A stretch of 64,000 nucleotides of DNA from Serendipita indica DSM 11827 (taxonomy: Eukaryota > Basidiomycota > Agaricomycetes > Sebacinales > Serendipitaceae), in contig CAJVGD010000050.1 in assembly GCA_910890315.1 (NCBI GenBank), forward strand, positions 62,001-126,000. The letters run 5' to 3'. The translations under genes were made by a program, and so were the position numbers. The notes below the pieces were generated by a model. The model saw nothing but the letters and a program-made list of their open reading frames with translations, did no database searches and was not told the DNA's origin. This document shows, one piece after another, positions 1 to 64,000 of this stretch. The stretch's first letter is position 1. Each line of letters opens with the position of its first letter.

Positions 1-1830
1 TGGAATCGGTCTCCGACTCGCACAAGATGTCGGTGCACACCGCAAAAAGGTGTACGGCAACCCAATCTCTCCAGAGGACGAGTCGTGGAAACGTGCGTTC
101 TGGTGCTTGATCGCCGTCGACCGTCTTGCAAGTTCTACTATGGGTCGCATTCCAGCCATTTACGACTCTGAGTACGTATCTATTTGTATTTCTAATACCT
201 GCTCATCTCCTCTAGCATCGACGTCGATTTGCCACTCGAGGTTGACGACGAATACTGGGCACCGTCTGACCATCCCTTACCTTTCAGCAACCAGTCGACA
301 AGCCTGCACAGGCATCGGCGTTCATCAGGCTGCTCAAATTGAGCTCCATCATTGCCTATGCCTTGCAAACGATTGTACGTCGTCGCCATGGTGGTTGAAC
401 GTGGAAGCTGATCCTATACAGTATGCTGTCAACAAGTCGCAATTGAAAGGGACGACTGGCCCGTTGTGGGAGCAACAAGTACTTGCCGAGATTGATACGA
501 TGTTGAGTAAATGGGTCGACGAGCTTCCACCGCACCGTGAGCATTCTTTTCGCATGCCAATCGACTGACACCGACGTTTTAAAGTTCAATGGCCGAACCA
601 GGGTGCAGAGCACCCCATCTTCTTTACACAATCTACGTCGCTCTACGCCATCTTCTACCATACGCAAATCCTCGTTCACCACCCATTCATCCTGACGCCC
701 AAACGACCAAACCCGACTACACCATTCCCCTCTCATCAGATTTGTGTTAATGCTGCTCGGTCGTGCTCACATGTCGTCGATGCATACCGCAAGCGGTCAA
801 TCTATTTCGCACCTTGGTGTGTTGTCGGCGCCATGTCGGCTGCCATTGTCCTGTTGGAGAATTTGTGGATGGCTGGGACACCGTTTGGACCTGCGTCGGT
901 GGATATTGCAGCAACGATGGATGACGTGAAGAAGTGCAGCGACGTGATTGGCATTGTCGAGAGGAGATGGCCTTCGATTGGCAAAATGAGGTTTGTTCTC
1001 TTCTCTTGAACTCCCCCCCCTGGTTACAGTGCTAAAATGAATCTCTAGAGATATCATCGCTTTCTTGCTGCTCCTGATGGTACGGGCTTCCCAACACCTG
1101 ACCAACGCGTGGTCGCACCCAAGCCGAAGCCAGTGGCTGGCGTGAAGCGTGGACGAGGAAATACCGAAAGTAGTGGTAAAAGTGCTCGGAAGAGTTCGAA
1201 TGCAGCGACGGCTCATGGCTCGGCTTCGCCACCACGTTATGTTCCGACCCTCCCACCGATGCGTCTTCGCAGAAGCGTACCCAATGGTGCACACACTGCA
1301 GCCACAGCAGGTGCAGTAGGCATGGGACCCGGTATTCCTGGAGCAGCTGGAGCCGCAGGCGGACTCGAGTATACTGCTTACCCAACGACACCTGCCAACT
1401 GGTATGGTCAAGAATCGCCTCATCCAGACGCTTCTGGTAGCTTCTGGTGCAGCGAATGGGGGTGCTGGAAACCCCGGGCCGGATGGTGCTGGACCAGGCG
1501 GTGCGTTTGGGTATGGTGGTTATGTTGCGTCTGGTGCTGCTTCTGCCGCTGGCGGGCCCGGTGGTCCTCCTGGATCTGGACCACATTCCGCTCAGGAGAG
1601 TTTTATGCGCAGTGATGGGTCGACGGGTGCGGTGCGTGGCTTGCCAATGTGGAGTGGTCCACAGGCTGGAGGCGCGCCTGGTCAAGAATACCAGTGAGTT
1701 TGGATTTTTTTTTTTTTTTTTGGCTTGTGATATTGGGGCTCCTGACTGATGATAAGTGGTCTCTTTTAGCACTTGGGGAGCAGATGAGTGGGCCTACCGC
1801 GGTGGACCCGACCCAGAAACCGCGCAATGA
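1..1830 (+). CDS. Fungal-specific (Zn2Cys6-type) transcription factor, 3' part
   Basis: This is the C-terminal part of a nuclear regulator; its 5' end lies before the window, so no zinc cluster is visible. The reading frame is open from base 2 (GIGLRLAQDVGAHRKK). It runs into the typical Fungal_trans (xylanolytic activator) middle homology region: WKRAFWCLIAVDRLASSTMGR, then an exon with DVDLPLEVDDEYW, and later a helix around the WVDELPPHR motif. The C terminus is a Gly/Pro/Ala-rich low-complexity tail ending in WAYRGGPDPETAQ. About five introns are visible, near 173-216, 374-420, 1000-1049 and 1694-1769; the last carries a long T run. The family binds DNA through an N-terminal Zn2Cys6 cluster and usually controls carbon or secondary metabolism genes. 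The target here cannot be told. Confidence 0.85.
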
Positions 1831-2086
1831 TTGATTATCCTTTCCTTGCTCAGATTGAAACTTATACGGATGATACGAATTCATCATGAACCTTTTCTCG
1901 TCTCTAATTCCAGCTTATACCAGCCTTGTCTTGACGGCTATGTAACGCCCGCCTCTTTAGCTCTCTGTTCTGTCACTGTTCTACAGGCTTTTGAAATTTA
2001 TTACTTGCTTTGTTCAATTCCTTTCATTCATTGTCAATTTGGCTACATTGATCCATTTCCTTTCGAGTCTTTCCGCTTTGATCTTC

Positions 2087-3794
2087 TCATGCTCGTACGG
2101 GCGGCTTGAATCCAATATCAAGACGGACATAGTTGTGATAGAGCTCATCCGAGGTGAGCAGACTGTCGATACCGTTCTGTGGGTGAAGGAACGCAGACAG
2201 GGGCTACGAAACATCAGCGTTGGGTGTTCTGAAAGAAGGAAATACGCACATCGTGGAATTCAAGGAATGCACAGCCTGGAACAATGATTAGATTATAAAG
2301 GGAAGAATGGGAAAGAGGACACACATTCTTTTGGATAACCGTCCTTGTCAGGCGCACCTCCATGAATCTTCTTTCTCGTCCGGCACCGTTGGTAAAGTTT
2401 GCGGTGTAGAACTGAACACCTCCCTCTTTTGTGGTTGATTAATAGGAGGTTTAAGGCGATGCATGTGTACATACGGTTACTAGAGAACGAAATCTTGTAT
2501 CCCGACTTGTCACTCCAGAGCTCGACGGATGGATGTTCCGCAGGCTTTGTCGACAGTAATTCGCTTAGCAAGTCGATGTTTGCAAGATCCTTGACAGGCG
2601 TGCGCGGGGGCTGGGTCGCGATGGAAGCCTTGTACGCGCTCTCGTCGAAGATGTAGAAATGATCTGCCAACACAGTTAGTAACCAGGAGTGATCTAGTAA
2701 TAGGTCAGTATAAAATATATGGTGTACGCACCGTATCCCTTCTCTGGGAAGAGCTCGCCAATCTTCTTGCCCGCATTGTGGTCGTGTGCAGGCTCAGCCG
2801 AATTGAGTGCGAGCTCTCCCGTTGGAAGAAGGTCAGAGTCAATTGCGACGCGTGCGGGAGACCGGAGGATGAGATGGTGGTCACGGATATTGAGGTGTGG
2901 TGTAGGGCGAAGCGATGCTTCGAGGTTGAAGCCCCAATGCTGTAGTCGATTCAGTTTCACACTATATCTTAGAATCTGCACGCTCTTACCTGCGTCAAGT
3001 TGATCGAGTCACGATGTTGGGCTCAGCCAGTCGTGCACGGTACACAACGAGCACCGACCCCAAATCGACATGCTTTGGAACGTCTGGGTTGGAAACCACA
3101 GGAAGCGTAGCAGGGTCAATAAGTGCAAAGAGCACCTCGACGCGCAGGGTTCCTGGGAACCCGTTCGAGTTGTGCGGCAAAGTCGCAGTGAAGAGTGCAT
3201 TCGAATAGTCTAGCTCGTGCAAGCGACGGAGCTCCTTTTCACTGAAGAGGGTCGACTCTTGTAGCTTGAGCTGTGTGAAGAGCAACGAGTCGAGTGCATT
3301 GACACCACCGTGTAGCGATACTTTGTCACTTTCTATTTCGAATCTTCAGTTCTCAGCCTTCCTCTGACGAGATGCAAGTACGGACCATTCTTGACAGGAT
3401 TGATCGTGGCAGAGTATCCATTCTTCTGGATAGCATGCCCTCCTTCCTTCATCGCAATACGATTTGCATACCGTCCGACGAGCGTGTTGAGATACTTGTA
3501 CGGAGGCGTCGCATGCTGCGCGGAGTCATCTATCATTTGGGATCAATCCATCGTCACAACGACGAAGTGCTCTCACAAGGTCCAGGAATCACGTCGTGCG
3601 TTTCACCGTCGGCATTCAAATACAGACTGTTTACTGCGAGCCCTTGAGGGAGGATCTGGATGTAGTGTCATTCTCTAAGAACAGAAAACTCGAACGAAAT
3701 TCGAGCAAGGAGAAAGCGTCACCTCGAGTGCAATCGCGGGTGTAATAGTGTTGCTGAGGGCAAGAACGACTGGCTTGGTGCTAGCGTCTGTCAT
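2087..3794 (-). CDS. Aldose 1-epimerase (galactose mutarotase)
   Basis: The enzyme interconverts alpha and beta anomers of hexoses such as galactose, feeding the Leloir pathway in the cytosol. The start ATG at 3792-3794 gives MTDASTKPVVLALSNTITPA. An internal exon carries the family signature LNTLVGRYANRIA, which contributes to the sugar site. Later blocks are LHELDYSNALFTATLPHNSNG, NLTQHWGFNLEA with DHHLIL, VELWSDKSGYKISFSSNR and FYTANFTNGAG. The last two exons give AFLEFHD joined to PLSAFLHPQNGIDSLLTSDE and end in VRLDIGFKPPVRA. There are about eight short introns; the ones near 2281-2330 and 2215-2260 must be removed to reach the natural C terminus. It is somewhat longer in its central loops than bacterial GalM, as is usual in fungi. 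The gene is transcribed convergently with the upstream regulator. Confidence 0.9.
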
Positions 3795-4015
3795 GGTCGA
3801 GTGCAAGGAGGCGTAATGGGGAGGTCCCGAGGTTTAGTGCTTTTGCTCAACACGATATCACGAGACACGCCGTTTGCTCGGAAATTGTTATAAATTAGCA
3901 TTACTCGTTATGGAAGAGCCAAGGCTTTGAGCAAAGGGGCAAGAAGGCAAAAAGGGTAGGGAACGGGCCGAAGAGAAATGAGGTATTGAAATTCCCCGCA
4001 TGATCGAAACCAGTT

Positions 4016-5312
4016 TCAAGATAGTTTTAAGGGACCCTCGTGAGCTTCTGCCTGAGCCTGCGCACAGGCCGGATGCGAGTCTAGATGTCTCTTACGAGCG
4101 TCGACACGGAAGAAGCGCTCACCACATGCAGCGCAGACGTATGGCTTTTCGCCCGTATGCAAGCGGTAGTGTCGTGTCAGATCCCGAGAGCGCGCAAAGC
4201 CGCATGAACACTCTGGGCACTTGAATTGGCCGGGAAGATCATGAAGCAAAGCCCTGTCGACATCCATAGATGACCTAGGTTCAATGGAGGATAATGCATC
4301 TCGAGAGGATGCACTGGCCAGTCGTTTGAGTTTCCTCTGTTGACGTCGTTCGCTGGTATGGACAGACTGGAAGTAATAGTCAGTCAAAATACACGTGGAA
4401 AAACTACTGAGATACTTTGAAGCTCAGCCTCCCAGCAGGATTACGCATCTCCACCGCGCCCTCATTGTCAGAGACGCTCGCTTGATGTAGGTTCGGCGCG
4501 GGCCTCTGTATCCTCGCGCGGGATTTGCTGTGTACCACATTTCCAAGTGTATGAATATGGGCTGGAAGCTGTGATGCGAACGCAAACTTGGCAGTTGGGT
4601 CCTGCACATCGGATGGATAATCGGTGTCTGATGGAACGTAGAACCATGATTCACTAAGAGGCGTCGAATGAGCCCTATAATGGTGAATAAGTCTCAAATT
4701 AATTACTGACCATGTCTCGTACCGGAGCGTTGGTCGAGATGCTTGCTCCTGGGCAATGATTGCAGTCTGGTTCTCCTGTCTGATCTCTGCCCATATATCG
4801 TTGAATGTTCGGGTATCATAATTGGAGGATTCTGGTATGTTTCCGGTAGAAGCAGCTCGTGTAAGCGTTGTAGAGAGGGTGTGCGGAGGCATCAACCCGG
4901 CACTGTGCGTATAAGATTGAGTGATGTCTCCTGCCCATGAATGATCGACAGCCAAAGTCGGGACATTATGGGACTCAACACTGGTTGGTTGGCTTTGGTT
5001 GTAAAGCGACTCGTATTCACCAATGTGATGAGAGGAAGGAGATGAAAATGCAGAGTCCATTGCTTGGGGATGAAAGAATTGTTGGTATCGTGGGGCGTCG
5101 GTTTGAATGGTCTGAGGATTTAGAGCATTGGTGTGGGCAACTGGTGAGGAATTTGCCACTGGAGGAAGAATGAGCTCGAGTCCTGGACCAAAGGTTCCCG
5201 GAGCGATTTTATTGCTCCTACTGGGACCTGGTGTGGAATTTCGAGGCGCATCATAGCCACCCTGGGGAAAGGTAGTCTTTCTATCAGCACTTGAAGCACG
5301 ATGAGGATCCAT
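4016..5312 (-). CDS. C2H2 zinc-finger transcription factor, two C-terminal fingers
   Basis: This is a likely nuclear DNA-binding regulator. The first exon encodes a long, disordered Ser/Pro/Thr/Gln-rich region with no recognised domain. I chose MDPHRASSADRK at 5312; an in-frame ATG at 5351 would add 13 residues. A 36-nt intron near 4676-4712 keeps the frame open (ETW joined to AHSTPLSES). A second intron near 4340-4415 joins RLSFK to SVHTSERRQQRK. The last exon has a basic stretch followed by two adjacent fingers: CPECSCGFARSRDLTRHYRLH and CAACGERFFRVDARKRHLDSH, joined by a standard TGEKPY linker. It ends soon after in a short tail. The two-finger C-terminal layout is common in basidiomycete regulators of unknown target. 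No specific orthologue is recognised. Confidence 0.8.
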
Positions 5313-5351
5313 CAAGAGTGAGACAATTATCCCTATTGCACCAATACGCAA

Positions 5352-6309
5352 TAGGTTATGTATATGATAGGGGATTGGGACCTTTGTCCCTATTTATGCA
5401 TCACGTACGTAGATGACTGTCCCAATCGCGAAGCAGAAGGTGCCTACTCAGCTCCGACTTTAAATACCTGGAAGCTGCTCTTCATATGGGCGATTGGGGC
5501 TGTTTCGGGCGCGGGTATAGACAGGCAGATTCGGAGTTAGAGCTCGTCACCTAGGAGTCGGTGACATTTCAGTCGAACATCTAGGAGTACCTACCTGTCA
5601 ATCAGTAGAATGGCGGCCTGAACCATGCTTACTGGTATGATCTAGTTACGGCCAGAGTGCGGGCAGAATAGCGGCATAGTGGAAGGCGCGGGAGTAGGTT
5701 GAAGCGTAAAGCTATTCAAATATCGGTGGGAATTAAATTATTCCTTGCTACATTGTGCGATTCCTGCATGCCTTGCCATCAGGTATCGGTTCGCCGGGCG
5801 CGCCCAAAGCAGACTCTTTGGCTGGGTAAACAAATATTGACGGTCTACATAATTCTTTTTCTGGAGTCTGGGCTCCGGTGTGGTCCTTCTGAATGATATC
5901 AACGCCAAGAAGGTGCGCCTTATTCTGGATACTGTAGAAAGCGGAGCCTTTGAGTATGATAAACCAATATTTCAGTATAGTTATGTAGTCTCTCAATATC
6001 TAAGTTGCTGTCTGCCGACATCGAGACCTGGTCACGCGTTGCTCGTGCGGCCCGGTTGAATTCTGAAACAAGATGAGCATATGAAACCAGTCTAATTGTG
6101 GTTTCGTTGAAAATGAGGCGATTGTGAGTGGCCAGCTTATAGCCGGATGCAAGCTGCCAGCGATTCACGTGAAGTGTCCGTGACCAGACTTCGCTGATAA
6201 ACTGCCGGTCAAAGGTTGACCCCGCACATCTCCAAGTCTTTCTCCTCACCCATTTCCACCTCTTCCGCTCACTTTCCAGCGGATCATCAACCTCAGCCAC
6301 GCAGACGTG
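5352..6309. other. Intergenic region between divergent genes
   Basis: About 960 bases separate the divergent starts of the C2H2 factor and the cytochrome b5-acyl-CoA dehydrogenase gene. I see no convincing coding potential; the short open frames lack any family resemblance. It probably holds both promoters. The 5380-5700 stretch has several short AT/GC-mixed palindromes, but none I can name. Confidence 0.5.
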
Positions 6310-8543
6310 ATGGCCACCGACAACGCTTCATCACAATCCACACGGCTCTTCACTCGCGAAGAGGTCGCAAAGGTACTGCTATCATTCTGTCTATACTATT
6401 TATGATACTCACGCTCGGTTTCTGTCTCGTACAGCACAACAAGAAAGGCGACCTTGTAAGTCTTGGAGCCCAGCCTCTGCCTTGTGCCATCTAATAACAC
6501 ATCAAACAGTGGATTATCATCGACTCCAAGGTGTTTGATGTCTCCCGCTTTGCAAATCTGCATCCCGGAGGACTCGGCGTTCTACTAGACGAAGAGGTAG
6601 CTGGCCAGGATGCGACAAAGATTTTCTACTCCCTCCATCGTCACGAGGTCCTCGAGAAGCCAGCATACGCTCGTTTACAGATTGGTCACCTCAAGGACGA
6701 GACACCCGAGATTGTCTCCCGAGTTATTGGAGAGCTCAGTACCGTCCCGTATGGAGAGCCAACGTGGTTGACCAAGGGATATTACTCGCCATACTTCAAG
6801 GATGTGCGTTGGTGTCACTCTTATTCGAGTATAGCACTAACCTTCTTGCAGTCGCATCGCAATCTGCAAAAGGCGTTTAGAAAGTTTGTGGATGAAATCA
6901 TCTACCCAGATGCGCAAATGTGTGAAGAGAACGGAAAGAGATTCTCCCAGAGCGTTGTCGATGCTATGGCGTAAGTCGTTTTGATTCTGATAGAACTCGA
7001 CTCACTGCTGCCACAGTGCAAAGAATATCAATGCCATGCGTCTTGGTGTGTATGATTCTCAGGCTAGTCGTTCCTAGTTACTCATACCACGCAGGACCTG
7101 GAAAGCATCTCAAGGGTCTTACACTAATGGATGGGCTTGTACAACCAGAAGAGTTTGACTACTTCCGTGAGTTTTACTCATTTGTTTTCCGGGGTTTGTC
7201 TTATGATTGCGTAGATGAAATGGTTATCAACCAAGAGATTGCACGGATCGGTGCGAGAGGCTATGGGGATGGTCTTCTGGCCGGTATGGTGATTGGGCTC
7301 CCCCCCGTACTCAACTTTGGCTCCGACGAACTCAAAGCACGCGTGGTCCCCGAGGTGTTCTCGGGGAAGAAATTTATCTGTCTCGCTATCAGCGAGGCAT
7401 TTGCGGGCAGTGATGTTGCTGGTCTGAAGACCACGGCCACCAAGACGGATGACGGCAGTAAGTCTGCTTCCTGAATTTAATGGCTTTATGGGCTAATAGT
7501 TCGACCAGAACACTGGATTGTCAATGGCACGAAGAAGTGGATCACCAACGGTGTCTTTGCCGACTACTTTACTGTTGGATGCCGTACAGATGGTGGCTTC
7601 ACCGTCATCCTCGTCGAGAGAGGCGAAGGTGTTGAGACTATGGCCATCAAGACGAGCTATAGCTCGACTGCCGGCACGGCCTATATCACTTTTGACAACG
7701 TCAAGGTCCCAGTTGAGAACACGCTCGGACCTGAGAATGCGGGCTTGTTAGTCGTACGTTTTTCTGGTTGCCTCTCTATATGTGGGATCGGCTGACGAAG
7801 GGTAGATGCTCTCCAACTTTAACCACGAGCGATGGGTCATGGCATGCAGCTCGATCCGTGGGCAACGTGCCATTGTGGAGGAATGCTTCAAATGGGCCAA
7901 CCAAAGAGAGGTGTTTGGCCGGCCTCTCATCTCACAAGCCGTCATTCGACACAAGTGAGTATTCCTTTCAGCTTTATTGGATTTGCCTTTGACGGGAGCG
8001 TAGACTTGCTGCCATGATTGCTCGTGTCGAATCCGCTCAGGCTTGGTTGGAGAATATCACCTATCAGATGACGAAGATGGTGAGCACTTGCTCTCTTTGG
8101 ATGTTATGGTACTCACCACTCTTCTAGTCTTACAAGCAGCAATCACAGAAGTTGGCTGGGTATATATCTCGTCCCTTCTTCTAACTGCATTCTGACAATC
8201 TATGTGCAGCCAAATTGCGTTCATCAAGATGTATGCCACTCGCTCTGGGTATGGAATTGGTTCATCGTGCCTTCAATCGCTGACAATCTATGATAATGAC
8301 AGACAAGAGACGGCTCGTGATGCAGTTCAAATCTTTGGAGGGCGTGGAATCACTCGTACGGGTATGGGACGGTTCATCGAACACTACCATCGAACTATCA
8401 CATTTGATTCGCTCTTGGGCGGCGCAGAAGGTGTGTTTCTCACATTCATTGCCACAATTACTAAAGGTTTATCTACAGATGTGTTGGGAGACCTTGGAGT
8501 TCGTCAGGCAGTAAAGCAGATGCCCAAGAATGCGCGGCTCTGA
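6310..8543 (+). CDS. Cytochrome b5-acyl-CoA dehydrogenase fusion protein
   Basis: A flavoenzyme predicted to oxidise an acyl-CoA at the alpha-beta bond, with an N-terminal haem domain that could pass electrons. The start ATG at 6310 gives MATDNASSQSTRLFTREEVA. Residues about 15-95 are a cytochrome b5 fold: the WIIIDSKVFDVSRFANLHPGG block has the HPGG haem ligand, and a second His lies in YSLHRHEV. The dehydrogenase part follows: MVINQEIARIGARGYGDG, CLAISEAFAGSDVAGLKTTA (FAD/substrate loop), WIVNGTKKWITNG, ERWVMACSSIRGQ, and QIFGGRGITRTGMGR near the end. The C terminus is KQMPKNARL. About a dozen introns of 45-65 nt interrupt it. Such fusions are known in fungi and are usually peroxisomal or cytosolic; I see no clear C-terminal SKL. 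The substrate chain length cannot be inferred. Confidence 0.9.
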
Positions 8544-8689
8544 GCGTCTCCGATTCACGAGGAGGGTTCGATCCATCTGTTTATGATCTGATTTGTATCT
8601 TCTACGAATCCATTTGCTTTAATACCCGGGCCGTATGCAAATGAGCTGTAAGAATAAATATGGATAGCAAAAACTATGCAAAGACGATG

Positions 8690-11600
8690 CTAGATAGGAG
8701 GACTCGACTTTCCGACCGTATCACCGCGCATTCCACGAGTCAACGTCATCAAGAGCGTCTCGATCCGCGCTTGACGCTCCTACATCCAAATCTCAGCATA
8801 CAATCACACCACACAGAAAATACTCACCTGCAATTCTTTGATGTCTCCTCGTAACCTCTGCACTGAGGCCCCTCTCTCATCCTTCAACTCTTCCACTACT
8901 CCCTGCAATCTCTTGATCCCGATCAACGTTTCCTCTAGTTCCAAATTCGACGGTGCATAATCGATAGGTCGCGGTGGTTTTCGAGCAGCGCTCGAGAACA
9001 GTCGCGCGAGGGGAGATTGGAAGCCAGTTTGCAAATCTTCGTCGACAGCAATAAGGTTCGATCGTGGACGCGCTGGCGTCTGCGAGCGTTTCCGTAGCCG
9101 GTTGGCGTCGGATGTTTGTGTAATACCGGAAGGGTTGGCTGTGTTTGCGTTTGCGCTGGTGGCTGCTGGGCCGGTCGGAGGCGAAGCCGCTCCGTTCCCT
9201 CGTGCTGGAGACCTGGCTCGAGGTGTGCGTGAGCCCTGTGCTTCGGGAACCCCGAGCGAGTCGGGCTGAGTAGGCAAGGCAGTCACTTCCTTGCTTGGAG
9301 TTGTTCCAGCAGCGATACTTGCAGCACGACTCCGGTTAGGGTCAGACTGCTGTGTCAAAATCTGAGCGCGATCAAAGAAATTGTCTTCTGGATTGAAAAG
9401 GGGTTCAAGGTGGGCTTCGTCAATGTCGATTTCGAATATCGCTTCCAGCAAATCTGTCCCACTGGATCGCACGAGTGCATCGATGAGTGGTACGGTTTTG
9501 ATGTGTCGAGGGAGACTGTTAATGAAGGCGTTTGCGCGTGTTTTACTGTTCTCAAAGAAGCGTCGACCTGGTGCAAGGTACCGCTCGTAGATGCTGATTG
9601 CAATGAGAATAGGGAACGACTGCTAGCAGTTAGGACTGGTCGTCAATACCAGCTGAATACGTACTGTGAGGCGGATGAGAAAGACGTTGACGGAGTGTAG
9701 GGTCCTTGGTGACGCAAATAATGTGAGAGGGGCGAGGAGAAAGAACGCCAACAGGTTAAAGGGAGGTTGATACGAAAATAGTGCATCAGATTTGACACTA
9801 GGAAGCGTCAGACTGTGTTTCTTTGATCGGTATTGACTTTACCCTTCGACTGTAGAGATTGCAAATTGGAACAAGTATTCTTGTGTCGCATGCTGAGATC
9901 TGGGTCAGGAATGTGTCAAGAAGCTTTGAAAAGCTCACCTGGTCAATCCGAGCAAACGTGTTCGACAGGATGGAAATGAGGACTGGGTAGATATTGAGCC
10001 ACAATCAACGTGAGTAAGTTTACTTACTAGTAATTAGGAGGGTGTTGGAGAGTGCTGCATAGATGACCATGAGAGGTGGACCCTGTGGACTACATCAAAA
10101 ACGGGCCTGTGACAAAGTGTCGATACACACGAAGACAGGATGGAAACTACTGGCTTGGTTAAAAGAAAGACTTGTGTTTCCAAACCAGATCTGCCGAGGG
10201 TAAGATTGGATCAAATATGTTCAGGTGCCATACCTGAATCATTAGCCATGCCGTATTCTTCACCGTCCAAGTTCCGCCAGCTTGACCGAGGTAAGGTAGA
10301 CATCCTAGTATATAAAGTAGACGTACCAAGTTCCCACAATGTAAAAAGAAGACCGGAGAAACATATAGCGGCGATCATGATGAAAAATAGGAACTCGACA
10401 ATCATGCCTCGCAACGCGAGAATTCACGACGTTATTGGAAATGGCAAAAAAAGCGAGGCTGGATAAAGTGAGTCAAGCATCGGGGGCTCTTCTGTACATA
10501 CCGAGGGAACAGAATGCACGCCCCACAGGCCATAATATCGAACGCTAGGTCGGAAAACCAATCTTCACGGCGTTAGTAAGAAACCAGTCGAATTATGCGA
10601 CCGCCCACCATCTCCAGACAGGAGGCCCTTGATCCGGAGGCCAAAATATACGAAGAAAATGGCGATGAAGGCGTTGTCGAACCCATTCCACATCTATGGA
10701 AATTTGAGTATGCGGAGCACTCCAGCTACACTGTTCATACGTCGGCCATGTAGACTGGTGATGTGTTAGTTGGACAGGGCAAGACGGATAGATTATTGAC
10801 TTACTCTCCCATCCGTGCTCACGCGCAGCTGCGTATTCTCCGAGCGCAAATGAAAGAGCGATTATCATGAAGATGAGCTCATAGATGTTGATCTTGTCGA
10901 ATTTCTTGTCTGTTCTGGTGTGAGTATTCTAGCATGCCAGGTTCCTCGACGTACTCGAAAGGCAAAGGAGAAATGTCAACAGCAGAAGGGTGAAGTTGAG
11001 AAATTCCAGGATTTGGCCATACTTTGGTACACGAAGCCTGCATATATGAGTATCTCGGCTGCATGTACTAAGAGAACTCACCGGTAATGATCGAGCCAAG
11101 GCGCATTCTTCGGATCATAAATCTCAATTTGACGCTGCTTGTAATTGTCCGCGATGATAGAGCGAGTCGAGGCAACAGTGTAAACGACACGGCCTGTGTA
11201 AATGTCGTTGATCACCGTCTGTGCGAGGGGCGTGGATAGAAAGTGTTTGCTCTCCGTAGCGATTGCGACCTATTCTATGCTCAGACCAATTTCATCCTGC
11301 TGAATCATTGCGTACCTCGATAGCGGAAGCTGGATCGTCCAGGTCGTCTTCGTGACCTCCAACAAGTTTCTGCACGTTATCTTTGACCTCTTGTGGCGCA
11401 CCAGCAATTGGGTTCCAAGTTACGGTTAGAACTATTGTGGGACGTTGTCAACATTTGGTGCGGCTATGGCGACAACTCGTACCGGCCACCAACTCTATCT
11501 GGTTCTTTGCAAAGTGCCGGAGCATCTTGATAGCCATCAGCTCGCATAAATTAGCTCTCGAAAGCTTGATGTGAGCGTGCGCGAGGTCTCCCTCTGCGCT

Positions 11601-11909
11601 TGAGAGGAAATGGGCCCGCACGACGAGAAACGCAAAGACTGTTGGATAATGTCAGTCACTTTGGATGGTTTTCAGAGGAGATTTCTCACCAGTAGCCATG
11701 TTCCTCAGCGAGGCATATCGAAGGACCAGGGGCCGTATAATGGTAAAGTTGACGTCAGACGCCGTCAGCTGTTCCCAGGAGAGAGCAGTATCCAGTGATT
11801 CAGTCACATCTTTGCGAATGTGCACGATTAGGGGCCATATCTTGACTTTGGAGATGGATTCTGCCGTCGGAGCAAGCAATGGTCGTCGTTCTTCTGGATC
11901 TCCAGACAT
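8690..11909 (-). CDS. Vacuolar TRP-type calcium channel (TRPY1/Yvc1-like)
   Basis: A cation channel expected in the vacuolar membrane that releases calcium under osmotic or redox stress. The start at 11909 reads MSGDPEERRPLLAPTAESIS, and the Yvc1-type cytosolic N domain follows (LTASDVNFTIIRPLVLRYA, then a helix with HIKLSRANLCELMAIKML). The linker contains YDPKNAPWLDHYR before a set of hydrophobic exons between about 11070 and 9650, which carry the membrane segments. The C-terminal tail is long, Ser/Pro/Thr-rich and acidic (DLLEAIFEIDIDEAHLEPLF), and ends in a predicted coiled coil: LELEETLIGIKRLQGVVEEL then DIKELQERQARIETLLMTL. The last exon, after a short intron near 8725-8830, ends in GKSSPPI. 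There are many short introns. Family assignment rests on the N-terminal block and overall architecture. Confidence 0.8.
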
Positions 11910-12127
11910 TATAGACAGCTGGAGATGATCAACGAGCTGCTAGAGAGTGTGTCGTGGATGCGTGCAGCTTGGTCGAGGTTGAAAAGGTGACGTCCAGCAT
12001 AGCCGCCAACCACAGACAACAACAACACTCAGCAATAGTGTTAGTACGAATAATCTAAACTAGAGTCAGACAGAGGCCGTCGTGGTCGTCTCCCAAACTT
12101 GGACCCGACGTCGCCGGCGTGTTGACC

Positions 12128-15100
12128 ATGGCGAACGTGCTGGGACTCGTCTTTGCATCGTTATTTGTCTCCTCGAGCTTTGCAATCGACTTGCAACAAG
12201 GACTCGGCAACTCTTCACAGGTCACATCGGGGGCGTCATGGGACACCTCGTCGGTCTACGTATGTCTTGTAGTTTTGCAAGGAAAAGAGCGCTATGCTGA
12301 CTCGTTTTGGTATAATATAGAGCTTATCGAGCTCCCTAAGTACGTTTGGATGCCCCGAAGCTGTTGCAAGCTCTCCGGCTGACACTTGGCCGCAGTACCA
12401 AAGGAAGAATGCCCACCGTGCTTCAACTGTCTACTTCCGAGGTTCAAATGTGGAAATGTACGTGGTGTATAGCAATGAAATGCTCAGTTGCTAAAGGAAC
12501 ACACCCAGTATGGCGTCTGCAACGAGTATGATGGCCAATGTCGCTGCCCCGAAGGATGGAGTGGAAACGACTGCCTTACCCCGCAATGTGGATCCCTTGC
12601 AGATGGATCTAAGCGACGCCCGCGACCTCCGAATAAGGAGTGCGAGTGCGACGAGGGCTGGGGAGGTATCAACTGCAATGGTAAGCGCAATAGAAATCGT
12701 CTCTCAATCCTTCTCATACATTGAAGTCTGTCAAACGGACGATGCATGCTCAAATTTCCCGATCGCGGGTATGGAGCACCTCATGCAAGCAACCGACCAG
12801 TCAGACGCGCCAGTCAAGAACATGACGTGCTATAAAGGAGGTGTCAACGTGCGCAACCAGCATCAGATGTGCAACGTGACCAGTGAGTTACCACATGCTG
12901 CGCAGCAAACCTCGCTCAACTTGACCCGTAGACAAGAACATTGTCGATGCCTTGCCTGGGCGCCCACCGCAGGTCACATTTAGTTGCAATGCCGCCAATG
13001 AGACGTGCGCCTTTCAGTTCTGGATCGGCAAAGTGGAGTCGTTTTACTGCGGACTCGAGAAGTGCACGTCAGATATTGAGTACGGCTACAACAAGAACAC
13101 TACATTTGCAAATTGCGAGAAGATCAAGTGTAGCTGCATTCCTGGCCGAATGCTCTGTGGAGAGGCCGGGAGCGTTAGTGAGTCTTGAATCCGCCTTGAT
13201 ACTTCGTCATACTGACCCATTTACAGATATTGACGACTTTTTGGACCAAGAGATTAAAGGTCCTGCGAAATTCAGTTGCAAGAGCGAATCCAATGGGTCC
13301 AACGGGTCCAAGGGATCCAGCTGCAGGTTTGAAGAGCCAGCCATGAATGAGCTCATCAACGACGTCTTTGGAGATCAGTACATCACCCTCGACTGCTTTG
13401 GAGGTGAATGTCTGCATTACACGCAAGTTCCAGGCTACGTCGTGAGCTGGTTTTCTTCTTGAACCTTTGTCCTTGCTCACCATCTGAGTAGGCCCCTCCC
13501 AAGCCCGATTACACGATCTGGGTCGCACTTTCCTGTGCAGGAGCCGCAGCGGTATTCTTATGTGCTGTCGGATGTGAGTAAACAGGAACCAAGTCCCCGT
13601 CGCCTGATGCTTGATTAGTGTTCTGGTATGCTGGTAGGACCAACATCAGCGAAGGGTTCTCTGGTATTCGTTTGCCAGAGGAAGAGGCAGCACGCTTGAT
13701 GACCGAGCACGTGCCTGCTCAGCTCCACTTCTCTGACATCTCTTATACCATCCCGAGTGGCAAGACGGTTCTTTCTGGAGTGTCCGGCACTGTCAAGTCT
13801 GGTCAAATCATGGCGATCATGGGCCCTTCTGGAGCCGGAAAGTCGACTCTTCTCGATATTCTCGCTAGACGGCTTAAGCGGGGTACCGTCCAAGGTAACA
13901 CCCTTGTCAACGGACGAAATGTCAACGATTCAGAGTTCAAGAAGGTGGTCGGCTTCGTGGATCAAGAAGATTTACTCATGAGCACGCTGACTGTCTATGA
14001 AACGGTCCTTTACTCCGCTCTCCTTCGTCTTCCTCGGGAGATGAGCCTGGAGGCGAAGAAGTTCAGGACGTTGGAGACCATGCACGAACTCGGTATTCTT
14101 GGTATCAAGGACTCGAGGATTGGAGATTCAGGTACGATTGATTCACGACTCTGTGTTGGATGCTTAATGGCATTGCAGGTAAACGATCCATCTCAGGTGG
14201 TGAGAAGCGTCGAGTGTCAATCGCTTGCGAACTGGTTACTAGCCCGTCTATTCTCTTCCTTGACGAGCCTACCTCCGGTGCGAACCTACATACCCTGCCT
14301 CTACAAGCGACTGATAGCTGGTACAGGCTTGGATGCATACAATGCATATAATGTCGTCGAGAGTTTGGTTACTCTAGCTCGCGACTACAACCGAACCGTC
14401 GTTTTCACGATTCACCAGCCTCGCAGCAACATTGTCGCCCTGTTTGACCAATTGGTGCTCCTTGCCAAGGGTCAGGTCATCTACTCTGGGCCGTTTGCCA
14501 AATGCCAGTCGTACTTCCAGAGCATTGGCTTCGCATGTCCACCTGGGTTTAACATTGCGGACTATCTGAGTGAGTATCTAATTCATTTATGAGCTCGGGT
14601 CTAACCTGTCTTAGTTGATCTCACTATGACCGCGTCCTCGGAGGTTTTAGGTTCTGAAAGTGCTACAAGACCCGCTAGTAGCAATCATTCTACACACGAA
14701 GTACCAACGGGTGATCAAGAGCATGCCATTCGCCACTCCGATAATCACCTTGTAGTACCTGGCAGCACGAGCTCTCCGAGCAGTGCGGATCAGGACGATG
14801 TCGAACTACGGGCGCGTCGTAAGACGCTGCTCGCTCAAAGCGCCGATTTTTTCAAGCGGGCATTTGGAGAGACGGCAAACGGATCATCAACCGCGGCACA
14901 AAAGGCACCTCAGGAAGTTCATCTGGAGACATTAGTCAAGGCATATGCCGAGAGCGACGTCTCCAAAGGTGTTCGACAGGAGATTGATGCTCTCAAGACT
15001 TCGAATACTGTCGACTCTGCTGATCAGACGCGCGATGTTGCCGAAGAAAGCAATATGCTCCGAGGCCGGCGACGCGCAAGCTGGCTCACGCAGTTCCGCA

Positions 15101-16149
15101 TCCTTAGCGGTCGAGCATTCAAGAACCTCTATCGCAACCCGCTCTTGCTGACAGCACACTATGCGGCTGCTATCGCTATTGCATGTCTGTGCATTACTCC
15201 ATACATAGTCGGGTACTGACTTCAGTTCTTTAGTGATTTGTGGCCTGCTCATCCATCATGTGCACAACGACATCTCTGGTTTCCAGAACCGACTCGGCTT
15301 CTTCTTCTTTACTCTGGCGCTCTTTGGGTTCTCGTGTCTCTCCAGCATCACGCTTTTCGCCAATGAGAGAATTCTGTTTATGCGTGAGAGGTATATGTCT
15401 TCCTGAGGCATCTTCATGTTCTCACCATACTTTAGAGCGAACGGCTACTACTCTTCGGGAACCTACTTTACCTCCAAGGTTGGCTGAATGAGATTACCTT
15501 GGCCATCACTCACACATCAATAGGTTCTTTTCGATGTGGTTCCGCTTCGGGTTGTCCCAGCACTGGTGTATGGAAGTATTGTCTATGGTCTCGTCGGTCT
15601 TGTTCCAACGCTCGCTGGCTTCTGGAAGTTCCTCCTGGCACTCGTCCTCTTCAACCTCACGGCTGCCAGTGTCATTCTTTTCGTGTCGATTGCAATCGCC
15701 GAGACTGCTGTCGCTGGCCTCGTCGGCACTTTGATCATGCTGCAGAAGTGAGTCGCATTCTTGCATAAGTATTGTTTACTGAGACCATACAGCCTCCTCT
15801 TTGCAGGCCTGCTGGTGAATCGAGATACAATTTCACCATGGCTCGATTGGTTGCACGTTCTCTCATTCTTCCACGCAGCATACGAGGCGATGGCCGTCAA
15901 CGAGCTCCGCTATCTGCAGCTCAAAGAGGTTAAATTTGGCGTCGAACTTGATGTGGCTGCTGCTGCAATTCTCTCAACGTTTGGTTTCCGAGCCTCTGTA
16001 CGTTTTCTGACGAGCGCTCTATGCACAATCGCTAACCCGCTCTCTAGGCATACTGGTGGCCTGACATCGCTACGCTAGCAATCATGTGCACGGTCTTCTT
16101 AATAGTGAGCTGGATCTGGCTTCATTTCTTCGTAAAGGAGAAGCGGTGA
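12128..16149 (+). CDS. ABCG-family transporter with EGF-like lumenal domain (ADP1-like)
   Basis: A half-size ATP-binding cassette transporter resembling yeast Adp1. The start [19 protein letters not shown] is a clear signal peptide. A Cys-rich extracytoplasmic region follows, with EGF-like loops ([31 protein letters not shown]), many N-glycosylation sites and further Cys pairs up to about 13480. A membrane segment ([19 protein letters not shown]) leads to the ATPase domain: Walker [10 protein letters not shown], signature [14 protein letters not shown], Walker [19 protein letters not shown] and the switch TIHQPRSN. A variable acidic linker precedes about six membrane segments ([64 protein letters not shown]). 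The end is [10 protein letters not shown]. About 15 introns; one splits TSG from LDAYN at 14292-14330. Substrate unknown. It ends about 60 bp from the convergent neighbour. Confidence 0.9.
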
Positions 16150-16209
16150 GCTTGGCATTCGTGGATGTGGTTTGGTCACGAAGAATGGGACTATCTAATC
16201 ATTATGAAA

Positions 16210-17496
16210 CTATATACGAGGTTTACCTACGTCTGGCTTGCCAATGAGCTCTGTTAGCGCTTCGTCTTTGGACTCTTGTAGTCGCTTGACCTCGTCAATC
16301 TCAAACTGAAGCCGTTCCAATAGGCGCTCGTGTTCCCCGAGTGCGTACCTGCGAGCTGATCAGACAGAGACAGACAAAATCACAATCACTGACCGATATT
16401 TTGCCTTCACAATTAGATAGCGTACTTTGGAAGGTGTGCAATCGGTGCCGATGACGAATCCAGTGTTTGGATCAACATCCTTTGGAGAAATCTCGTAATC
16501 CGACTCGTCATCGTCGCTCATTTCTACATGCGCTCTTGTCGCTGCCTCTTCCGTCTTGATAGCCACAGCTGCACCCCCAACGCCGCCTTTGCTCTTCCTG
16601 CTCGGCCTTTTCTTTCCTTTTGCACCACTTGGACCCCATGTATCGTCTTCTGTGCCAATCCCACCCATGTCGTCCCCTCCTTCGTCGTCGAGGCCACTGT
16701 CGAGTGCACCCGGTGGAAGCTCGTCGTCTTGGTCGGATTCGTCTTCCGCCTTGGCACCTCTTTTACGCTTTTTGGACGCAACGGACGCTGCAGGTCCGTG
16801 GCCCTTGTTTGGAACAGGAGGCTCGATACCGTGGACAACCCGCATGTGCTTTGTGAGAGCATCCGAACGCGTAAACGACTTGTCACACTCTGCACCGTAT
16901 TGTGTGTGAGTGCTTTAAACGACTTGAGCAACGGAAACGCACCAGGTAGTTTACAGGTAAACGGCCGTTCACCTGTATGCGATCGGATGTGGCCTATGAG
17001 CGCGAAACGAGACGTCCGAGTCACTGCGTATAGCTGGCATCCTTCCCACATGCATTTATAAGTCGATTTGGACGTGCCAACGTGCTCTATAATATATTAG
17101 CCAATTCTCAGGGGATGAATTTGGGTGAGTACCTTTATGGATATGCCCGACCAAGTCTTCCAGTCTCCCAAAGAGTTGCCCACATCCACTCCATCTGCAT
17201 GCACTTTCTGAAGATGCTGCTGGGCCTCCAGCACCATCAGCAGCAGCTCCGGTGCCTTCGTCGTTTGCTGCCTAGACAGTTTGTGGATATTATCATCTCT
17301 CTGTATGTAGAATTTATTTCCACTTTACCTGATGTTGAAGAGAGAGCTGGTTTTGATGGTGTAAGAGCAAATCTGGGTGGATGTGTGACGCGAGTTCGGC
17401 GTCGCTGTCCGAGTCGCTGTCTGGAGGAGGTGCAGCAACGCTCGTTGTTGTGCTCAGAAGCGATGGTGCTTGCGAGAGCGCCGTGGCAGCAGGCAT
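16210..17496 (-). CDS. Three-finger C2H2 protein, Iec1-like (possible INO80 subunit)
   Basis: This is a nuclear zinc-finger protein. The start at 17496 reads MPAATALSQAPSLLSTTTSV. The N-terminal region is acidic and Ser/Asp-rich. Finger 1 is CRWSGCGQLFGRLEDLVGHI with a downstream His. Finger 2 is CMWEGCQLYAVTRTSRFALI followed by GHIRSHTGERPFTC, and finger 3 is CDKSFTRSDALTKHMRVVHG. A 60-70 nt intron splits finger 3 from its first Cys (KLP joined to ECDKSF). The rest has a basic KKRKRG stretch, acidic clusters and a C-terminal coiled coil (ALGEHERLLERLQFEIDEVK) ending in KPDVGKPRI. The arrangement of a W-x-x-C first finger and TSRFAL second finger is what I associate with the fungal Iec1-type chromatin subunits. 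That link is by recollection of pattern, not a search. Confidence 0.75.
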
Positions 17497-17605
17497 TGTT
17501 CACTGCGTCGAATTTCGTCGGGTCCAAACTACGGCTTGGACCTGGCCCCTGCTGCATCCACCAAACTACACCTTTCCTTTTGCGCGCAGGGGATATATTT
17601 ATCAA

Positions 17606-18931
17606 ATGCTCTCATCTCGCTCGTCTCGTATTTTACATTTGACGCGCCAAAAGCGCGTTTTCGTCCCGACTGCTTCGAGACAATGCCTGGACGCAAGCCA
17701 GAACGCTGCACGGTGCAACTATAGAGCCATTTCAACTTCTCAAGTACTTTACTCAGGACATAATAAAGCAGGTGATAGTCATTCCGGTGTGATGTTTGCT
17801 GACCTGGACGCAGTGGTCAAAGATTCGTCATAACAAAGCTATTCAAGATAGCAAAAAGAACGTGCTCTACTCTCGACTTGCCAAGGTATGCTGTCCATCA
17901 CACTTTGGCCTTGCTAATTCTGGATAGGATATTCTTATCGCCGCTACAGGTAACTCTCACCCTTATTGATGTCAGATTACTTAGAATTTGTTAGTCGGGG
18001 GCTCTGCAGACCCTACAACTAATTTGCAACTGGCGACGATGATCAAGAGAGTCAAGAGCTTGGGTCTGCCGAAAGCCAATCTCGAAAGGGCATTAGCAAA
18101 GGTATGAGTTGCGAACAGACATATAACAATTTCAACGGAACTAGGCAGCAGGAAGTGGTGAAGCAACGGGCCAAGAAATCGTCTACGAGATCATGACTAG
18201 TGATCGAATAGGAGTACTAGCGTTCGTTCGAAACCCTTCAACGACCTCGTCTCATCTCATTTCAGAGCATTCGTCACGGACAACCCTGCACGAGCGAAGC
18301 AATCTATCAACAAGATTGTCAAGGAGAATGAGTGAGTGTGGTTATGACTTAGGGCTTTTATTGACATATTACAGGGCACGCTTTACACCGACTGCATATC
18401 TCTTCAACAAGAAAGCAGTCGTCTGCGTGTCCGTTCCTAAAGCCGAGGCGGCCCAGAAGATGGAGCTACTATGGGATCTCGCCATCGAGCTTGGAGCAGA
18501 AGACATTCAAGAGCTTACCGAGGATGAACCATCGAGTGCCGAGACCAACGACGAGGTGGAGATAGAGGTTAGTTCCCTGTACCTGCAACACCTTTTTTAT
18601 ACCCATGTCTCTAGATCATCGCACCACCTGATTCTCTTTCGAATGTCACCAAGACGCTCAGTCAACCGCCGCATTCGTTCAAGATTACCGAGTCTGAGTT
18701 TCAATGGCGACCCGCAGATCCAGAGTCGGCCAAGGCAGGAGCAGAAGAGATGAGCGAGGAATCGAGAAAAGCGTTGAGCAACTTGGTAGAAGAGCTAGAG
18801 GAGAATCCCGAGTGCGTGGGCGTGTGGTGTAGCATTGACTGATTTTGTATGGAGATGCACTTCCCAACTCACGTTGCTTGGATAGTGAGTCTACTTTAGA
18901 ATTGGGCTCCACTATCTCCGAGGACGAGTGA
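17606..18931 (+). CDS. TACO1/YebC-family mitochondrial translational regulator
   Basis: In animals TACO1 promotes translation of the mitochondrial COX1 mRNA; bacterial YebC relatives also act on translation or transcription. The start at 17606 gives a basic, Ser-rich presequence (MLSSRSSRILHLTRQKRVF), consistent with mitochondrial import. The core begins with SGHNKWSKIRHNKAIQDSKK, with the W joined across a splice near 17768-17810. It continues with LAKDILIAATVGGSADPTTN, RVKSLGLPKANLERALAKA and EIVYEIMTSD. The middle domain has NPARAKQSINKIVKEN and FNKKAVVCVSVPKAEAAQ, and the C-terminal part has LAIELGAEDIQEL. About seven introns. The last residues STISEDE are set by the TGA at 18929-18931. 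The head-to-head distance to the zinc-finger gene is only about 110 bp, so the two likely share a promoter region. Confidence 0.9.
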
Positions 18932-19066
18932 ACTGGAGGCTCGGCTGACATCAGCTGCCCCTAGGAGCCGGCCCCACCCCGACGTCACGCCTCGAGGGCG
19001 CATAAAGGAGGCTTGCATGTTCATGATCTAGACGAGTAACAGTGTGATATCTCTGTACTCTTGACT

Positions 19067-19748
19067 ATGCCAGCTGCGACGTTTTTCTATCTCCTATTGG
19101 GTCTCGTCGCCGCTGCAGAGACTGGCCTGCTTGGCTATCTCGTCCACGAATTTGAGGATAATGGATATCCGGCTGGAAGAGGATCGAATGGAACACCGAA
19201 TCAGATGCGAGTATTGTACGTCGTGACATTTCTAACTGGAAATACACTGACCAACAATGAAAGGATTATACTGCTGCTGTTTACTGCCTCATGGACAACC
19301 CTCTTTGCATTTGTATTCTTCTGCTTTGTCGCCCGTGGAACCTTTGCTGCACTCGCTGGACTTGGTACTTCACTGCTTTGGCTGGCTGTTACCATTGTCC
19401 TCTGGGTGAGTACTAACGTTTGTATTCCAAGCTATTCCTGACGTCTCTAGGCTGTCTCGACTACCTTTTTCCATCGCATCCGCATTGGCGGAGAATGCGA
19501 GGGTGAACCGACTATCTCTCTGTGAGTACCCGTATGATCTGAATGGACATGTTCTCATTTGCGTATAGATGCCGACAACTTGAGACCGTCGAGGCTCTCG
19601 GATGGACTGCTCTTGGGCTTGCTGGGCTCACGCTCATTGCAACCTTTTTCTCCTGGAGAAGCTACAGATCTTACGTACGTCTATTCTCGACGTCCTCTGG
19701 TCGATTCTGACTTTCCCCTTTCAGCGTCGTGGTGGCTACCGAGTGTAA
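19067..19748 (+). CDS. Small four-helix membrane protein (MARVEL-like)
   Basis: A roughly 180-residue integral membrane protein. The start MPAATFFYLLLGLVAAAETG opens a first hydrophobic helix. A short loop with GYPAGRGSNGTP follows, then a second helix (ILLLFTASWTTLFAFVFF), a third (FAALAGLGTSLLWLAVTIVL) and, after an exon with FHRIRIGGECEGE, a fourth (ALGLAGLTLIATFF). The C terminus is short, Arg/Tyr-rich and cytoplasmic-looking (SYRSYRRGGYRV). The four-helix plan resembles MARVEL-domain proteins, but sequence motifs are too weak to prove it. Three or four short introns are visible, near 19213-19263, 19405-19451 and 19520-19568. Function unknown. It lies 136 bp downstream of the TACO1-like gene on the same strand. 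Confidence 0.7.
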
Positions 19749-19934
19749 ATGCCGTCCGGAGCGGATGATACCCTATAAAATGTATCTAAATTGTATGAAA
19801 TAGTTGCTAATCTTCTACTCCGATGGGCATGGTCGCCAATGAGCGCTATCAATAAAGGGCGTAATCACCTTTGGCTTGTTTGTTCCTTCGACCTGATCTC
19901 TGCCACCACCAGCCAACTCTTCCTTCTGTCGACA

Positions 19935-22557
19935 ATGCCATACGAACCACAATCGATCGATGAAACTGCGATCAACACCATCCGCACGCTCGCTGCGGAC
20001 GTAGTCGCGGGTGCAAACTCTGGCCACCCAGGTAAGCAATCGTGTACAGTGGCGACAATGGCTGATATACCATGTCTTTGTCACACCCAGGTGCTCCCAT
20101 GGGTCTCGCTCCTGCAGCCCATATCCTCTGGACAAGGTAGCGTAGTTGCTTTGGGGCTCGCGGACTCCCGGCCCGTATTCGGCAATGCGTCCGCTCATGC
20201 ATACCCAGGTTCCTCAACGCAAACCCAAAAAACTCGAAATGGTATAACCGCGATCGATTCGTGCTTTCAAATGGGTGCGTCCCCTTACTTTCCGTGCTTC
20301 GTGAAGGAGATCTCATGCTTTTGGTTGTAGACATGCGTATGTATTTCATCATAAGAAAGGATAAGCATCACTTATGAGAGAATAGCTGCGCCCTGCAGTA
20401 CATCATGCTCCATCTCCTCGGATACAAGCTCTCGATGGACGACCTCAAGGCGTTCCGTCAGGTCGATTCGTTGACACCTGGTCACCCTGAGTTTCACCAT
20501 ACCGACGGTATCGAAGTCACCACTGGTCCTCTCGGTCAAGGATTTGCCAATGCCGTCGGACTTGCAATTGGTCAGGCCCATATGGCTGCCGTTTACAACA
20601 AGCCCGGGTTCGACGTTATCAGCAACCATACATACAGTAAGAATCGATGAAATTGGACTACTTCCCCTGACCCGTCTCAGTGTTCACGGGTGATGGGTGC
20701 TTGATGGAAGGTGTGGCTAGCGAAGCTGCGTCCCTTGCTGGTCACCTGCAGCTCGGAAATCTAATTGCGGTAAGCATTTTCACATGTACTCTTGTCTTGG
20801 TATTGATGAAATACAGATATACGACGACAACCGTTGAGTGGACAATCGTCGGAGGAATCGATTTGCTAATGTAGCTTTCAGACATTTCCATCGATGGTGA
20901 TACTGCATGTGCATTCACCGAAAACGTCGAGCAACGTTTCCTCTCGTACGGGTGGCAAGTCCTTCACGTCGACAAGGGTGACACCGATCTCGCTGCGATT
21001 TCGGATGCCATCGAAGAGGCCCAAAAGGAGAAGAACAAGCCTACGATTATTCGACTTCGAACCATTATCGGATACGGCTCGAAGCAGCAAGGCACTCATG
21101 GCGTTCACGGAAGCCGTGCGTACTTTGATCCTACTTCATCTACTTTCTAATCCGTTCATTTAGCTCTCAAGGCGGACGATATTGAGCAGCTCAAGACCAA
21201 GTTTGGATTCGACCCCAAGCAAAAATACTTTGTTCCCGAGGAAGTCTACAATGTCTACCACGCCGCCGCCCAGCGTGGTGCCGCTCTTGAGCAAGAGTGG
21301 GAGAAGCTTTTGGGAGAATACTGCCAAAAGTATCCCAACGAGCATGCCGAGCTCACGCGCCGTATCAAGGGCGATCTTCCAGAGGGATGGGAGAAGGCTC
21401 TCCCGGTGTACAAGCCCGGAGACTCTGCCGTGGCATCGCGCAAACTCTCCGAGACTGTCCTCACAAAACTCACTCCAGTTCTTCCCGAGCTCATGGGAGG
21501 TTCGGCGGATTTGACCGGTAGCAACTTGACCAAGGTCCCCAAGTCGGTCGACTTCCAGCCTGAAAGCACTGGACTCGGGACTTACAAGGGTATCTACATT
21601 CGCTATGGTGTCCGTGAGCACGGTATGGGTGCGATCATGAATGGTCTCTCAGCATATGGTGGTATCATTCCCTTCGGTGGCACTTTCCTCGTACGTCGTC
21701 CTCCTTTCCGGGTCACAAAAAACTAACATTGTTCAGAACTTTGTCAGCTACGCCGCTGGTGCCGTCCGTCTTTCTGCCCTCAGTGGTCATCAGGTCATCT
21801 GGGTGGCGACCCACGACTCGATTGGTTTGGGTGAAGACGGACCGACACATCAGCCTATTGAGACTGCAGCTCACTTCCGTGCCATGCCAAACTGCCACTT
21901 CTGGCGACCAGCAGACGGCAACGAGACGTCTGCATCTTACCTTGTTGCTCTCAAGTCCAAGACGACGCCATCGATCATCTCGCTCTCTCGCCAGAACCTG
22001 CCTCAGCTCGAAAACTCGACGATCGAACATGCGGTCAAGGGCGGATATGTCCTGCACGAGGTTGAAGGCGAGGCACTCACGATTGTAAGCACGGGAAGCG
22101 AGGTGGCGATTGCGGTCGAGGCGGCTGGGCTCTTGGAAAAGGAGGGTATCAAGACCCGTATCGTCAGTTTGCCTTGCTGGAGGGTGTTTGATGCACAGCC
22201 CGAAGAGTACAAGTTGTCCGTCTTTAGGAGTGGTGCGCCAATTCTTTCGGTCGAGGCCTACTCGGTACGTGCACTATGAGGGTTTAGGGTTTTATACTAA
22301 CCGTGTTGGTAGACGTATGGATGGGAGCGATATTCGCACGAGCAGTTTGGTCTCCCAGCGTGGGGTGCCTCTGGACCGTATCAAAAGGTGTACGAGAAGT
22401 TTGGGCTCACTGGTACTAGTACGTCTACTTGTTCCTATCCTCGAGGGTGTGAGCTGATGCGTGTGCGGCAGACATTGCGGCGGTTGGCAAAAAGGTTGTC
22501 GACTTTTACAAGAAGAGGGGTGGTGAGGTTGTGTCTCCACTCCTCAAGGCGCTCTAG
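19935..22557 (+). CDS. Transketolase
   Basis: Thiamine-diphosphate enzyme of the non-oxidative pentose phosphate pathway, cytosolic. It moves two-carbon units between xylulose 5-phosphate and aldoses. The start is [20 protein letters not shown], followed by [20 protein letters not shown], whose His is catalytic. Next come the cofactor-binding block [20 protein letters not shown] and the IAIYDDNHISIDGD metal/TPP loop. The pyrimidine domain has [28 protein letters not shown] (catalytic Glu), [19 protein letters not shown] and [10 protein letters not shown]. The C-terminal domain has [19 protein letters not shown], and the protein ends [17 protein letters not shown]. Eight or so introns, concentrated in the first third. 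A CCAAT motif lies at 19836, about 100 bp before the ATG. Length (about 680 residues) is normal for the family. It marks the last core gene before the first accessory island. Confidence 0.95.
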
Positions 22558-23299
22558 ATTACTACAGAAGACGATGGCACCCATAGAGGTGTGGAGAGTG
22601 TACGCTGGCTGAAATAGAACGAAAGTTTTTGTCGAGCACTTGGGGGTTGACTCGGATGAAGATGTGAGGGTGAGAGATATTTGTCTTGGAGTGGTATTTG
22701 GTTCAAGGGGGGTGCCACTTGCCTCCGCTCACACTTGGACCCGACCACGTCTGCTCGATCCGAGTTCGGGGACCCTCTAAGCTGATCCAGCTGCTTAGAA
22801 CTAATTCCCAGAAACATGTAAGAGCAGATATTGGTCGTGTCTTGTCCACAGGTGGTAGTATCGTCTCTTGGGACCTGTTTCCATGGTTGCGTCCTCCATC
22901 ACTAATCATGGATATCCTCAGAGGATTCTTGAGATACCTACGGGCCTTTTTTGTGGCTCAAGCGCCGCACGCTTGACACTGGCAAGCCAGATTTTGACGC
23001 TGTCGGCGGCTGGAATGCAAAGAGCACAGAAACCGTTGCATCGCTTCTCTGTGGAGAGCGATGATGTATTCCCAGCTGAGACTTACAAGTGCGATTGTCG
23101 CCTGTACATTTTCTGCGCACACCATCGACCCAAGGGTAGTCCGGAGCATTGAGGGCGCCTTTTTGGGTGTTTTTGCATCGATAGATTGGCCTTCCGTGCC
23201 CTTGAGCCTTGTGGGACCATGGTACCCTGCATCCGATTGCACCACATGGCATGATGGTTCGTGGGTCTGGTATGATTCTATTTGAAGCGCCCCCAGAGG
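22558..23299. other. Intergenic region, no gene recognised
   Basis: About 740 bases between transketolase and the retroelement remnant. Short open frames occur on both strands, but none shows a recognisable motif. It probably contains the transketolase 3' UTR and then decayed sequence belonging to the edge of the accessory island. Confidence 0.4.
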
Positions 23300-23733
23300 T
23301 TCATCTTGTTTGCGTAGAATTGCACATGTCAAAGTCGTCCAAGACAGATTGCTTGACGAGGTCCTTGATTTCTTGGTGCAGACGTTCTATCTTGTAATAA
23401 ACTGTCCAGTGGTGAACCTTATGCGTCCTCGTGCCGTCGTTTGCGATGGCTTCTCGGATTTTCTCTGCAATCGCTAGCACCGTGATTATCCATGTTCAGT
23501 TGCGTCGGTTCTACCTGTGTGAAACTCAGCTCATGAAGTACCTCTCGCAGCCAGATGATCACTTGGTATGCAGACGTGGTAGCTACAAACTCAGCTTCGG
23601 TAGATGAAGCGACAACCATAGGGTTTCCTCGACTTCCATGCAACCGGACCTCCACACATCTTGACAACGTAGCCCGAAATCGATCGGCGCAAATCTCTCG
23701 TCGGTAAAATGAGATTTGCCTCCTGGCACCCAC
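23300..23733 (-). mobile_element. Ty1/copia LTR retrotransposon fossil, RNase H part
   Basis: A short broken remnant of a Ty1/copia-type element, minus strand. The recognisable part is the RNase H end of the polyprotein: a block with SSTEAEFVATTSAYQVIIWL followed by REVLHELSF, where the SSTEAE core and the W-L-R helix are typical of copia RNase H. No LTRs, integrase or reverse transcriptase are visible next to it, so it is a truncated, ancient piece with several breaks. Exact ends are uncertain. Confidence 0.7.
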
Positions 23734-24047
23734 CGCTCAGTGATGGTTGTGGTGTTGACCTATGGTGAACTGAGACGACTCATGGCTAGTTGGGAATAGG
23801 CAATGGAGTGTAGTGAGACAGCGTGGCGGGTGACGGTACAAACGGTGGATTGCCATGGAGTGTTGGTTCAGGACCTGCACTCTGCCCTGGCTTGCGATGG
23901 ATTGCCATGTTTGTATAATATGTTCGTCATGGAGTGTTCTAGGGTGGCATGGCAATCATATGTACTTGTGGCAGTGGGTCTCAAGCAGCCGTACACGCAC
24001 AGAAAGCATGCCATGGCTCCATATAACTCTTCATACCACCTTCAGAG

Positions 24048-25120
24048 TTACTTTCTTCGGCTTGCCTTGTATTCTAGATTGAGCTTCAGTTGTGCGTTGA
24101 TCTTCTCCCATGTCATCTCGCTATTGACAAAGATTTCTGCCTGGAGGAAGTCCTCTTCGGTCTCGAATGGCCAATGCAGTGGCTTTGACTCGGTTTGTTG
24201 ATATGAAGGACGAGATTCTTCCAATGATGCAAGTGGGTGAGAGATGACATATACCCTGTAAGAGTCTAGCTCTTTAGGGAGGCTTGTAGTATATACAATG
24301 CCATCTATTGCCTCGTCGTGATCACAAACGGAATTTGGTGTATTTGGGTCATCAAATTGATTAATTTCGGGCTCAAAAGAGGGAGGAAAGTCAGGTTCAG
24401 GGTGCAAATGAGGGGATTGAATGGGTATGTCGATTGCGGCATGTTCAGGGCCTATATTGTATAACATTTCGGGATCAAGATTGCCTTCAAATGCTTTGAA
24501 ATGTCAGAAGGCAGTGATATAGTATGTAAAGAGACGCACAAATCGCTGTTCTTGAGCCCTCTTGTTCCTCTCTGTAGCCATCGTCCTCAGAGTCGCTGCC
24601 TTGGTCATACAATTCATCCTCTGAGTCTATATCCAGCCCAATCGGAATTCGTGAGTAGGGTGAGGAGATTATGGGTTGTCGAAGGCGTTCGGGTGAATGA
24701 AAGGATGAGGTTCTGGGTGGATCGAAGGGTACTCTGTACGCCGATTTGACGTGACGTTGAAAACAGATGACGCGGACATGTCGACTGAGGAGTTGATAGC
24801 ACGTTGAAGATAGATGGATTCGCGACGAACCTGTTGTGCATCCAAGGACACTGCTACCCAGACCTTACAGCCATTGACAATTCGCTGTTTGGGTTGAGAG
24901 GGTGCTGGCTCGTTGTCTTTAGAATCTGAAGAATCCATTTAGATACATTCAAGTACATACACTGTTTACGATGACAGGTCAACTCGCGAACTGCAATCGT
25001 GGCGAGTCGTTTGCCTTTGGGTGATTTGGGCTTATGATCGAGAAGCGTTTGTATAGATATTTGACACATTCCTCGTCCTTCTAACAACAGGTATAGTGTT
25101 TGGTCTAACGAACACACTGG
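24048..25120 (-). pseudogene. Possible Plavaka-type DNA transposon N-terminal fragment
   Basis: The longest open stretch (24048-24467) encodes an acidic, Pro-rich sequence ending in a block LHWPFETEEDFLQAEIF and MTWEKINAQLKL. In basidiomycetes a 'PF-x-x-x-x-DF-x-x-A-E' block followed by an amphipathic helix precedes the transposase core in Plavaka-type elements of the CACTA group; here no DDE core follows. Upstream open pieces at 24669-24938 and 24854-25117 on the same strand encode Ser/His/Pro-rich sequence and an acidic run (DSEDELYDQGSDSEDDGYRE). They may be its earlier exons. I see no terminal inverted repeats. It could instead be a host hypothetical gene; the family call rests on a weak motif only. 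Confidence 0.35.
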
Positions 25121-25428
25121 AAATTAGCCCATTCGGTGTCGTCGATCAACTGAATGAGGAACTCACTGCCACTCGCTGGCATTCTATAGAACACATCCTA
25201 TTCATGCACGCACCAAATGCCTCCTCCTCGACTCCAAATCCTTATACATGCCTTGGACCCCGTTACCCGGGTTGTTTCCTCGTTGGTCCGTACACAGTCG
25301 GCACTATTTGCCCACCAGCGTATTTGTATTCCAAAGCGCTTGTAATTTTAGGTGGTTGCTTATGTGATTCATTACACCATCTACAATCTGCATCGTAAAA
25401 GTGTTTCAGAAAGTGCTTCCCTTCCATC
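25121..25428. other. Intergenic, nothing recognised
   Basis: Roughly 300 bases between the possible transposon fragment and the 3' end of family copy A. No motif or coding resemblance was seen. Confidence 0.35.
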
Positions 25429-27216
25429 CTACTTTCGTTTACGAGAAGGCTTGTCGGTCTCAAAATCCCATTTCTTTTGGATAGCCTCCACAATGTGATC
25501 CGAATCCTGAAAATGCGTCCAGTATCAAAACAATTTTAGCAAGTAGGCTCACCATGCGGAATGTGAACCACCGTCGCGGAACTTTGTTGATAGCTAGCTC
25601 GAGCAATTCTTTGCGCCTGGCTGACCCCAGAGGTTCCCATACCGGTTCATCCGGTACCAAAAGGGCAATCAGATCACGCCTAGATATTTTCCCTGCATCA
25701 AGTTGAGTCTTTGCCAACTTCGCTGTAATGGAGACCAAACTGGCAGACTTGAGCTGTTCAAACTCTTCTGAGTTTAGGGGAAGCAATGGGCCATATTGTG
25801 CGTGTTCAAACTGGAGAAATAATATTGCCAATTGTCAAGTACAAAGAAAGGGACACACCAATGTGATATCGCCTGAGGAAATATCAAGGGTATTGCTCTG
25901 CTCAGCCCGCAGTAAAGTCTGTCCCCATGGCGCCTTTGCAGAGATGGTCAGCCATTGTATTGCACGTGGGTTCTTACACGCACATAATGGTCGACTTGTA
26001 ACAGGTGGTGAGACATGCGCTCGTGATACCCCTGCAGAGGTGATCAGCAATTTGCTTCACTTGACTCTGAAAGTGCACCTCAATGCCAAAGAAATCGAGG
26101 GGTAGGGTACCTGTGCCAAAGTACAAGGGTGAGGTCTGCCCATCGAAGAACCAGTTGTAGTAGTCCACCGGGGCAAATGCCTGGCTACCTAAGTCTAAAT
26201 CCACTCTCGCTTGGATTGATGCGCGTTGATTCAACGGAACTAAATCTGATGCTCTGGTGAGCGCATGGGAATATATCCGACTGCACGTAGATGTACGATC
26301 ACTGTAAGTGGTGAGACTGTGTCATAAGAAACAGGGATTTCACAAACATGATGGCGTTCATTGTGTTGATCATGGCTACTTTTGTATCCTCCAGAGCCGA
26401 ATGGTGAGATTCTATCTGTAGCTATACCGCTCTTAGCCAAGCTAGAGGCGAAGTGTAACGTACTTGTAGTTTGGTTTCATACCACTCTTGAAGTTTCCTC
26501 GCTAATTCACGCTGATTTTGCACACTTAGGCTTTATTCAAGTTCTTCTGGCTCTGCTCATCTCCTCTCAGTGACTGGCAAATACTTACGGATCAATGGCA
26601 TTTTCCATTCCCAGGGCCAGCGCCACTCTTTGTCAAACCACTCTTCCAGCTCGTTCTTTGATGCCAATAGCTTTGTATACTTGTCTTCAAGTGCCGTGTG
26701 TGCGTCATGAGGTGCCTGTGTTAGTTCAGAACGAACTAACAACTCCTGGATAATCCTTGAGTCGCAATTTTGGCAAATCAGGCTGTTTCACCATTGTCTC
26801 TATCACAGCACGCTCGGGTATATCTGGATTCAGATCGGAGCGAGCCTCGATTTCTACGCGCATGAGGCATGATCCTTGAGGTGACAAGGTAGGTCTCCCA
26901 CCTTGTTCAAATGCAGTGACGCGTACCTTTGAGTACTCTCTATCTCCAAACTCGGAGTGCGACTTGTGCTTTTCGACCAATTTGCGCAGACTATCGACAC
27001 TTATCTCCGTTTAATAGATGGCCCTCATATACACCATTATCGACGTACAACTCTTGCTCGAGTCTTCCTCTGGACATTCATCTGTCAGCTTCAATATGGA
27101 TCTCGATGGAACCAGGTGTACCGTTCATGCATGAGTTCGTGAGCGAGTACCAAATCGGTATCTTGAGCCTTTATTAACTCTATAGTGCTCCCAATCTCTG
27201 GCCAACGGGTATTCAT
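25429..27216 (-). CDS. Unrecognised multi-exon family, copy A (probably decayed)
   Basis: Member of a family present four times in this window; I do not recognise the product. It starts MNTRWPEIGSTIELIKAQD. A small exon with GRLEQEF, then VDSLRKLVEKHKSHSEFGDR and EIEARSDLNPDIPERA follow; these helical stretches look coiled-coil-like. Later exons hold HDAHTALEDKYTKLLASKNE, an EWYETKLQ helix, IESHHSALE, and VDYYNWFFDGQTSPLYFGTG. The C-terminal exon carries FEHAQYGPLLPLNSEEFEQL, ISRRDLIALLVPDEPVWEPL and RRKELLELAINKVPRRWFTF. A last exon gives DSDHIVEAIQKKWDFETDKP then SRKRK. In the exon matching ELEYRLSV of the other copies, the frame reads ELE followed by a TAA. The copy may therefore be a pseudogene, or spliced differently. 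About nine short introns. It is head-to-head with the F-box gene at 27440. Confidence 0.6.
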
Positions 27217-27439
27217 GGTCGCGGTACAAGTTCAACCGAGTCGTCACCCTCTTCCATGCGACCTCCTGCAAGAGCGTGAACATTGTCGCATTGCATTCTG
27301 TCACGGTGCCTCGGTCATGTATTACGGCTGGCAAACAAACCATACAATTCGTTCTCCCACCACATCCCACAAAATACGTTCTTGTCCACGGTATTTCCTC
27401 GTTCTTTTCCAGAATGTTCTTGACTTATACAGATAGAAG

Positions 27440-28798
27440 ATGGAGTATACCTCTCGTCCAGATAGGGCCTGCAGCATCGCGCGCTTGCCCACAGAGCTCC
27501 TCGTAGCCACGTTCAAGCTACAAATAGAACCCGTTGATACCAGGGTTCTCCCTTGGCTAAACCCACGAGGTCAACGACACGGTCCAGAAACCGTCGCCAG
27601 TGTTTGTCGGCGCTGGAGACAAATCGCGCTGGATATTCCATATATATGGAGCCATCTTTACATCTCGGATGCGTGGTCCACTGAAAAGCTGAAATCTTAC
27701 TGGCAACAAATGCGCATTCGCTACGCTGGATGCGCCCTCAACGTTACCGTGATCGACGTCAACGTTCCTATCATCGAAGAGGAGCTGCCCTTGAGCTTTG
27801 TCAGTACTCTAAACACCGTGACTCGCCTTGCACATCTTCGCATCGTCATGGCAGACACTAAAGCTGCTGCGTGGGTGTATACCCTGTTTCAACATCTCAC
27901 AGTGAAGCCCACGAGTTTCACCGTACAGACACCCTTTTTTCCGTGTAATCAAATGGATCAAGTGGCTTCATGTTCATCCACGGTCAGATTCTGGGGAGGC
28001 CTTCTAGTCCCCCTTGATCAAGTCTTTACCAGCTCCTGTATGAGCCAACTGACGGACCTTACGTTGGACGGAGTCGTTTCCATGATAAATTGCGCGCCTC
28101 AAACGTACCCCTTGCCACAAATGGAGGCATTACGACGCATTAGAATCAAGCAACCGCAGGAGCATGAAATGGCACCGTTCATCATCGAGGATCTATTTAG
28201 TCTACCAAAGCTCGAAGAATTACACCTCCACGCAGCGTTTAGCGACAATTGGACCATTACGGAGGGCAACCCAGCGACACCTGATGCGCCGTTGCGTAGC
28301 TTGTATATTTCACAATATTTCCCAATCAAGTTTATGTTCGAGAAATACCCTCCCGTTCTCCCCAAACTCGTATCCTTTGGCGTAGAGGAAGTTGAAAAAA
28401 ACGACCTACTCGCCTTTCTTTCCGCCAACCCTACCATCCTCAACTTTTCCTTACCTTCAAACATCAGTCTACGAGCGGCAGATTGGAAAACCACTCACTT
28501 TGACTCTCTCGACGTCCCTCAGGCCCTCAACATCTCTCCATTGCTCCGGAAGCCATTCATATTCTCCAACCTTGCCCGACTTCGACTCACATACAACCCT
28601 ATACACGCCTCCAAGTATAGCAAGCTCATAGAGAAGCGGTGTAGAGCACAAGGGCCAGGTCGTATCCCTCTACTGGTCATCGAGGTGGGCTTGGACGAGG
28701 TGACTAGTGCCCGAGATGTACTTTGTCAACAAGGTGAAGGTGAGAGGGACGTTTGGAAGAGCGAAGACGGGTTACTTTGGTACTTCTTCAATGAATGA
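27440..28798 (+). CDS. F-box protein
   Basis: Single-exon gene of 452 codons. An F-box lies near the N terminus: SIARLPTELLVATFKLQIE, then VASVCRRWRQIALDIPYIW. This helical motif binds Skp1 and would bring a substrate to an SCF ubiquitin ligase. The remainder is a leucine-rich, irregular repeat-like region (for example LTDLTLDGVVSMINC and LPKLEELHLHAAFSDNW) ending in WKSEDGLLWYFFNE. This plan is common in the very large F-box families of Agaricomycetes. The substrate is unknown. The start ATG at 27440 lies only 224 bp from the start of family copy A on the other strand, so the two likely share a promoter. It is not closely related to the other F-box genes in the window outside the F-box. Confidence 0.8.
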   Translation: MEYTSRPDRACSIARLPTELLVATFKLQIEPVDTRVLPWLNPRGQRHGPETVASVCRRWRQIALDIPYIWSHLYISDAWSTEKLKSYWQQMRIRYAGCALNVTVIDVNVPIIEEELPLSFVSTLNTVTRLAHLRIVMADTKAAAWVYTLFQHLTVKPTSFTVQTPFFPCNQMDQVASCSSTVRFWGGLLVPLDQVFTSSCMSQLTDLTLDGVVSMINCAPQTYPLPQMEALRRIRIKQPQEHEMAPFIIEDLFSLPKLEELHLHAAFSDNWTITEGNPATPDAPLRSLYISQYFPIKFMFEKYPPVLPKLVSFGVEEVEKNDLLAFLSANPTILNFSLPSNISLRAADWKTTHFDSLDVPQALNISPLLRKPFIFSNLARLRLTYNPIHASKYSKLIEKRCRAQGPGRIPLLVIEVGLDEVTSARDVLCQQGEGERDVWKSEDGLLWYFFNE

Positions 28799-29212
28799 CG
28801 CATGGAAGAGTCACGCAGCGCCCTTGAGAACAAAGGACGACAATGCGACCCGAATTCTAGGAAGAGTTTGTATACTAGTAATACTCATCTATAAAAACAA
28901 TCTGTGGCGATTTTATAGCAGAAGTCTTCAGTGTTAACATGTCCAGCCAAGCAAGATCCGAGCACCAGTGGCTCAATTATGGTGCGGAGACTGTTGCTCG
29001 CGTCTGTAGACGCTAGCGACGGTCCATGCGAGATGCTTCAATCGTATGGAATAATCCCTACGCAGAAAATTTGGGGATGGGATACCTCCTCTCGTTTGCC
29101 TAAGCTGGCAAGCGGTGAAGCAATACTTGACGCAAAGATCAAGAGACGTGTTGGAAGTTTGCCTTTGATTAGCAAACAGGTGAATGTACAATGATGGCGG
29201 AATAACAACTCT
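28799..29212. other. Intergenic between convergent F-box genes
   Basis: About 400 bases between the ends of two convergent F-box genes, presumably holding both 3' UTRs and terminators. Small open frames here have no recognisable domain. Confidence 0.4.
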
Positions 29213-30622
29213 TCATGAGTAGTCAGGCCACGATAGATAGCAAACGTCTCCCTTCCATTTCTTGACCGCGCTCTTTGCATGGCTATTGCGCATCCAGTCT
29301 GGTTCAGACCTTTGGTCCTGACCGTTTCGTGAGAGACGCAAGGAAAGAGAGGACAATGGTGGCGTGGACTTCTCCCCCTCGCAAAGTATTCGCGTCTGTA
29401 CAAGACTCTCAAACTCTTCCTCCGAGAGCGAGTAGGACGCGCAGTCGACATAGAGGTCCTCGAGTGCCTTGAAACCAGCCAACGGACCTCGATGTAGAAC
29501 TAGTTGCACGGCTCCCGCAGGAATAGACAGTCGGGTCACGCGTGGACAGGCGGCTCCAATAGCCTCACCGTTCACGGCGAGCTTGAGTTCGAGGTCGGTA
29601 ATGGTAATATGATCCACAAGGAACTTGCAAAGTATCCTCGAGTCGTTTGTTGCTACTACAAGCTTTGTGAGGTGTGGAAATCGAAGGGTGGGGAAGAGCC
29701 GACAGAGTTCTGTGAAGCCAAGATGGTCTGTAATCTCCAAGGTATGTAAAGGATATATAAAGCTTTTGTTTGGCATTCTGGACCAGTCTACCCAGTCGCT
29801 GTACACTGAACCCTCCATGACCAAGCTGGTCAAATGCGGACACGTGCGGACCAAGACACCCACAGGCAGCGACGCAGGGGTTTGTGCCTGATTTAGTCTC
29901 CGTCGTTGTGTGACTGATTTCAGGGATGAAAATTTCCGAGGAAACGAGTTCAGACCCAGAGTCGTATCCACCAGATGGAGCTCTTCCACGAGCTCAAAGT
30001 TCTTGCCGGTCATCGTGCACCTGAAAGGTGATTTCCCACTGTTCGATTCGCTGAGCCTTAGATCGGGTGGTCGTGTGTCGGGCTCAACCCCGTGGTAGAT
30101 TTCGAGGCGGCGAGGAGGCGTAGGAAGAAAGTCAATGAATAGACTCGGTATGTAGTTCACTGAGTGCTGGGAGAGATAAAAGGAGATGGTGTCCACTTTG
30201 ACGGCCTTATTGATGAAGAAAAGTTCGAAAACACTCCCAGACTCTGCCGACATCTGGCGCCAGCGATCCCGAACGACAATGTTGAGCACTAGTCCGGAAG
30301 CTCGTTTGAGCATCGTCATCACATAGGACGTGAGAACGCGGAGTGGCCAATAGAGACGATAGTCGATGGTCGTCCAAACGTCGCAGAGATTGAGCATGAT
30401 TTGTCGGAAACGAGAGCATGTTAATGATATGGACACATTGGGAACCGAGTGACCATGCATCACTCGAGTCCCATCGTCCACGCAGGCGACGCGAAAGATT
30501 TCAATCAGAATTTCGGTGGGAAGTCGATAGATGGGAGCGCTGATTGCACTCTGCTGCCCATCTTGTTGTCTGTTCATCCGAAAGAGGAGTGGGGTTGGGT
30601 CCAAGGTAAGGTGGTTGGACAA
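29213..30622 (-). CDS. F-box protein, type 1
   Basis: Uninterrupted gene of up to 469 codons; an internal ATG at 30577 (MNRQQDGQQSAISAPIY) is an equally good start. The F-box reads IYRLPTEILIEIFRVACVDD and is followed by VSISLTCSRFRQIMLNLCD and VWTTIDYRLYWPLRVLTSYV. The rest is a variable Leu-rich region containing FYLSQHSVNYIPSLFIDFLP, VEELHLVDTTLGLNS, and ITDLELKLAVNG followed by PRVTRLSIPAGAVQLVL. It ends in WKGDVCYLSWPDYS. The genes at 34682-36034 and 52719-54131 share this plan and the same C-terminal C-Y-(L/V)-S-W-P-D motif, so they form one paralogous set. Predicted role: Skp1-binding substrate adaptor; the variable C-terminal part would choose the target. Substrate unknown. Confidence 0.8.
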   Translation of the reverse strand: MSNHLTLDPTPLLFRMNRQQDGQQSAISAPIYRLPTEILIEIFRVACVDDGTRVMHGHSVPNVSISLTCSRFRQIMLNLCDVWTTIDYRLYWPLRVLTSYVMTMLKRASGLVLNIVVRDRWRQMSAESGSVFELFFINKAVKVDTISFYLSQHSVNYIPSLFIDFLPTPPRRLEIYHGVEPDTRPPDLRLSESNSGKSPFRCTMTGKNFELVEELHLVDTTLGLNSFPRKFSSLKSVTQRRRLNQAQTPASLPVGVLVRTCPHLTSLVMEGSVYSDWVDWSRMPNKSFIYPLHTLEITDHLGFTELCRLFPTLRFPHLTKLVVATNDSRILCKFLVDHITITDLELKLAVNGEAIGAACPRVTRLSIPAGAVQLVLHRGPLAGFKALEDLYVDCASYSLSEEEFESLVQTRILCEGEKSTPPLSSLSLRLSRNGQDQRSEPDWMRNSHAKSAVKKWKGDVCYLSWPDYS

Positions 30623-30834
30623 GCCGAGGAAGACAGCAAAAAGGCGCCGACAAGACGACCATCATCCCGAAGATCTGTCAATCATTCTTGAGTTCTGCCC
30701 CTGAGTAGATTTTCGACAGGGTTTGCAGACCTTCAGCCTAACCAGTTAGACGAGACCTAGATTTGCAAATAAACATCATTCACTTGGCTTTCTTTCATCA
30801 TGACCGCCCACCAGTGAAGGAAGTGCGGTTAGAA

Positions 30835-31190
30835 CTTTTATAAAGGACCAATGTACAACAACAGCGAGTATACAGCATGTTATACATAATCTGGCCACGA
30901 TAAGTAGCAAACGTCCCCTCCCATCTCTTGACCGCATCCTTTGCATAGGCACTCCGCGTCCAATCCTGTTTCGACTTTTGTTCACTCTGCGGAAGACGCA
31001 ATGATAGCGAGGATAATTATGGCGTGAGTTCATTCTGCTCGCAAAGCACTCGCATCTCCACGAGATCCTCAAACTCGTCTACGGAAAGCGAGTACGCGGT
31101 GCAGTCAGTGTGGAGATCCTTGAGTGCCTTGAAACCGGCCAAAGGACCTCGATGCAGACAGGCGTCAAAGAGTTGGCATCCGGGAAAGTC
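30835..31190 (-). pseudogene. 3' fragment of a type 1 F-box gene
   Basis: This piece corresponds to the last 90 or so codons plus about 45 bases after the stop of the intact gene at 34682-36034. By eye the two stretches (30844-31140 and 34646-34940) match at roughly 95 percent. Compared with that gene it has one C fewer in a C run near 30920, so the final residues are out of frame, and it has no F-box. It is therefore a recent, incomplete copy of a host gene. Its upstream edge runs into a piece resembling the type 2 F-box gene. Confidence 0.75.
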
Positions 31191-31237
31191 AAGCCGTCGA
31201 CGCTATTCTCCTACATTGAGAGTCCTGGAGATAGATA

Positions 31238-31663
31238 TCAATTACTCTCAATCTCGGGTGAGCTTTTAAGACAGGTCGAGTATACGGGTGACCGAAGGAA
31301 GTGCAAGTGCGCAGGACACCCCGTGGTACAGCAAGTTTCGGGAGGAGGGCTTGGAGATGCGGGAGATGTGTACTGGGATGTGGCAATCATCATCTCCGGC
31401 GGGGCGCTCCAGTCGCTGTATGGAGATGCCTGTTGGAATATTATGACCATGGACCCAGGAGAAGGTGGGAAGTGGCTCCATGGCAATGCGTGAGTGAAAT
31501 ATGGCGGGACACTAGATTCTGCAAACGGTTGTGGATCCCAAACGAACGGTCGTTGATTATTGTCATAGTTTTCTGATTCGTCCTGACTATTGGCGTGGAT
31601 CATTTCATTCATCATGGCGCGAGGTATCACAACAGCGCTAAGAGTGACAGAAGGAACGGTCAA
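31238..31663 (-). pseudogene. N-terminal fragment related to the type 2 F-box gene
   Basis: Open frame on the minus strand encoding a Pro/Ser-rich sequence with SPYSDWSAPPEMMIATSQYT followed by SPASPSPPPETC. This aligns with SPYSNWTASPASLMITTSQT then ASPVPLSHSLESPP near the start of the intact gene at 31801-33776. The similarity continues upstream through the region matching its first intron. No F-box or later part follows. It appears to be a truncated paralogue lying just downstream of the intact gene on the same strand. Confidence 0.55.
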
Positions 31664-31800
31664 ACTCTCAGAGCCACTCGGCTCTGCCCCTTATTAACAG
31701 TTGAAGCCTTTAAGATAGTGAGATATGCTAATGAATCCCAAGCTTATTATAGAAACTACGCTAAAGTTACAATACAAAAGGAGAGCATAGTGGGGAGACG

Positions 31801-33776
31801 CTAGGGACGCCATAATCCCGCGAGTTTGGATCCGAGATCCAGACTCGTGCGTTTTATTGTTCGGCGCGTGGTTATACGAGTCGTCGGATAGGTCGAAGGC
31901 CAATAAGAGAGTGAGAGATCAAAGTATCCAAGAGCGATATCTTGAAGCTGCTTTTTGGTCTCGTCACCCGTGAGCGGTATTCGTACCCCCTGTAGGTGTT
32001 CGCATAGAGTGAGATCTCTCGGCTTGTCCGTGGACGAAGGAGAGGAACGCTCATATAGGAAGCGAAGGATACTGACGAGAACCGTCTTAGGCGCTTCGAT
32101 GACCTTGATAAGCTCCGAGTTTGTAAATAATATAGTGATTGCATCCACGGTTTGGTCAGGTTGGACAGGTGACGGGAGATGAGGAGTGAGATGGACAAAG
32201 CGGACATGTGGTAATGATATGATTAGTCTATGAAGATTGGGTGCAGATAGATTTCGACTATGGGAAAGTACTGTCGCTTCCTGGCCCCACCATGTTACGA
32301 TCTCCAACGTACGGAGCGATGGAAGGTATAAAGGGGTGATCGGGGCGGTGAGTGGCCCAATAGTGAAAGCCTGAAGATTCCAGCAACCTTCAACTTCCTT
32401 GGGCTCACCCGAGGCATTTATCTGACCAACTGGCTCCCATTGTCTGCGTGATAGGTTCCAGTAAAAGCAATGCTCGAGGCGTACCTCGTACAGGAATTCG
32501 AGACTTGGAATCTTTGGGAGAAAACAGTTGTATAGACAAAGCACCCTGAGTGAGGTGCTAAACGGTTGGAATATACGTGGAAGTTGAGCGTAGTCAAATT
32601 TGAGTGCTGTAGGTGTGACCCATCCAACATTTTCTAGCTCGAGCGACTCGAGGAATCGCAGATCGAGGTGGAATATCTTGTCGAGATATAACTTGGCAAG
32701 CGCTCTTGCATCGCCATCGAGTTGGTCAATGATTTCGACAAAGCCGAGTGGCATGGCGAGGCGAAACCTCTTATACCTACAGCGCGAGAGATTTCTATGA
32801 AGCTCTGTAATCAAGAAGGCAATATCGCTGAGATGCGTCAGAAATCCTTCCGTCCTGAGTTGACGATAGAGGTCAGCACTCGTACCCAATAGCTTGGGCG
32901 TAATGAGATCTCGTTGATCTTGAATATTAATGTCTGTGATGAATTGAACTCGATCATAGTATCTGTTGATTCGCAGTATCCACGTCTCAACAACCTGCTC
33001 GTCGATGAGAGTGATATAGGCCTTGGCCCATATACTCTCTTGACGTTCTGCTATATCTTTCCACTGTCTACAGACTTGGAGTAGTGTCTCGGGGGTTGCG
33101 AATGGCGAACCACTTGCATCTCGTCGCAGGTTATCGACGTAACAGTCAAATATTCGGTTAAGAATGCTTTGGGGAAGTGTGTTAGCATCTAGCGAATAAA
33201 TAGACGAGAATGGTGCGCCTGAGTCGATTACTTTTGATTTAAAACTTCTTGCTGATGTCGAAAAGTCCGGACTATCGAAAGCAAAGTCGTCGACACCCTG
33301 CCCATTGGATGGCAGCACTGGAAGCTCGTCGATTACGCTCAAATCTATAAAAGTTTTTGATAGAGGTTTTGTAAAAGGACGAGCAAGCTGGCCGGGGCGC
33401 ATTTGCGGACTGACTTGCGGAGTGCCAAGCGTCGCACCGCGTGTAGGAGGAGATTCAAGTGAATGACTAAGAGGTACTGGTGATGCAGTTTGGGATGTGG
33501 TGATCATCAAGCTGGCGGGTGATGCGGTCCAGTTGCTGTATGGAGACGCCGTAATAGAACCTAATGGTGTGTGATATTGCGACGCCTGGGACAAATTTGT
33601 TATTAAGACATTAGCAGAGGCTGATTAATTGCTCCATGGAGAAGCGTGAGCAATATACTGACATATGGCGAGCCGCCGTATCCTACAGACAGCGACGGGA
33701 TGGGAGGAGACGATGTTGGGAAAAAACCAAAGAGCTCTGGCTCTTTTCGACGGGGGGTGGGGATGATTTGGCCCAT
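31801..33776 (-). CDS. F-box protein, type 2, with Ser/Pro-rich N terminus
   Basis: A gene of about 630 codons. I place the start at MGQIIPTPRRKEPELFGFF (33776) in a short first exon. This joins across an intron near 33554-33660 as GYGGSPY to ASQYHTPLGSITASPYS. If that splice is wrong, the start is MSQASQYHTP at 33594. The first 180 residues are a disordered Ser/Pro/Thr-rich region. The F-box follows (LDANTLPQSILNRIFDCYVD, LLQVCRQWKDIAERQESIW), then a Leu-rich variable region (LEFLYEVRLEHCFYWNLSR, LPSLRTLEIVTWWGQ, APNLHRLIISLPHVRFV). The end is SLDLGSKLAGLWRP. It differs from the type 1 genes in length and in its long leader. Predicted SCF adaptor of unknown substrate. A paralogous C-terminal piece lies at 34236-34620 and an N-terminal piece at 31238-31663. 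Confidence 0.75.
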
Positions 33777-34235
33777 CGAGGCAACGATAACACAAAGCGC
33801 ACGCAAGGCGCTCGTCAAGCTTGAGAGCCACCCATACCGCTTCTCACTTTACTGACATGTACAATAGGACATCTATCTGAGAAAATTTTGAATTCAAAAA
33901 GAATCTGGACTTCGCTTTCAGCCTGCAGTTAATTATGGGCGTCCTTAGAGGCATACTAACAACAGACCGTTAGATGGATTTGTGGACGTATCAACAAACT
34001 GTTTAGCGTACTGATGAATAAATATAGCTTAAAGTGGCATAGGGTTCGATTAATTTATATATAATTCAAGACAGAAGGATGTTTCATTCCTATTGAAGAA
34101 TGTAGGCAGGTTCAAGTTATGACTTGCTGTACAACACAGCTTTATCGAGACGAGACATTCAACTGAATCCCATCGAATTTGCATAAAAACTGTCGATTAT
34201 CCTACAATATCAGAGGGAAGAAAGACAAAGGTAAA
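33777..34235. other. AT-rich intergenic region
   Basis: About 460 bases upstream of the type 2 F-box gene. It is more AT-rich than its surroundings around 33880-34200 and has no coding resemblance. It probably contains the promoter of the type 2 gene. Confidence 0.4.
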
Positions 34236-34636
34236 CTAAGGTCGCCATAATGCTACCAGCATGGACCCAAAATGCAGGCCCGTCTCTACTATATTTCGTC
34301 GTCTGGATCTACGACCCTTCGGATACGTCAAAGACCAATAAGAAAGGGCGAGATTAAAGTACTCTAGACCAATATCTTGGAGCTGTTCGTGAGTCTCTTC
34401 ACCCGTGAGTGAGACTAGTAGCCTCTTCGGGTGCTCGTACAATGTAAGATGTCTTGGTTTGTCGGCGGATAGACAAAGAGGCAGCCGCTCATATAAGAAG
34501 CGGAGGATACCGATGAGAACTGGTCTCGGCGCTTCGATGACCTTGATTTTCTTTGCATTTGCGAAGAATGCGGCGATTGTATCCACGGTTGAGTCGGGTT
34601 GGCTAGGCGGCAAGCGTTGAGTGAGAGTCGGTTGAA
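34236..34636 (-). pseudogene. 3' fragment of a type 2 F-box paralogue
   Basis: The open frame aligns with the last 125 residues of the intact gene at 31801-33776. Shared blocks include DSTVDTIAAFFANAKKIKVI, ILIG/ILVS variants before LRFLYER, DKPRHLTLYEH, the LTGEETHEQLQDIGLEYFNL helix, and the same C-terminal LWRP ending. No F-box is present. It begins where the 3' flank of the type 1 gene at 34682 ends, so the join marks a rearrangement. I estimate amino-acid identity to the intact paralogue at around half, so it is older than the type 1 fragment duplication. Confidence 0.7.
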
Positions 34637-34681
34637 CCTTGACAAGGAACCAATGTACAACAACAGCGAGTATACAGCATG

Positions 34682-36034
34682 TTATACATAATCTGGCCAC
34701 GATAAGTAGCAAACGTCCCCCTCCCATCTCTTGACCGCATCCTTTGCATAGGCACTCCGCGTCCAATCCTGTTTCGACTTTTGTTCACTCTGCGGAAGGC
34801 GCAACGATAGCGAGGACAATTGTGGCGTAAGCTCATTCTGTTCGCAAAGCACTCGCATCTCCACGAGATCCTCAAACTCGTCTACGGAGAGCGAGTACGC
34901 GGTACAGTCAATATGGAGATCCTTGAGTGCCTTGAACCCAGCACCGTCTCCTTGGTATAGAACTAGCTGTACGGCTCCTGATGGAATCGATAGTCGAGCC
35001 ACGCGCGGACAGACTACCCCAATCGTCTCACCATCCATGACCCAGGGGAGTGTGAGGTCGGTAATAGTAGGATGGCGCGTAAGAAACTCGGAAAGCACTT
35101 GGGCGTCGTGGGTTTCGACGGTAAATTTTTGGAGGCGTGGAACTCGAAGGTCGGGAAAGTACATGCAAAAGTCGATGAAGCATTGGTGGTCGGTGATCGT
35201 TAGGGTATGTAAAGGGAGTGTGAATTTGTTGTTCGGAAGTCTGGTCCAGTTTACCCACTCCTGGTGCACCCTCCCCTCGAATGTCACCGTCTGCAAGTTT
35301 GGGCATCGGCGGAAGACGTAATCACCATGTATAGACGCAGACGATCGCGTCTGGTCTAATCTTCTCCGTTGGGTGAAGGATTTCAAGGATAAAAAGGTGG
35401 TAGGTAGCCAATCCAGATATACTGACGTGTCCACAAGGTCGAGCTCTTCGACAAGATCGATATACTTGCAGCTTCTGATTGGGCACATTATTGGTTTTTT
35501 CTCGTCCTTTGGCTCCCTGCGAGCTTGATGAAGCGGTCGCGTATCGAATTCGGCTGCGTGGTGAATCTCGAGACGGCGAGGAGGCACTGGGAGATTGTTG
35601 AGGAGCACTTCCGGTATGTAGTCTAGTGTATACTGGGAGATGTAGAAGGAGATGGTGTCCACCTTGGTCACCTTGGTGAAGAGCCGTTGGAAGAGGGGGG
35701 GCACATTTGGTGAAGAAATAGATCGCCAGCCATCGCGGACGACAATGTTGAGGGCCATTCCACCGGTTCGTTTGAGTATTGTCGTTACATAGGATGTGAG
35801 GACGCGGAGTGGCCAGTGGAGACGAAAGTCGATGGTCGTCCAGACGTCGCAGAGTTCAAGGATGATTCGTCGGAAATGAGAGCATGTTAATGATATGGAG
35901 ACATTTGGGAGAGGGTGGCCATTGACCACTCGAGTGCCATCCTCCTGGCAGGCAAGTCGGAAGATGTCGATGAGGATTTCGGTGGGGAGGAGATGGATTG
36001 GAGTGTTGATTTGTACTTTGTGTGGGTGATACAT
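34682..36034 (-). CDS. F-box protein, type 1
   Basis: Uninterrupted gene of 450 codons starting MYHPHKVQINTPIHLLPTEI. The F-box LLPTEILIDIFRLACQEDGT is followed by VSISLTCSHFRRIILELCDV and WTTIDFRLHWPLRVLTSYV. The variable part includes FYISQYTLDYIPEVLLNNLP, CKYIDLVEELDLVDTSVYLD, PTITDLTLPWVMDGETIG and VARLSIPSGAVQLVLYQ, and the end is WEGDVCYLSWPDYV. It is closest to the gene at 29213-30622 and shares length and order of blocks with it. Its 3' end has a near-identical partial copy at 30835-31190. Predicted role: Skp1-binding adaptor of an SCF ubiquitin ligase; substrate unknown. Confidence 0.8.
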   Translation of the reverse strand: MYHPHKVQINTPIHLLPTEILIDIFRLACQEDGTRVVNGHPLPNVSISLTCSHFRRIILELCDVWTTIDFRLHWPLRVLTSYVTTILKRTGGMALNIVVRDGWRSISSPNVPPLFQRLFTKVTKVDTISFYISQYTLDYIPEVLLNNLPVPPRRLEIHHAAEFDTRPLHQARREPKDEKKPIMCPIRSCKYIDLVEELDLVDTSVYLDWLPTTFLSLKSFTQRRRLDQTRSSASIHGDYVFRRCPNLQTVTFEGRVHQEWVNWTRLPNNKFTLPLHTLTITDHQCFIDFCMYFPDLRVPRLQKFTVETHDAQVLSEFLTRHPTITDLTLPWVMDGETIGVVCPRVARLSIPSGAVQLVLYQGDGAGFKALKDLHIDCTAYSLSVDEFEDLVEMRVLCEQNELTPQLSSLSLRLPQSEQKSKQDWTRSAYAKDAVKRWEGDVCYLSWPDYV

Positions 36035-36510
36035 GTGAGAGTGATGTCCAAGTATGCTGGCTTGGACTCGCCGAGGTGGTTATAATTAAAAGCACCCACA
36101 AATAAGCGCTGACAGGGCCTATCACTTGTCATCTGAAACGGCCCGGCTTACGATTGAGGTGGGGACAATCCTATTGTATGACTCGAACCTGCAATGTCTT
36201 TGGACAGTAGGACGACTAATACTACTACACGACTCTCAGGCGTGGTCCAACTTCCAGTGGTTTCCCGTTAACCGCGCGAGGCCGTGCACTCGCAGGGCTC
36301 GCAGTACGCTGTGCAGATTGTATCCATACGTAAATACTCGCCTGTTTCCTGTGGAATTTCGGATGATTTGTGAGATTTTGTGGCCGAGTGCCGCTGGAGT
36401 CGGGAGTAAGCAGAGCAGCCGAAGAATCGTCACCTCTTGTCCTCGACGTCGCCGGCAGATTTCTCGCAGCGTGGACGGCGCGTTAGCTTGTCTACCAATT
36501 CGCACGTATT
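36035..36510. other. Intergenic region upstream of the P4-ATPase gene
   Basis: About 475 bases between the divergent type 1 F-box and P4-ATPase starts, expected to hold both promoters. A stretch near 36175-36240 looks superficially like part of a tRNA on the minus strand but does not fold as one. Nothing else was recognised. Confidence 0.45.
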
Positions 36511-39500
36511 ATGGCGACTAGCAAGACGTCGTCGTCGCCTCCAAAGCGTTCGTGGCTCCAACGCTTCAGGGACTTTGACATTGCAAAGCTCTTTTCCCCC
36601 GCCCCGCCACCCCAGGTCCCTCGAACGGTCTATGTCAATCATCCTCTTCCAGACGACTTTTATGTCCACAAACGCGGCAAGCGAAAGGTCCGAAAGGACG
36701 CCCGATATGCGACGAACCAGGTCGTCACATCCAAATATACGGTGCTTACCTTTCTCCCCCGAAATCTCCTCGAGCAGTTTAGACGAATAGCCAACATGTA
36801 ATGTGTTCCCCCAACCCGACGTGACCTTCGATAGCTGACAAACTCGTACCAGCTTCTTCGCGTTTATCTGTATCCTCCAGTTCTTCCCTCGCTTCTCCAC
36901 CATTTCGCCTGGCCTCGTCGTTCTCCCTCTTATCATTGTTCTACTCATCACTGCTGTCAAGGATGGCTACGAGGACGTCAAACGCCACCAGTCGGATCGC
37001 AAAGTAAACCACACCAGAGTCCTCGTGCTCGAAGGCGAGAACTATCACAACCATAATGCAATGGGATCCAAGAGCAAGACGTTTACACGCGGCATGCGGA
37101 TCCCCTACAAGCGGAAAAAGGCCCAGGATAAAGACTCGAATAATACGCTCGTGGAGAAGCCTTCGACAATCGAGGATGAAGATAATCTGGTCGATATCGA
37201 CACGCCCAAACCTCACTGGAGATCCACGGCCTGGGAGGATGTCCGAGTCGGAGATTTTGTAAAGATCAGGGCCGACGAGCCCTTCCCAGGAGACATCATC
37301 ATCTGCGCAACGTCGGATCCAGAAGACGTGGCATTCGTGGAGACGAAAAACCTCGATGGCGAGACGAATCTCAAGAGCAGACGCAATGTTTCCACTCTGA
37401 GCCATTTGCGGAGCGCGACGGCGTGTGCTACGGCAGGAGGCTTCCGAATTGACGCCGACAAACCAGAATCAAACATGTACCGCCTAAACGCCAAGATTAC
37501 CGCCATTGACGAAAAGGGTCAGGACGTGGGGAAGCCAGAGCCAATCGATTTGAACACTGTTCTCTTGCGTGGTACCGTGTTGCGAAATACGGATTGGGCT
37601 ATTGGTATCGTGCTGTTCACGGGTGGAGATACCAAGATTGTGCTCAACTCTGGCGGAACACCGTCCAAGCGAAGCAAAGTGGAGAGGCAAATGAACCCCA
37701 TGGTGTTCGTATATTCATTCTAGATTCAAACCCCTTTCTTATCCTTTACAGATTCATAAATCTGGCTCTTCTCGCTATTGTGGGTGTGGTCTGTGCCATT
37801 GTCGATTCGGCACTCCAACGGCACTATCTGAGGAGGAGTGCTTACTGGGTGTTTGGCGAACCTTTGCCTGACGATAATCCGTCTTTCAACGGCTTTACGA
37901 CATTCTTCAACGCGCTCATCACCTTTCAAAACGTCGTCCCCATCTCACTCTACATTTCCATCGAGTTTGTCCGAACTTGTCAAGCTGCTTTCATCTACTT
38001 CGATTCGGAAATGTACTACGAGCCGGCGGATCAAAAGGCCCTCTCCCGAAGTTGGAACTTGAGTGACGATCTCGGACAAGTCAAGTTTGTGGTCAGCGAC
38101 AAGACGGGCACACTTACTCAGGTACATATCATGCATCATTACCGCGGTCACTTGCTTACTCTAGAGTAGAACTCGATGGTGTTCCGCAAGTGCTCGATTG
38201 GCGGCAAGATTTACGAAGGCGACGAAGATGAAGATTACACCGAGACACAACTCAGAGAACGACCTGCGGACGCAACCGAACGGGTTTCGTCTGCTGTCGG
38301 AGAAGGTGATGCGATCCCGTTGGCCGTCCTGTCATCCACCGGTCACGGATCTTCGACAAACGTCAACTCGACCATCACACCGCCGCTCAACCCCAAGGTC
38401 CCACATTTCCGCGATACGCAACTGTTCGAGGACATTCAACGCTCTGCGAGTGGCGAGCCGTCTGCGCATGCGCGTGCACTCAATGCATTCATGACCACAT
38501 TGGCGTTGTGTCATACGGCTATTGCCAGTGTGAGCGACGAAGATGGATCTATTTCGTACAAGGCGCAGTCGCCCGACGAGTCGGCACTCGTGCAGGCTGC
38601 GGCGGATGCCGGATTCATCTTCCTCGGAAAGGACAAGGATACATTGAGGCTCAAGACGCCATTCCTCGAGGGAGATGCCGTGGAAGAGTATGAGCTTTTG
38701 CACGTCCTCGATTTTACGAGTGCACGAAAGCGGATGAGCGTCATTTTGCGCCGGACGGATACTGAGGGTGGGGAAAATGCCAAGCGCGTCTTTTTGTTGT
38801 GCAAGGGTGCCGATTCGGTCATTATTGAGCGGCTCAAGGCGGGACAGAATGAATTTACAAAGACAACGGAGGAGCATTTGGAGTACTTTGCCAGCTCGGG
38901 TCTTCGTACGCTGTGCTTGGCGTACAAGGTCATTCCCGGTACGTTGGATCTTGATTGTTTATTCGCTTACTCACATCCTTCCCAGATGCCGAGTACGAAG
39001 AATGGAGCCATCGTTATCACGAAGCTACCGTTGCCCTCGATGATCGAGAAGACTTGATCGAGCAAGTATCTGATGAGATGGAACGCGGTCTGCGTCTCTT
39101 GGGTGCGACTGCCATTGAGGATAAACTGCAAGATGGCGTGCCAGAGACGATTGCCGACCTCAAGCGTGCGGGTATCAAGATTTGGGTAGCGACGGGAGAC
39201 AAGCTCGAGACTGCCATCTGTGCGTGGTTCTACTAGACGACGACTAGATTACTGACTACTCAACAGCCATCGGATACAGTACCAACCTCATCGCCCCCGA
39301 CTCGAATCTTATTGTTGTACGGGGCGGCGAGTTCGGTCAGGCCCATGCCGCGTACGATCAGATGGTTCAGGCTGTCGAACGCTTCTTCCCGACCGAGGGT
39401 ATCCTGGATCTCGAAGAGGTCCACCCACCAGAGATTCACACTACGGAAAAGCCACCACACTCCCCGAAACCTGGCAATATCCGCCGTGCAGCGACAGGCT

Positions 39501-41385
39501 TGTCAGAGATTCTCGACGATGACAATGGAAGAAAGCCTGGCGGCTATATCCTTGTCATTGACGGTGTCGCTCTCGGCCACGCAATGGAGGAATCGTTTAG
39601 CAAAGAGCTTCTCTTGCAGATTGGTCTTCGATGCGAGGCGGTCATTTGCTGTCGTGTCTCGCCGTTGCAAAAGGCTCAACTCGTTCATCTCATCAAGGAC
39701 AATTTGCAAGTGCTGACGTTGGCGATTGGAGACGGTGCCAACGATGTCAGTATGATACAGGCGGCGGATGTTGGCGTTGGTATTTCGGGTGAAGAAGGTC
39801 TTCAAGCTGTCAACTCTTCTGATTACGCCATTGCTCAGGTGTGTAGTATCCAATTGGGGTGGGGTTTATACTGACCGCATTGCTAGTTTAAATATCTCAA
39901 GCGACTGCTTCTTGTACATGGACATTGGTCATACGCTCGCAACTCAAACATGATTGGCAACTTTTTCTACAAGAATCTTGTTATTGTCGCAGTGCTCTTT
40001 TGGTTCCAAATCTATTGCGCCTGGAGTACTACTTAGTATGTTTCAGAGTCTTGGCTGTTGAATGGCGTGACTGACTCCCCGGTAGTGTTATCGACTATAC
40101 TTATTTATTATTCTGGAACGTATTCTGGTCTCTGGCTCCCGTTATTGCAATTGGTATTTTCGATCGGAACATCGGTACGTTTGCTCCCTTCCTATCCCGT
40201 CGGGTGAAGGTCTGAGAGTCTTCTCAATAGACGACGATGTTCTCATGGCTATTCCGGAACTGTATCGATATGGTCGAGAAGGCGCACACTTTGGCCTTGG
40301 AATGTTCTCGTGGTACATGCTGGACGCAGTTGTGCAGGCGAGTGCTTGTGATTTCTTGGTCGGAAATGAACTGGGCTTAATGAAATGATGGACAGGCGGC
40401 TATCGTGTTCTTCCTCATCACCTATTCATATGCACTCACGACTTCGCGAAGTGATGGATACGGCATTGCGATGTACGAATACTCGGCGACCATGGTGCTG
40501 GCTACGGTGATGATTGTTAATCTGTTCAATGGATTGAATACGCACGCCTGGACCGGGTGGGTCTTCTTTGCCGTCTCATTCGGAATCGTCCTCGTATGGG
40601 GTTTCACGGTGCGTGTCTCCGACGTCTGAATGCCAGTCAAAGCTTATCATTCTATAGGCAATTTACTCGACCATTCGACCTGGTTGGTTCGTGACGAGCT
40701 CATAGTAAGCACGTGCCTCTTGGGGCTATAGGTCGATATTCACATGCCTCCTCCCTCTAGCGGCAACTACTACCTACTGTTCCACTCTGTCGACTTTTGG
40801 TTTGGGTTACTCCTCACGATTCCACTGGCCTTGCTTCCAAGATACATCGACCACGCCGTGCGCTTCATCTTCTTCCCGAGCGACTTTGACATTCTCCGAT
40901 GGATCAAGAAGACGGAGCCGAAAAAGGACTTTGCCGCCGATCCAGCATTGGGTGGTAAACTCAAGGCACGACATGATGGCACGCAGTCGCAATTACCTCA
41001 AGAGGCCGAGGAGGATGACCAGAATTTGGACACGCGATCGATGGCGTCGAGCCTACATCCGCCGAGACGGTCGTTCCAGTCGTCGAGACCGAATCTACGA
41101 CAAGACTGGAGAAGCGGGAGTCGAACGGACATGTCTACTGGACAGCTTGTCGCGAACCGTGGGTTCAACTTTTCGGCAGAGGAAGGAGGGATTGCTATCC
41201 GGCGGACACAAACGAACCTGTCGGAGCGATACATCCAACGATTGGGGAAGAGGACGAACACAACCCCAAGCAACCACCCATACATGTCGTCGGCACCAGC
41301 ATTACCCAGACCGGCGGATGGGAACAGTGGCAAACGGCTGTCGTTCTTGCGTCGGTCGATGAGGAAGCCGAAAGAGGACGAGTAG
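36511..41385 (+). CDS. P4-type phospholipid-transporting ATPase (Dnf1/Dnf2-like flippase)
   Basis: Flips aminophospholipids to the cytosolic leaflet of plasma and late secretory membranes. The protein is about 1,340 residues. It starts [33 protein letters not shown] and [20 protein letters not shown] are typical P4 N-terminal blocks. Actuator: [20 protein letters not shown] and [16 protein letters not shown] (DGET). Phosphorylation site: DKTGTLTQ at about 38098. Nucleotide domain: [20 protein letters not shown] and [14 protein letters not shown]. Hinge: [10 protein letters not shown] and [20 protein letters not shown]. Membrane segments are scattered, including [11 protein letters not shown], the M4 area with [12 protein letters not shown], and six at the C-terminal end. 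The tail is Arg/Ser-rich and ends RKPKEDE. About 11 short introns. A Cdc50-type subunit would be needed; none is in the window. The transcript ends about 250 bp before the bHLH gene. Confidence 0.93.
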
Positions 41386-41636
41386 CGACCCGAAGAGCTC
41401 GCTGTTGTCTAGGGCATCGCGTCCCGCATGGCGGACTTGTCTGTTTTGGGATTTTAGGTGTTCGTCTTCACGTGGAGAGTGCCTGTAGTGAAAAAATAAT
41501 GTGCTATCGCCTGGAATATATGAAAGAGAAATACTCGTCAAGGTTACGCACCGGGGACCATAGCCGACCTCGGTGTTCCGCTTGTAGCCAATCACGACCG
41601 TAAAGCTTGGACCTGTACTCGTCTGGTGTACCAAGG

Positions 41637-42922
41637 ATGCTCATGGCGTCGCGCATGCCTCAGATGGACTCGACACACGACTTGAACAGTCTACAACGTT
41701 CTGGACGACGAGGAGGAGCCGGTGGAGAGGACGAGGAGATAATGTTCAACCCGGCAGAGCACAAGGACCTTGCGCACTTCTTCTCACACGTCGACCAGGC
41801 AGAAACGTTTGCACTTACTGCAAACGAATGGCTTGGAATCAAGTCTGGCGGTGTCCAGTTTAATCCAGTGGGCAGCGTCGGCCCCGCGCCATCAAAGCCG
41901 AACACGGCGCTCAGAGACGCAACGAGATCGCTCATGGCGTTTAACACACCCGTATCTCCCAGTCCTCCGCTCAATCCTCTTTCCAACAGCGCCGCCAATG
42001 GCTCCATGGCCTCGACCACGACGAGTGGCAGCAGCGGCTCATCTGTGCGCGCGTGGAGGCCACATGAAGTACCATTCGACCCGACGATTCACAAGCATAG
42101 CAGCGAACATGAGCTCGCAAGGAGAAGGAGCACGACGTCGTCGTCGACGACGACGAAAAGCGCACGCGAGAGCTCGATGGACGGTACAAATGCCGCTGGA
42201 CAGCGTAAACGACCAGCTGGAATCCCACATGCAGACTCGTTGCCGTCGAAACGCGCTCGCTCCATCTCCCAGTCCACCCAGGAGTTGCCCGGACTGTCGT
42301 CGTCGCGTTCGGCACCTACAATGCTCGCACCCGTCAATGTCGTTGCGGGTCCCTCGTCTGCACCTCCAGTCGCATCATCTTCTGCAGGCGGTGGCTCAGC
42401 CAAGCCACCACTCTTGACTGCCCAGCAGAAAAAGGCCAATCACATCTTGTCCGAGCAGAAGCGACGTGCAAAGATTCGCAGGGGATACGATGCACTTTGC
42501 GACGTCGTGCCGTCTCTGCGCTCTGCCGTTCAGGCCGAACAGGAGAACACTGCGGCGGATGCAAAGAAGAAGCGGGGAAAGGGTGCAAAAGCAAACGTGG
42601 ATGTAGACGGGAGATCGGGTCCGAAGAGCGAGAGCATTGTGCTGAGCCAGAGTGAGTGCGGCAACGGAGCAACGGATTCGTTTGTCCCAACAGAGTGGCT
42701 GCTGATGGGTGCTTTGCAGCGATTGAATACATGGAACACCTTGTTTCGAGAAAGGAAGAACTACTCAGTCGTCTACAAAACGCACAAAACGCATTGCCCC
42801 CTGATCAACGAAGAAGCGACGAAAACGAGAGGGCGATTTGGGAAAAGGAGTGGGACGGTGGCACGGGTATCGAAGACGGAGAGGAAGATGATGAAGAGTC
42901 AGATGATGAAGATACGGCATAA
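41637..42922 (+). CDS. bHLH transcription factor
   Basis: Nuclear DNA-binding regulator. The start is the ATG at 41637 (MLMASRMPQMDSTHDLNSLQ); the ATG at 41643 is an alternative. A conserved-looking N-terminal block (FNPAEHKDLAHFFSHVDQAE) precedes long Ser/Pro/Ala-rich sequence and a basic cluster (QRKRPAGIPHADSLPSKRAR). The bHLH domain is KKANHILSEQKRRAKIRRGY, then DALCDVVPSLRSAV, a charged Lys-rich loop and, after an intron of about 70 nt near 42648-42718, TIEYMEHLVSRKEELLSRLQ as helix 2 extended by a coiled coil. The end is acidic (GEEDDEESDDEDTA). The E-K-R-R basic pattern fits E-box binding. It recalls INO4- or Cbf1-like regulators, but I cannot assign one. Confidence 0.8.
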
Positions 42923-43625
42923 CGTTATGGACAATGCACACACACGCATGCACGCACGCTCGTTGGATTCAGCTTTCCCCTTTGTGAGTGGTTGACCGGA
43001 TTTGCAGAGTACCGTAACTGACGCCGTCATCCAGATGTATTTACTCTTGGTTCTTCTTCGTGTTCCTATCCAAATGTCATGAAAATAGGGCTGCTCACGC
43101 GTGTTCCGGACGGTTCGCCACTGGTCTGCTGGTCGTGAATGGCTAGGCCCTGCCCTAAACCCGAACGGTACAGGACGTAGGAAGAATCTGAATCTTGACT
43201 CGTGGGTTGGATCTGATCAACTTGCTGGTGCTGCCGACGAACGTTCGTGCATTGGTGATAGCACCATTTCGCCGGAGACGGGCGATGCACGCGACACGTA
43301 CACTCAATTGTTTTTTTGATTTTATTTTTCTCTCTCTTAAAAGCCCAGCGCTGCGTTGGATCCGCCGTTGAGCCGTGCACCACACACCGTTCAGAACTTG
43401 ACCTCCAACTCCCGCAAACCGCCCACGGGCTCTTTGCACGGGAGATTCGCCAAATACTCTTAAAAGCGTCTTGAACAAAACTTCTGCCGTCCTCCCGCTG
43501 TTCTCTCGTGTCTTTCGTTGCGAGCTCAGTCCAGACGACACGGACGACCCGCTTCTGGAAACGCATTGCGCATTCGTCAGACTCAGTTTAGCAGGACAGC
43601 ATTACAACTCTCTTATTATTCTCCA
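42923..43625. other. Intergenic region between bHLH and Nudix genes
   Basis: About 700 bases in tandem orientation. It contains the bHLH 3' end and the Nudix promoter. A T-rich patch occurs near 43309-43335. No coding resemblance was seen. Confidence 0.45.
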
Positions 43626-44254
43626 ATGGGCAAAAAGGATGCGGTCAGGCCGCGCATCGTCTGCTGTGCGATCCCCATTCTCCGCTCGTCGGGCAAAGTC
43701 CTTCTCATCACCAGCCGCAAGAGATCAGACCACTGGATTCGTACGTTGTCCTCTTTTCCTCCCCCGCCTGGTCAAAATTTTCGGTCATTTGTTTCTCCCC
43801 CCGGTGTTTCGCCCTCCCCACGTACACGGACTCTGTTGAAACGTATGCTGACCTGCTACATGTTCTGAATCTCTAGTACCAAAGGGCGGGTACGAGACTG
43901 CCGACGTCAGTCTAGAGGCCGCGGCATGTCGCGAGGCGCTAGAGGAAGGTGAGCTGTCCATCCTCAAAATCCCCTCTGTTACTCTTGTTTTTCCAATGTG
44001 TACTCATCATTTTTTCATTATGTGTTGTAGCCGGCGTCCGCGGACCGATTACTTGCTTCGTCACGACTATCAAGGGCGTCACTGCAACCTATCACGTCTA
44101 TGAACTCGATGTGACTGCGCTCGAGTCGACCTGGCTTGAGCAATCGGAGCGCGCGCGGGAATGGGTCGATTATGCAGAGGCCGTTCGACGTCTTGCTTGG
44201 AAGCCAGAGCTGGTCCAGGCACTCACCCTCTCGTCGCTTGCCCCTAGGCGATAG
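43626..44254 (+). CDS. Nudix hydrolase, diphosphoinositol polyphosphate phosphohydrolase (Aps1-like)
   Basis: A small hydrolase of about 150 residues that in relatives cleaves diphosphoinositol polyphosphates and diadenosine polyphosphates. The start MGKKDAVRPRIVCCAIPILR leads into SGKVLLITSRKRSDHWI. A first intron (about 43740-43877) joins to LPKGGYETADVSLEAAACRE and ALEEAG, which together form the Nudix box with the REALEEAG core. A second intron near 43950-44030 is followed by GVRGPITCFVTTIKGVTATY and HVYELDVTALEST. The C-terminal helix WVDYAEAVRRLAWKPELVQA is typical of DIPP/Aps1 proteins, which place Trp-Lys-Pro late in the fold. The end is SSLAPRR. Subcellular location is probably cytosolic; no targeting signal is visible. 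Confidence 0.88.
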
Positions 44255-45031
44255 TCAACGAAACTCGACGCTCTACAGACGTCTTTTTTCATCTACATGG
44301 CACGACGACGGCAAATACACATTCACGTCTAATCTCTGAAAGCAAGCACTCCAGCACCTGCTGTCTCCAAAATCTATACGCTCCCTTTTTGGCCTCGAAA
44401 AGAAAATTTGTGGGTCGTTGGAGACGCATGGAAACGATTCGTCGCCCCTGTTCGCGGCGCACACGACACGCTTCTACCATTTTTGCTCAACCCCTCACTA
44501 ATCCGACCCCCTTTTTGGCAGAGTCCTTTTCGTCACGCTGAAGCCGGGAGATATATCTACTTGTACATTACTCTCTCTCTCACTTGTGGAAAATTCCCCA
44601 TAAAAACCCTCTCACACGCGCTGCGCAGTCGTTTTGATTTTCGTTCCATGGTAGGACCACCCCAGCCTGTGCGAAATACCTTTTTTATTGGTGCAGGGAA
44701 TCGCGACGCGCCTCCCCCTTCGCGGACGCCATCGACCGTCCGTCGTGGATTGGAGCTCGAGATGGAGCGGACGATGTTCTTCCTTCCCTATATATAGCAC
44801 TCATCACCGCTCATTCCTTCTACTTATACTATGTCCTTGCTCATCTATTACCCCTGTCCTGCTCCTTTGCCGCCTTTCACGGCGTTGGAAACGGCCCTCC
44901 GCTGGACATCGTTTCAGCACATTCCATTCCATTCTAGTCCTTAGTTCGAGAGAGAGACATCATTGTAGCATAGTATTACCCCCAAATCCTAGAGTCTACC
45001 TTTGGGCCGACCTTGGCTTGTCCACACATTT
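44255..45031. other. Pyrimidine-rich intergenic region between convergent genes
   Basis: About 780 bases between the 3' ends of the Nudix and DENND6-like genes. It is strongly C/T-rich on the plus strand (44400-44960) with a short TATATA run at 44788-44796. I see no coding resemblance; an unannotated short transcript cannot be excluded. Confidence 0.4.
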
Positions 45032-47276
45032 TCAATTCGTCAAACTCGACGTGGCATTCGCAGAAGATGCAGGCTCCCTGCGCTCTGCAAGAACTCGATT
45101 TACCACTTCTTCCTCGCGGACCAACCACGCTCCAAACGCGGGTGTGCGCAACCAGCGCTGGTAAAACTCGCGACGTCTGCTCGAAGACTTGAATGGGAGC
45201 GGAGAGCCGTTCTTTTCGAGCGAAGCCATCATGTCCACCGTACTAAACGGTGCTAGTCTCTCCGTGCTCTCCGCCCTCGCTCTTTGGCGTTGAGCGTTGG
45301 CTTGGAATGTAGACGCGGGGCTGGAATTGCCGGTAATGGAGAGAGTGGATGCCGAAGGCTGAATCGGCATGAGTGTTGTTAGGTATCGGTTCAGTGGGAC
45401 CAAGAGCGCCCTCGCGCGCGCTGCAAAATGTTGTCGAAGTAGATTCGACACGCTCAGACGTTCATGCGAACTCGAACTGCCTGTCCTGCTGGTACTATTG
45501 GTAGCTGCCTTGTGCATTGCGGTTTCGAGTTGCTTGAGCAAGACGCGGTCCTTTGAGATGTACCGTCGATGGGTCGTCTTGAATCCTGGTGTTGGACCAG
45601 GTGATGGCGTCGTTTTCCTGTTTGGGTGTTGAGCGTGGAATGCGCTATAGGACCAGGACGCACGATGGAGTCAGGCTGACAATGTGTGGCCAGTGCTTGC
45701 ACTCTTCGTATAGAAACGGGTTCGTGGTTCCAATCATGATTCCAGCCACAGGTGCATTCTTGTTCATGAACCGTTTGTGGTCAGGATCGTGAATCGTAAA
45801 GTAGGGTCGAAAATCGCCTGCCATTGGCAACTATGACCCGAAAAGTGAATCCAATGCAAATAGCATGTTCGAGGGTAAATAAGGTTGAGTGACATAGTCG
45901 TTCGTTAGCTTATGCCGTAGACGAACGTTTCAGGGAACAACATAGGTTATGGGCAACGGGTTTGCGGTACGGAATAGGTGACTGTACTTACCGGTCTGAC
46001 CCAGTCCCTGAGCCACCAGATAGCCGCGCTTGCAATGGCTGGTGATGGTGCGTACAGGAAGATAGGTTCGGCAAGCACGATGCACTCCCATAGGGACCAA
46101 AGGGATGGGAGGATGGCTTGGAAGATTTCCACCGCAGCATATTCAAGTGGTGGATGCGAAGCGAGTATCTGCATACCCTTGTGAAGGCTGCGCGAGAGTT
46201 TGCGGACACGTGACGTACATGCAGGTGTGGGTCAAAGGCCTCTCCAAATGAAGCCGTCTCGGTCAGTTGTTGCTGATCAATGCTTTTGGGTATCTCCACG
46301 TGTAGGATGGAGCCAAGGAATCCTAGTTCAAGCGTAGCGCCGGCTTGCAGTGCAGGCCTGATGGACATGAGCATGGGCGCATAAGCACAAGGATGCGTAC
46401 CAAGATGAGATTCCATGAATGGCCGTCTCCAGCATCTCGTTTCCATGTTTCTGGAACATGGGAATTGCAGTGGCGATTGCCGCAGAGAAAAGTGCTGGGA
46501 ATTGGTGCCGAGTGAGAAATATGATGGATCGCTAGGACAAAGATCAGACTTTTGTCATCGAAGTCTCTCCAGACCTCACCTGAGAGTAGCCGCGCTTCGA
46601 CGTCTTGTCCTTTTGTTGTAGAAAAGCGCTGTATCCATACAAGAACCCGTCGTCTTGCTTGTACTTCAATGTCTCTTCGACATCATCCGGAATTGATAGG
46701 CGCCTGGCATAGTCCGAACGTATGCGGAAAGAGTGGATATGAATGCTTGTTGCTCCGTGGGACGTATCAGGGAAGGCGGAAAATGCGCTATAATCGATGA
46801 TGGATAAGAAGGTGGTCAAGAGCTTCAAGCACAGACACCTACTGACATGTTCTCGCATTCTTGCGGGTTTAGTTCAACCGCCGGATGGATGGATTCGACT
46901 TTGGGGCCGTAGTCAACGTCAAAATAGGCTACAGAAACAATTTAGATATGCCTAAATCATTCCTCATGACATATAACGTACCAACGACAATGCAGAGCAT
47001 CCATTGACGGAATTGCTGCAACTTGTCCCGGTTCAACACGACCACCGACTCAGCTTTGGACATATCCTTTGGTAAAGTGTTTGACCTATTCAGAGAAGCT
47101 CGTTTATTCGTAACTGCCTCATGTCTGGAAGCGTCAGAGGATTCCGTCGGAGCCGTCATCTCAACAAGATTTGGCGACGAGGACACGAGGTTCGACGAAA
47201 CCTCTTCTTGCTTCAACGTCGAGAAAGAGCTGGTTGAAGAACTTGGTGGGCCATTTTCCAGGGTCGTGCCAGACAT
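45032..47276 (-). CDS. DENN-domain protein, DENND6-like Rab exchange factor
   Basis: In animals DENND6 proteins activate Rab GTPases such as Rab14 on endosomes. The start at 47276 gives MSGTTLENGPPSSSTSSFST with a disordered leader. The uDENN part follows: DKLQQFRQWMLCIVVVDFDV then DYGPKVESIHPAVELNPQEC. Next are FAFSAFPDTSH-like sequence and SFRIRSD, and FLYGYSAFLQQKDKTSKRGY with SQRSIIFLTRHQFPALFSA. The cDENN part has LEYAAVEIFQAILPSLWSLW, LAEPIFLYAPSPAIASAAIW, and FRPYFTIHDPDHKRF with FLYEECKHWPHIVSL. The C-terminal part has HRRYISKDRVLLKQLE and REFYQRWLRTPAFGAWLVRE. It ends SSLTN. About nine short introns. Its start codon and 5' flank are duplicated at about 50095-50395. Confidence 0.85.
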
Positions 47277-47791
47277 ACAATCTATGTGGTCGGCGTCAAG
47301 TCAAACTCAATTACGCGGGGGGATGTGTCGAACAAAGGTGACTCGGAGAACATTTGTTCGGTTATTCGCCGAATGTAGAACTTGAGCGAGTAGATGACCT
47401 CGGAAGCAAATAAAATCCCATTTCGTGTCAATCTGACTCTTCCGCTTGAAGTTCCGCTCCAAACGTTTTCCGCGAAGAGACCAATAGTCCCCTCTTGAGG
47501 TTAAATCCTAATCTCTGACTTGATAGAAAACGGAGACTTGTCTTTATGCGTCACGCGCGTATGATCACTCACTAAGTGCATATTAATTGATTAAAGGTGG
47601 GTCAAACATTGGACATACATTTAACAGAATCGTGTATGCATTGAAAACATCATCGTACTTTGTTCCCAAGGCCTTTCAATTGTGAACAAGACTGTCCATG
47701 GTCCCCCCCTTTCTCGTGTATAAGCTTGCGGAGTACCTTATCAAAGTTGCTCAGATCGATTATTCAATGGACTTTGACATACCATTCTGGA
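47277..47791. repeat. DENND6 5' flank, duplicated at about 50095-50620
   Basis: This interval holds the divergent DENND6 promoter and the 3' flank of family copy B. Bases 47267-47440 resemble 50095-50275 (both contain ATCTATGTGGTCG near their start and CCTCGGAAGC about 130 bases later). Weaker similarity continues through TAATCTCYGACT to about 47550/50395. The last 60 bases before copy B's stop resemble the flanks before copies C and D. Confidence 0.65.
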
Positions 47792-49540
47792 TTATTTTTC
47801 TCTGGACTTTGGCGTGTCAGTTTCAAAATCCCATTTCCGATTGACAGTATCCACAATAGCATCCGGATACTATAATCTATTGAGTATAGAAATGAATATA
47901 GCAAGTAGACTCACCGAGCACAATGTGAGCCAATATGGGGCAACATTGCCTATGGCGTTCTTGAGCAGTTCTTTGCGCCTGGCTAATCCGAGAGGTTCCC
48001 AAACCGGTTCATCCGGCACCATAATAGCAACCAAATCACGCCTAGAGATGATCCCTATATTAGGTTTCAGCCTTTGTTTCACTCGTTGCAATGGATTCCT
48101 GTGCATACACTCGCTTTTGAAGCTCATGGACCTGCGTGCATGAACTTGAATGAGTTGTTTGACCTCTTGTGAATTTAGGGGAAGCACTGGGCCATATTGC
48201 GCAACTTCAAACTGAAACTAAATCAGTATCATTTTCATGTGTCAGCTAGAAAATGGAAGGGCGCACCAGGGTAATATACTCAAGCAACAGACCTCCAAGA
48301 TCGTCTGTCTGCTCGGCCTTCAGCAGGGCCACAGCTGGTACAGCATGATAGAACGGCAGCTGGAACCTCAGTTAATTTTTGTGACGGGAATTTTAGAATC
48401 CTACATTCTGAGGGAAATCGACAGGAAGAGTCCCTATGCCAAAATACAGAGGTGAAGGTTTCCCATTGAAGAACCAGTTGTAGTAGTCCACCGAAACGAG
48501 TGCATGGCTGTTCATTTCTCGATCCATCTTCTCTTGTATTGATCCGCGATCCTTTGATGGGAGTAAACCGAATACTCTGTCGAGCGCACGAGAATATATC
48601 CGACTACATGTCGATGCACAATCGCTAAATTCATGAGACTGCGCCATGTGATGTATAATCCACGAACACAGTGCCATTTATTGTGTTGATCATAGTTGCT
48701 TTCGTGTTCTCCAGTGCCGAATGGTGTGGTTCCATCAATGGCTGAACAAAACTCAGATAGAATTAGAGTTGAAGAGTAACCTATCTGTAGTTTTATTTTG
48801 TACCATTCCTGAAGACTTCTCGCACATTCGTGCTGATTGCATACACTCAGGCGGTATTCGAGTTCTTGATATCTGGCTATGGTTGTCATATCTGTATGAC
48901 TGGCCAACGCTCACCCGCCAATGGCATTCTCACTTCTCAGGGCAACCAGGGCACTCGCTTCCACCACTCTCGTAGCTCGTTCGTTGATGCCAATAATTTT
49001 GTATATTTGTCTTCGTGTGTCGTGTGTGCATCGCGAAGCGCCTGTGCGAGATCAGAGCCGAATGAAAGCTCCCGAACTATCCTTGAATCGCAATTATCAA
49101 TGTTTGGATTGTCTGACCTTCGCCTCTAACGATGTGTGCTCGGCCAGGTTCGGATTAAGATTTGAGCGAGTCTCGATTTCTACACAAATGAATCGGGAGA
49201 CTCATAGAGTAGGCTAGCTACTGCACCTTCTTCGAATGCAAAAATGAGTACGTTGGAGTATTCCCTACTTTCTTTCTCGGAATGTGGCTTGTGCTTTTCG
49301 ACCAGCGTACGTAGCTCATCAACGCTTTATTTCTGCTCAGTAGAGAAATTTAATACATTATCGATGCACAAATCTTGTTCCAGTCTTGCTCTGGACGTTT
49401 GAGGATCAGTTTCTATGTGGATAATCCCGATAGAGCTAGGCATACCGCCCGCGCATCAGCTCGTGTACGAGTGCTAGATCTGCATCTTGAGCCCTCAAAA
49501 GCTCAGCTGTGCTTCCAATTTCAGGCCAACGGCTACTCAT
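47792..49540 (-). CDS. Unrecognised multi-exon family, copy B (possibly decayed)
   Basis: Tandem member of the four-copy family; product not recognised. It starts MSSRWPEIGSTAELLRAQDA, followed by exons with RARLEQDF, VDELRTLVEKHKPHSEKESR and, after another intron, DAHTTHEDKYTKLLASTNEL. Next are ELEYRLSVCNQHECARSLQE with WYKIKLQ, MEPHHSALENTKATMINTIN, and DRGSIQEKMDREMNSHALVS with VDYYNWFFNGKPSPLYFGIG. The C-terminal exon has EVAQYGPVLPLNSQEVKQLI, ISRRDLVAIMVPDEPVWEPL and RRKELLKNAIG. The last exon ends NRKWDFETDTPKSREK. In the exon after ELREWWKRVPWL the frame meets a TGA before EVRMPLA, so this copy may be non-functional. Coordinates of start and stop match the other copies well; exon borders are inferred by comparing the four. 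Confidence 0.6.
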
Positions 49541-50621
49541 GGTCGTGGTAGTGGTTCAAGCTGCTTAGTGCCGCCCAACTGCTAGCCTTGTACCGCCGCT
49601 CCTGTGAGAGCGCACGTGGCGAGAGATGGACAGTAATGTGATTCGGAATGCTTGAAAGATGAGATTGTATACATATCAAGGCCAAGTATGCAGGCAGGTG
49701 AGAGCGACGGGCACAACACGGAGAGTAAACTAAGAGTATCAGTACAGACTATATCGATACTACTACGTTACTTCGCAACCTCAATGCTCGGTCAAAGGTC
49801 AAACTCAGCACCCGCCTCTCAGAGAACACGGCTTCATCGAGATCCAACCGACTCGGAAGCGAAACGGCCTCTTATTTAGACAGCTTTCGAGAGTAAGTAA
49901 CTGCTACAAACGTTTCCCGGGTCTAGACTAGTCATAGGTAAAGCGCAACCCATAATCTGTTGATATTCATCGGCAGTCTTTTGACGGCACCGAGATGGCC
50001 TGGCCGGCGCCTGCCAGTCCCCTTTTAGCCTGAACACGATAGATTCCCTCGACTCGTCAACTCCTTTCGACTCTATCACATCATCTCATTGCACAGACAT
50101 AAAATCTATGTGGTCGACGTCAAGGTCAAACTTTATGCGTGTCAATAAAGTACCTCGAATATCTTAAACATACGTTGTAGGAGAACATTGCTTGGCTCCT
50201 CATCGAACATAGAACTTAAGCGAATAGGTTGAAATGCCCTCGGAAGCGAATAAAACGGGCTATTCGGTTTCATTGCGACAGTTGGACTTGCCGCACTTCA
50301 CTTTTCGTGAACATTGTATGTGATATTTTCGTGTAAATCGTAATCTCCGACTCTCTACAGAAATAGATGCCCTGTCTTTAACGCGGAGTTGGTTGAGAGG
50401 TGGGAGGATAAGCATATTTGGAGACAGAGTGAGTTCCGTATTCTTGTGTTATGATTATCGTATTTGGCTCCAGACGATCCTTGTCACTATGGAAAGCACG
50501 GCCCTTGATCAGGCATTATTACTCCATAGCGTCCTATAATTTCAATCTGGCCCCAGCTTGCGAAACATCTTGTCAATCATTTAAGTCGACCCTACGACCG
50601 AATTCAAGGTTTCTGTTTGAA
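49541..50621. repeat. Duplicated intergenic block between copies B and C
   Basis: About 1,080 bases. The first part (49541-49760) resembles the 5' flank of copy C (52319-52490). The middle (49945-50095) resembles 52573-52720, just upstream of the F-box gene, but no F-box gene follows here. The rest (50095-50395) resembles the DENND6 5' flank at 47267-47550, and the end resembles the 3' flanks of copies B and D. No intact gene is visible. Confidence 0.65.
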
Positions 50622-52318
50622 TCATTTTTCTCTGGACTTTGGCTTGTCCGTGTCAAAGTCCCATTTCCGCAAGACAGCTTCCACAATTTTTTCCGAATCC
50701 TGTTAACGCATCTAGTGTTGAAAAATCTAGCAAGCATACTCACGCGACGAAATGTGAGCCACCATGGGTCAATTTTGCCGATTGCCATCCTGAGCAATTC
50801 TTTGCGCCGCGCTGATCCTAGAGGTTCCCAGACGGGTTCATCCGGTACCAAAAGGGCACTTAAGTCACGCCGAGAGATGTTCCCTATATCGGGTTTCAGC
50901 CTTCGCGTCACTTGTTTGGATACCAAGCCGGCAGAGTTGAGCCGCTCAAACTCTCGTGAGTTTAGGGGAAGCAGTGGGCAGTACTGCGCAAGTTCAAACT
51001 GAAGAGGTATTATCATTGTTGTCGGCTAAAAACGAAGAGGCACACCAGATTAACGTCACTAGGGTAAAGAGTGTTGAGGATATCCCTCTGCTCGGCCAGC
51101 TGTACGGAGTGTCGCGAAGTCTCCCAATAAACCTTTTCAAGGTTGGTCAATCAGCCGCTTCGCTTGACCAAACGCACAGGAACACGAGAGGAATCGAGGG
51201 GAAGAATACCGATGCCAAAGTGCAAAGGCGAGGGTTCTCCATCGAAGAACCAGTTGTAGTAGGGTACTGGAACGAGTGCTTGACTGGCTGATTCTAAATC
51301 CTTGCTTGCCTCGACTAAAATGCGATGGTTCGACGGACTTAAATTGTCTGCGCTGCTACTTGCATTGAATATATCTGGTTGCATGTCCATGCACGTTTTC
51401 TAGAATTCATCAGGGTGAGTCGTAAAAAGGAGGAGCTACAAACATGATGTCGTTTATTCTGGTGGCCATGATTGCTTTTGTGTTCTCCAGGGCCGAATGG
51501 TGAGATTCTATCATCAGCTGAACAGAACTCAGAACTAGAGTTGAAGAGATGCCGTGGATAAAATACCAGAAGCTTGGTTCTATACCACTCGTTAAGGCTA
51601 CTTGCACATTTGCGCTGCTCGTGCACGCTTAGGCGGTATTCGAGTTCTCCATGTCTGAGTATGATTGTCATATCTATGTGGCTGGTTAATACTTACCTGC
51701 TAATGGCATTCGCACATCCCAGGGTGACGACGGTCGTCGCTCGAACCAGTCTGTTAGTTCGTCCCTTGAAGCCAATAAGCTTGTATATTTGCCTTCGTGT
51801 GTCATTTGTGCAGCAAGAAGCGCCTGTGCGAGTTGAGAACCGAGTGAAAGCTCCTGAATTGTCCTTGAATTGTGATTCCGGTTGATTGGATCTTCTGACC
51901 TTCGCCCCTAACGATGCGTGCTCAGCTAGGTTCGGATTGAGATCCGAGCGAGCCTCAATTTCTAGATAGATGAATCAGGAACTTCACAGAGCAGGTGTCT
52001 ACCCCACCTTGTTCGAATGCACTGAGAAGTACGTTTGAATATTCCCTGCTCTCTTCCTTCGAATGTGGCTTGTGCTTTTCAACCAGCGCGCGCAGCCCAT
52101 CAACGCTTTATCTCTATTTAATAGAGGAATTTTGTATATCGCCGACGCACAACTCTTGTTCCAATCTTGCCCTTGACGTTTGCTCATTAGTTTCAATGTC
52201 GGTTCCGATAGCACTAGGCGTACCGCTCGCGCATGAGCTCATGTACGAGTGCTAGATCTGCATCTTGAGTCCTCAGAAGCTCTACAGTGCTTCCAATTTC
52301 AGGCCAACGGCTGCTCAT
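50622..52318 (-). CDS. Unrecognised multi-exon family, copy C
   Basis: Tandem member of the same family. It starts MSSRWPEIGSTVELLRTQDA, then ARLEQEF and VDGLRALVEKHKPHSKEESR-like sequence. Later exons encode ALLAAQMTHEGKYTSLLASR with DELTDWFERRPSSPWDVRMP, ELEYRLSVHEQRKCASSLNE with WYRTKLL, and ESHHSALENTKAIMATRIND. These are followed by LVPVPYYNWFFDGEPSPLHF and FGIGILPLDSS. The C-terminal exon has FELAQYCPLLPLNSREFERL, ISRRDLSALLVPDEPVWEPL and RRKELLRMAIGKIDPWWLTF, and the last exon ends RKWDFDTDKPKSREK. The acceptor before ELEYRLSV gives an awkward phase by eye, so integrity is not certain. About nine short introns. It is divergent from the F-box gene at 52719. Confidence 0.6.
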
Positions 52319-52718
52319 GATCGTGGTAGAGGTTCAAGTTACTTGCCGGTGGGCCAGCTGCCAGCCCTCCACCGCCGCTCCTGCGAAAGCGCATGTGATG
52401 AGGGATGGGCACTAAAGTGATTCATAATGCTTGAGAGATGAGATTGTGTACATATTGAGCCTAACTATGCAGGCAGGTGAGAGCTATACCCTATTCAGGC
52501 GGCTTCCGACGGGGAAGTAACTGCACCAAGCATTTTCCGCATCGAGACTAGTCATAGGTAAAGTATCTTTGGCGCAACTCATAATCTATTGATATTCATC
52601 GGCAGTCGTTTGACGGCACCGAGATGGCTTGGCCAGCGCTTGCCAGTCGGCTTTTAGCCCGGGCACGATAGATTCCCTCGACTCGTCAACTCCTTTCGAC
52701 TCCACCAGTATCATCTGA
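52319..52718. promoter_or_regulatory. Shared divergent promoter region, copy C / F-box gene
   Basis: A 400-base region between the head-to-head starts of copy C and the F-box gene. It contains a block near 52425-52462 (AATGCTTGAGAGATGAGATT) also found upstream of copies B and D at about the same distance from the start. Bases 52573-52718 are repeated at 49945-50095. Confidence 0.5.
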
Positions 52719-54131
52719 TTGCAAATGCGCAGAAAAACAAAGCCAAATAAGCAAACGGTGCGCGACACCGGCACTCTCATCTTTTCCCTCCCCTCCGAAC
52801 TTTTGATCGACATATTTCGCCTCGCATGCACCGACGACCGGACTAGACTTGCTCGGGGACATCCACAGGCCAATATAGCCATCTCCATGACTTGTTCTAC
52901 ATTCCGAGCCATCATACTCGAACTTCCCGACGCGTGGACGACGATTGACTTTCATCTCTACTGGCCACTTCGCGTACTCGTCTCCTATGTGACAAAGGTC
53001 CTCAAATGGTGTCGTGACCTCCCTCTCAATATCATCGTACGAGACGGCTGGCGGAACATGACGGCTCCCTGGCAGGACCTGGCAAGCCTCTTCCAGAGAC
53101 TGTTTGCAAAGGTCTCCAAGGTCGATACCATCTCATTCTACATTTCTAGATACGACTTTGATCCTCTACCTGAACAATGGACAGACTGCCTTCCATCTCC
53201 CCCTCGACGCCTCGAAATTCACCACGCTGTGGAATTCGACACTCGACCGAAGCAACAGCGGCCGTCTCAAGCCCCAAAAGACGAAACTCAGCCTCTCAGG
53301 TGCTCGATGATGGACAGCGACTACATCTCGCTCATCGAGGAAATCGAGTTGGTCGACACAATTATCTACCTCGACTATGAACTGCAAGCGCCCTTGCCTT
53401 GGAAATCCTTTACGCAAAGCCGACGAGCCGGGCAGATGTGCACATCAGCTACTATGCATGGCGATTACGTCTTTCGTATGTGTCCAGACATACATACCAT
53501 TGTCCTTCAAGGCGGAGTCTTCAGACACTCGCTGAATAATCCTCGTATGCCCAAGACACGCTACATTCCTCCAGTTCATACACTCGAATTCCACGACCAT
53601 CACGGCTTTGCAAGTTTTATGAAGAAGTATCCAAAGATTCACTTTCCTCAACTCGTCAAGCTTACATTGGGAACGTACGATCCTCTCCTGCTTTCCCAGC
53701 TCCTTGCACTCCATCCAACGATCCTCGACCTTAGCCTGGGCGCCGTCAGAGGTGCAGAGGTCTGGAAAGCAGCGTGTCCTCAAGTCACCAAACTCTCCAT
53801 TCCAGCCGCCGGCCTCCAAGTTCTTCGCGGTTCATCCTCTCATGGAGCATCGGCAATCGTCTTCCCAGAGCTGATGAATCTGCACATGGACTGCACTGAT
53901 TACTCGCTCTGTGTCGACGAGTTTGAGGAGCTCGTCGAGACTATGATCATGGAAGAAGGCGTAGTCTGTTCGCGAAAGCAACCAACCTCGCTCTCATTCC
54001 GTATCCCAGCCGATGAGCGTGAGAGGAGATGTAGAGAAGCGTCTGCTTGGACTCGCAGCTGGTATGCGAAGCATGCGGTAATTCACTGGAACGGTGATTT
54101 GTGCTATGTATCCTGGCCAGATGTCCTATGA
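52719..54131 (+). CDS. F-box protein, type 1
   Basis: Uninterrupted gene of 470 codons starting MQMRRKTKPNKQTVRDTGTL. The F-box SLPSELLIDIFRLACTDDRT is followed by IAISMTCSTFRAIILELPDA and WTTIDFHLYWPLRVLVSYV. The variable part holds FYISRYDFDPLPEQWTDCLP, DYISLIEEIELVDTIIYLDY, PTILDLSLGAVRGAEVW and VTKLSIPAAGLQVLR. The end is WNGDLCYVSWPDVL. It is a clear paralogue of the genes at 29213 and 34682, now in a different island and on the other strand. Predicted SCF adaptor; substrate unknown. It lies between family copies C and D, and interrupts what would otherwise be a regular tandem array. Confidence 0.8.
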   Translation: MQMRRKTKPNKQTVRDTGTLIFSLPSELLIDIFRLACTDDRTRLARGHPQANIAISMTCSTFRAIILELPDAWTTIDFHLYWPLRVLVSYVTKVLKWCRDLPLNIIVRDGWRNMTAPWQDLASLFQRLFAKVSKVDTISFYISRYDFDPLPEQWTDCLPSPPRRLEIHHAVEFDTRPKQQRPSQAPKDETQPLRCSMMDSDYISLIEEIELVDTIIYLDYELQAPLPWKSFTQSRRAGQMCTSATMHGDYVFRMCPDIHTIVLQGGVFRHSLNNPRMPKTRYIPPVHTLEFHDHHGFASFMKKYPKIHFPQLVKLTLGTYDPLLLSQLLALHPTILDLSLGAVRGAEVWKAACPQVTKLSIPAAGLQVLRGSSSHGASAIVFPELMNLHMDCTDYSLCVDEFEELVETMIMEEGVVCSRKQPTSLSFRIPADERERRCREASAWTRSWYAKHAVIHWNGDLCYVSWPDVL

Positions 54132-54323
54132 AACCCTCTGGGTCCGCTTTCATTGTACTGCCGATGTGTATTGAAATTTTTGTTCATATTTAGGTGCCAT
54201 ATAGCCTGTATTTAATGTGAACAAGCCTAATTTTGATCAAGCATTACTCCAGCTTTATTCCTTGGGTTTATTTTGTCAAACCTCGATTATTCGACGGAGT
54301 CCACATGTCGTTCTGGATTAGTT

Positions 54324-56030
54324 TTAATTGGGCATTGGCTTGTCTGTTTCAAAGTCCCATTTCCGACCCATGGCATCCACAATGAAATCCGAATTCTAGT
54401 GAGGCATCTAGTACTGAAATGAATTTAGCGGGTAGACTCACCTTTCGAAATGTGAGCCACTCTGGGAGAACGTTGCCGATGGCCATCTTGATCAATCCTT
54501 TGCGCGCAACTGATCCGAAAGGTTCCCAGACCAATTTATCCGGCGCCATAAGAGCAACCAAACTACGCCGAGATATGCTTTCTATATTAAGTCTTAGTTT
54601 TTGTCTCGCTTGCTGTGATAGATACCAACTGGAAAACTTTACTCGTTCAAACTCTTGTGAGTTTAGGGGAAGCAATGGACCGTATTGCGCGAGTTCAAAC
54701 TGGATAAGTATCATCTTCATTCGTCAGCTAAAAAGGAAAGGACATACCAGAGTGATATAGTCGGAATCCATGCGTCCAAGTTCATTTGTCTGCTCGGCCT
54801 CTAGCAGTGACACTGCCGGGACCCTAGAAATGAACTGCTACGGGGAGGTGAGTAAACTTGTGTGGGAGGAATTGTTCAAGCGTACAATAATCTGTGTAGA
54901 AAAATTGAGGGGAAGAACACTGATACCAAAGTGCAAAGGCGAGGGTTTCCCCACATTGAAGAACGAGTTGTAGTAGTCCACTGGAACGAGAGCCCGGCTG
55001 GCTGCTTCTAGATCCATCTTCTCTTGGATCAATGCGCGATGCCGTAACGGAAGTAAACTGGATGCTTTGTCAAGCCCATGGGAGTATATCCGACTACACG
55101 TCGATGCACAATCGCTATGATTGATGAAACTATGTCATGAGAAGGATCATTAACAAACATGATTGCGTTTATTGTGTTGATCATAGTTGTTTTCGTGTTC
55201 TCCAGAGCCGAATGGTGTGATTCCATCAGCGGCTGAACAGAGTTCAGATAGAACTAGAGTTGGAGTCGCTGAGGTTAACATGCCTGTAGTTTGGTTTCGT
55301 ACCACTCCTGAAGGTTCCTCGCACATGTGCGCTGATTGTGTACGCTCAGGCGGTATTCGAGTTCTTGATGTCTGGCTGTGGTTGTCATATCTGTATGACT
55401 GGCTGGTACTTACCCGATAATGGCATTCGCACCTCCCAAGGCTCTTGCGGCTTTCGCATTACCCACTCTTTTAGTTCATCCGTTGAAGCCAACAGCTTTG
55501 TATATTTGTCTTCATGTGTCGTGTGGGCATCAAGAAGCGCCTTTGCGGGTCCAGGCAAGTCTGGCGTAGTCTATATCGTCCTTGAGTCGTATGGTTTGCT
55601 CATTGAGCCATCTCACTTCTAACGACGTGTACTCAGGTATCTTCGGATTCAGATCCGAGCGAGCCTCGATTTCTAAATGAATGCGTGACGTGGCTTCATA
55701 TTCAAAGTAGCTCTCTTACCTTGTTCGAATGCAGCGATGATCACCTGTGAATACTCTATGTTTTCTTCCTCAGGCTGTAGCTTGTGCTTTTCGACTAATG
55801 CGCGTAGCCCATCAACGCTTTATCCCTGTTCATTAGATGGATCCCATGTACTGCTATTTACGTACAACTCTTGCTCCAGTCTCGCACTGGGTACTCGCCT
55901 GTCAACTCGTACAGATCCAATAGGGCCAGGCTTACCGCTCGCGCATGAGCTCTTGAGCGAGTGCCAGATCTGCGTCTTGAGCCCTCATAAGCTCTACTGT
56001 GCTTCCAATTTCTGGCCAACGGGTATTCAT
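54324..56030 (-). CDS. Unrecognised multi-exon family, copy D (best preserved)
   Basis: The least disturbed member by hand splicing. Exon 1: MNTRWPEIGSTVELMRAQDA with LALAQELMRER. A tiny exon gives ARLEQEF. Exon 3: VDGLRALVEKHKLQPEEENI with EYSQVIIAAFEQ. Exon 4: EIEARSDLNPKIPEYTSLE. Exon 5: ALLDAHTTHEDKYTKLLAST with DELKEWV and EVRMPLS. Exon 6: ARHQELEYRLSVHNQRTCAR with LQEWYETKLQ. Exon 7: PLMESHHSALENTKTTMINT. Exon 8: CASTCSRIYSHGLDKASSLL then LVPVDYYNSFFN. Exon 9: SLLEAEQTNELGRMDSDYIT then FELAQYGPLLPLNSQEFERV, ISRRSLVALMAPDKLVWEPF and AIGNVLPEWLTFRK. The last exon gives NSDFIVDAMGRKWDFETDKP and MPN. Total about 400 residues, mostly helical, charged, with no signal peptide or membrane segment. 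One donor (after EWYETKLQ) reads GCATGT, a GC rather than GT donor. Function unknown. Confidence 0.65.
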
Positions 56031-56604
56031 GGTCGCGGTACAAGTTCAACCGAGTCGCCAACTTCCAAAGTGCCTCCTGGCAAGAAAGCACGCGTGTGAA
56101 GGATGGGGTCGTACACAATTTGTAATGCTTGAGAGATGAGATTGAGTGCGCATAATACTGATTTCACATGAAGATGATCGCAATGCGGCCAGGACGCGAG
56201 TGCAAATCGTAAATAGGGATACTAGTCAATCTTCAAATTGCAAGCGTATAATCACCTCGTGTGTCTACAGGAGTGCAACTTCATCTGAGTGGCCGTTTAT
56301 GATACGATATTCGCATGCGCATAAAATCAGACTCTTGATAGTATCATCAATCAGTTCGGATAAAGGTTTTATTCAAAAGCCCATTGCAATTGTCTGGCGG
56401 TACGCAGGAGTGGACGACTGCACGCGAGACAAACCCTGGGGAGGCGCCTGTCACTTGGCCACTGCCGTCTGAAGGCGTTTATCAACTGTGTTCGTATCGA
56501 GTTGAAGAGCAATCGCAAACTTTAATCAATTCGCTATTTCGTACTTTTGGTTTACTCAACAGGCTGCACTCATCTAAAACCATCAAAACGCGGTCCAAGA
56601 AAAG
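56031..56604. other. Intergenic between copy D and RPB5
   Basis: About 575 bases between divergent starts. Near copy D (56108-56140) is the same ATGCTTGAGAGATGAGATTG block found before copies B and C. The rest shows no recognisable feature and presumably includes the RPB5 promoter. Confidence 0.45.
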
Positions 56605-57563
56605 ATGTCAGCACCGTCAGAAGCAGACCTTGCGGTGTCACGCCTATGGAAAGTGAACAGAACAATACATGAATTAGTCAGAGACCGAGTCAGTACACCA
56701 TTCCGACGTTGCCATCCTTACTTTCTCTTCAAAGCGCTCCTTTAATGGGCCTTTGCCCTCAGATTTGACAAGTTTACTAACTTTTCTGTCTCTTTCAACA
56801 TCACAGGGATATGCAGTTGCCGACGAAGAGATCAATATGACACTGGACGAGTTCAAGCAGCAGTTTGCACGCGCTGGATCTGTCGTCGACCGCGCCTCGC
56901 TCGGATTCTGGGCTCATCTTCGTAATGATCCAGCGACCTCAATCTACGTCTATTTTTGCGATGAGCGCAGCGTGGGCGTCCAACATATGAAAAAGCACGC
57001 ATCTGGCTCGCCATCACAAGTTTACTACAGTGTCTGACCGACTCAACAGACTATTGGGTATTCTAGATGAGAAGAATATCGTGCGAGGGATCATCATCTA
57101 TCCAAATGTGCTCACCCCGGCTGCGCGAAAGGTAGCCCGCATGTCTTCATTATGGTTTAGATCCTCTAACGGGTTCCAGGTTCTCACCGGGATGCCCCAA
57201 TATCAACTGGAAGAGTTTGCCGAAACGGAACTACTTGTGAACATCACTCAGCACACACTAGTCCCCCAACATGAGATTCTTTCCCCCGAGCAGAAGCGGC
57301 TACTTCTAGAGCGATAGTAGGTTTCTTCCTACTCAAATCTTGAGTGGTGAACTGACTTGCACCCAAGTCGTCTGAAGGAGACCCAACTTCCACGCATCCA
57401 GCTAGGTGATCCAGTCGCACGATACTACGGTCTTCGACGAGGACAGGTACTTGAGAACCCTGTGATAGATACTAGATCTTCTGACGCCTCTGCTCAGGTT
57501 GTCAAAATCACAAGGCCGAGCGAAACAGCAGGCCGCTACGCGAGCTATCGCATCTGTTTCTAA
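56605..57563 (+). CDS. RNA polymerase I, II and III shared subunit RPABC1 (RPB5)
   Basis: Shared subunit of all three nuclear RNA polymerases, sitting at the jaw near downstream DNA. The start [20 protein letters not shown] continues IHELVRDR, and a splice at about 56691-56807 joins to [20 protein letters not shown]. The jaw domain includes [20 protein letters not shown] and [17 protein letters not shown]. After a second intron come [20 protein letters not shown] with TPAARKVA, and later [20 protein letters not shown]. The conserved C-terminal assembly domain has [60 protein letters not shown] and F as the last residue, the canonical end of the family. Length is normal, about 220 residues after splicing. 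Five introns. It marks the return to core genome after the second island. Confidence 0.95.
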
Positions 57564-57710
57564 CCTCGGAATCTCGTCAACACCGCATGTATAGGGAAAA
57601 GCACTAGCATTATAGAACGTTTGATTAAATCTAGCACACAGCCGTGACCAGTAACAAAGCAATAAGATTAAGTTCAACGCTTATCCTCAGGAGTAATATT
57701 CCTGCCAGTG

Positions 57711-59381
57711 TTATCCACCAGGCTTGCTCGTGGATGCTCTACTTGGTGGTGGTGGCGGCTTCGAGTCTGACGGCGCCGGATAGCCAAACGGCATCGCACG
57801 CGAATCGACGGGTGAGACTGTCGGAAGGTCATAATTCTGCTCCTTGTCATCATCCTGTTCGGTGCTTTTGCGCGTGCCGTTGAGCAGTGAGACATCCTCT
57901 CCGGATAGATGCACAGGATCGCGTTGTCCGAATTCCTTGTTTACGGCTTCCCTCACCGTATCCGGCGAATTGTACATCCATGTCGCTCCTAAAACCACTG
58001 TAGCACCCAATACAAAGGATGGGGTGATGACCACGTCGAAAATGGCGACAGATGCGAGGAACGAAAGGACGATGGAGAGCGACGTCGCAAATCCTTTGAG
58101 GATATTGTCGGAGTACTTTGTGTCGTTGAGTCACAAGTTTCACAAGGAATATAATGGCTTACTTTAATCACAAGTGCGGTGACAAGTCCTCCAAATACCT
58201 GTGTAAGGACCGTGCACCATGCCCAGAACCCAAAGTTTGCAAACATGGTGCTAATAGCTGCGCCCTCACGCATGATCGGGATGAGAACTGGGATAAGGGC
58301 TGGAATCAAACTCCACAAGCTGAGTTGTACGTTTCGAACCCAGAGATCCGCCTTTGTCCCTATAAAGAGATTAGACTAGATCGAGGGGGTTAGGGAAACG
58401 GACCTTTGAGGACCATTTCAAAGTAGACACCTGCAAGTCCCGACGTGAAGCAGGACGCGGATACCGCCAAGAATCCAGTCAGAGGATGCATGGGGTGAGG
58501 CTCTGGGGCTGGATCCACGCTATCTCCTCCAAGGTCTCCCTCTGGGAGTTGAATGGGTTGCGAGGGTGTATGCGCTGCCGCAGAGGCTTGAATTTGGACG
58601 ATGCCAACACCAATCGTAAGTAGTGCGAGACTTGCCCATTTCCATCCCGTCAATCGTTTCCGCAGCAATAATACACTAAAGCCGGCCGTGGTGAGAATCT
58701 TCATTTGATTCGTGACTTGAAACGTCGGGACTTCGAGATTGGAAACTGCTATATACTGCAGATTGTTCTGCAGTACATACAGAAGCGCGGGAATCCCGAG
58801 CTTCCACGAGTCCGCAGAGGCGATCTGGGAAATGAGCGTCCGCAAGCGGACGAGATAACTGCCGAGGCCGGCATCCGCTGGCGAGCCGCTGGAAAAACCA
58901 GAGACTGCTGGCGTAGGTGGTAGCATATCGTATCCTCTTGTCGTAGGGCTTGACGCTTTCACGCGGGTGAACGCGATGAGGAAAGAAATGCTGCCCTTGA
59001 GGATTTCATTCATAAGGACCGCTGCAGACGCAGAGTAAACTTTGTCTGGAGCGACAGTTATTCGTGAATAGTGCATTATGATTGCCAAGGATGCATTTTG
59101 TAGTGCTAACGTGACCAGGCTAAAATATCGAACAAGCATTGTCAGCGTTCCGGTCACTCATCTTGTAGCCAGACTCACGAGACATATTTGAGTGGGAGAC
59201 CATAGATCCTTGGAACGTCCTTTGCGTCTCCGGTACTCTTGACGCTGCTCACGCTGGCGTTGCGTTGATGCAGAGCTGTTCCCGAGGGGCGTGACGGTGG
59301 GTATTGGACATTATTGGCATCATTTGGATAGATATCTTCAGGAGATTGTCGTGGGGGCGTCGCGCTGCCATGTCGATCCAT
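57711..59381 (-). CDS. UDP-galactose / nucleotide-sugar transporter (SLC35A-like)
   Basis: Golgi membrane antiporter that carries UDP-galactose or a related nucleotide sugar into the lumen in exchange for UMP. The start MDRHGSATPPRQSPEDIYPN at 59381 gives a disordered leader. The core is LVTLALQNASLAIIMHYSRI, AAVLMNEILKGSISFLIAFT, KLGIPALLYVLQNNLQYIAV with SNLEVPTFQVTNQMKILTTA, and LTGWKWASLALLTIGVGIVQ. Next are SCFTSGLAGVYFEMVLKGTK with ADLWVRNVQLSLW, then FGFWAWCTVLTQVFGGLVTA with LVIKYSDNILKGFATSLSIV. These blocks are hallmark SLC35A motifs, including QMKILTTA and YSDNILKGFA. The C-terminal tail is hydrophilic and Pro-rich (KPPPPPSRASTSKPGG). About four introns. Which nucleotide sugar is carried cannot be told from sequence alone. 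Confidence 0.88.
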
Positions 59382-59689
59382 CGACCGTATCTTTGTGCGG
59401 TGGTAGAGCTCAGAGGCCGCGGAGGAAGATTTTTGGATGTTTGCTGGGCCAAGAAATGAAGTCTGAATAGGGAGTTTATGTGTCATACAGTCTAGGCGCC
59501 GCCCTGAGCCGCTCCCTCTGCTCCTCAGTCCCTCGGCGCAGGCCACAGGCTGAGACGACGGCAGAAATGCAGGGCGAGCGTTGAAAAGACTGAAATCTTC
59601 TCAAAGAAGATACAAGTCCGGTGCCGATTATCAAAGGAAATAAAAAAAGCCGGTCAAGGGAGAGAACAAGCTTGAATTCGTCGACATCC
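59382..59689. promoter_or_regulatory. Divergent promoter region, transporter / iminopeptidase
   Basis: About 300 bases between the starts of the nucleotide-sugar transporter and the proline iminopeptidase gene. Both genes are transcribed outwards, so it should contain two promoters. No specific box was identified. Confidence 0.4.
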
Positions 59690-61391
<1,702 letters not shown>

Positions 61392-61514
61392 CCACAGCAC
61401 AATGTATGCAACTAACATGTGAGATCTATTACGACGAAGTGGAAAAGGCATATAGACTGGCGAGTCCGATAAAGATTAAGTTAGAAAGACAAGAGAAGAA
61501 GTGAGGACAAAATT

Positions 61515-64000
61515 TCATGATTGGTTCTCTTTCGAGTGATGATCCGGTGAGCGATTATTGGGAGAGTCGCGTGGCGTGTGCGCAAGAGAGAATCTAGATG
61601 CGTCTTCAACGGGCGAGCGACCAGGTTGAACCGACGGTGCAGGCGGCTGCATGAATCCTGAACCACCCATTCCAAAGTTTGGCATCATACCCATGCCCAT
61701 TCCCATTCCAGGCATCATCATGGGCGTCATCATGGGGGAACCCATGGGCATTCCCCAACCAGGCATGGGTGAACTAGCGCCCTGTCGTCCAGCATTAGCA
61801 TCATTTCCGCCCGCATCCGAGCCTGCTTGTGATCCAGCTTGTGAAAAGGTCATCATGGCTTGTTGGTAGGCTTGCATGGCTGCTTGCTGAGCGGCCCACA
61901 TCTGGTACTGCTGTTGTTGCTGTTGTTGCGGCGTCATCGCTCCTCCCCAGCCCATTCCAGGCATGCCTCCCATCGGATACATCATCGGCATTCCCCAGCC
62001 CATCATTGGGTTCAGCATCATTGGATTGAATCCCTGTTGCATCTCCCCGCCACCACCCATTGTCATCGCTTTGTCCAGCTGTGCACGCTGCAGCTCGTCA
62101 TACTTGCGCTGTCGTTCCTCTGCAATTCGTCGTTCTCGCTCTCGCTCAGTAAGCGCAGCACCAACACCACCCTCTCTATCTCGATCTCTCTGGTGAGCGG
62201 TAATTGCGCCAACAAGTCCCATTTGTGGCGGCGGCGGCGCAGTAGGAACGTTGATAAGAGATGCACCAGTCTCGCGAGCATTCGCCTCTTGCTGCTTGGC
62301 AGAGCGATTCTGCTTGTCTTGCATACCGGCCTCCAAGAGACCATGCGGCTGGAACGCCATGGTCATTGTCTCGTTGGGTTCGAGTGTGACAAAGGTATTG
62401 CGCGCATTGGTCTTTGTCGGGGCCTCTCCAGCGGGATCGAGAACGGTACTCCACATTGGTCGATTCGGCATGGTTTGAACCTGTGGTCGCTCCTGGTAAG
62501 TCGGCCGAGAGTGAGATTGATGGGACTCAGGTGGTGCACGTCGTCCAAATTCGTCTGTAGTCTCCACCGTTCGCCTCGGGTAGGCATGAGGATCAGAAGA
62601 AGATGGTTGTGAGGCGTGGCCTTGTAGTGAACGAGGTGGTTCCGCGTGGCCTTGTAGTGAACGTGGTTCCGCGTGGCGGTAAGGGTCTGGATGAGGGATT
62701 GGACTCGCTCCATTGGAGTATGATGGTCCTGGGATAGCAGGAAGTCTCCGCGATGGTCCACCCCGGGAATCCACGGAACTGTATTGACCATTGGAATGCG
62801 CCAACTCCGACATTGGATTGGGGTGCGTAGGGTGTGGTTGCGGCTGAGGCGAAACAATTGTCCCACTCTTTTGTTGGGGCAATTTTGAGGGACCTGCATC
62901 GTCATCCGAATCATCGTCGTCCTCTTCTTCCTCTTCTTCCTCGTCGCTACTGGCTCCCCAAGCCCCATGAGCCGTGCTACCTTGCTTGGGCTTGCTACGT
63001 CCAGGCTTGTGTCGGTTATTATCTTTTGCGGCCTGAGTTGCTTCTACATGTGCTTTCCGCTCTGCGGATTTTGCAGAGGGCGCGAACGACGAACGTGTCT
63101 GCTGCGGGTCCTTTCCGCTGTCACTGCTACTCGCAGACGGTGTGATCGGCGCGCCTGGTTTCGCGGTCGTTGGCGGAGGGATCAAATTCCCGTTTTGGTG
63201 CGCGGGTTGCTCGTCGGTAACATTCATATAGTTGATGGCCGCAAACACATCAGCATTGTCGTCTTCATGTTCTTCGTGAGATTTGGCGCTCATGGGCAAC
63301 GGCGACGCAGTGTACTCTTGAACGGACGTCTGTCGACTCTGAGGTGGCAAAAAACTGGGAGTGGTAGGAGCAGAAACCGGAGCGGATGGTGGTGGAGACG
63401 AAGCTATTTTCGACGACGATCCAGTCCGTTTCGGTTCTGGACTAAATGAGGCACTCCCTGTCGCCAAGCCCTCGCTTCGCATCGACGTGTTTCCAACGCC
63501 ACCGCTACTGCTCCCACCAAATGTCGGACTGTACGCATTTTGATTCCTTGGTGTCGTGTATTGAGCTGCTATGTTGCTCGTGCTCGCAAATGGCGAGGCC
63601 GGAATATCTTCCTCGCGTCCCGCCGAATTTTGTCGCTGTCGCTCAAGCGCAGCAAGGCGAGGTGGCAGCGGCTGCATCGGCACTTCTCGAAGAGGCGAAA
63701 ATTCATCCGGTTCATCTATCTGAGACAACATGTAGAGAGCCCCTGCTTCGTCGTAGAGCCGTGCGTCCTCTGACGGCTCAGCGGCGACAGCGGACGTTTG
63801 AGCTGTGGGAGCTGATGAGGGCTGTGCCGCCTAGACCGGAGTTCGGTCAAATAACTGGTAGCCGCTTGGGATTAGTACTCACCGACGTCATTTGTTGAAC
63901 ATTAGTGCCTCTTGATGGCGTGGGAGGTCCTGTGGGAGGTCCTGTGGGAGGTCCTGAGGGAGGTCCCCAGGTGGCAGTAGGTGGAGGCGTTGAAGAGTAA
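61515..64000 (-). CDS. Large low-complexity protein, 5' end outside window
   Basis: The gene runs off the right edge of the window. The main exon (about 61515-63740) encodes over 730 residues; an upstream exon (about 63890-64000) encodes TPPPTATWGPPSGPPTGPPT and continues beyond the window. The protein is mostly disordered: Ser/Pro-rich at the start, acidic and Lys-rich in the middle (SSDEEEEEEEDDDDSDDDAG), then a short tandem SLQGHAEP repeat. A Arg/Glu-rich coiled coil follows (LTERERERRIAEERQRKYDE). The C-terminal part is rich in Met, Gly, Gln and Pro (MGWGMPMMYPMGGMPGMG, a run of Gln). It ends PDHHSKENQS. It resembles no domain I know. Such Met/Gln/Gly tails occur in RNA-binding or scaffold proteins, but that is only suggestive. 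Confidence 0.7.
63917..63972. repeat. 12-base minisatellite encoding GPPT repeats
   Basis: About four tandem units of GGGAGGTCCTGT (plus strand), the last slightly changed. On the minus strand the units code for GPPT repeats in the upstream exon of the low-complexity gene, so the array is in frame and may vary in length between strains. Confidence 0.8.

Follow-up and report, generated by a model that had tools for sequence, protein, structure and literature searches.

F-BAR (EFC) domains start at the N-terminus of the proteins that carry them, and their first part is the FCH segment (PF00611). CIP4, FBP17, srGAP2, FCHo2 and cytokinesis protein 2 have the pattern (R/K)ER-x-x-(L/I/V)-E-x-x-(F/Y) near their start, and we found the same pattern near the start of a four-copy gene family of the fungus Serendipita indica, where copies 3 and 4 preserve it and copies 1 and 2 nearly do. 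The family was analyzed within one stretch of 64,000 nucleotides, which we call the window. Unlike the F-BAR proteins, it scores below the FCH cut-off, and of the 78 positions in the profile about 37-44 are matched. The searches revealed no SH3, RhoGAP or other partner domain in it, and its C-terminal half resembles nothing searched. The other described families that bear on this locus are the F-box-like families, which are numerous in mushroom-forming fungi. They occupy the same gene cluster and stand head to head with two of the copies, but the family itself has no F-box match (PF12937, none up to E 10 when the models of copies 1, 3 and 4 were compared with Pfam). A full-text literature search naming F-BAR or FCH returned no paper. 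What the window holds is a real, old and local gene family of an ordinary kind with a faint F-BAR-like start. If this F-BAR likeness is true, a conserved membrane-scaffold domain is drifting almost past recognition in a locally expanded family; if it is false, we are dealing with one more orphan family, mainly of use for annotation.

Gene structure of three unbroken copies and one broken copy

The four copies all lie on the minus strand, at the coordinates given for them in a preliminary description of this DNA.

25429..27216, minus strand: copy 1, 11 exons, model of 392 aa
Exons of copy 1, high to low: 27216-27122, 27069-27049, 26999-26902, 26853-26792, 26745-26589, 26501-26464, 26421-26348, 26301-26079, 25933-25859, 25810-25553, 25506-25429
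47792..49540, minus strand: copy 2, broken, with in-frame stops and the frame lost in exons 5-6
50622..52318, minus strand: copy 3, 11 exons, model of 410 aa
54324..56030, minus strand: copy 4, 11 exons, model of 409 aa, GC donor at intron 6

Comparison of the window with itself (blastn) joined the copies with E-values from 2.5e-103 to 0 and 68-75% nucleotide identity over the longest piece of each pair, a likeness far beyond chance. Searching the window for additional copies with tblastn turned up, outside the four, only two weak overlapping matches near 42.18-42.25 kb (E 0.15 and 0.81), which we judged to be chance. Viral and prokaryote contigs, where a eukaryotic gene is not expected, were also scanned and gave 63 and 72 pattern matches, none of them a relative. 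The blocks named in the preliminary description were all recovered, namely M(N/S)(T/S)RWPEIGST, (D/P)YYN-x-FF, ISRR-x-L-x-A-(L/I)-(L/M)-x-PD and RKWDF(E/D)TD, the last of which reads KKWDFETD in copy 1.

When splicing was modelled by alignment, every copy resolved into 11 exons, with its 10 introns at corresponding sites, so that the matching intron places reported before hold while the earlier count of about nine introns does not. The borders are GT-AG in 39 of the 40 introns and GC-AG in one, a tally that is not independent evidence because we chose the splice sites ourselves. Intron length is 39-55 nt in 38 of the 40; the remaining two, of 87 and 145 nt, both belong to copy 1. The longer of them is intron 8 (25934-26078), about three times the length of its counterparts in the other copies. 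A branch-point-like CTRAY was found in 12 of the 40 introns (shuffled mean 6.1, shuffled maximum 15), which lends the introns weak support.

Copies 1, 3 and 4 gave unbroken models, each with one unusual splice choice that is our own and was predicted from sequence. In copy 1 the acceptor of intron 5 that is common to the other copies leads to a stop and a later acceptor preserves the frame, leaving the model 14 alignment columns shorter at this site. In copy 3 exon 8 differs by one base, for which an alternative donor of intron 7 compensates, and in copy 4 the choice is the GC donor. Copy 2 does not keep the homologous acceptor of intron 4. Its exon 10 (47915-48211) exceeds that of the other copies by about 40 bases.

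FCH and F-BAR likeness of the N-terminus

No curated cut-off of Pfam or NCBIfam was reached by the full models, and neither collection returned a strong profile match to a known domain or to a transposon protein, the kind of match that had been named beforehand as speaking against an unrecognised family. The earlier statement that no named domain fits is thus right at curated thresholds, but it misses a repeatable sub-threshold likeness to FCH/F-BAR at the N-terminus. When the N-termini were scanned alone, all four matched Pfam FCH below threshold at residues ~25-74, and FCH was the sole Pfam family common to the four. Against a cut-off of 27.8 bits, which marks FCH membership, the best score was 24.5 bits (copy 3, E 3.4e-5), followed by 20.2 bits for copy 4 (E 7.7e-4) and 16.7 bits for copy 2 (E 0.0094); the whole models scored 15.8, 17.2 and 21.1 bits, all below the cut-off, with E 0.018 for the whole copy 1 model. 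The four copies do not count as independent witnesses for this likeness. The part concerned can be illustrated with copy 4.

55720..56030, minus strand: exons 1-3 of copy 4, which encode the FCH/F-BAR-like N-terminus; residues 26-62 match best (E 7.7e-4)

Pieces of 45-90 aa from F-BAR proteins, used as positive controls, scored 49.8, 53.5 and 67.3 bits with Pfam FCH (3 of 3). In 40 control sequences (reversed, heptad-block-shuffled or shuffled) FCH never came up at E up to 1, and their lowest E-value against any Pfam family was 0.0026. For two inexact reversals typed by hand, the scan returned FmiP_Thoc5 at E 0.0021 and 0.038, which indicates that chance matches of helical sequence near 0.002 do occur.

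We then aligned the N-terminal alignment of the family by hhalign with a reference alignment made of stretches of CIP4, FBP17, srGAP2 and FCHo2 that came from a PDB search. This gave a score of 27.0 over 48 columns, with a probability of only 45.6%. All 400 shuffled alignments stayed below this score (maximum 24.8 among 200 block shuffles and 19.1 among 200 column shuffles), the column-reversed alignment reached 17.9, and single copies scored 22.9-25.3. Natural controls scored lower as well: 117 segments of 19 other window ORFs, which were not selected for helix content, did not exceed 17.8, and a pair of shorter coiled-coil pieces reached 16.1 and 12.0. In a PDB profile search CIP4 (F-BAR) came up at E 3.2, with residues 28-58 aligned on 29-59, behind ten chains that are not F-BAR; the full-length PDB profile search and two single-sequence PDB searches contained no F-BAR chain. 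The best PDB sequence matches of the individual searches had E 0.049, 0.084, 0.96 and 0.16.

We treat the FCH likeness as a lead and not as membership, and refrain from classing the family with F-BAR; on these profile scores the chances of F-BAR descent appear about even. The reading we tentatively put first, with slightly less than even confidence, is that of a local, partly decaying family whose proteins, about 400 aa long, are soluble and F-BAR-like. Tandem and ectopic duplication between unrelated genes would have produced a local multi-copy nuclear gene family, in which the first ~75 residues would hold a strongly diverged FCH segment. The N-terminal half may form an F-BAR-like helical dimer, a scaffold at the membrane or cytoskeleton, that would carry the C-terminal region with its YYN-x-FF and ISRR-x-L blocks. 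Constraint is moderate, and the array would be heading towards partial loss.

It is also quite possible, if somewhat doubtful, that the family consists of helical orphan proteins with no F-BAR descent and that the FCH likeness is a chance resemblance between amphipathic helices. That every FCH score falls under the cut-off fits such an origin, as do the ten chains that outrank CIP4. However, FCH is the only Pfam family found in all four N-termini, it is placed at the N-terminus, where F-BAR domains start, and both the shuffled and the natural controls gave lower scores.

The rest of the protein yielded no likeness of this kind. A Pfam scan of middle and C-terminal pieces gave no match. For the full models NCBIfam gave a single match at E 0.31, below its cut-off. 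WD40_alt, DUF2458, DUF3074 and Glyco_hydro_67N, together with PDB entries 2r1f (E 0.049), 2pz8 (E 0.16) and 4e8u, were rejected as weak matches from single scans or copies or as generic helices. AlphaFold2 run on exon 10 and exon 8 alone, the largest contiguous pieces, gave mean pLDDT values of 45 and 63, that is, low confidence. The protein is likely to be soluble because a simple hydropathy scan revealed no signal-peptide-like start and no transmembrane-like stretch; the highest 19-residue Kyte-Doolittle mean was 1.19, and no stretch is strongly hydrophobic. Hydropathy periodicity was uninformative: copies 1 and 4 had one segment that peaked at the helical angle, and copy 3 had none.

Selection, duplication and probable exchange between copies

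The preliminary description had noted many differences at third codon positions and suggested past selection on a protein, and both points were borne out in copies 1, 3 and 4 by position counts, Fisher tests and dN/dS. Copy 2 was excluded from the codon-position count. In the three remaining pairs the differences at positions 1/2/3 numbered 108/99/162, 106/94/148 and 100/95/146, so that third positions hold 162 of 369, 148 of 348 and 146 of 341 differences (chi-square p 8e-5 to 1e-3). The proportions pN/pS were 0.251/0.550, 0.239/0.509 and 0.240/0.427, with pN below pS in all three pairs (Fisher p 1.5e-18, 1.2e-15 and 2.9e-9). Whole-model dN/dS was 0.32-0.46 by NG86, 0.45-0.61 by ML and 0.51-0.70 by YN00. 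In all six pairs, under first-round splice models, exons were 70-76% identical and intron cores 58-66%. Selection on the protein was purifying in the past and moderate in strength.

Parts of the models come close to neutrality. Over alignment columns 92-200 the copy 1-3 pair has dN 0.431 and dS 0.470 (YN00, ratio 0.92). Over columns 200-300 the copy 3-4 pair has dN 0.509 and dS 0.713 by NG86, and dN 0.593 and dS 0.499 by YN00 (ratio 1.19), part of this region being read through the alternative splice of copy 3. These last values bear on the view that all four copies are decaying and that none makes a functional protein any longer. So does the whole-model dN/dS of the same pair, which is high for a working gene (0.61 by ML, 0.70 by YN00), as do the broken state of copy 2 and the unusual splice choice that each of copies 1, 3 and 4 requires. 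Yet frames run unbroken through 11 exons in these three copies, whose models share 57-60% pairwise protein identity, and synonymous change clearly exceeds non-synonymous change over whole models. We consider complete decay unlikely.

Copies 2 and 3 belong to a simple tandem duplication with two units.

47270..50093: unit A of the duplication, with copy 2; its self-blastn segments follow the order of their matches in unit B
50094..52723: unit B of the duplication, with copy 3, ending at the start of an F-box-like ORF (52719)

The segments of unit A that match unit B are 47270-47415, 47788-49705 (in pieces) and 49873-50093. At one end the shared pieces take in the 5' end of the gene 3' of copy 2 (~46-47.3 kb), which from its reading may be DENN-like, although a pair of its exon pieces matched nothing in Pfam; at the other end they take in the 5' flanking sequence of the F-box-like ORF that starts at 52719. 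Flanks mostly differ between copies, except for copies 2 and 3. A domesticated or degenerate mobile-element protein would fit the several copies and their mostly different flanks, but we regard this origin as hardly credible given the ten introns at matching places, the shared flanks of copies 2 and 3, and a Pfam scan without any transposon match, in which the models of copies 1, 3 and 4 matched no transposase, integrase or reverse transcriptase up to E 10.

The informative sites number 170, and 45 of the first 62 join copies 2 and 3, whereas 55 of the remaining 108 join copies 2 and 4. This contrast was reached by none of 2000 permutations, and the switch point lies near 48996 in copy 2 and 55495 in copy 4. 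The copies read as mosaics, and exchange between them is strongly indicated as the best account of the site pattern. By identity, exon 9 falls into two types that are shared crosswise: identity is 60% between copies 1 and 3, 67% between copies 2 and 4, and 42-49% in the other four pairs. The site pattern offers a clean small example of likely exchange within an old gene array.

Neighbouring F-box-like genes

Two of the copies share their 5' side with an F-box-like ORF on the opposite strand, and three further F-box-like ORFs form a cluster nearby.

27437..28798, plus strand: ORF that matches Pfam F-box-like (E 2.1e-6, passing the cut-off), in head-to-head orientation with copy 1, first start codons ~220 bp apart
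52719..54131, plus strand: F-box-like ORF, in head-to-head orientation with copy 3, first start codons ~400 bp apart; ~50% protein identity to ORF 34682-36079
29213-30661, 31801-33624 and 34682-36079, minus strand: F-box-like ORF cluster, Pfam scores just under cut-off

At 0.001 Pfam gave nothing for the ORF at 52719..54131 itself, which is called F-box-like on account of its relatives at 29-36 kb. An Rpb5 gene lies 5' of copy 4. Other genes in the window encode a transketolase, an ABC transporter, a P-type ATPase and a nucleotide-sugar transporter. The gene content and the short introns would fit a basidiomycete source.

The link of the family to the F-box genes is one of position only. An orphan helical family might act as a partner or substrate adaptor of its F-box-like neighbours, as the head-to-head placement of copies 1 and 3 would allow; that the gene on the 5' side of copy 4 is Rpb5 and not an F-box gene argues against such a partnership. 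A recognition or regulation role is compatible with the head-to-head F-box-like genes and the apparent exchange, which fit it and do not show it. We think it very improbable that the array is an F-BAR-derived new fungal membrane-scaffold family that diversifies by exchange and cooperates with the F-box genes that stand head to head with it, self/non-self recognition being one example.

The F-box-like cluster contains a 94% identical repeat (30826-31139 with 34629-34942) that includes gene ends, and with this repeat the cluster at 29213-36079 looks like F-box gene turnover. A 63-bp match (81%) joins 31055-31117 and 34858-34920, in minus-strand F-box-like sequence, with 53878-53940 in the plus-strand ORF at 52719-54131, as expected from the homology of these stretches.
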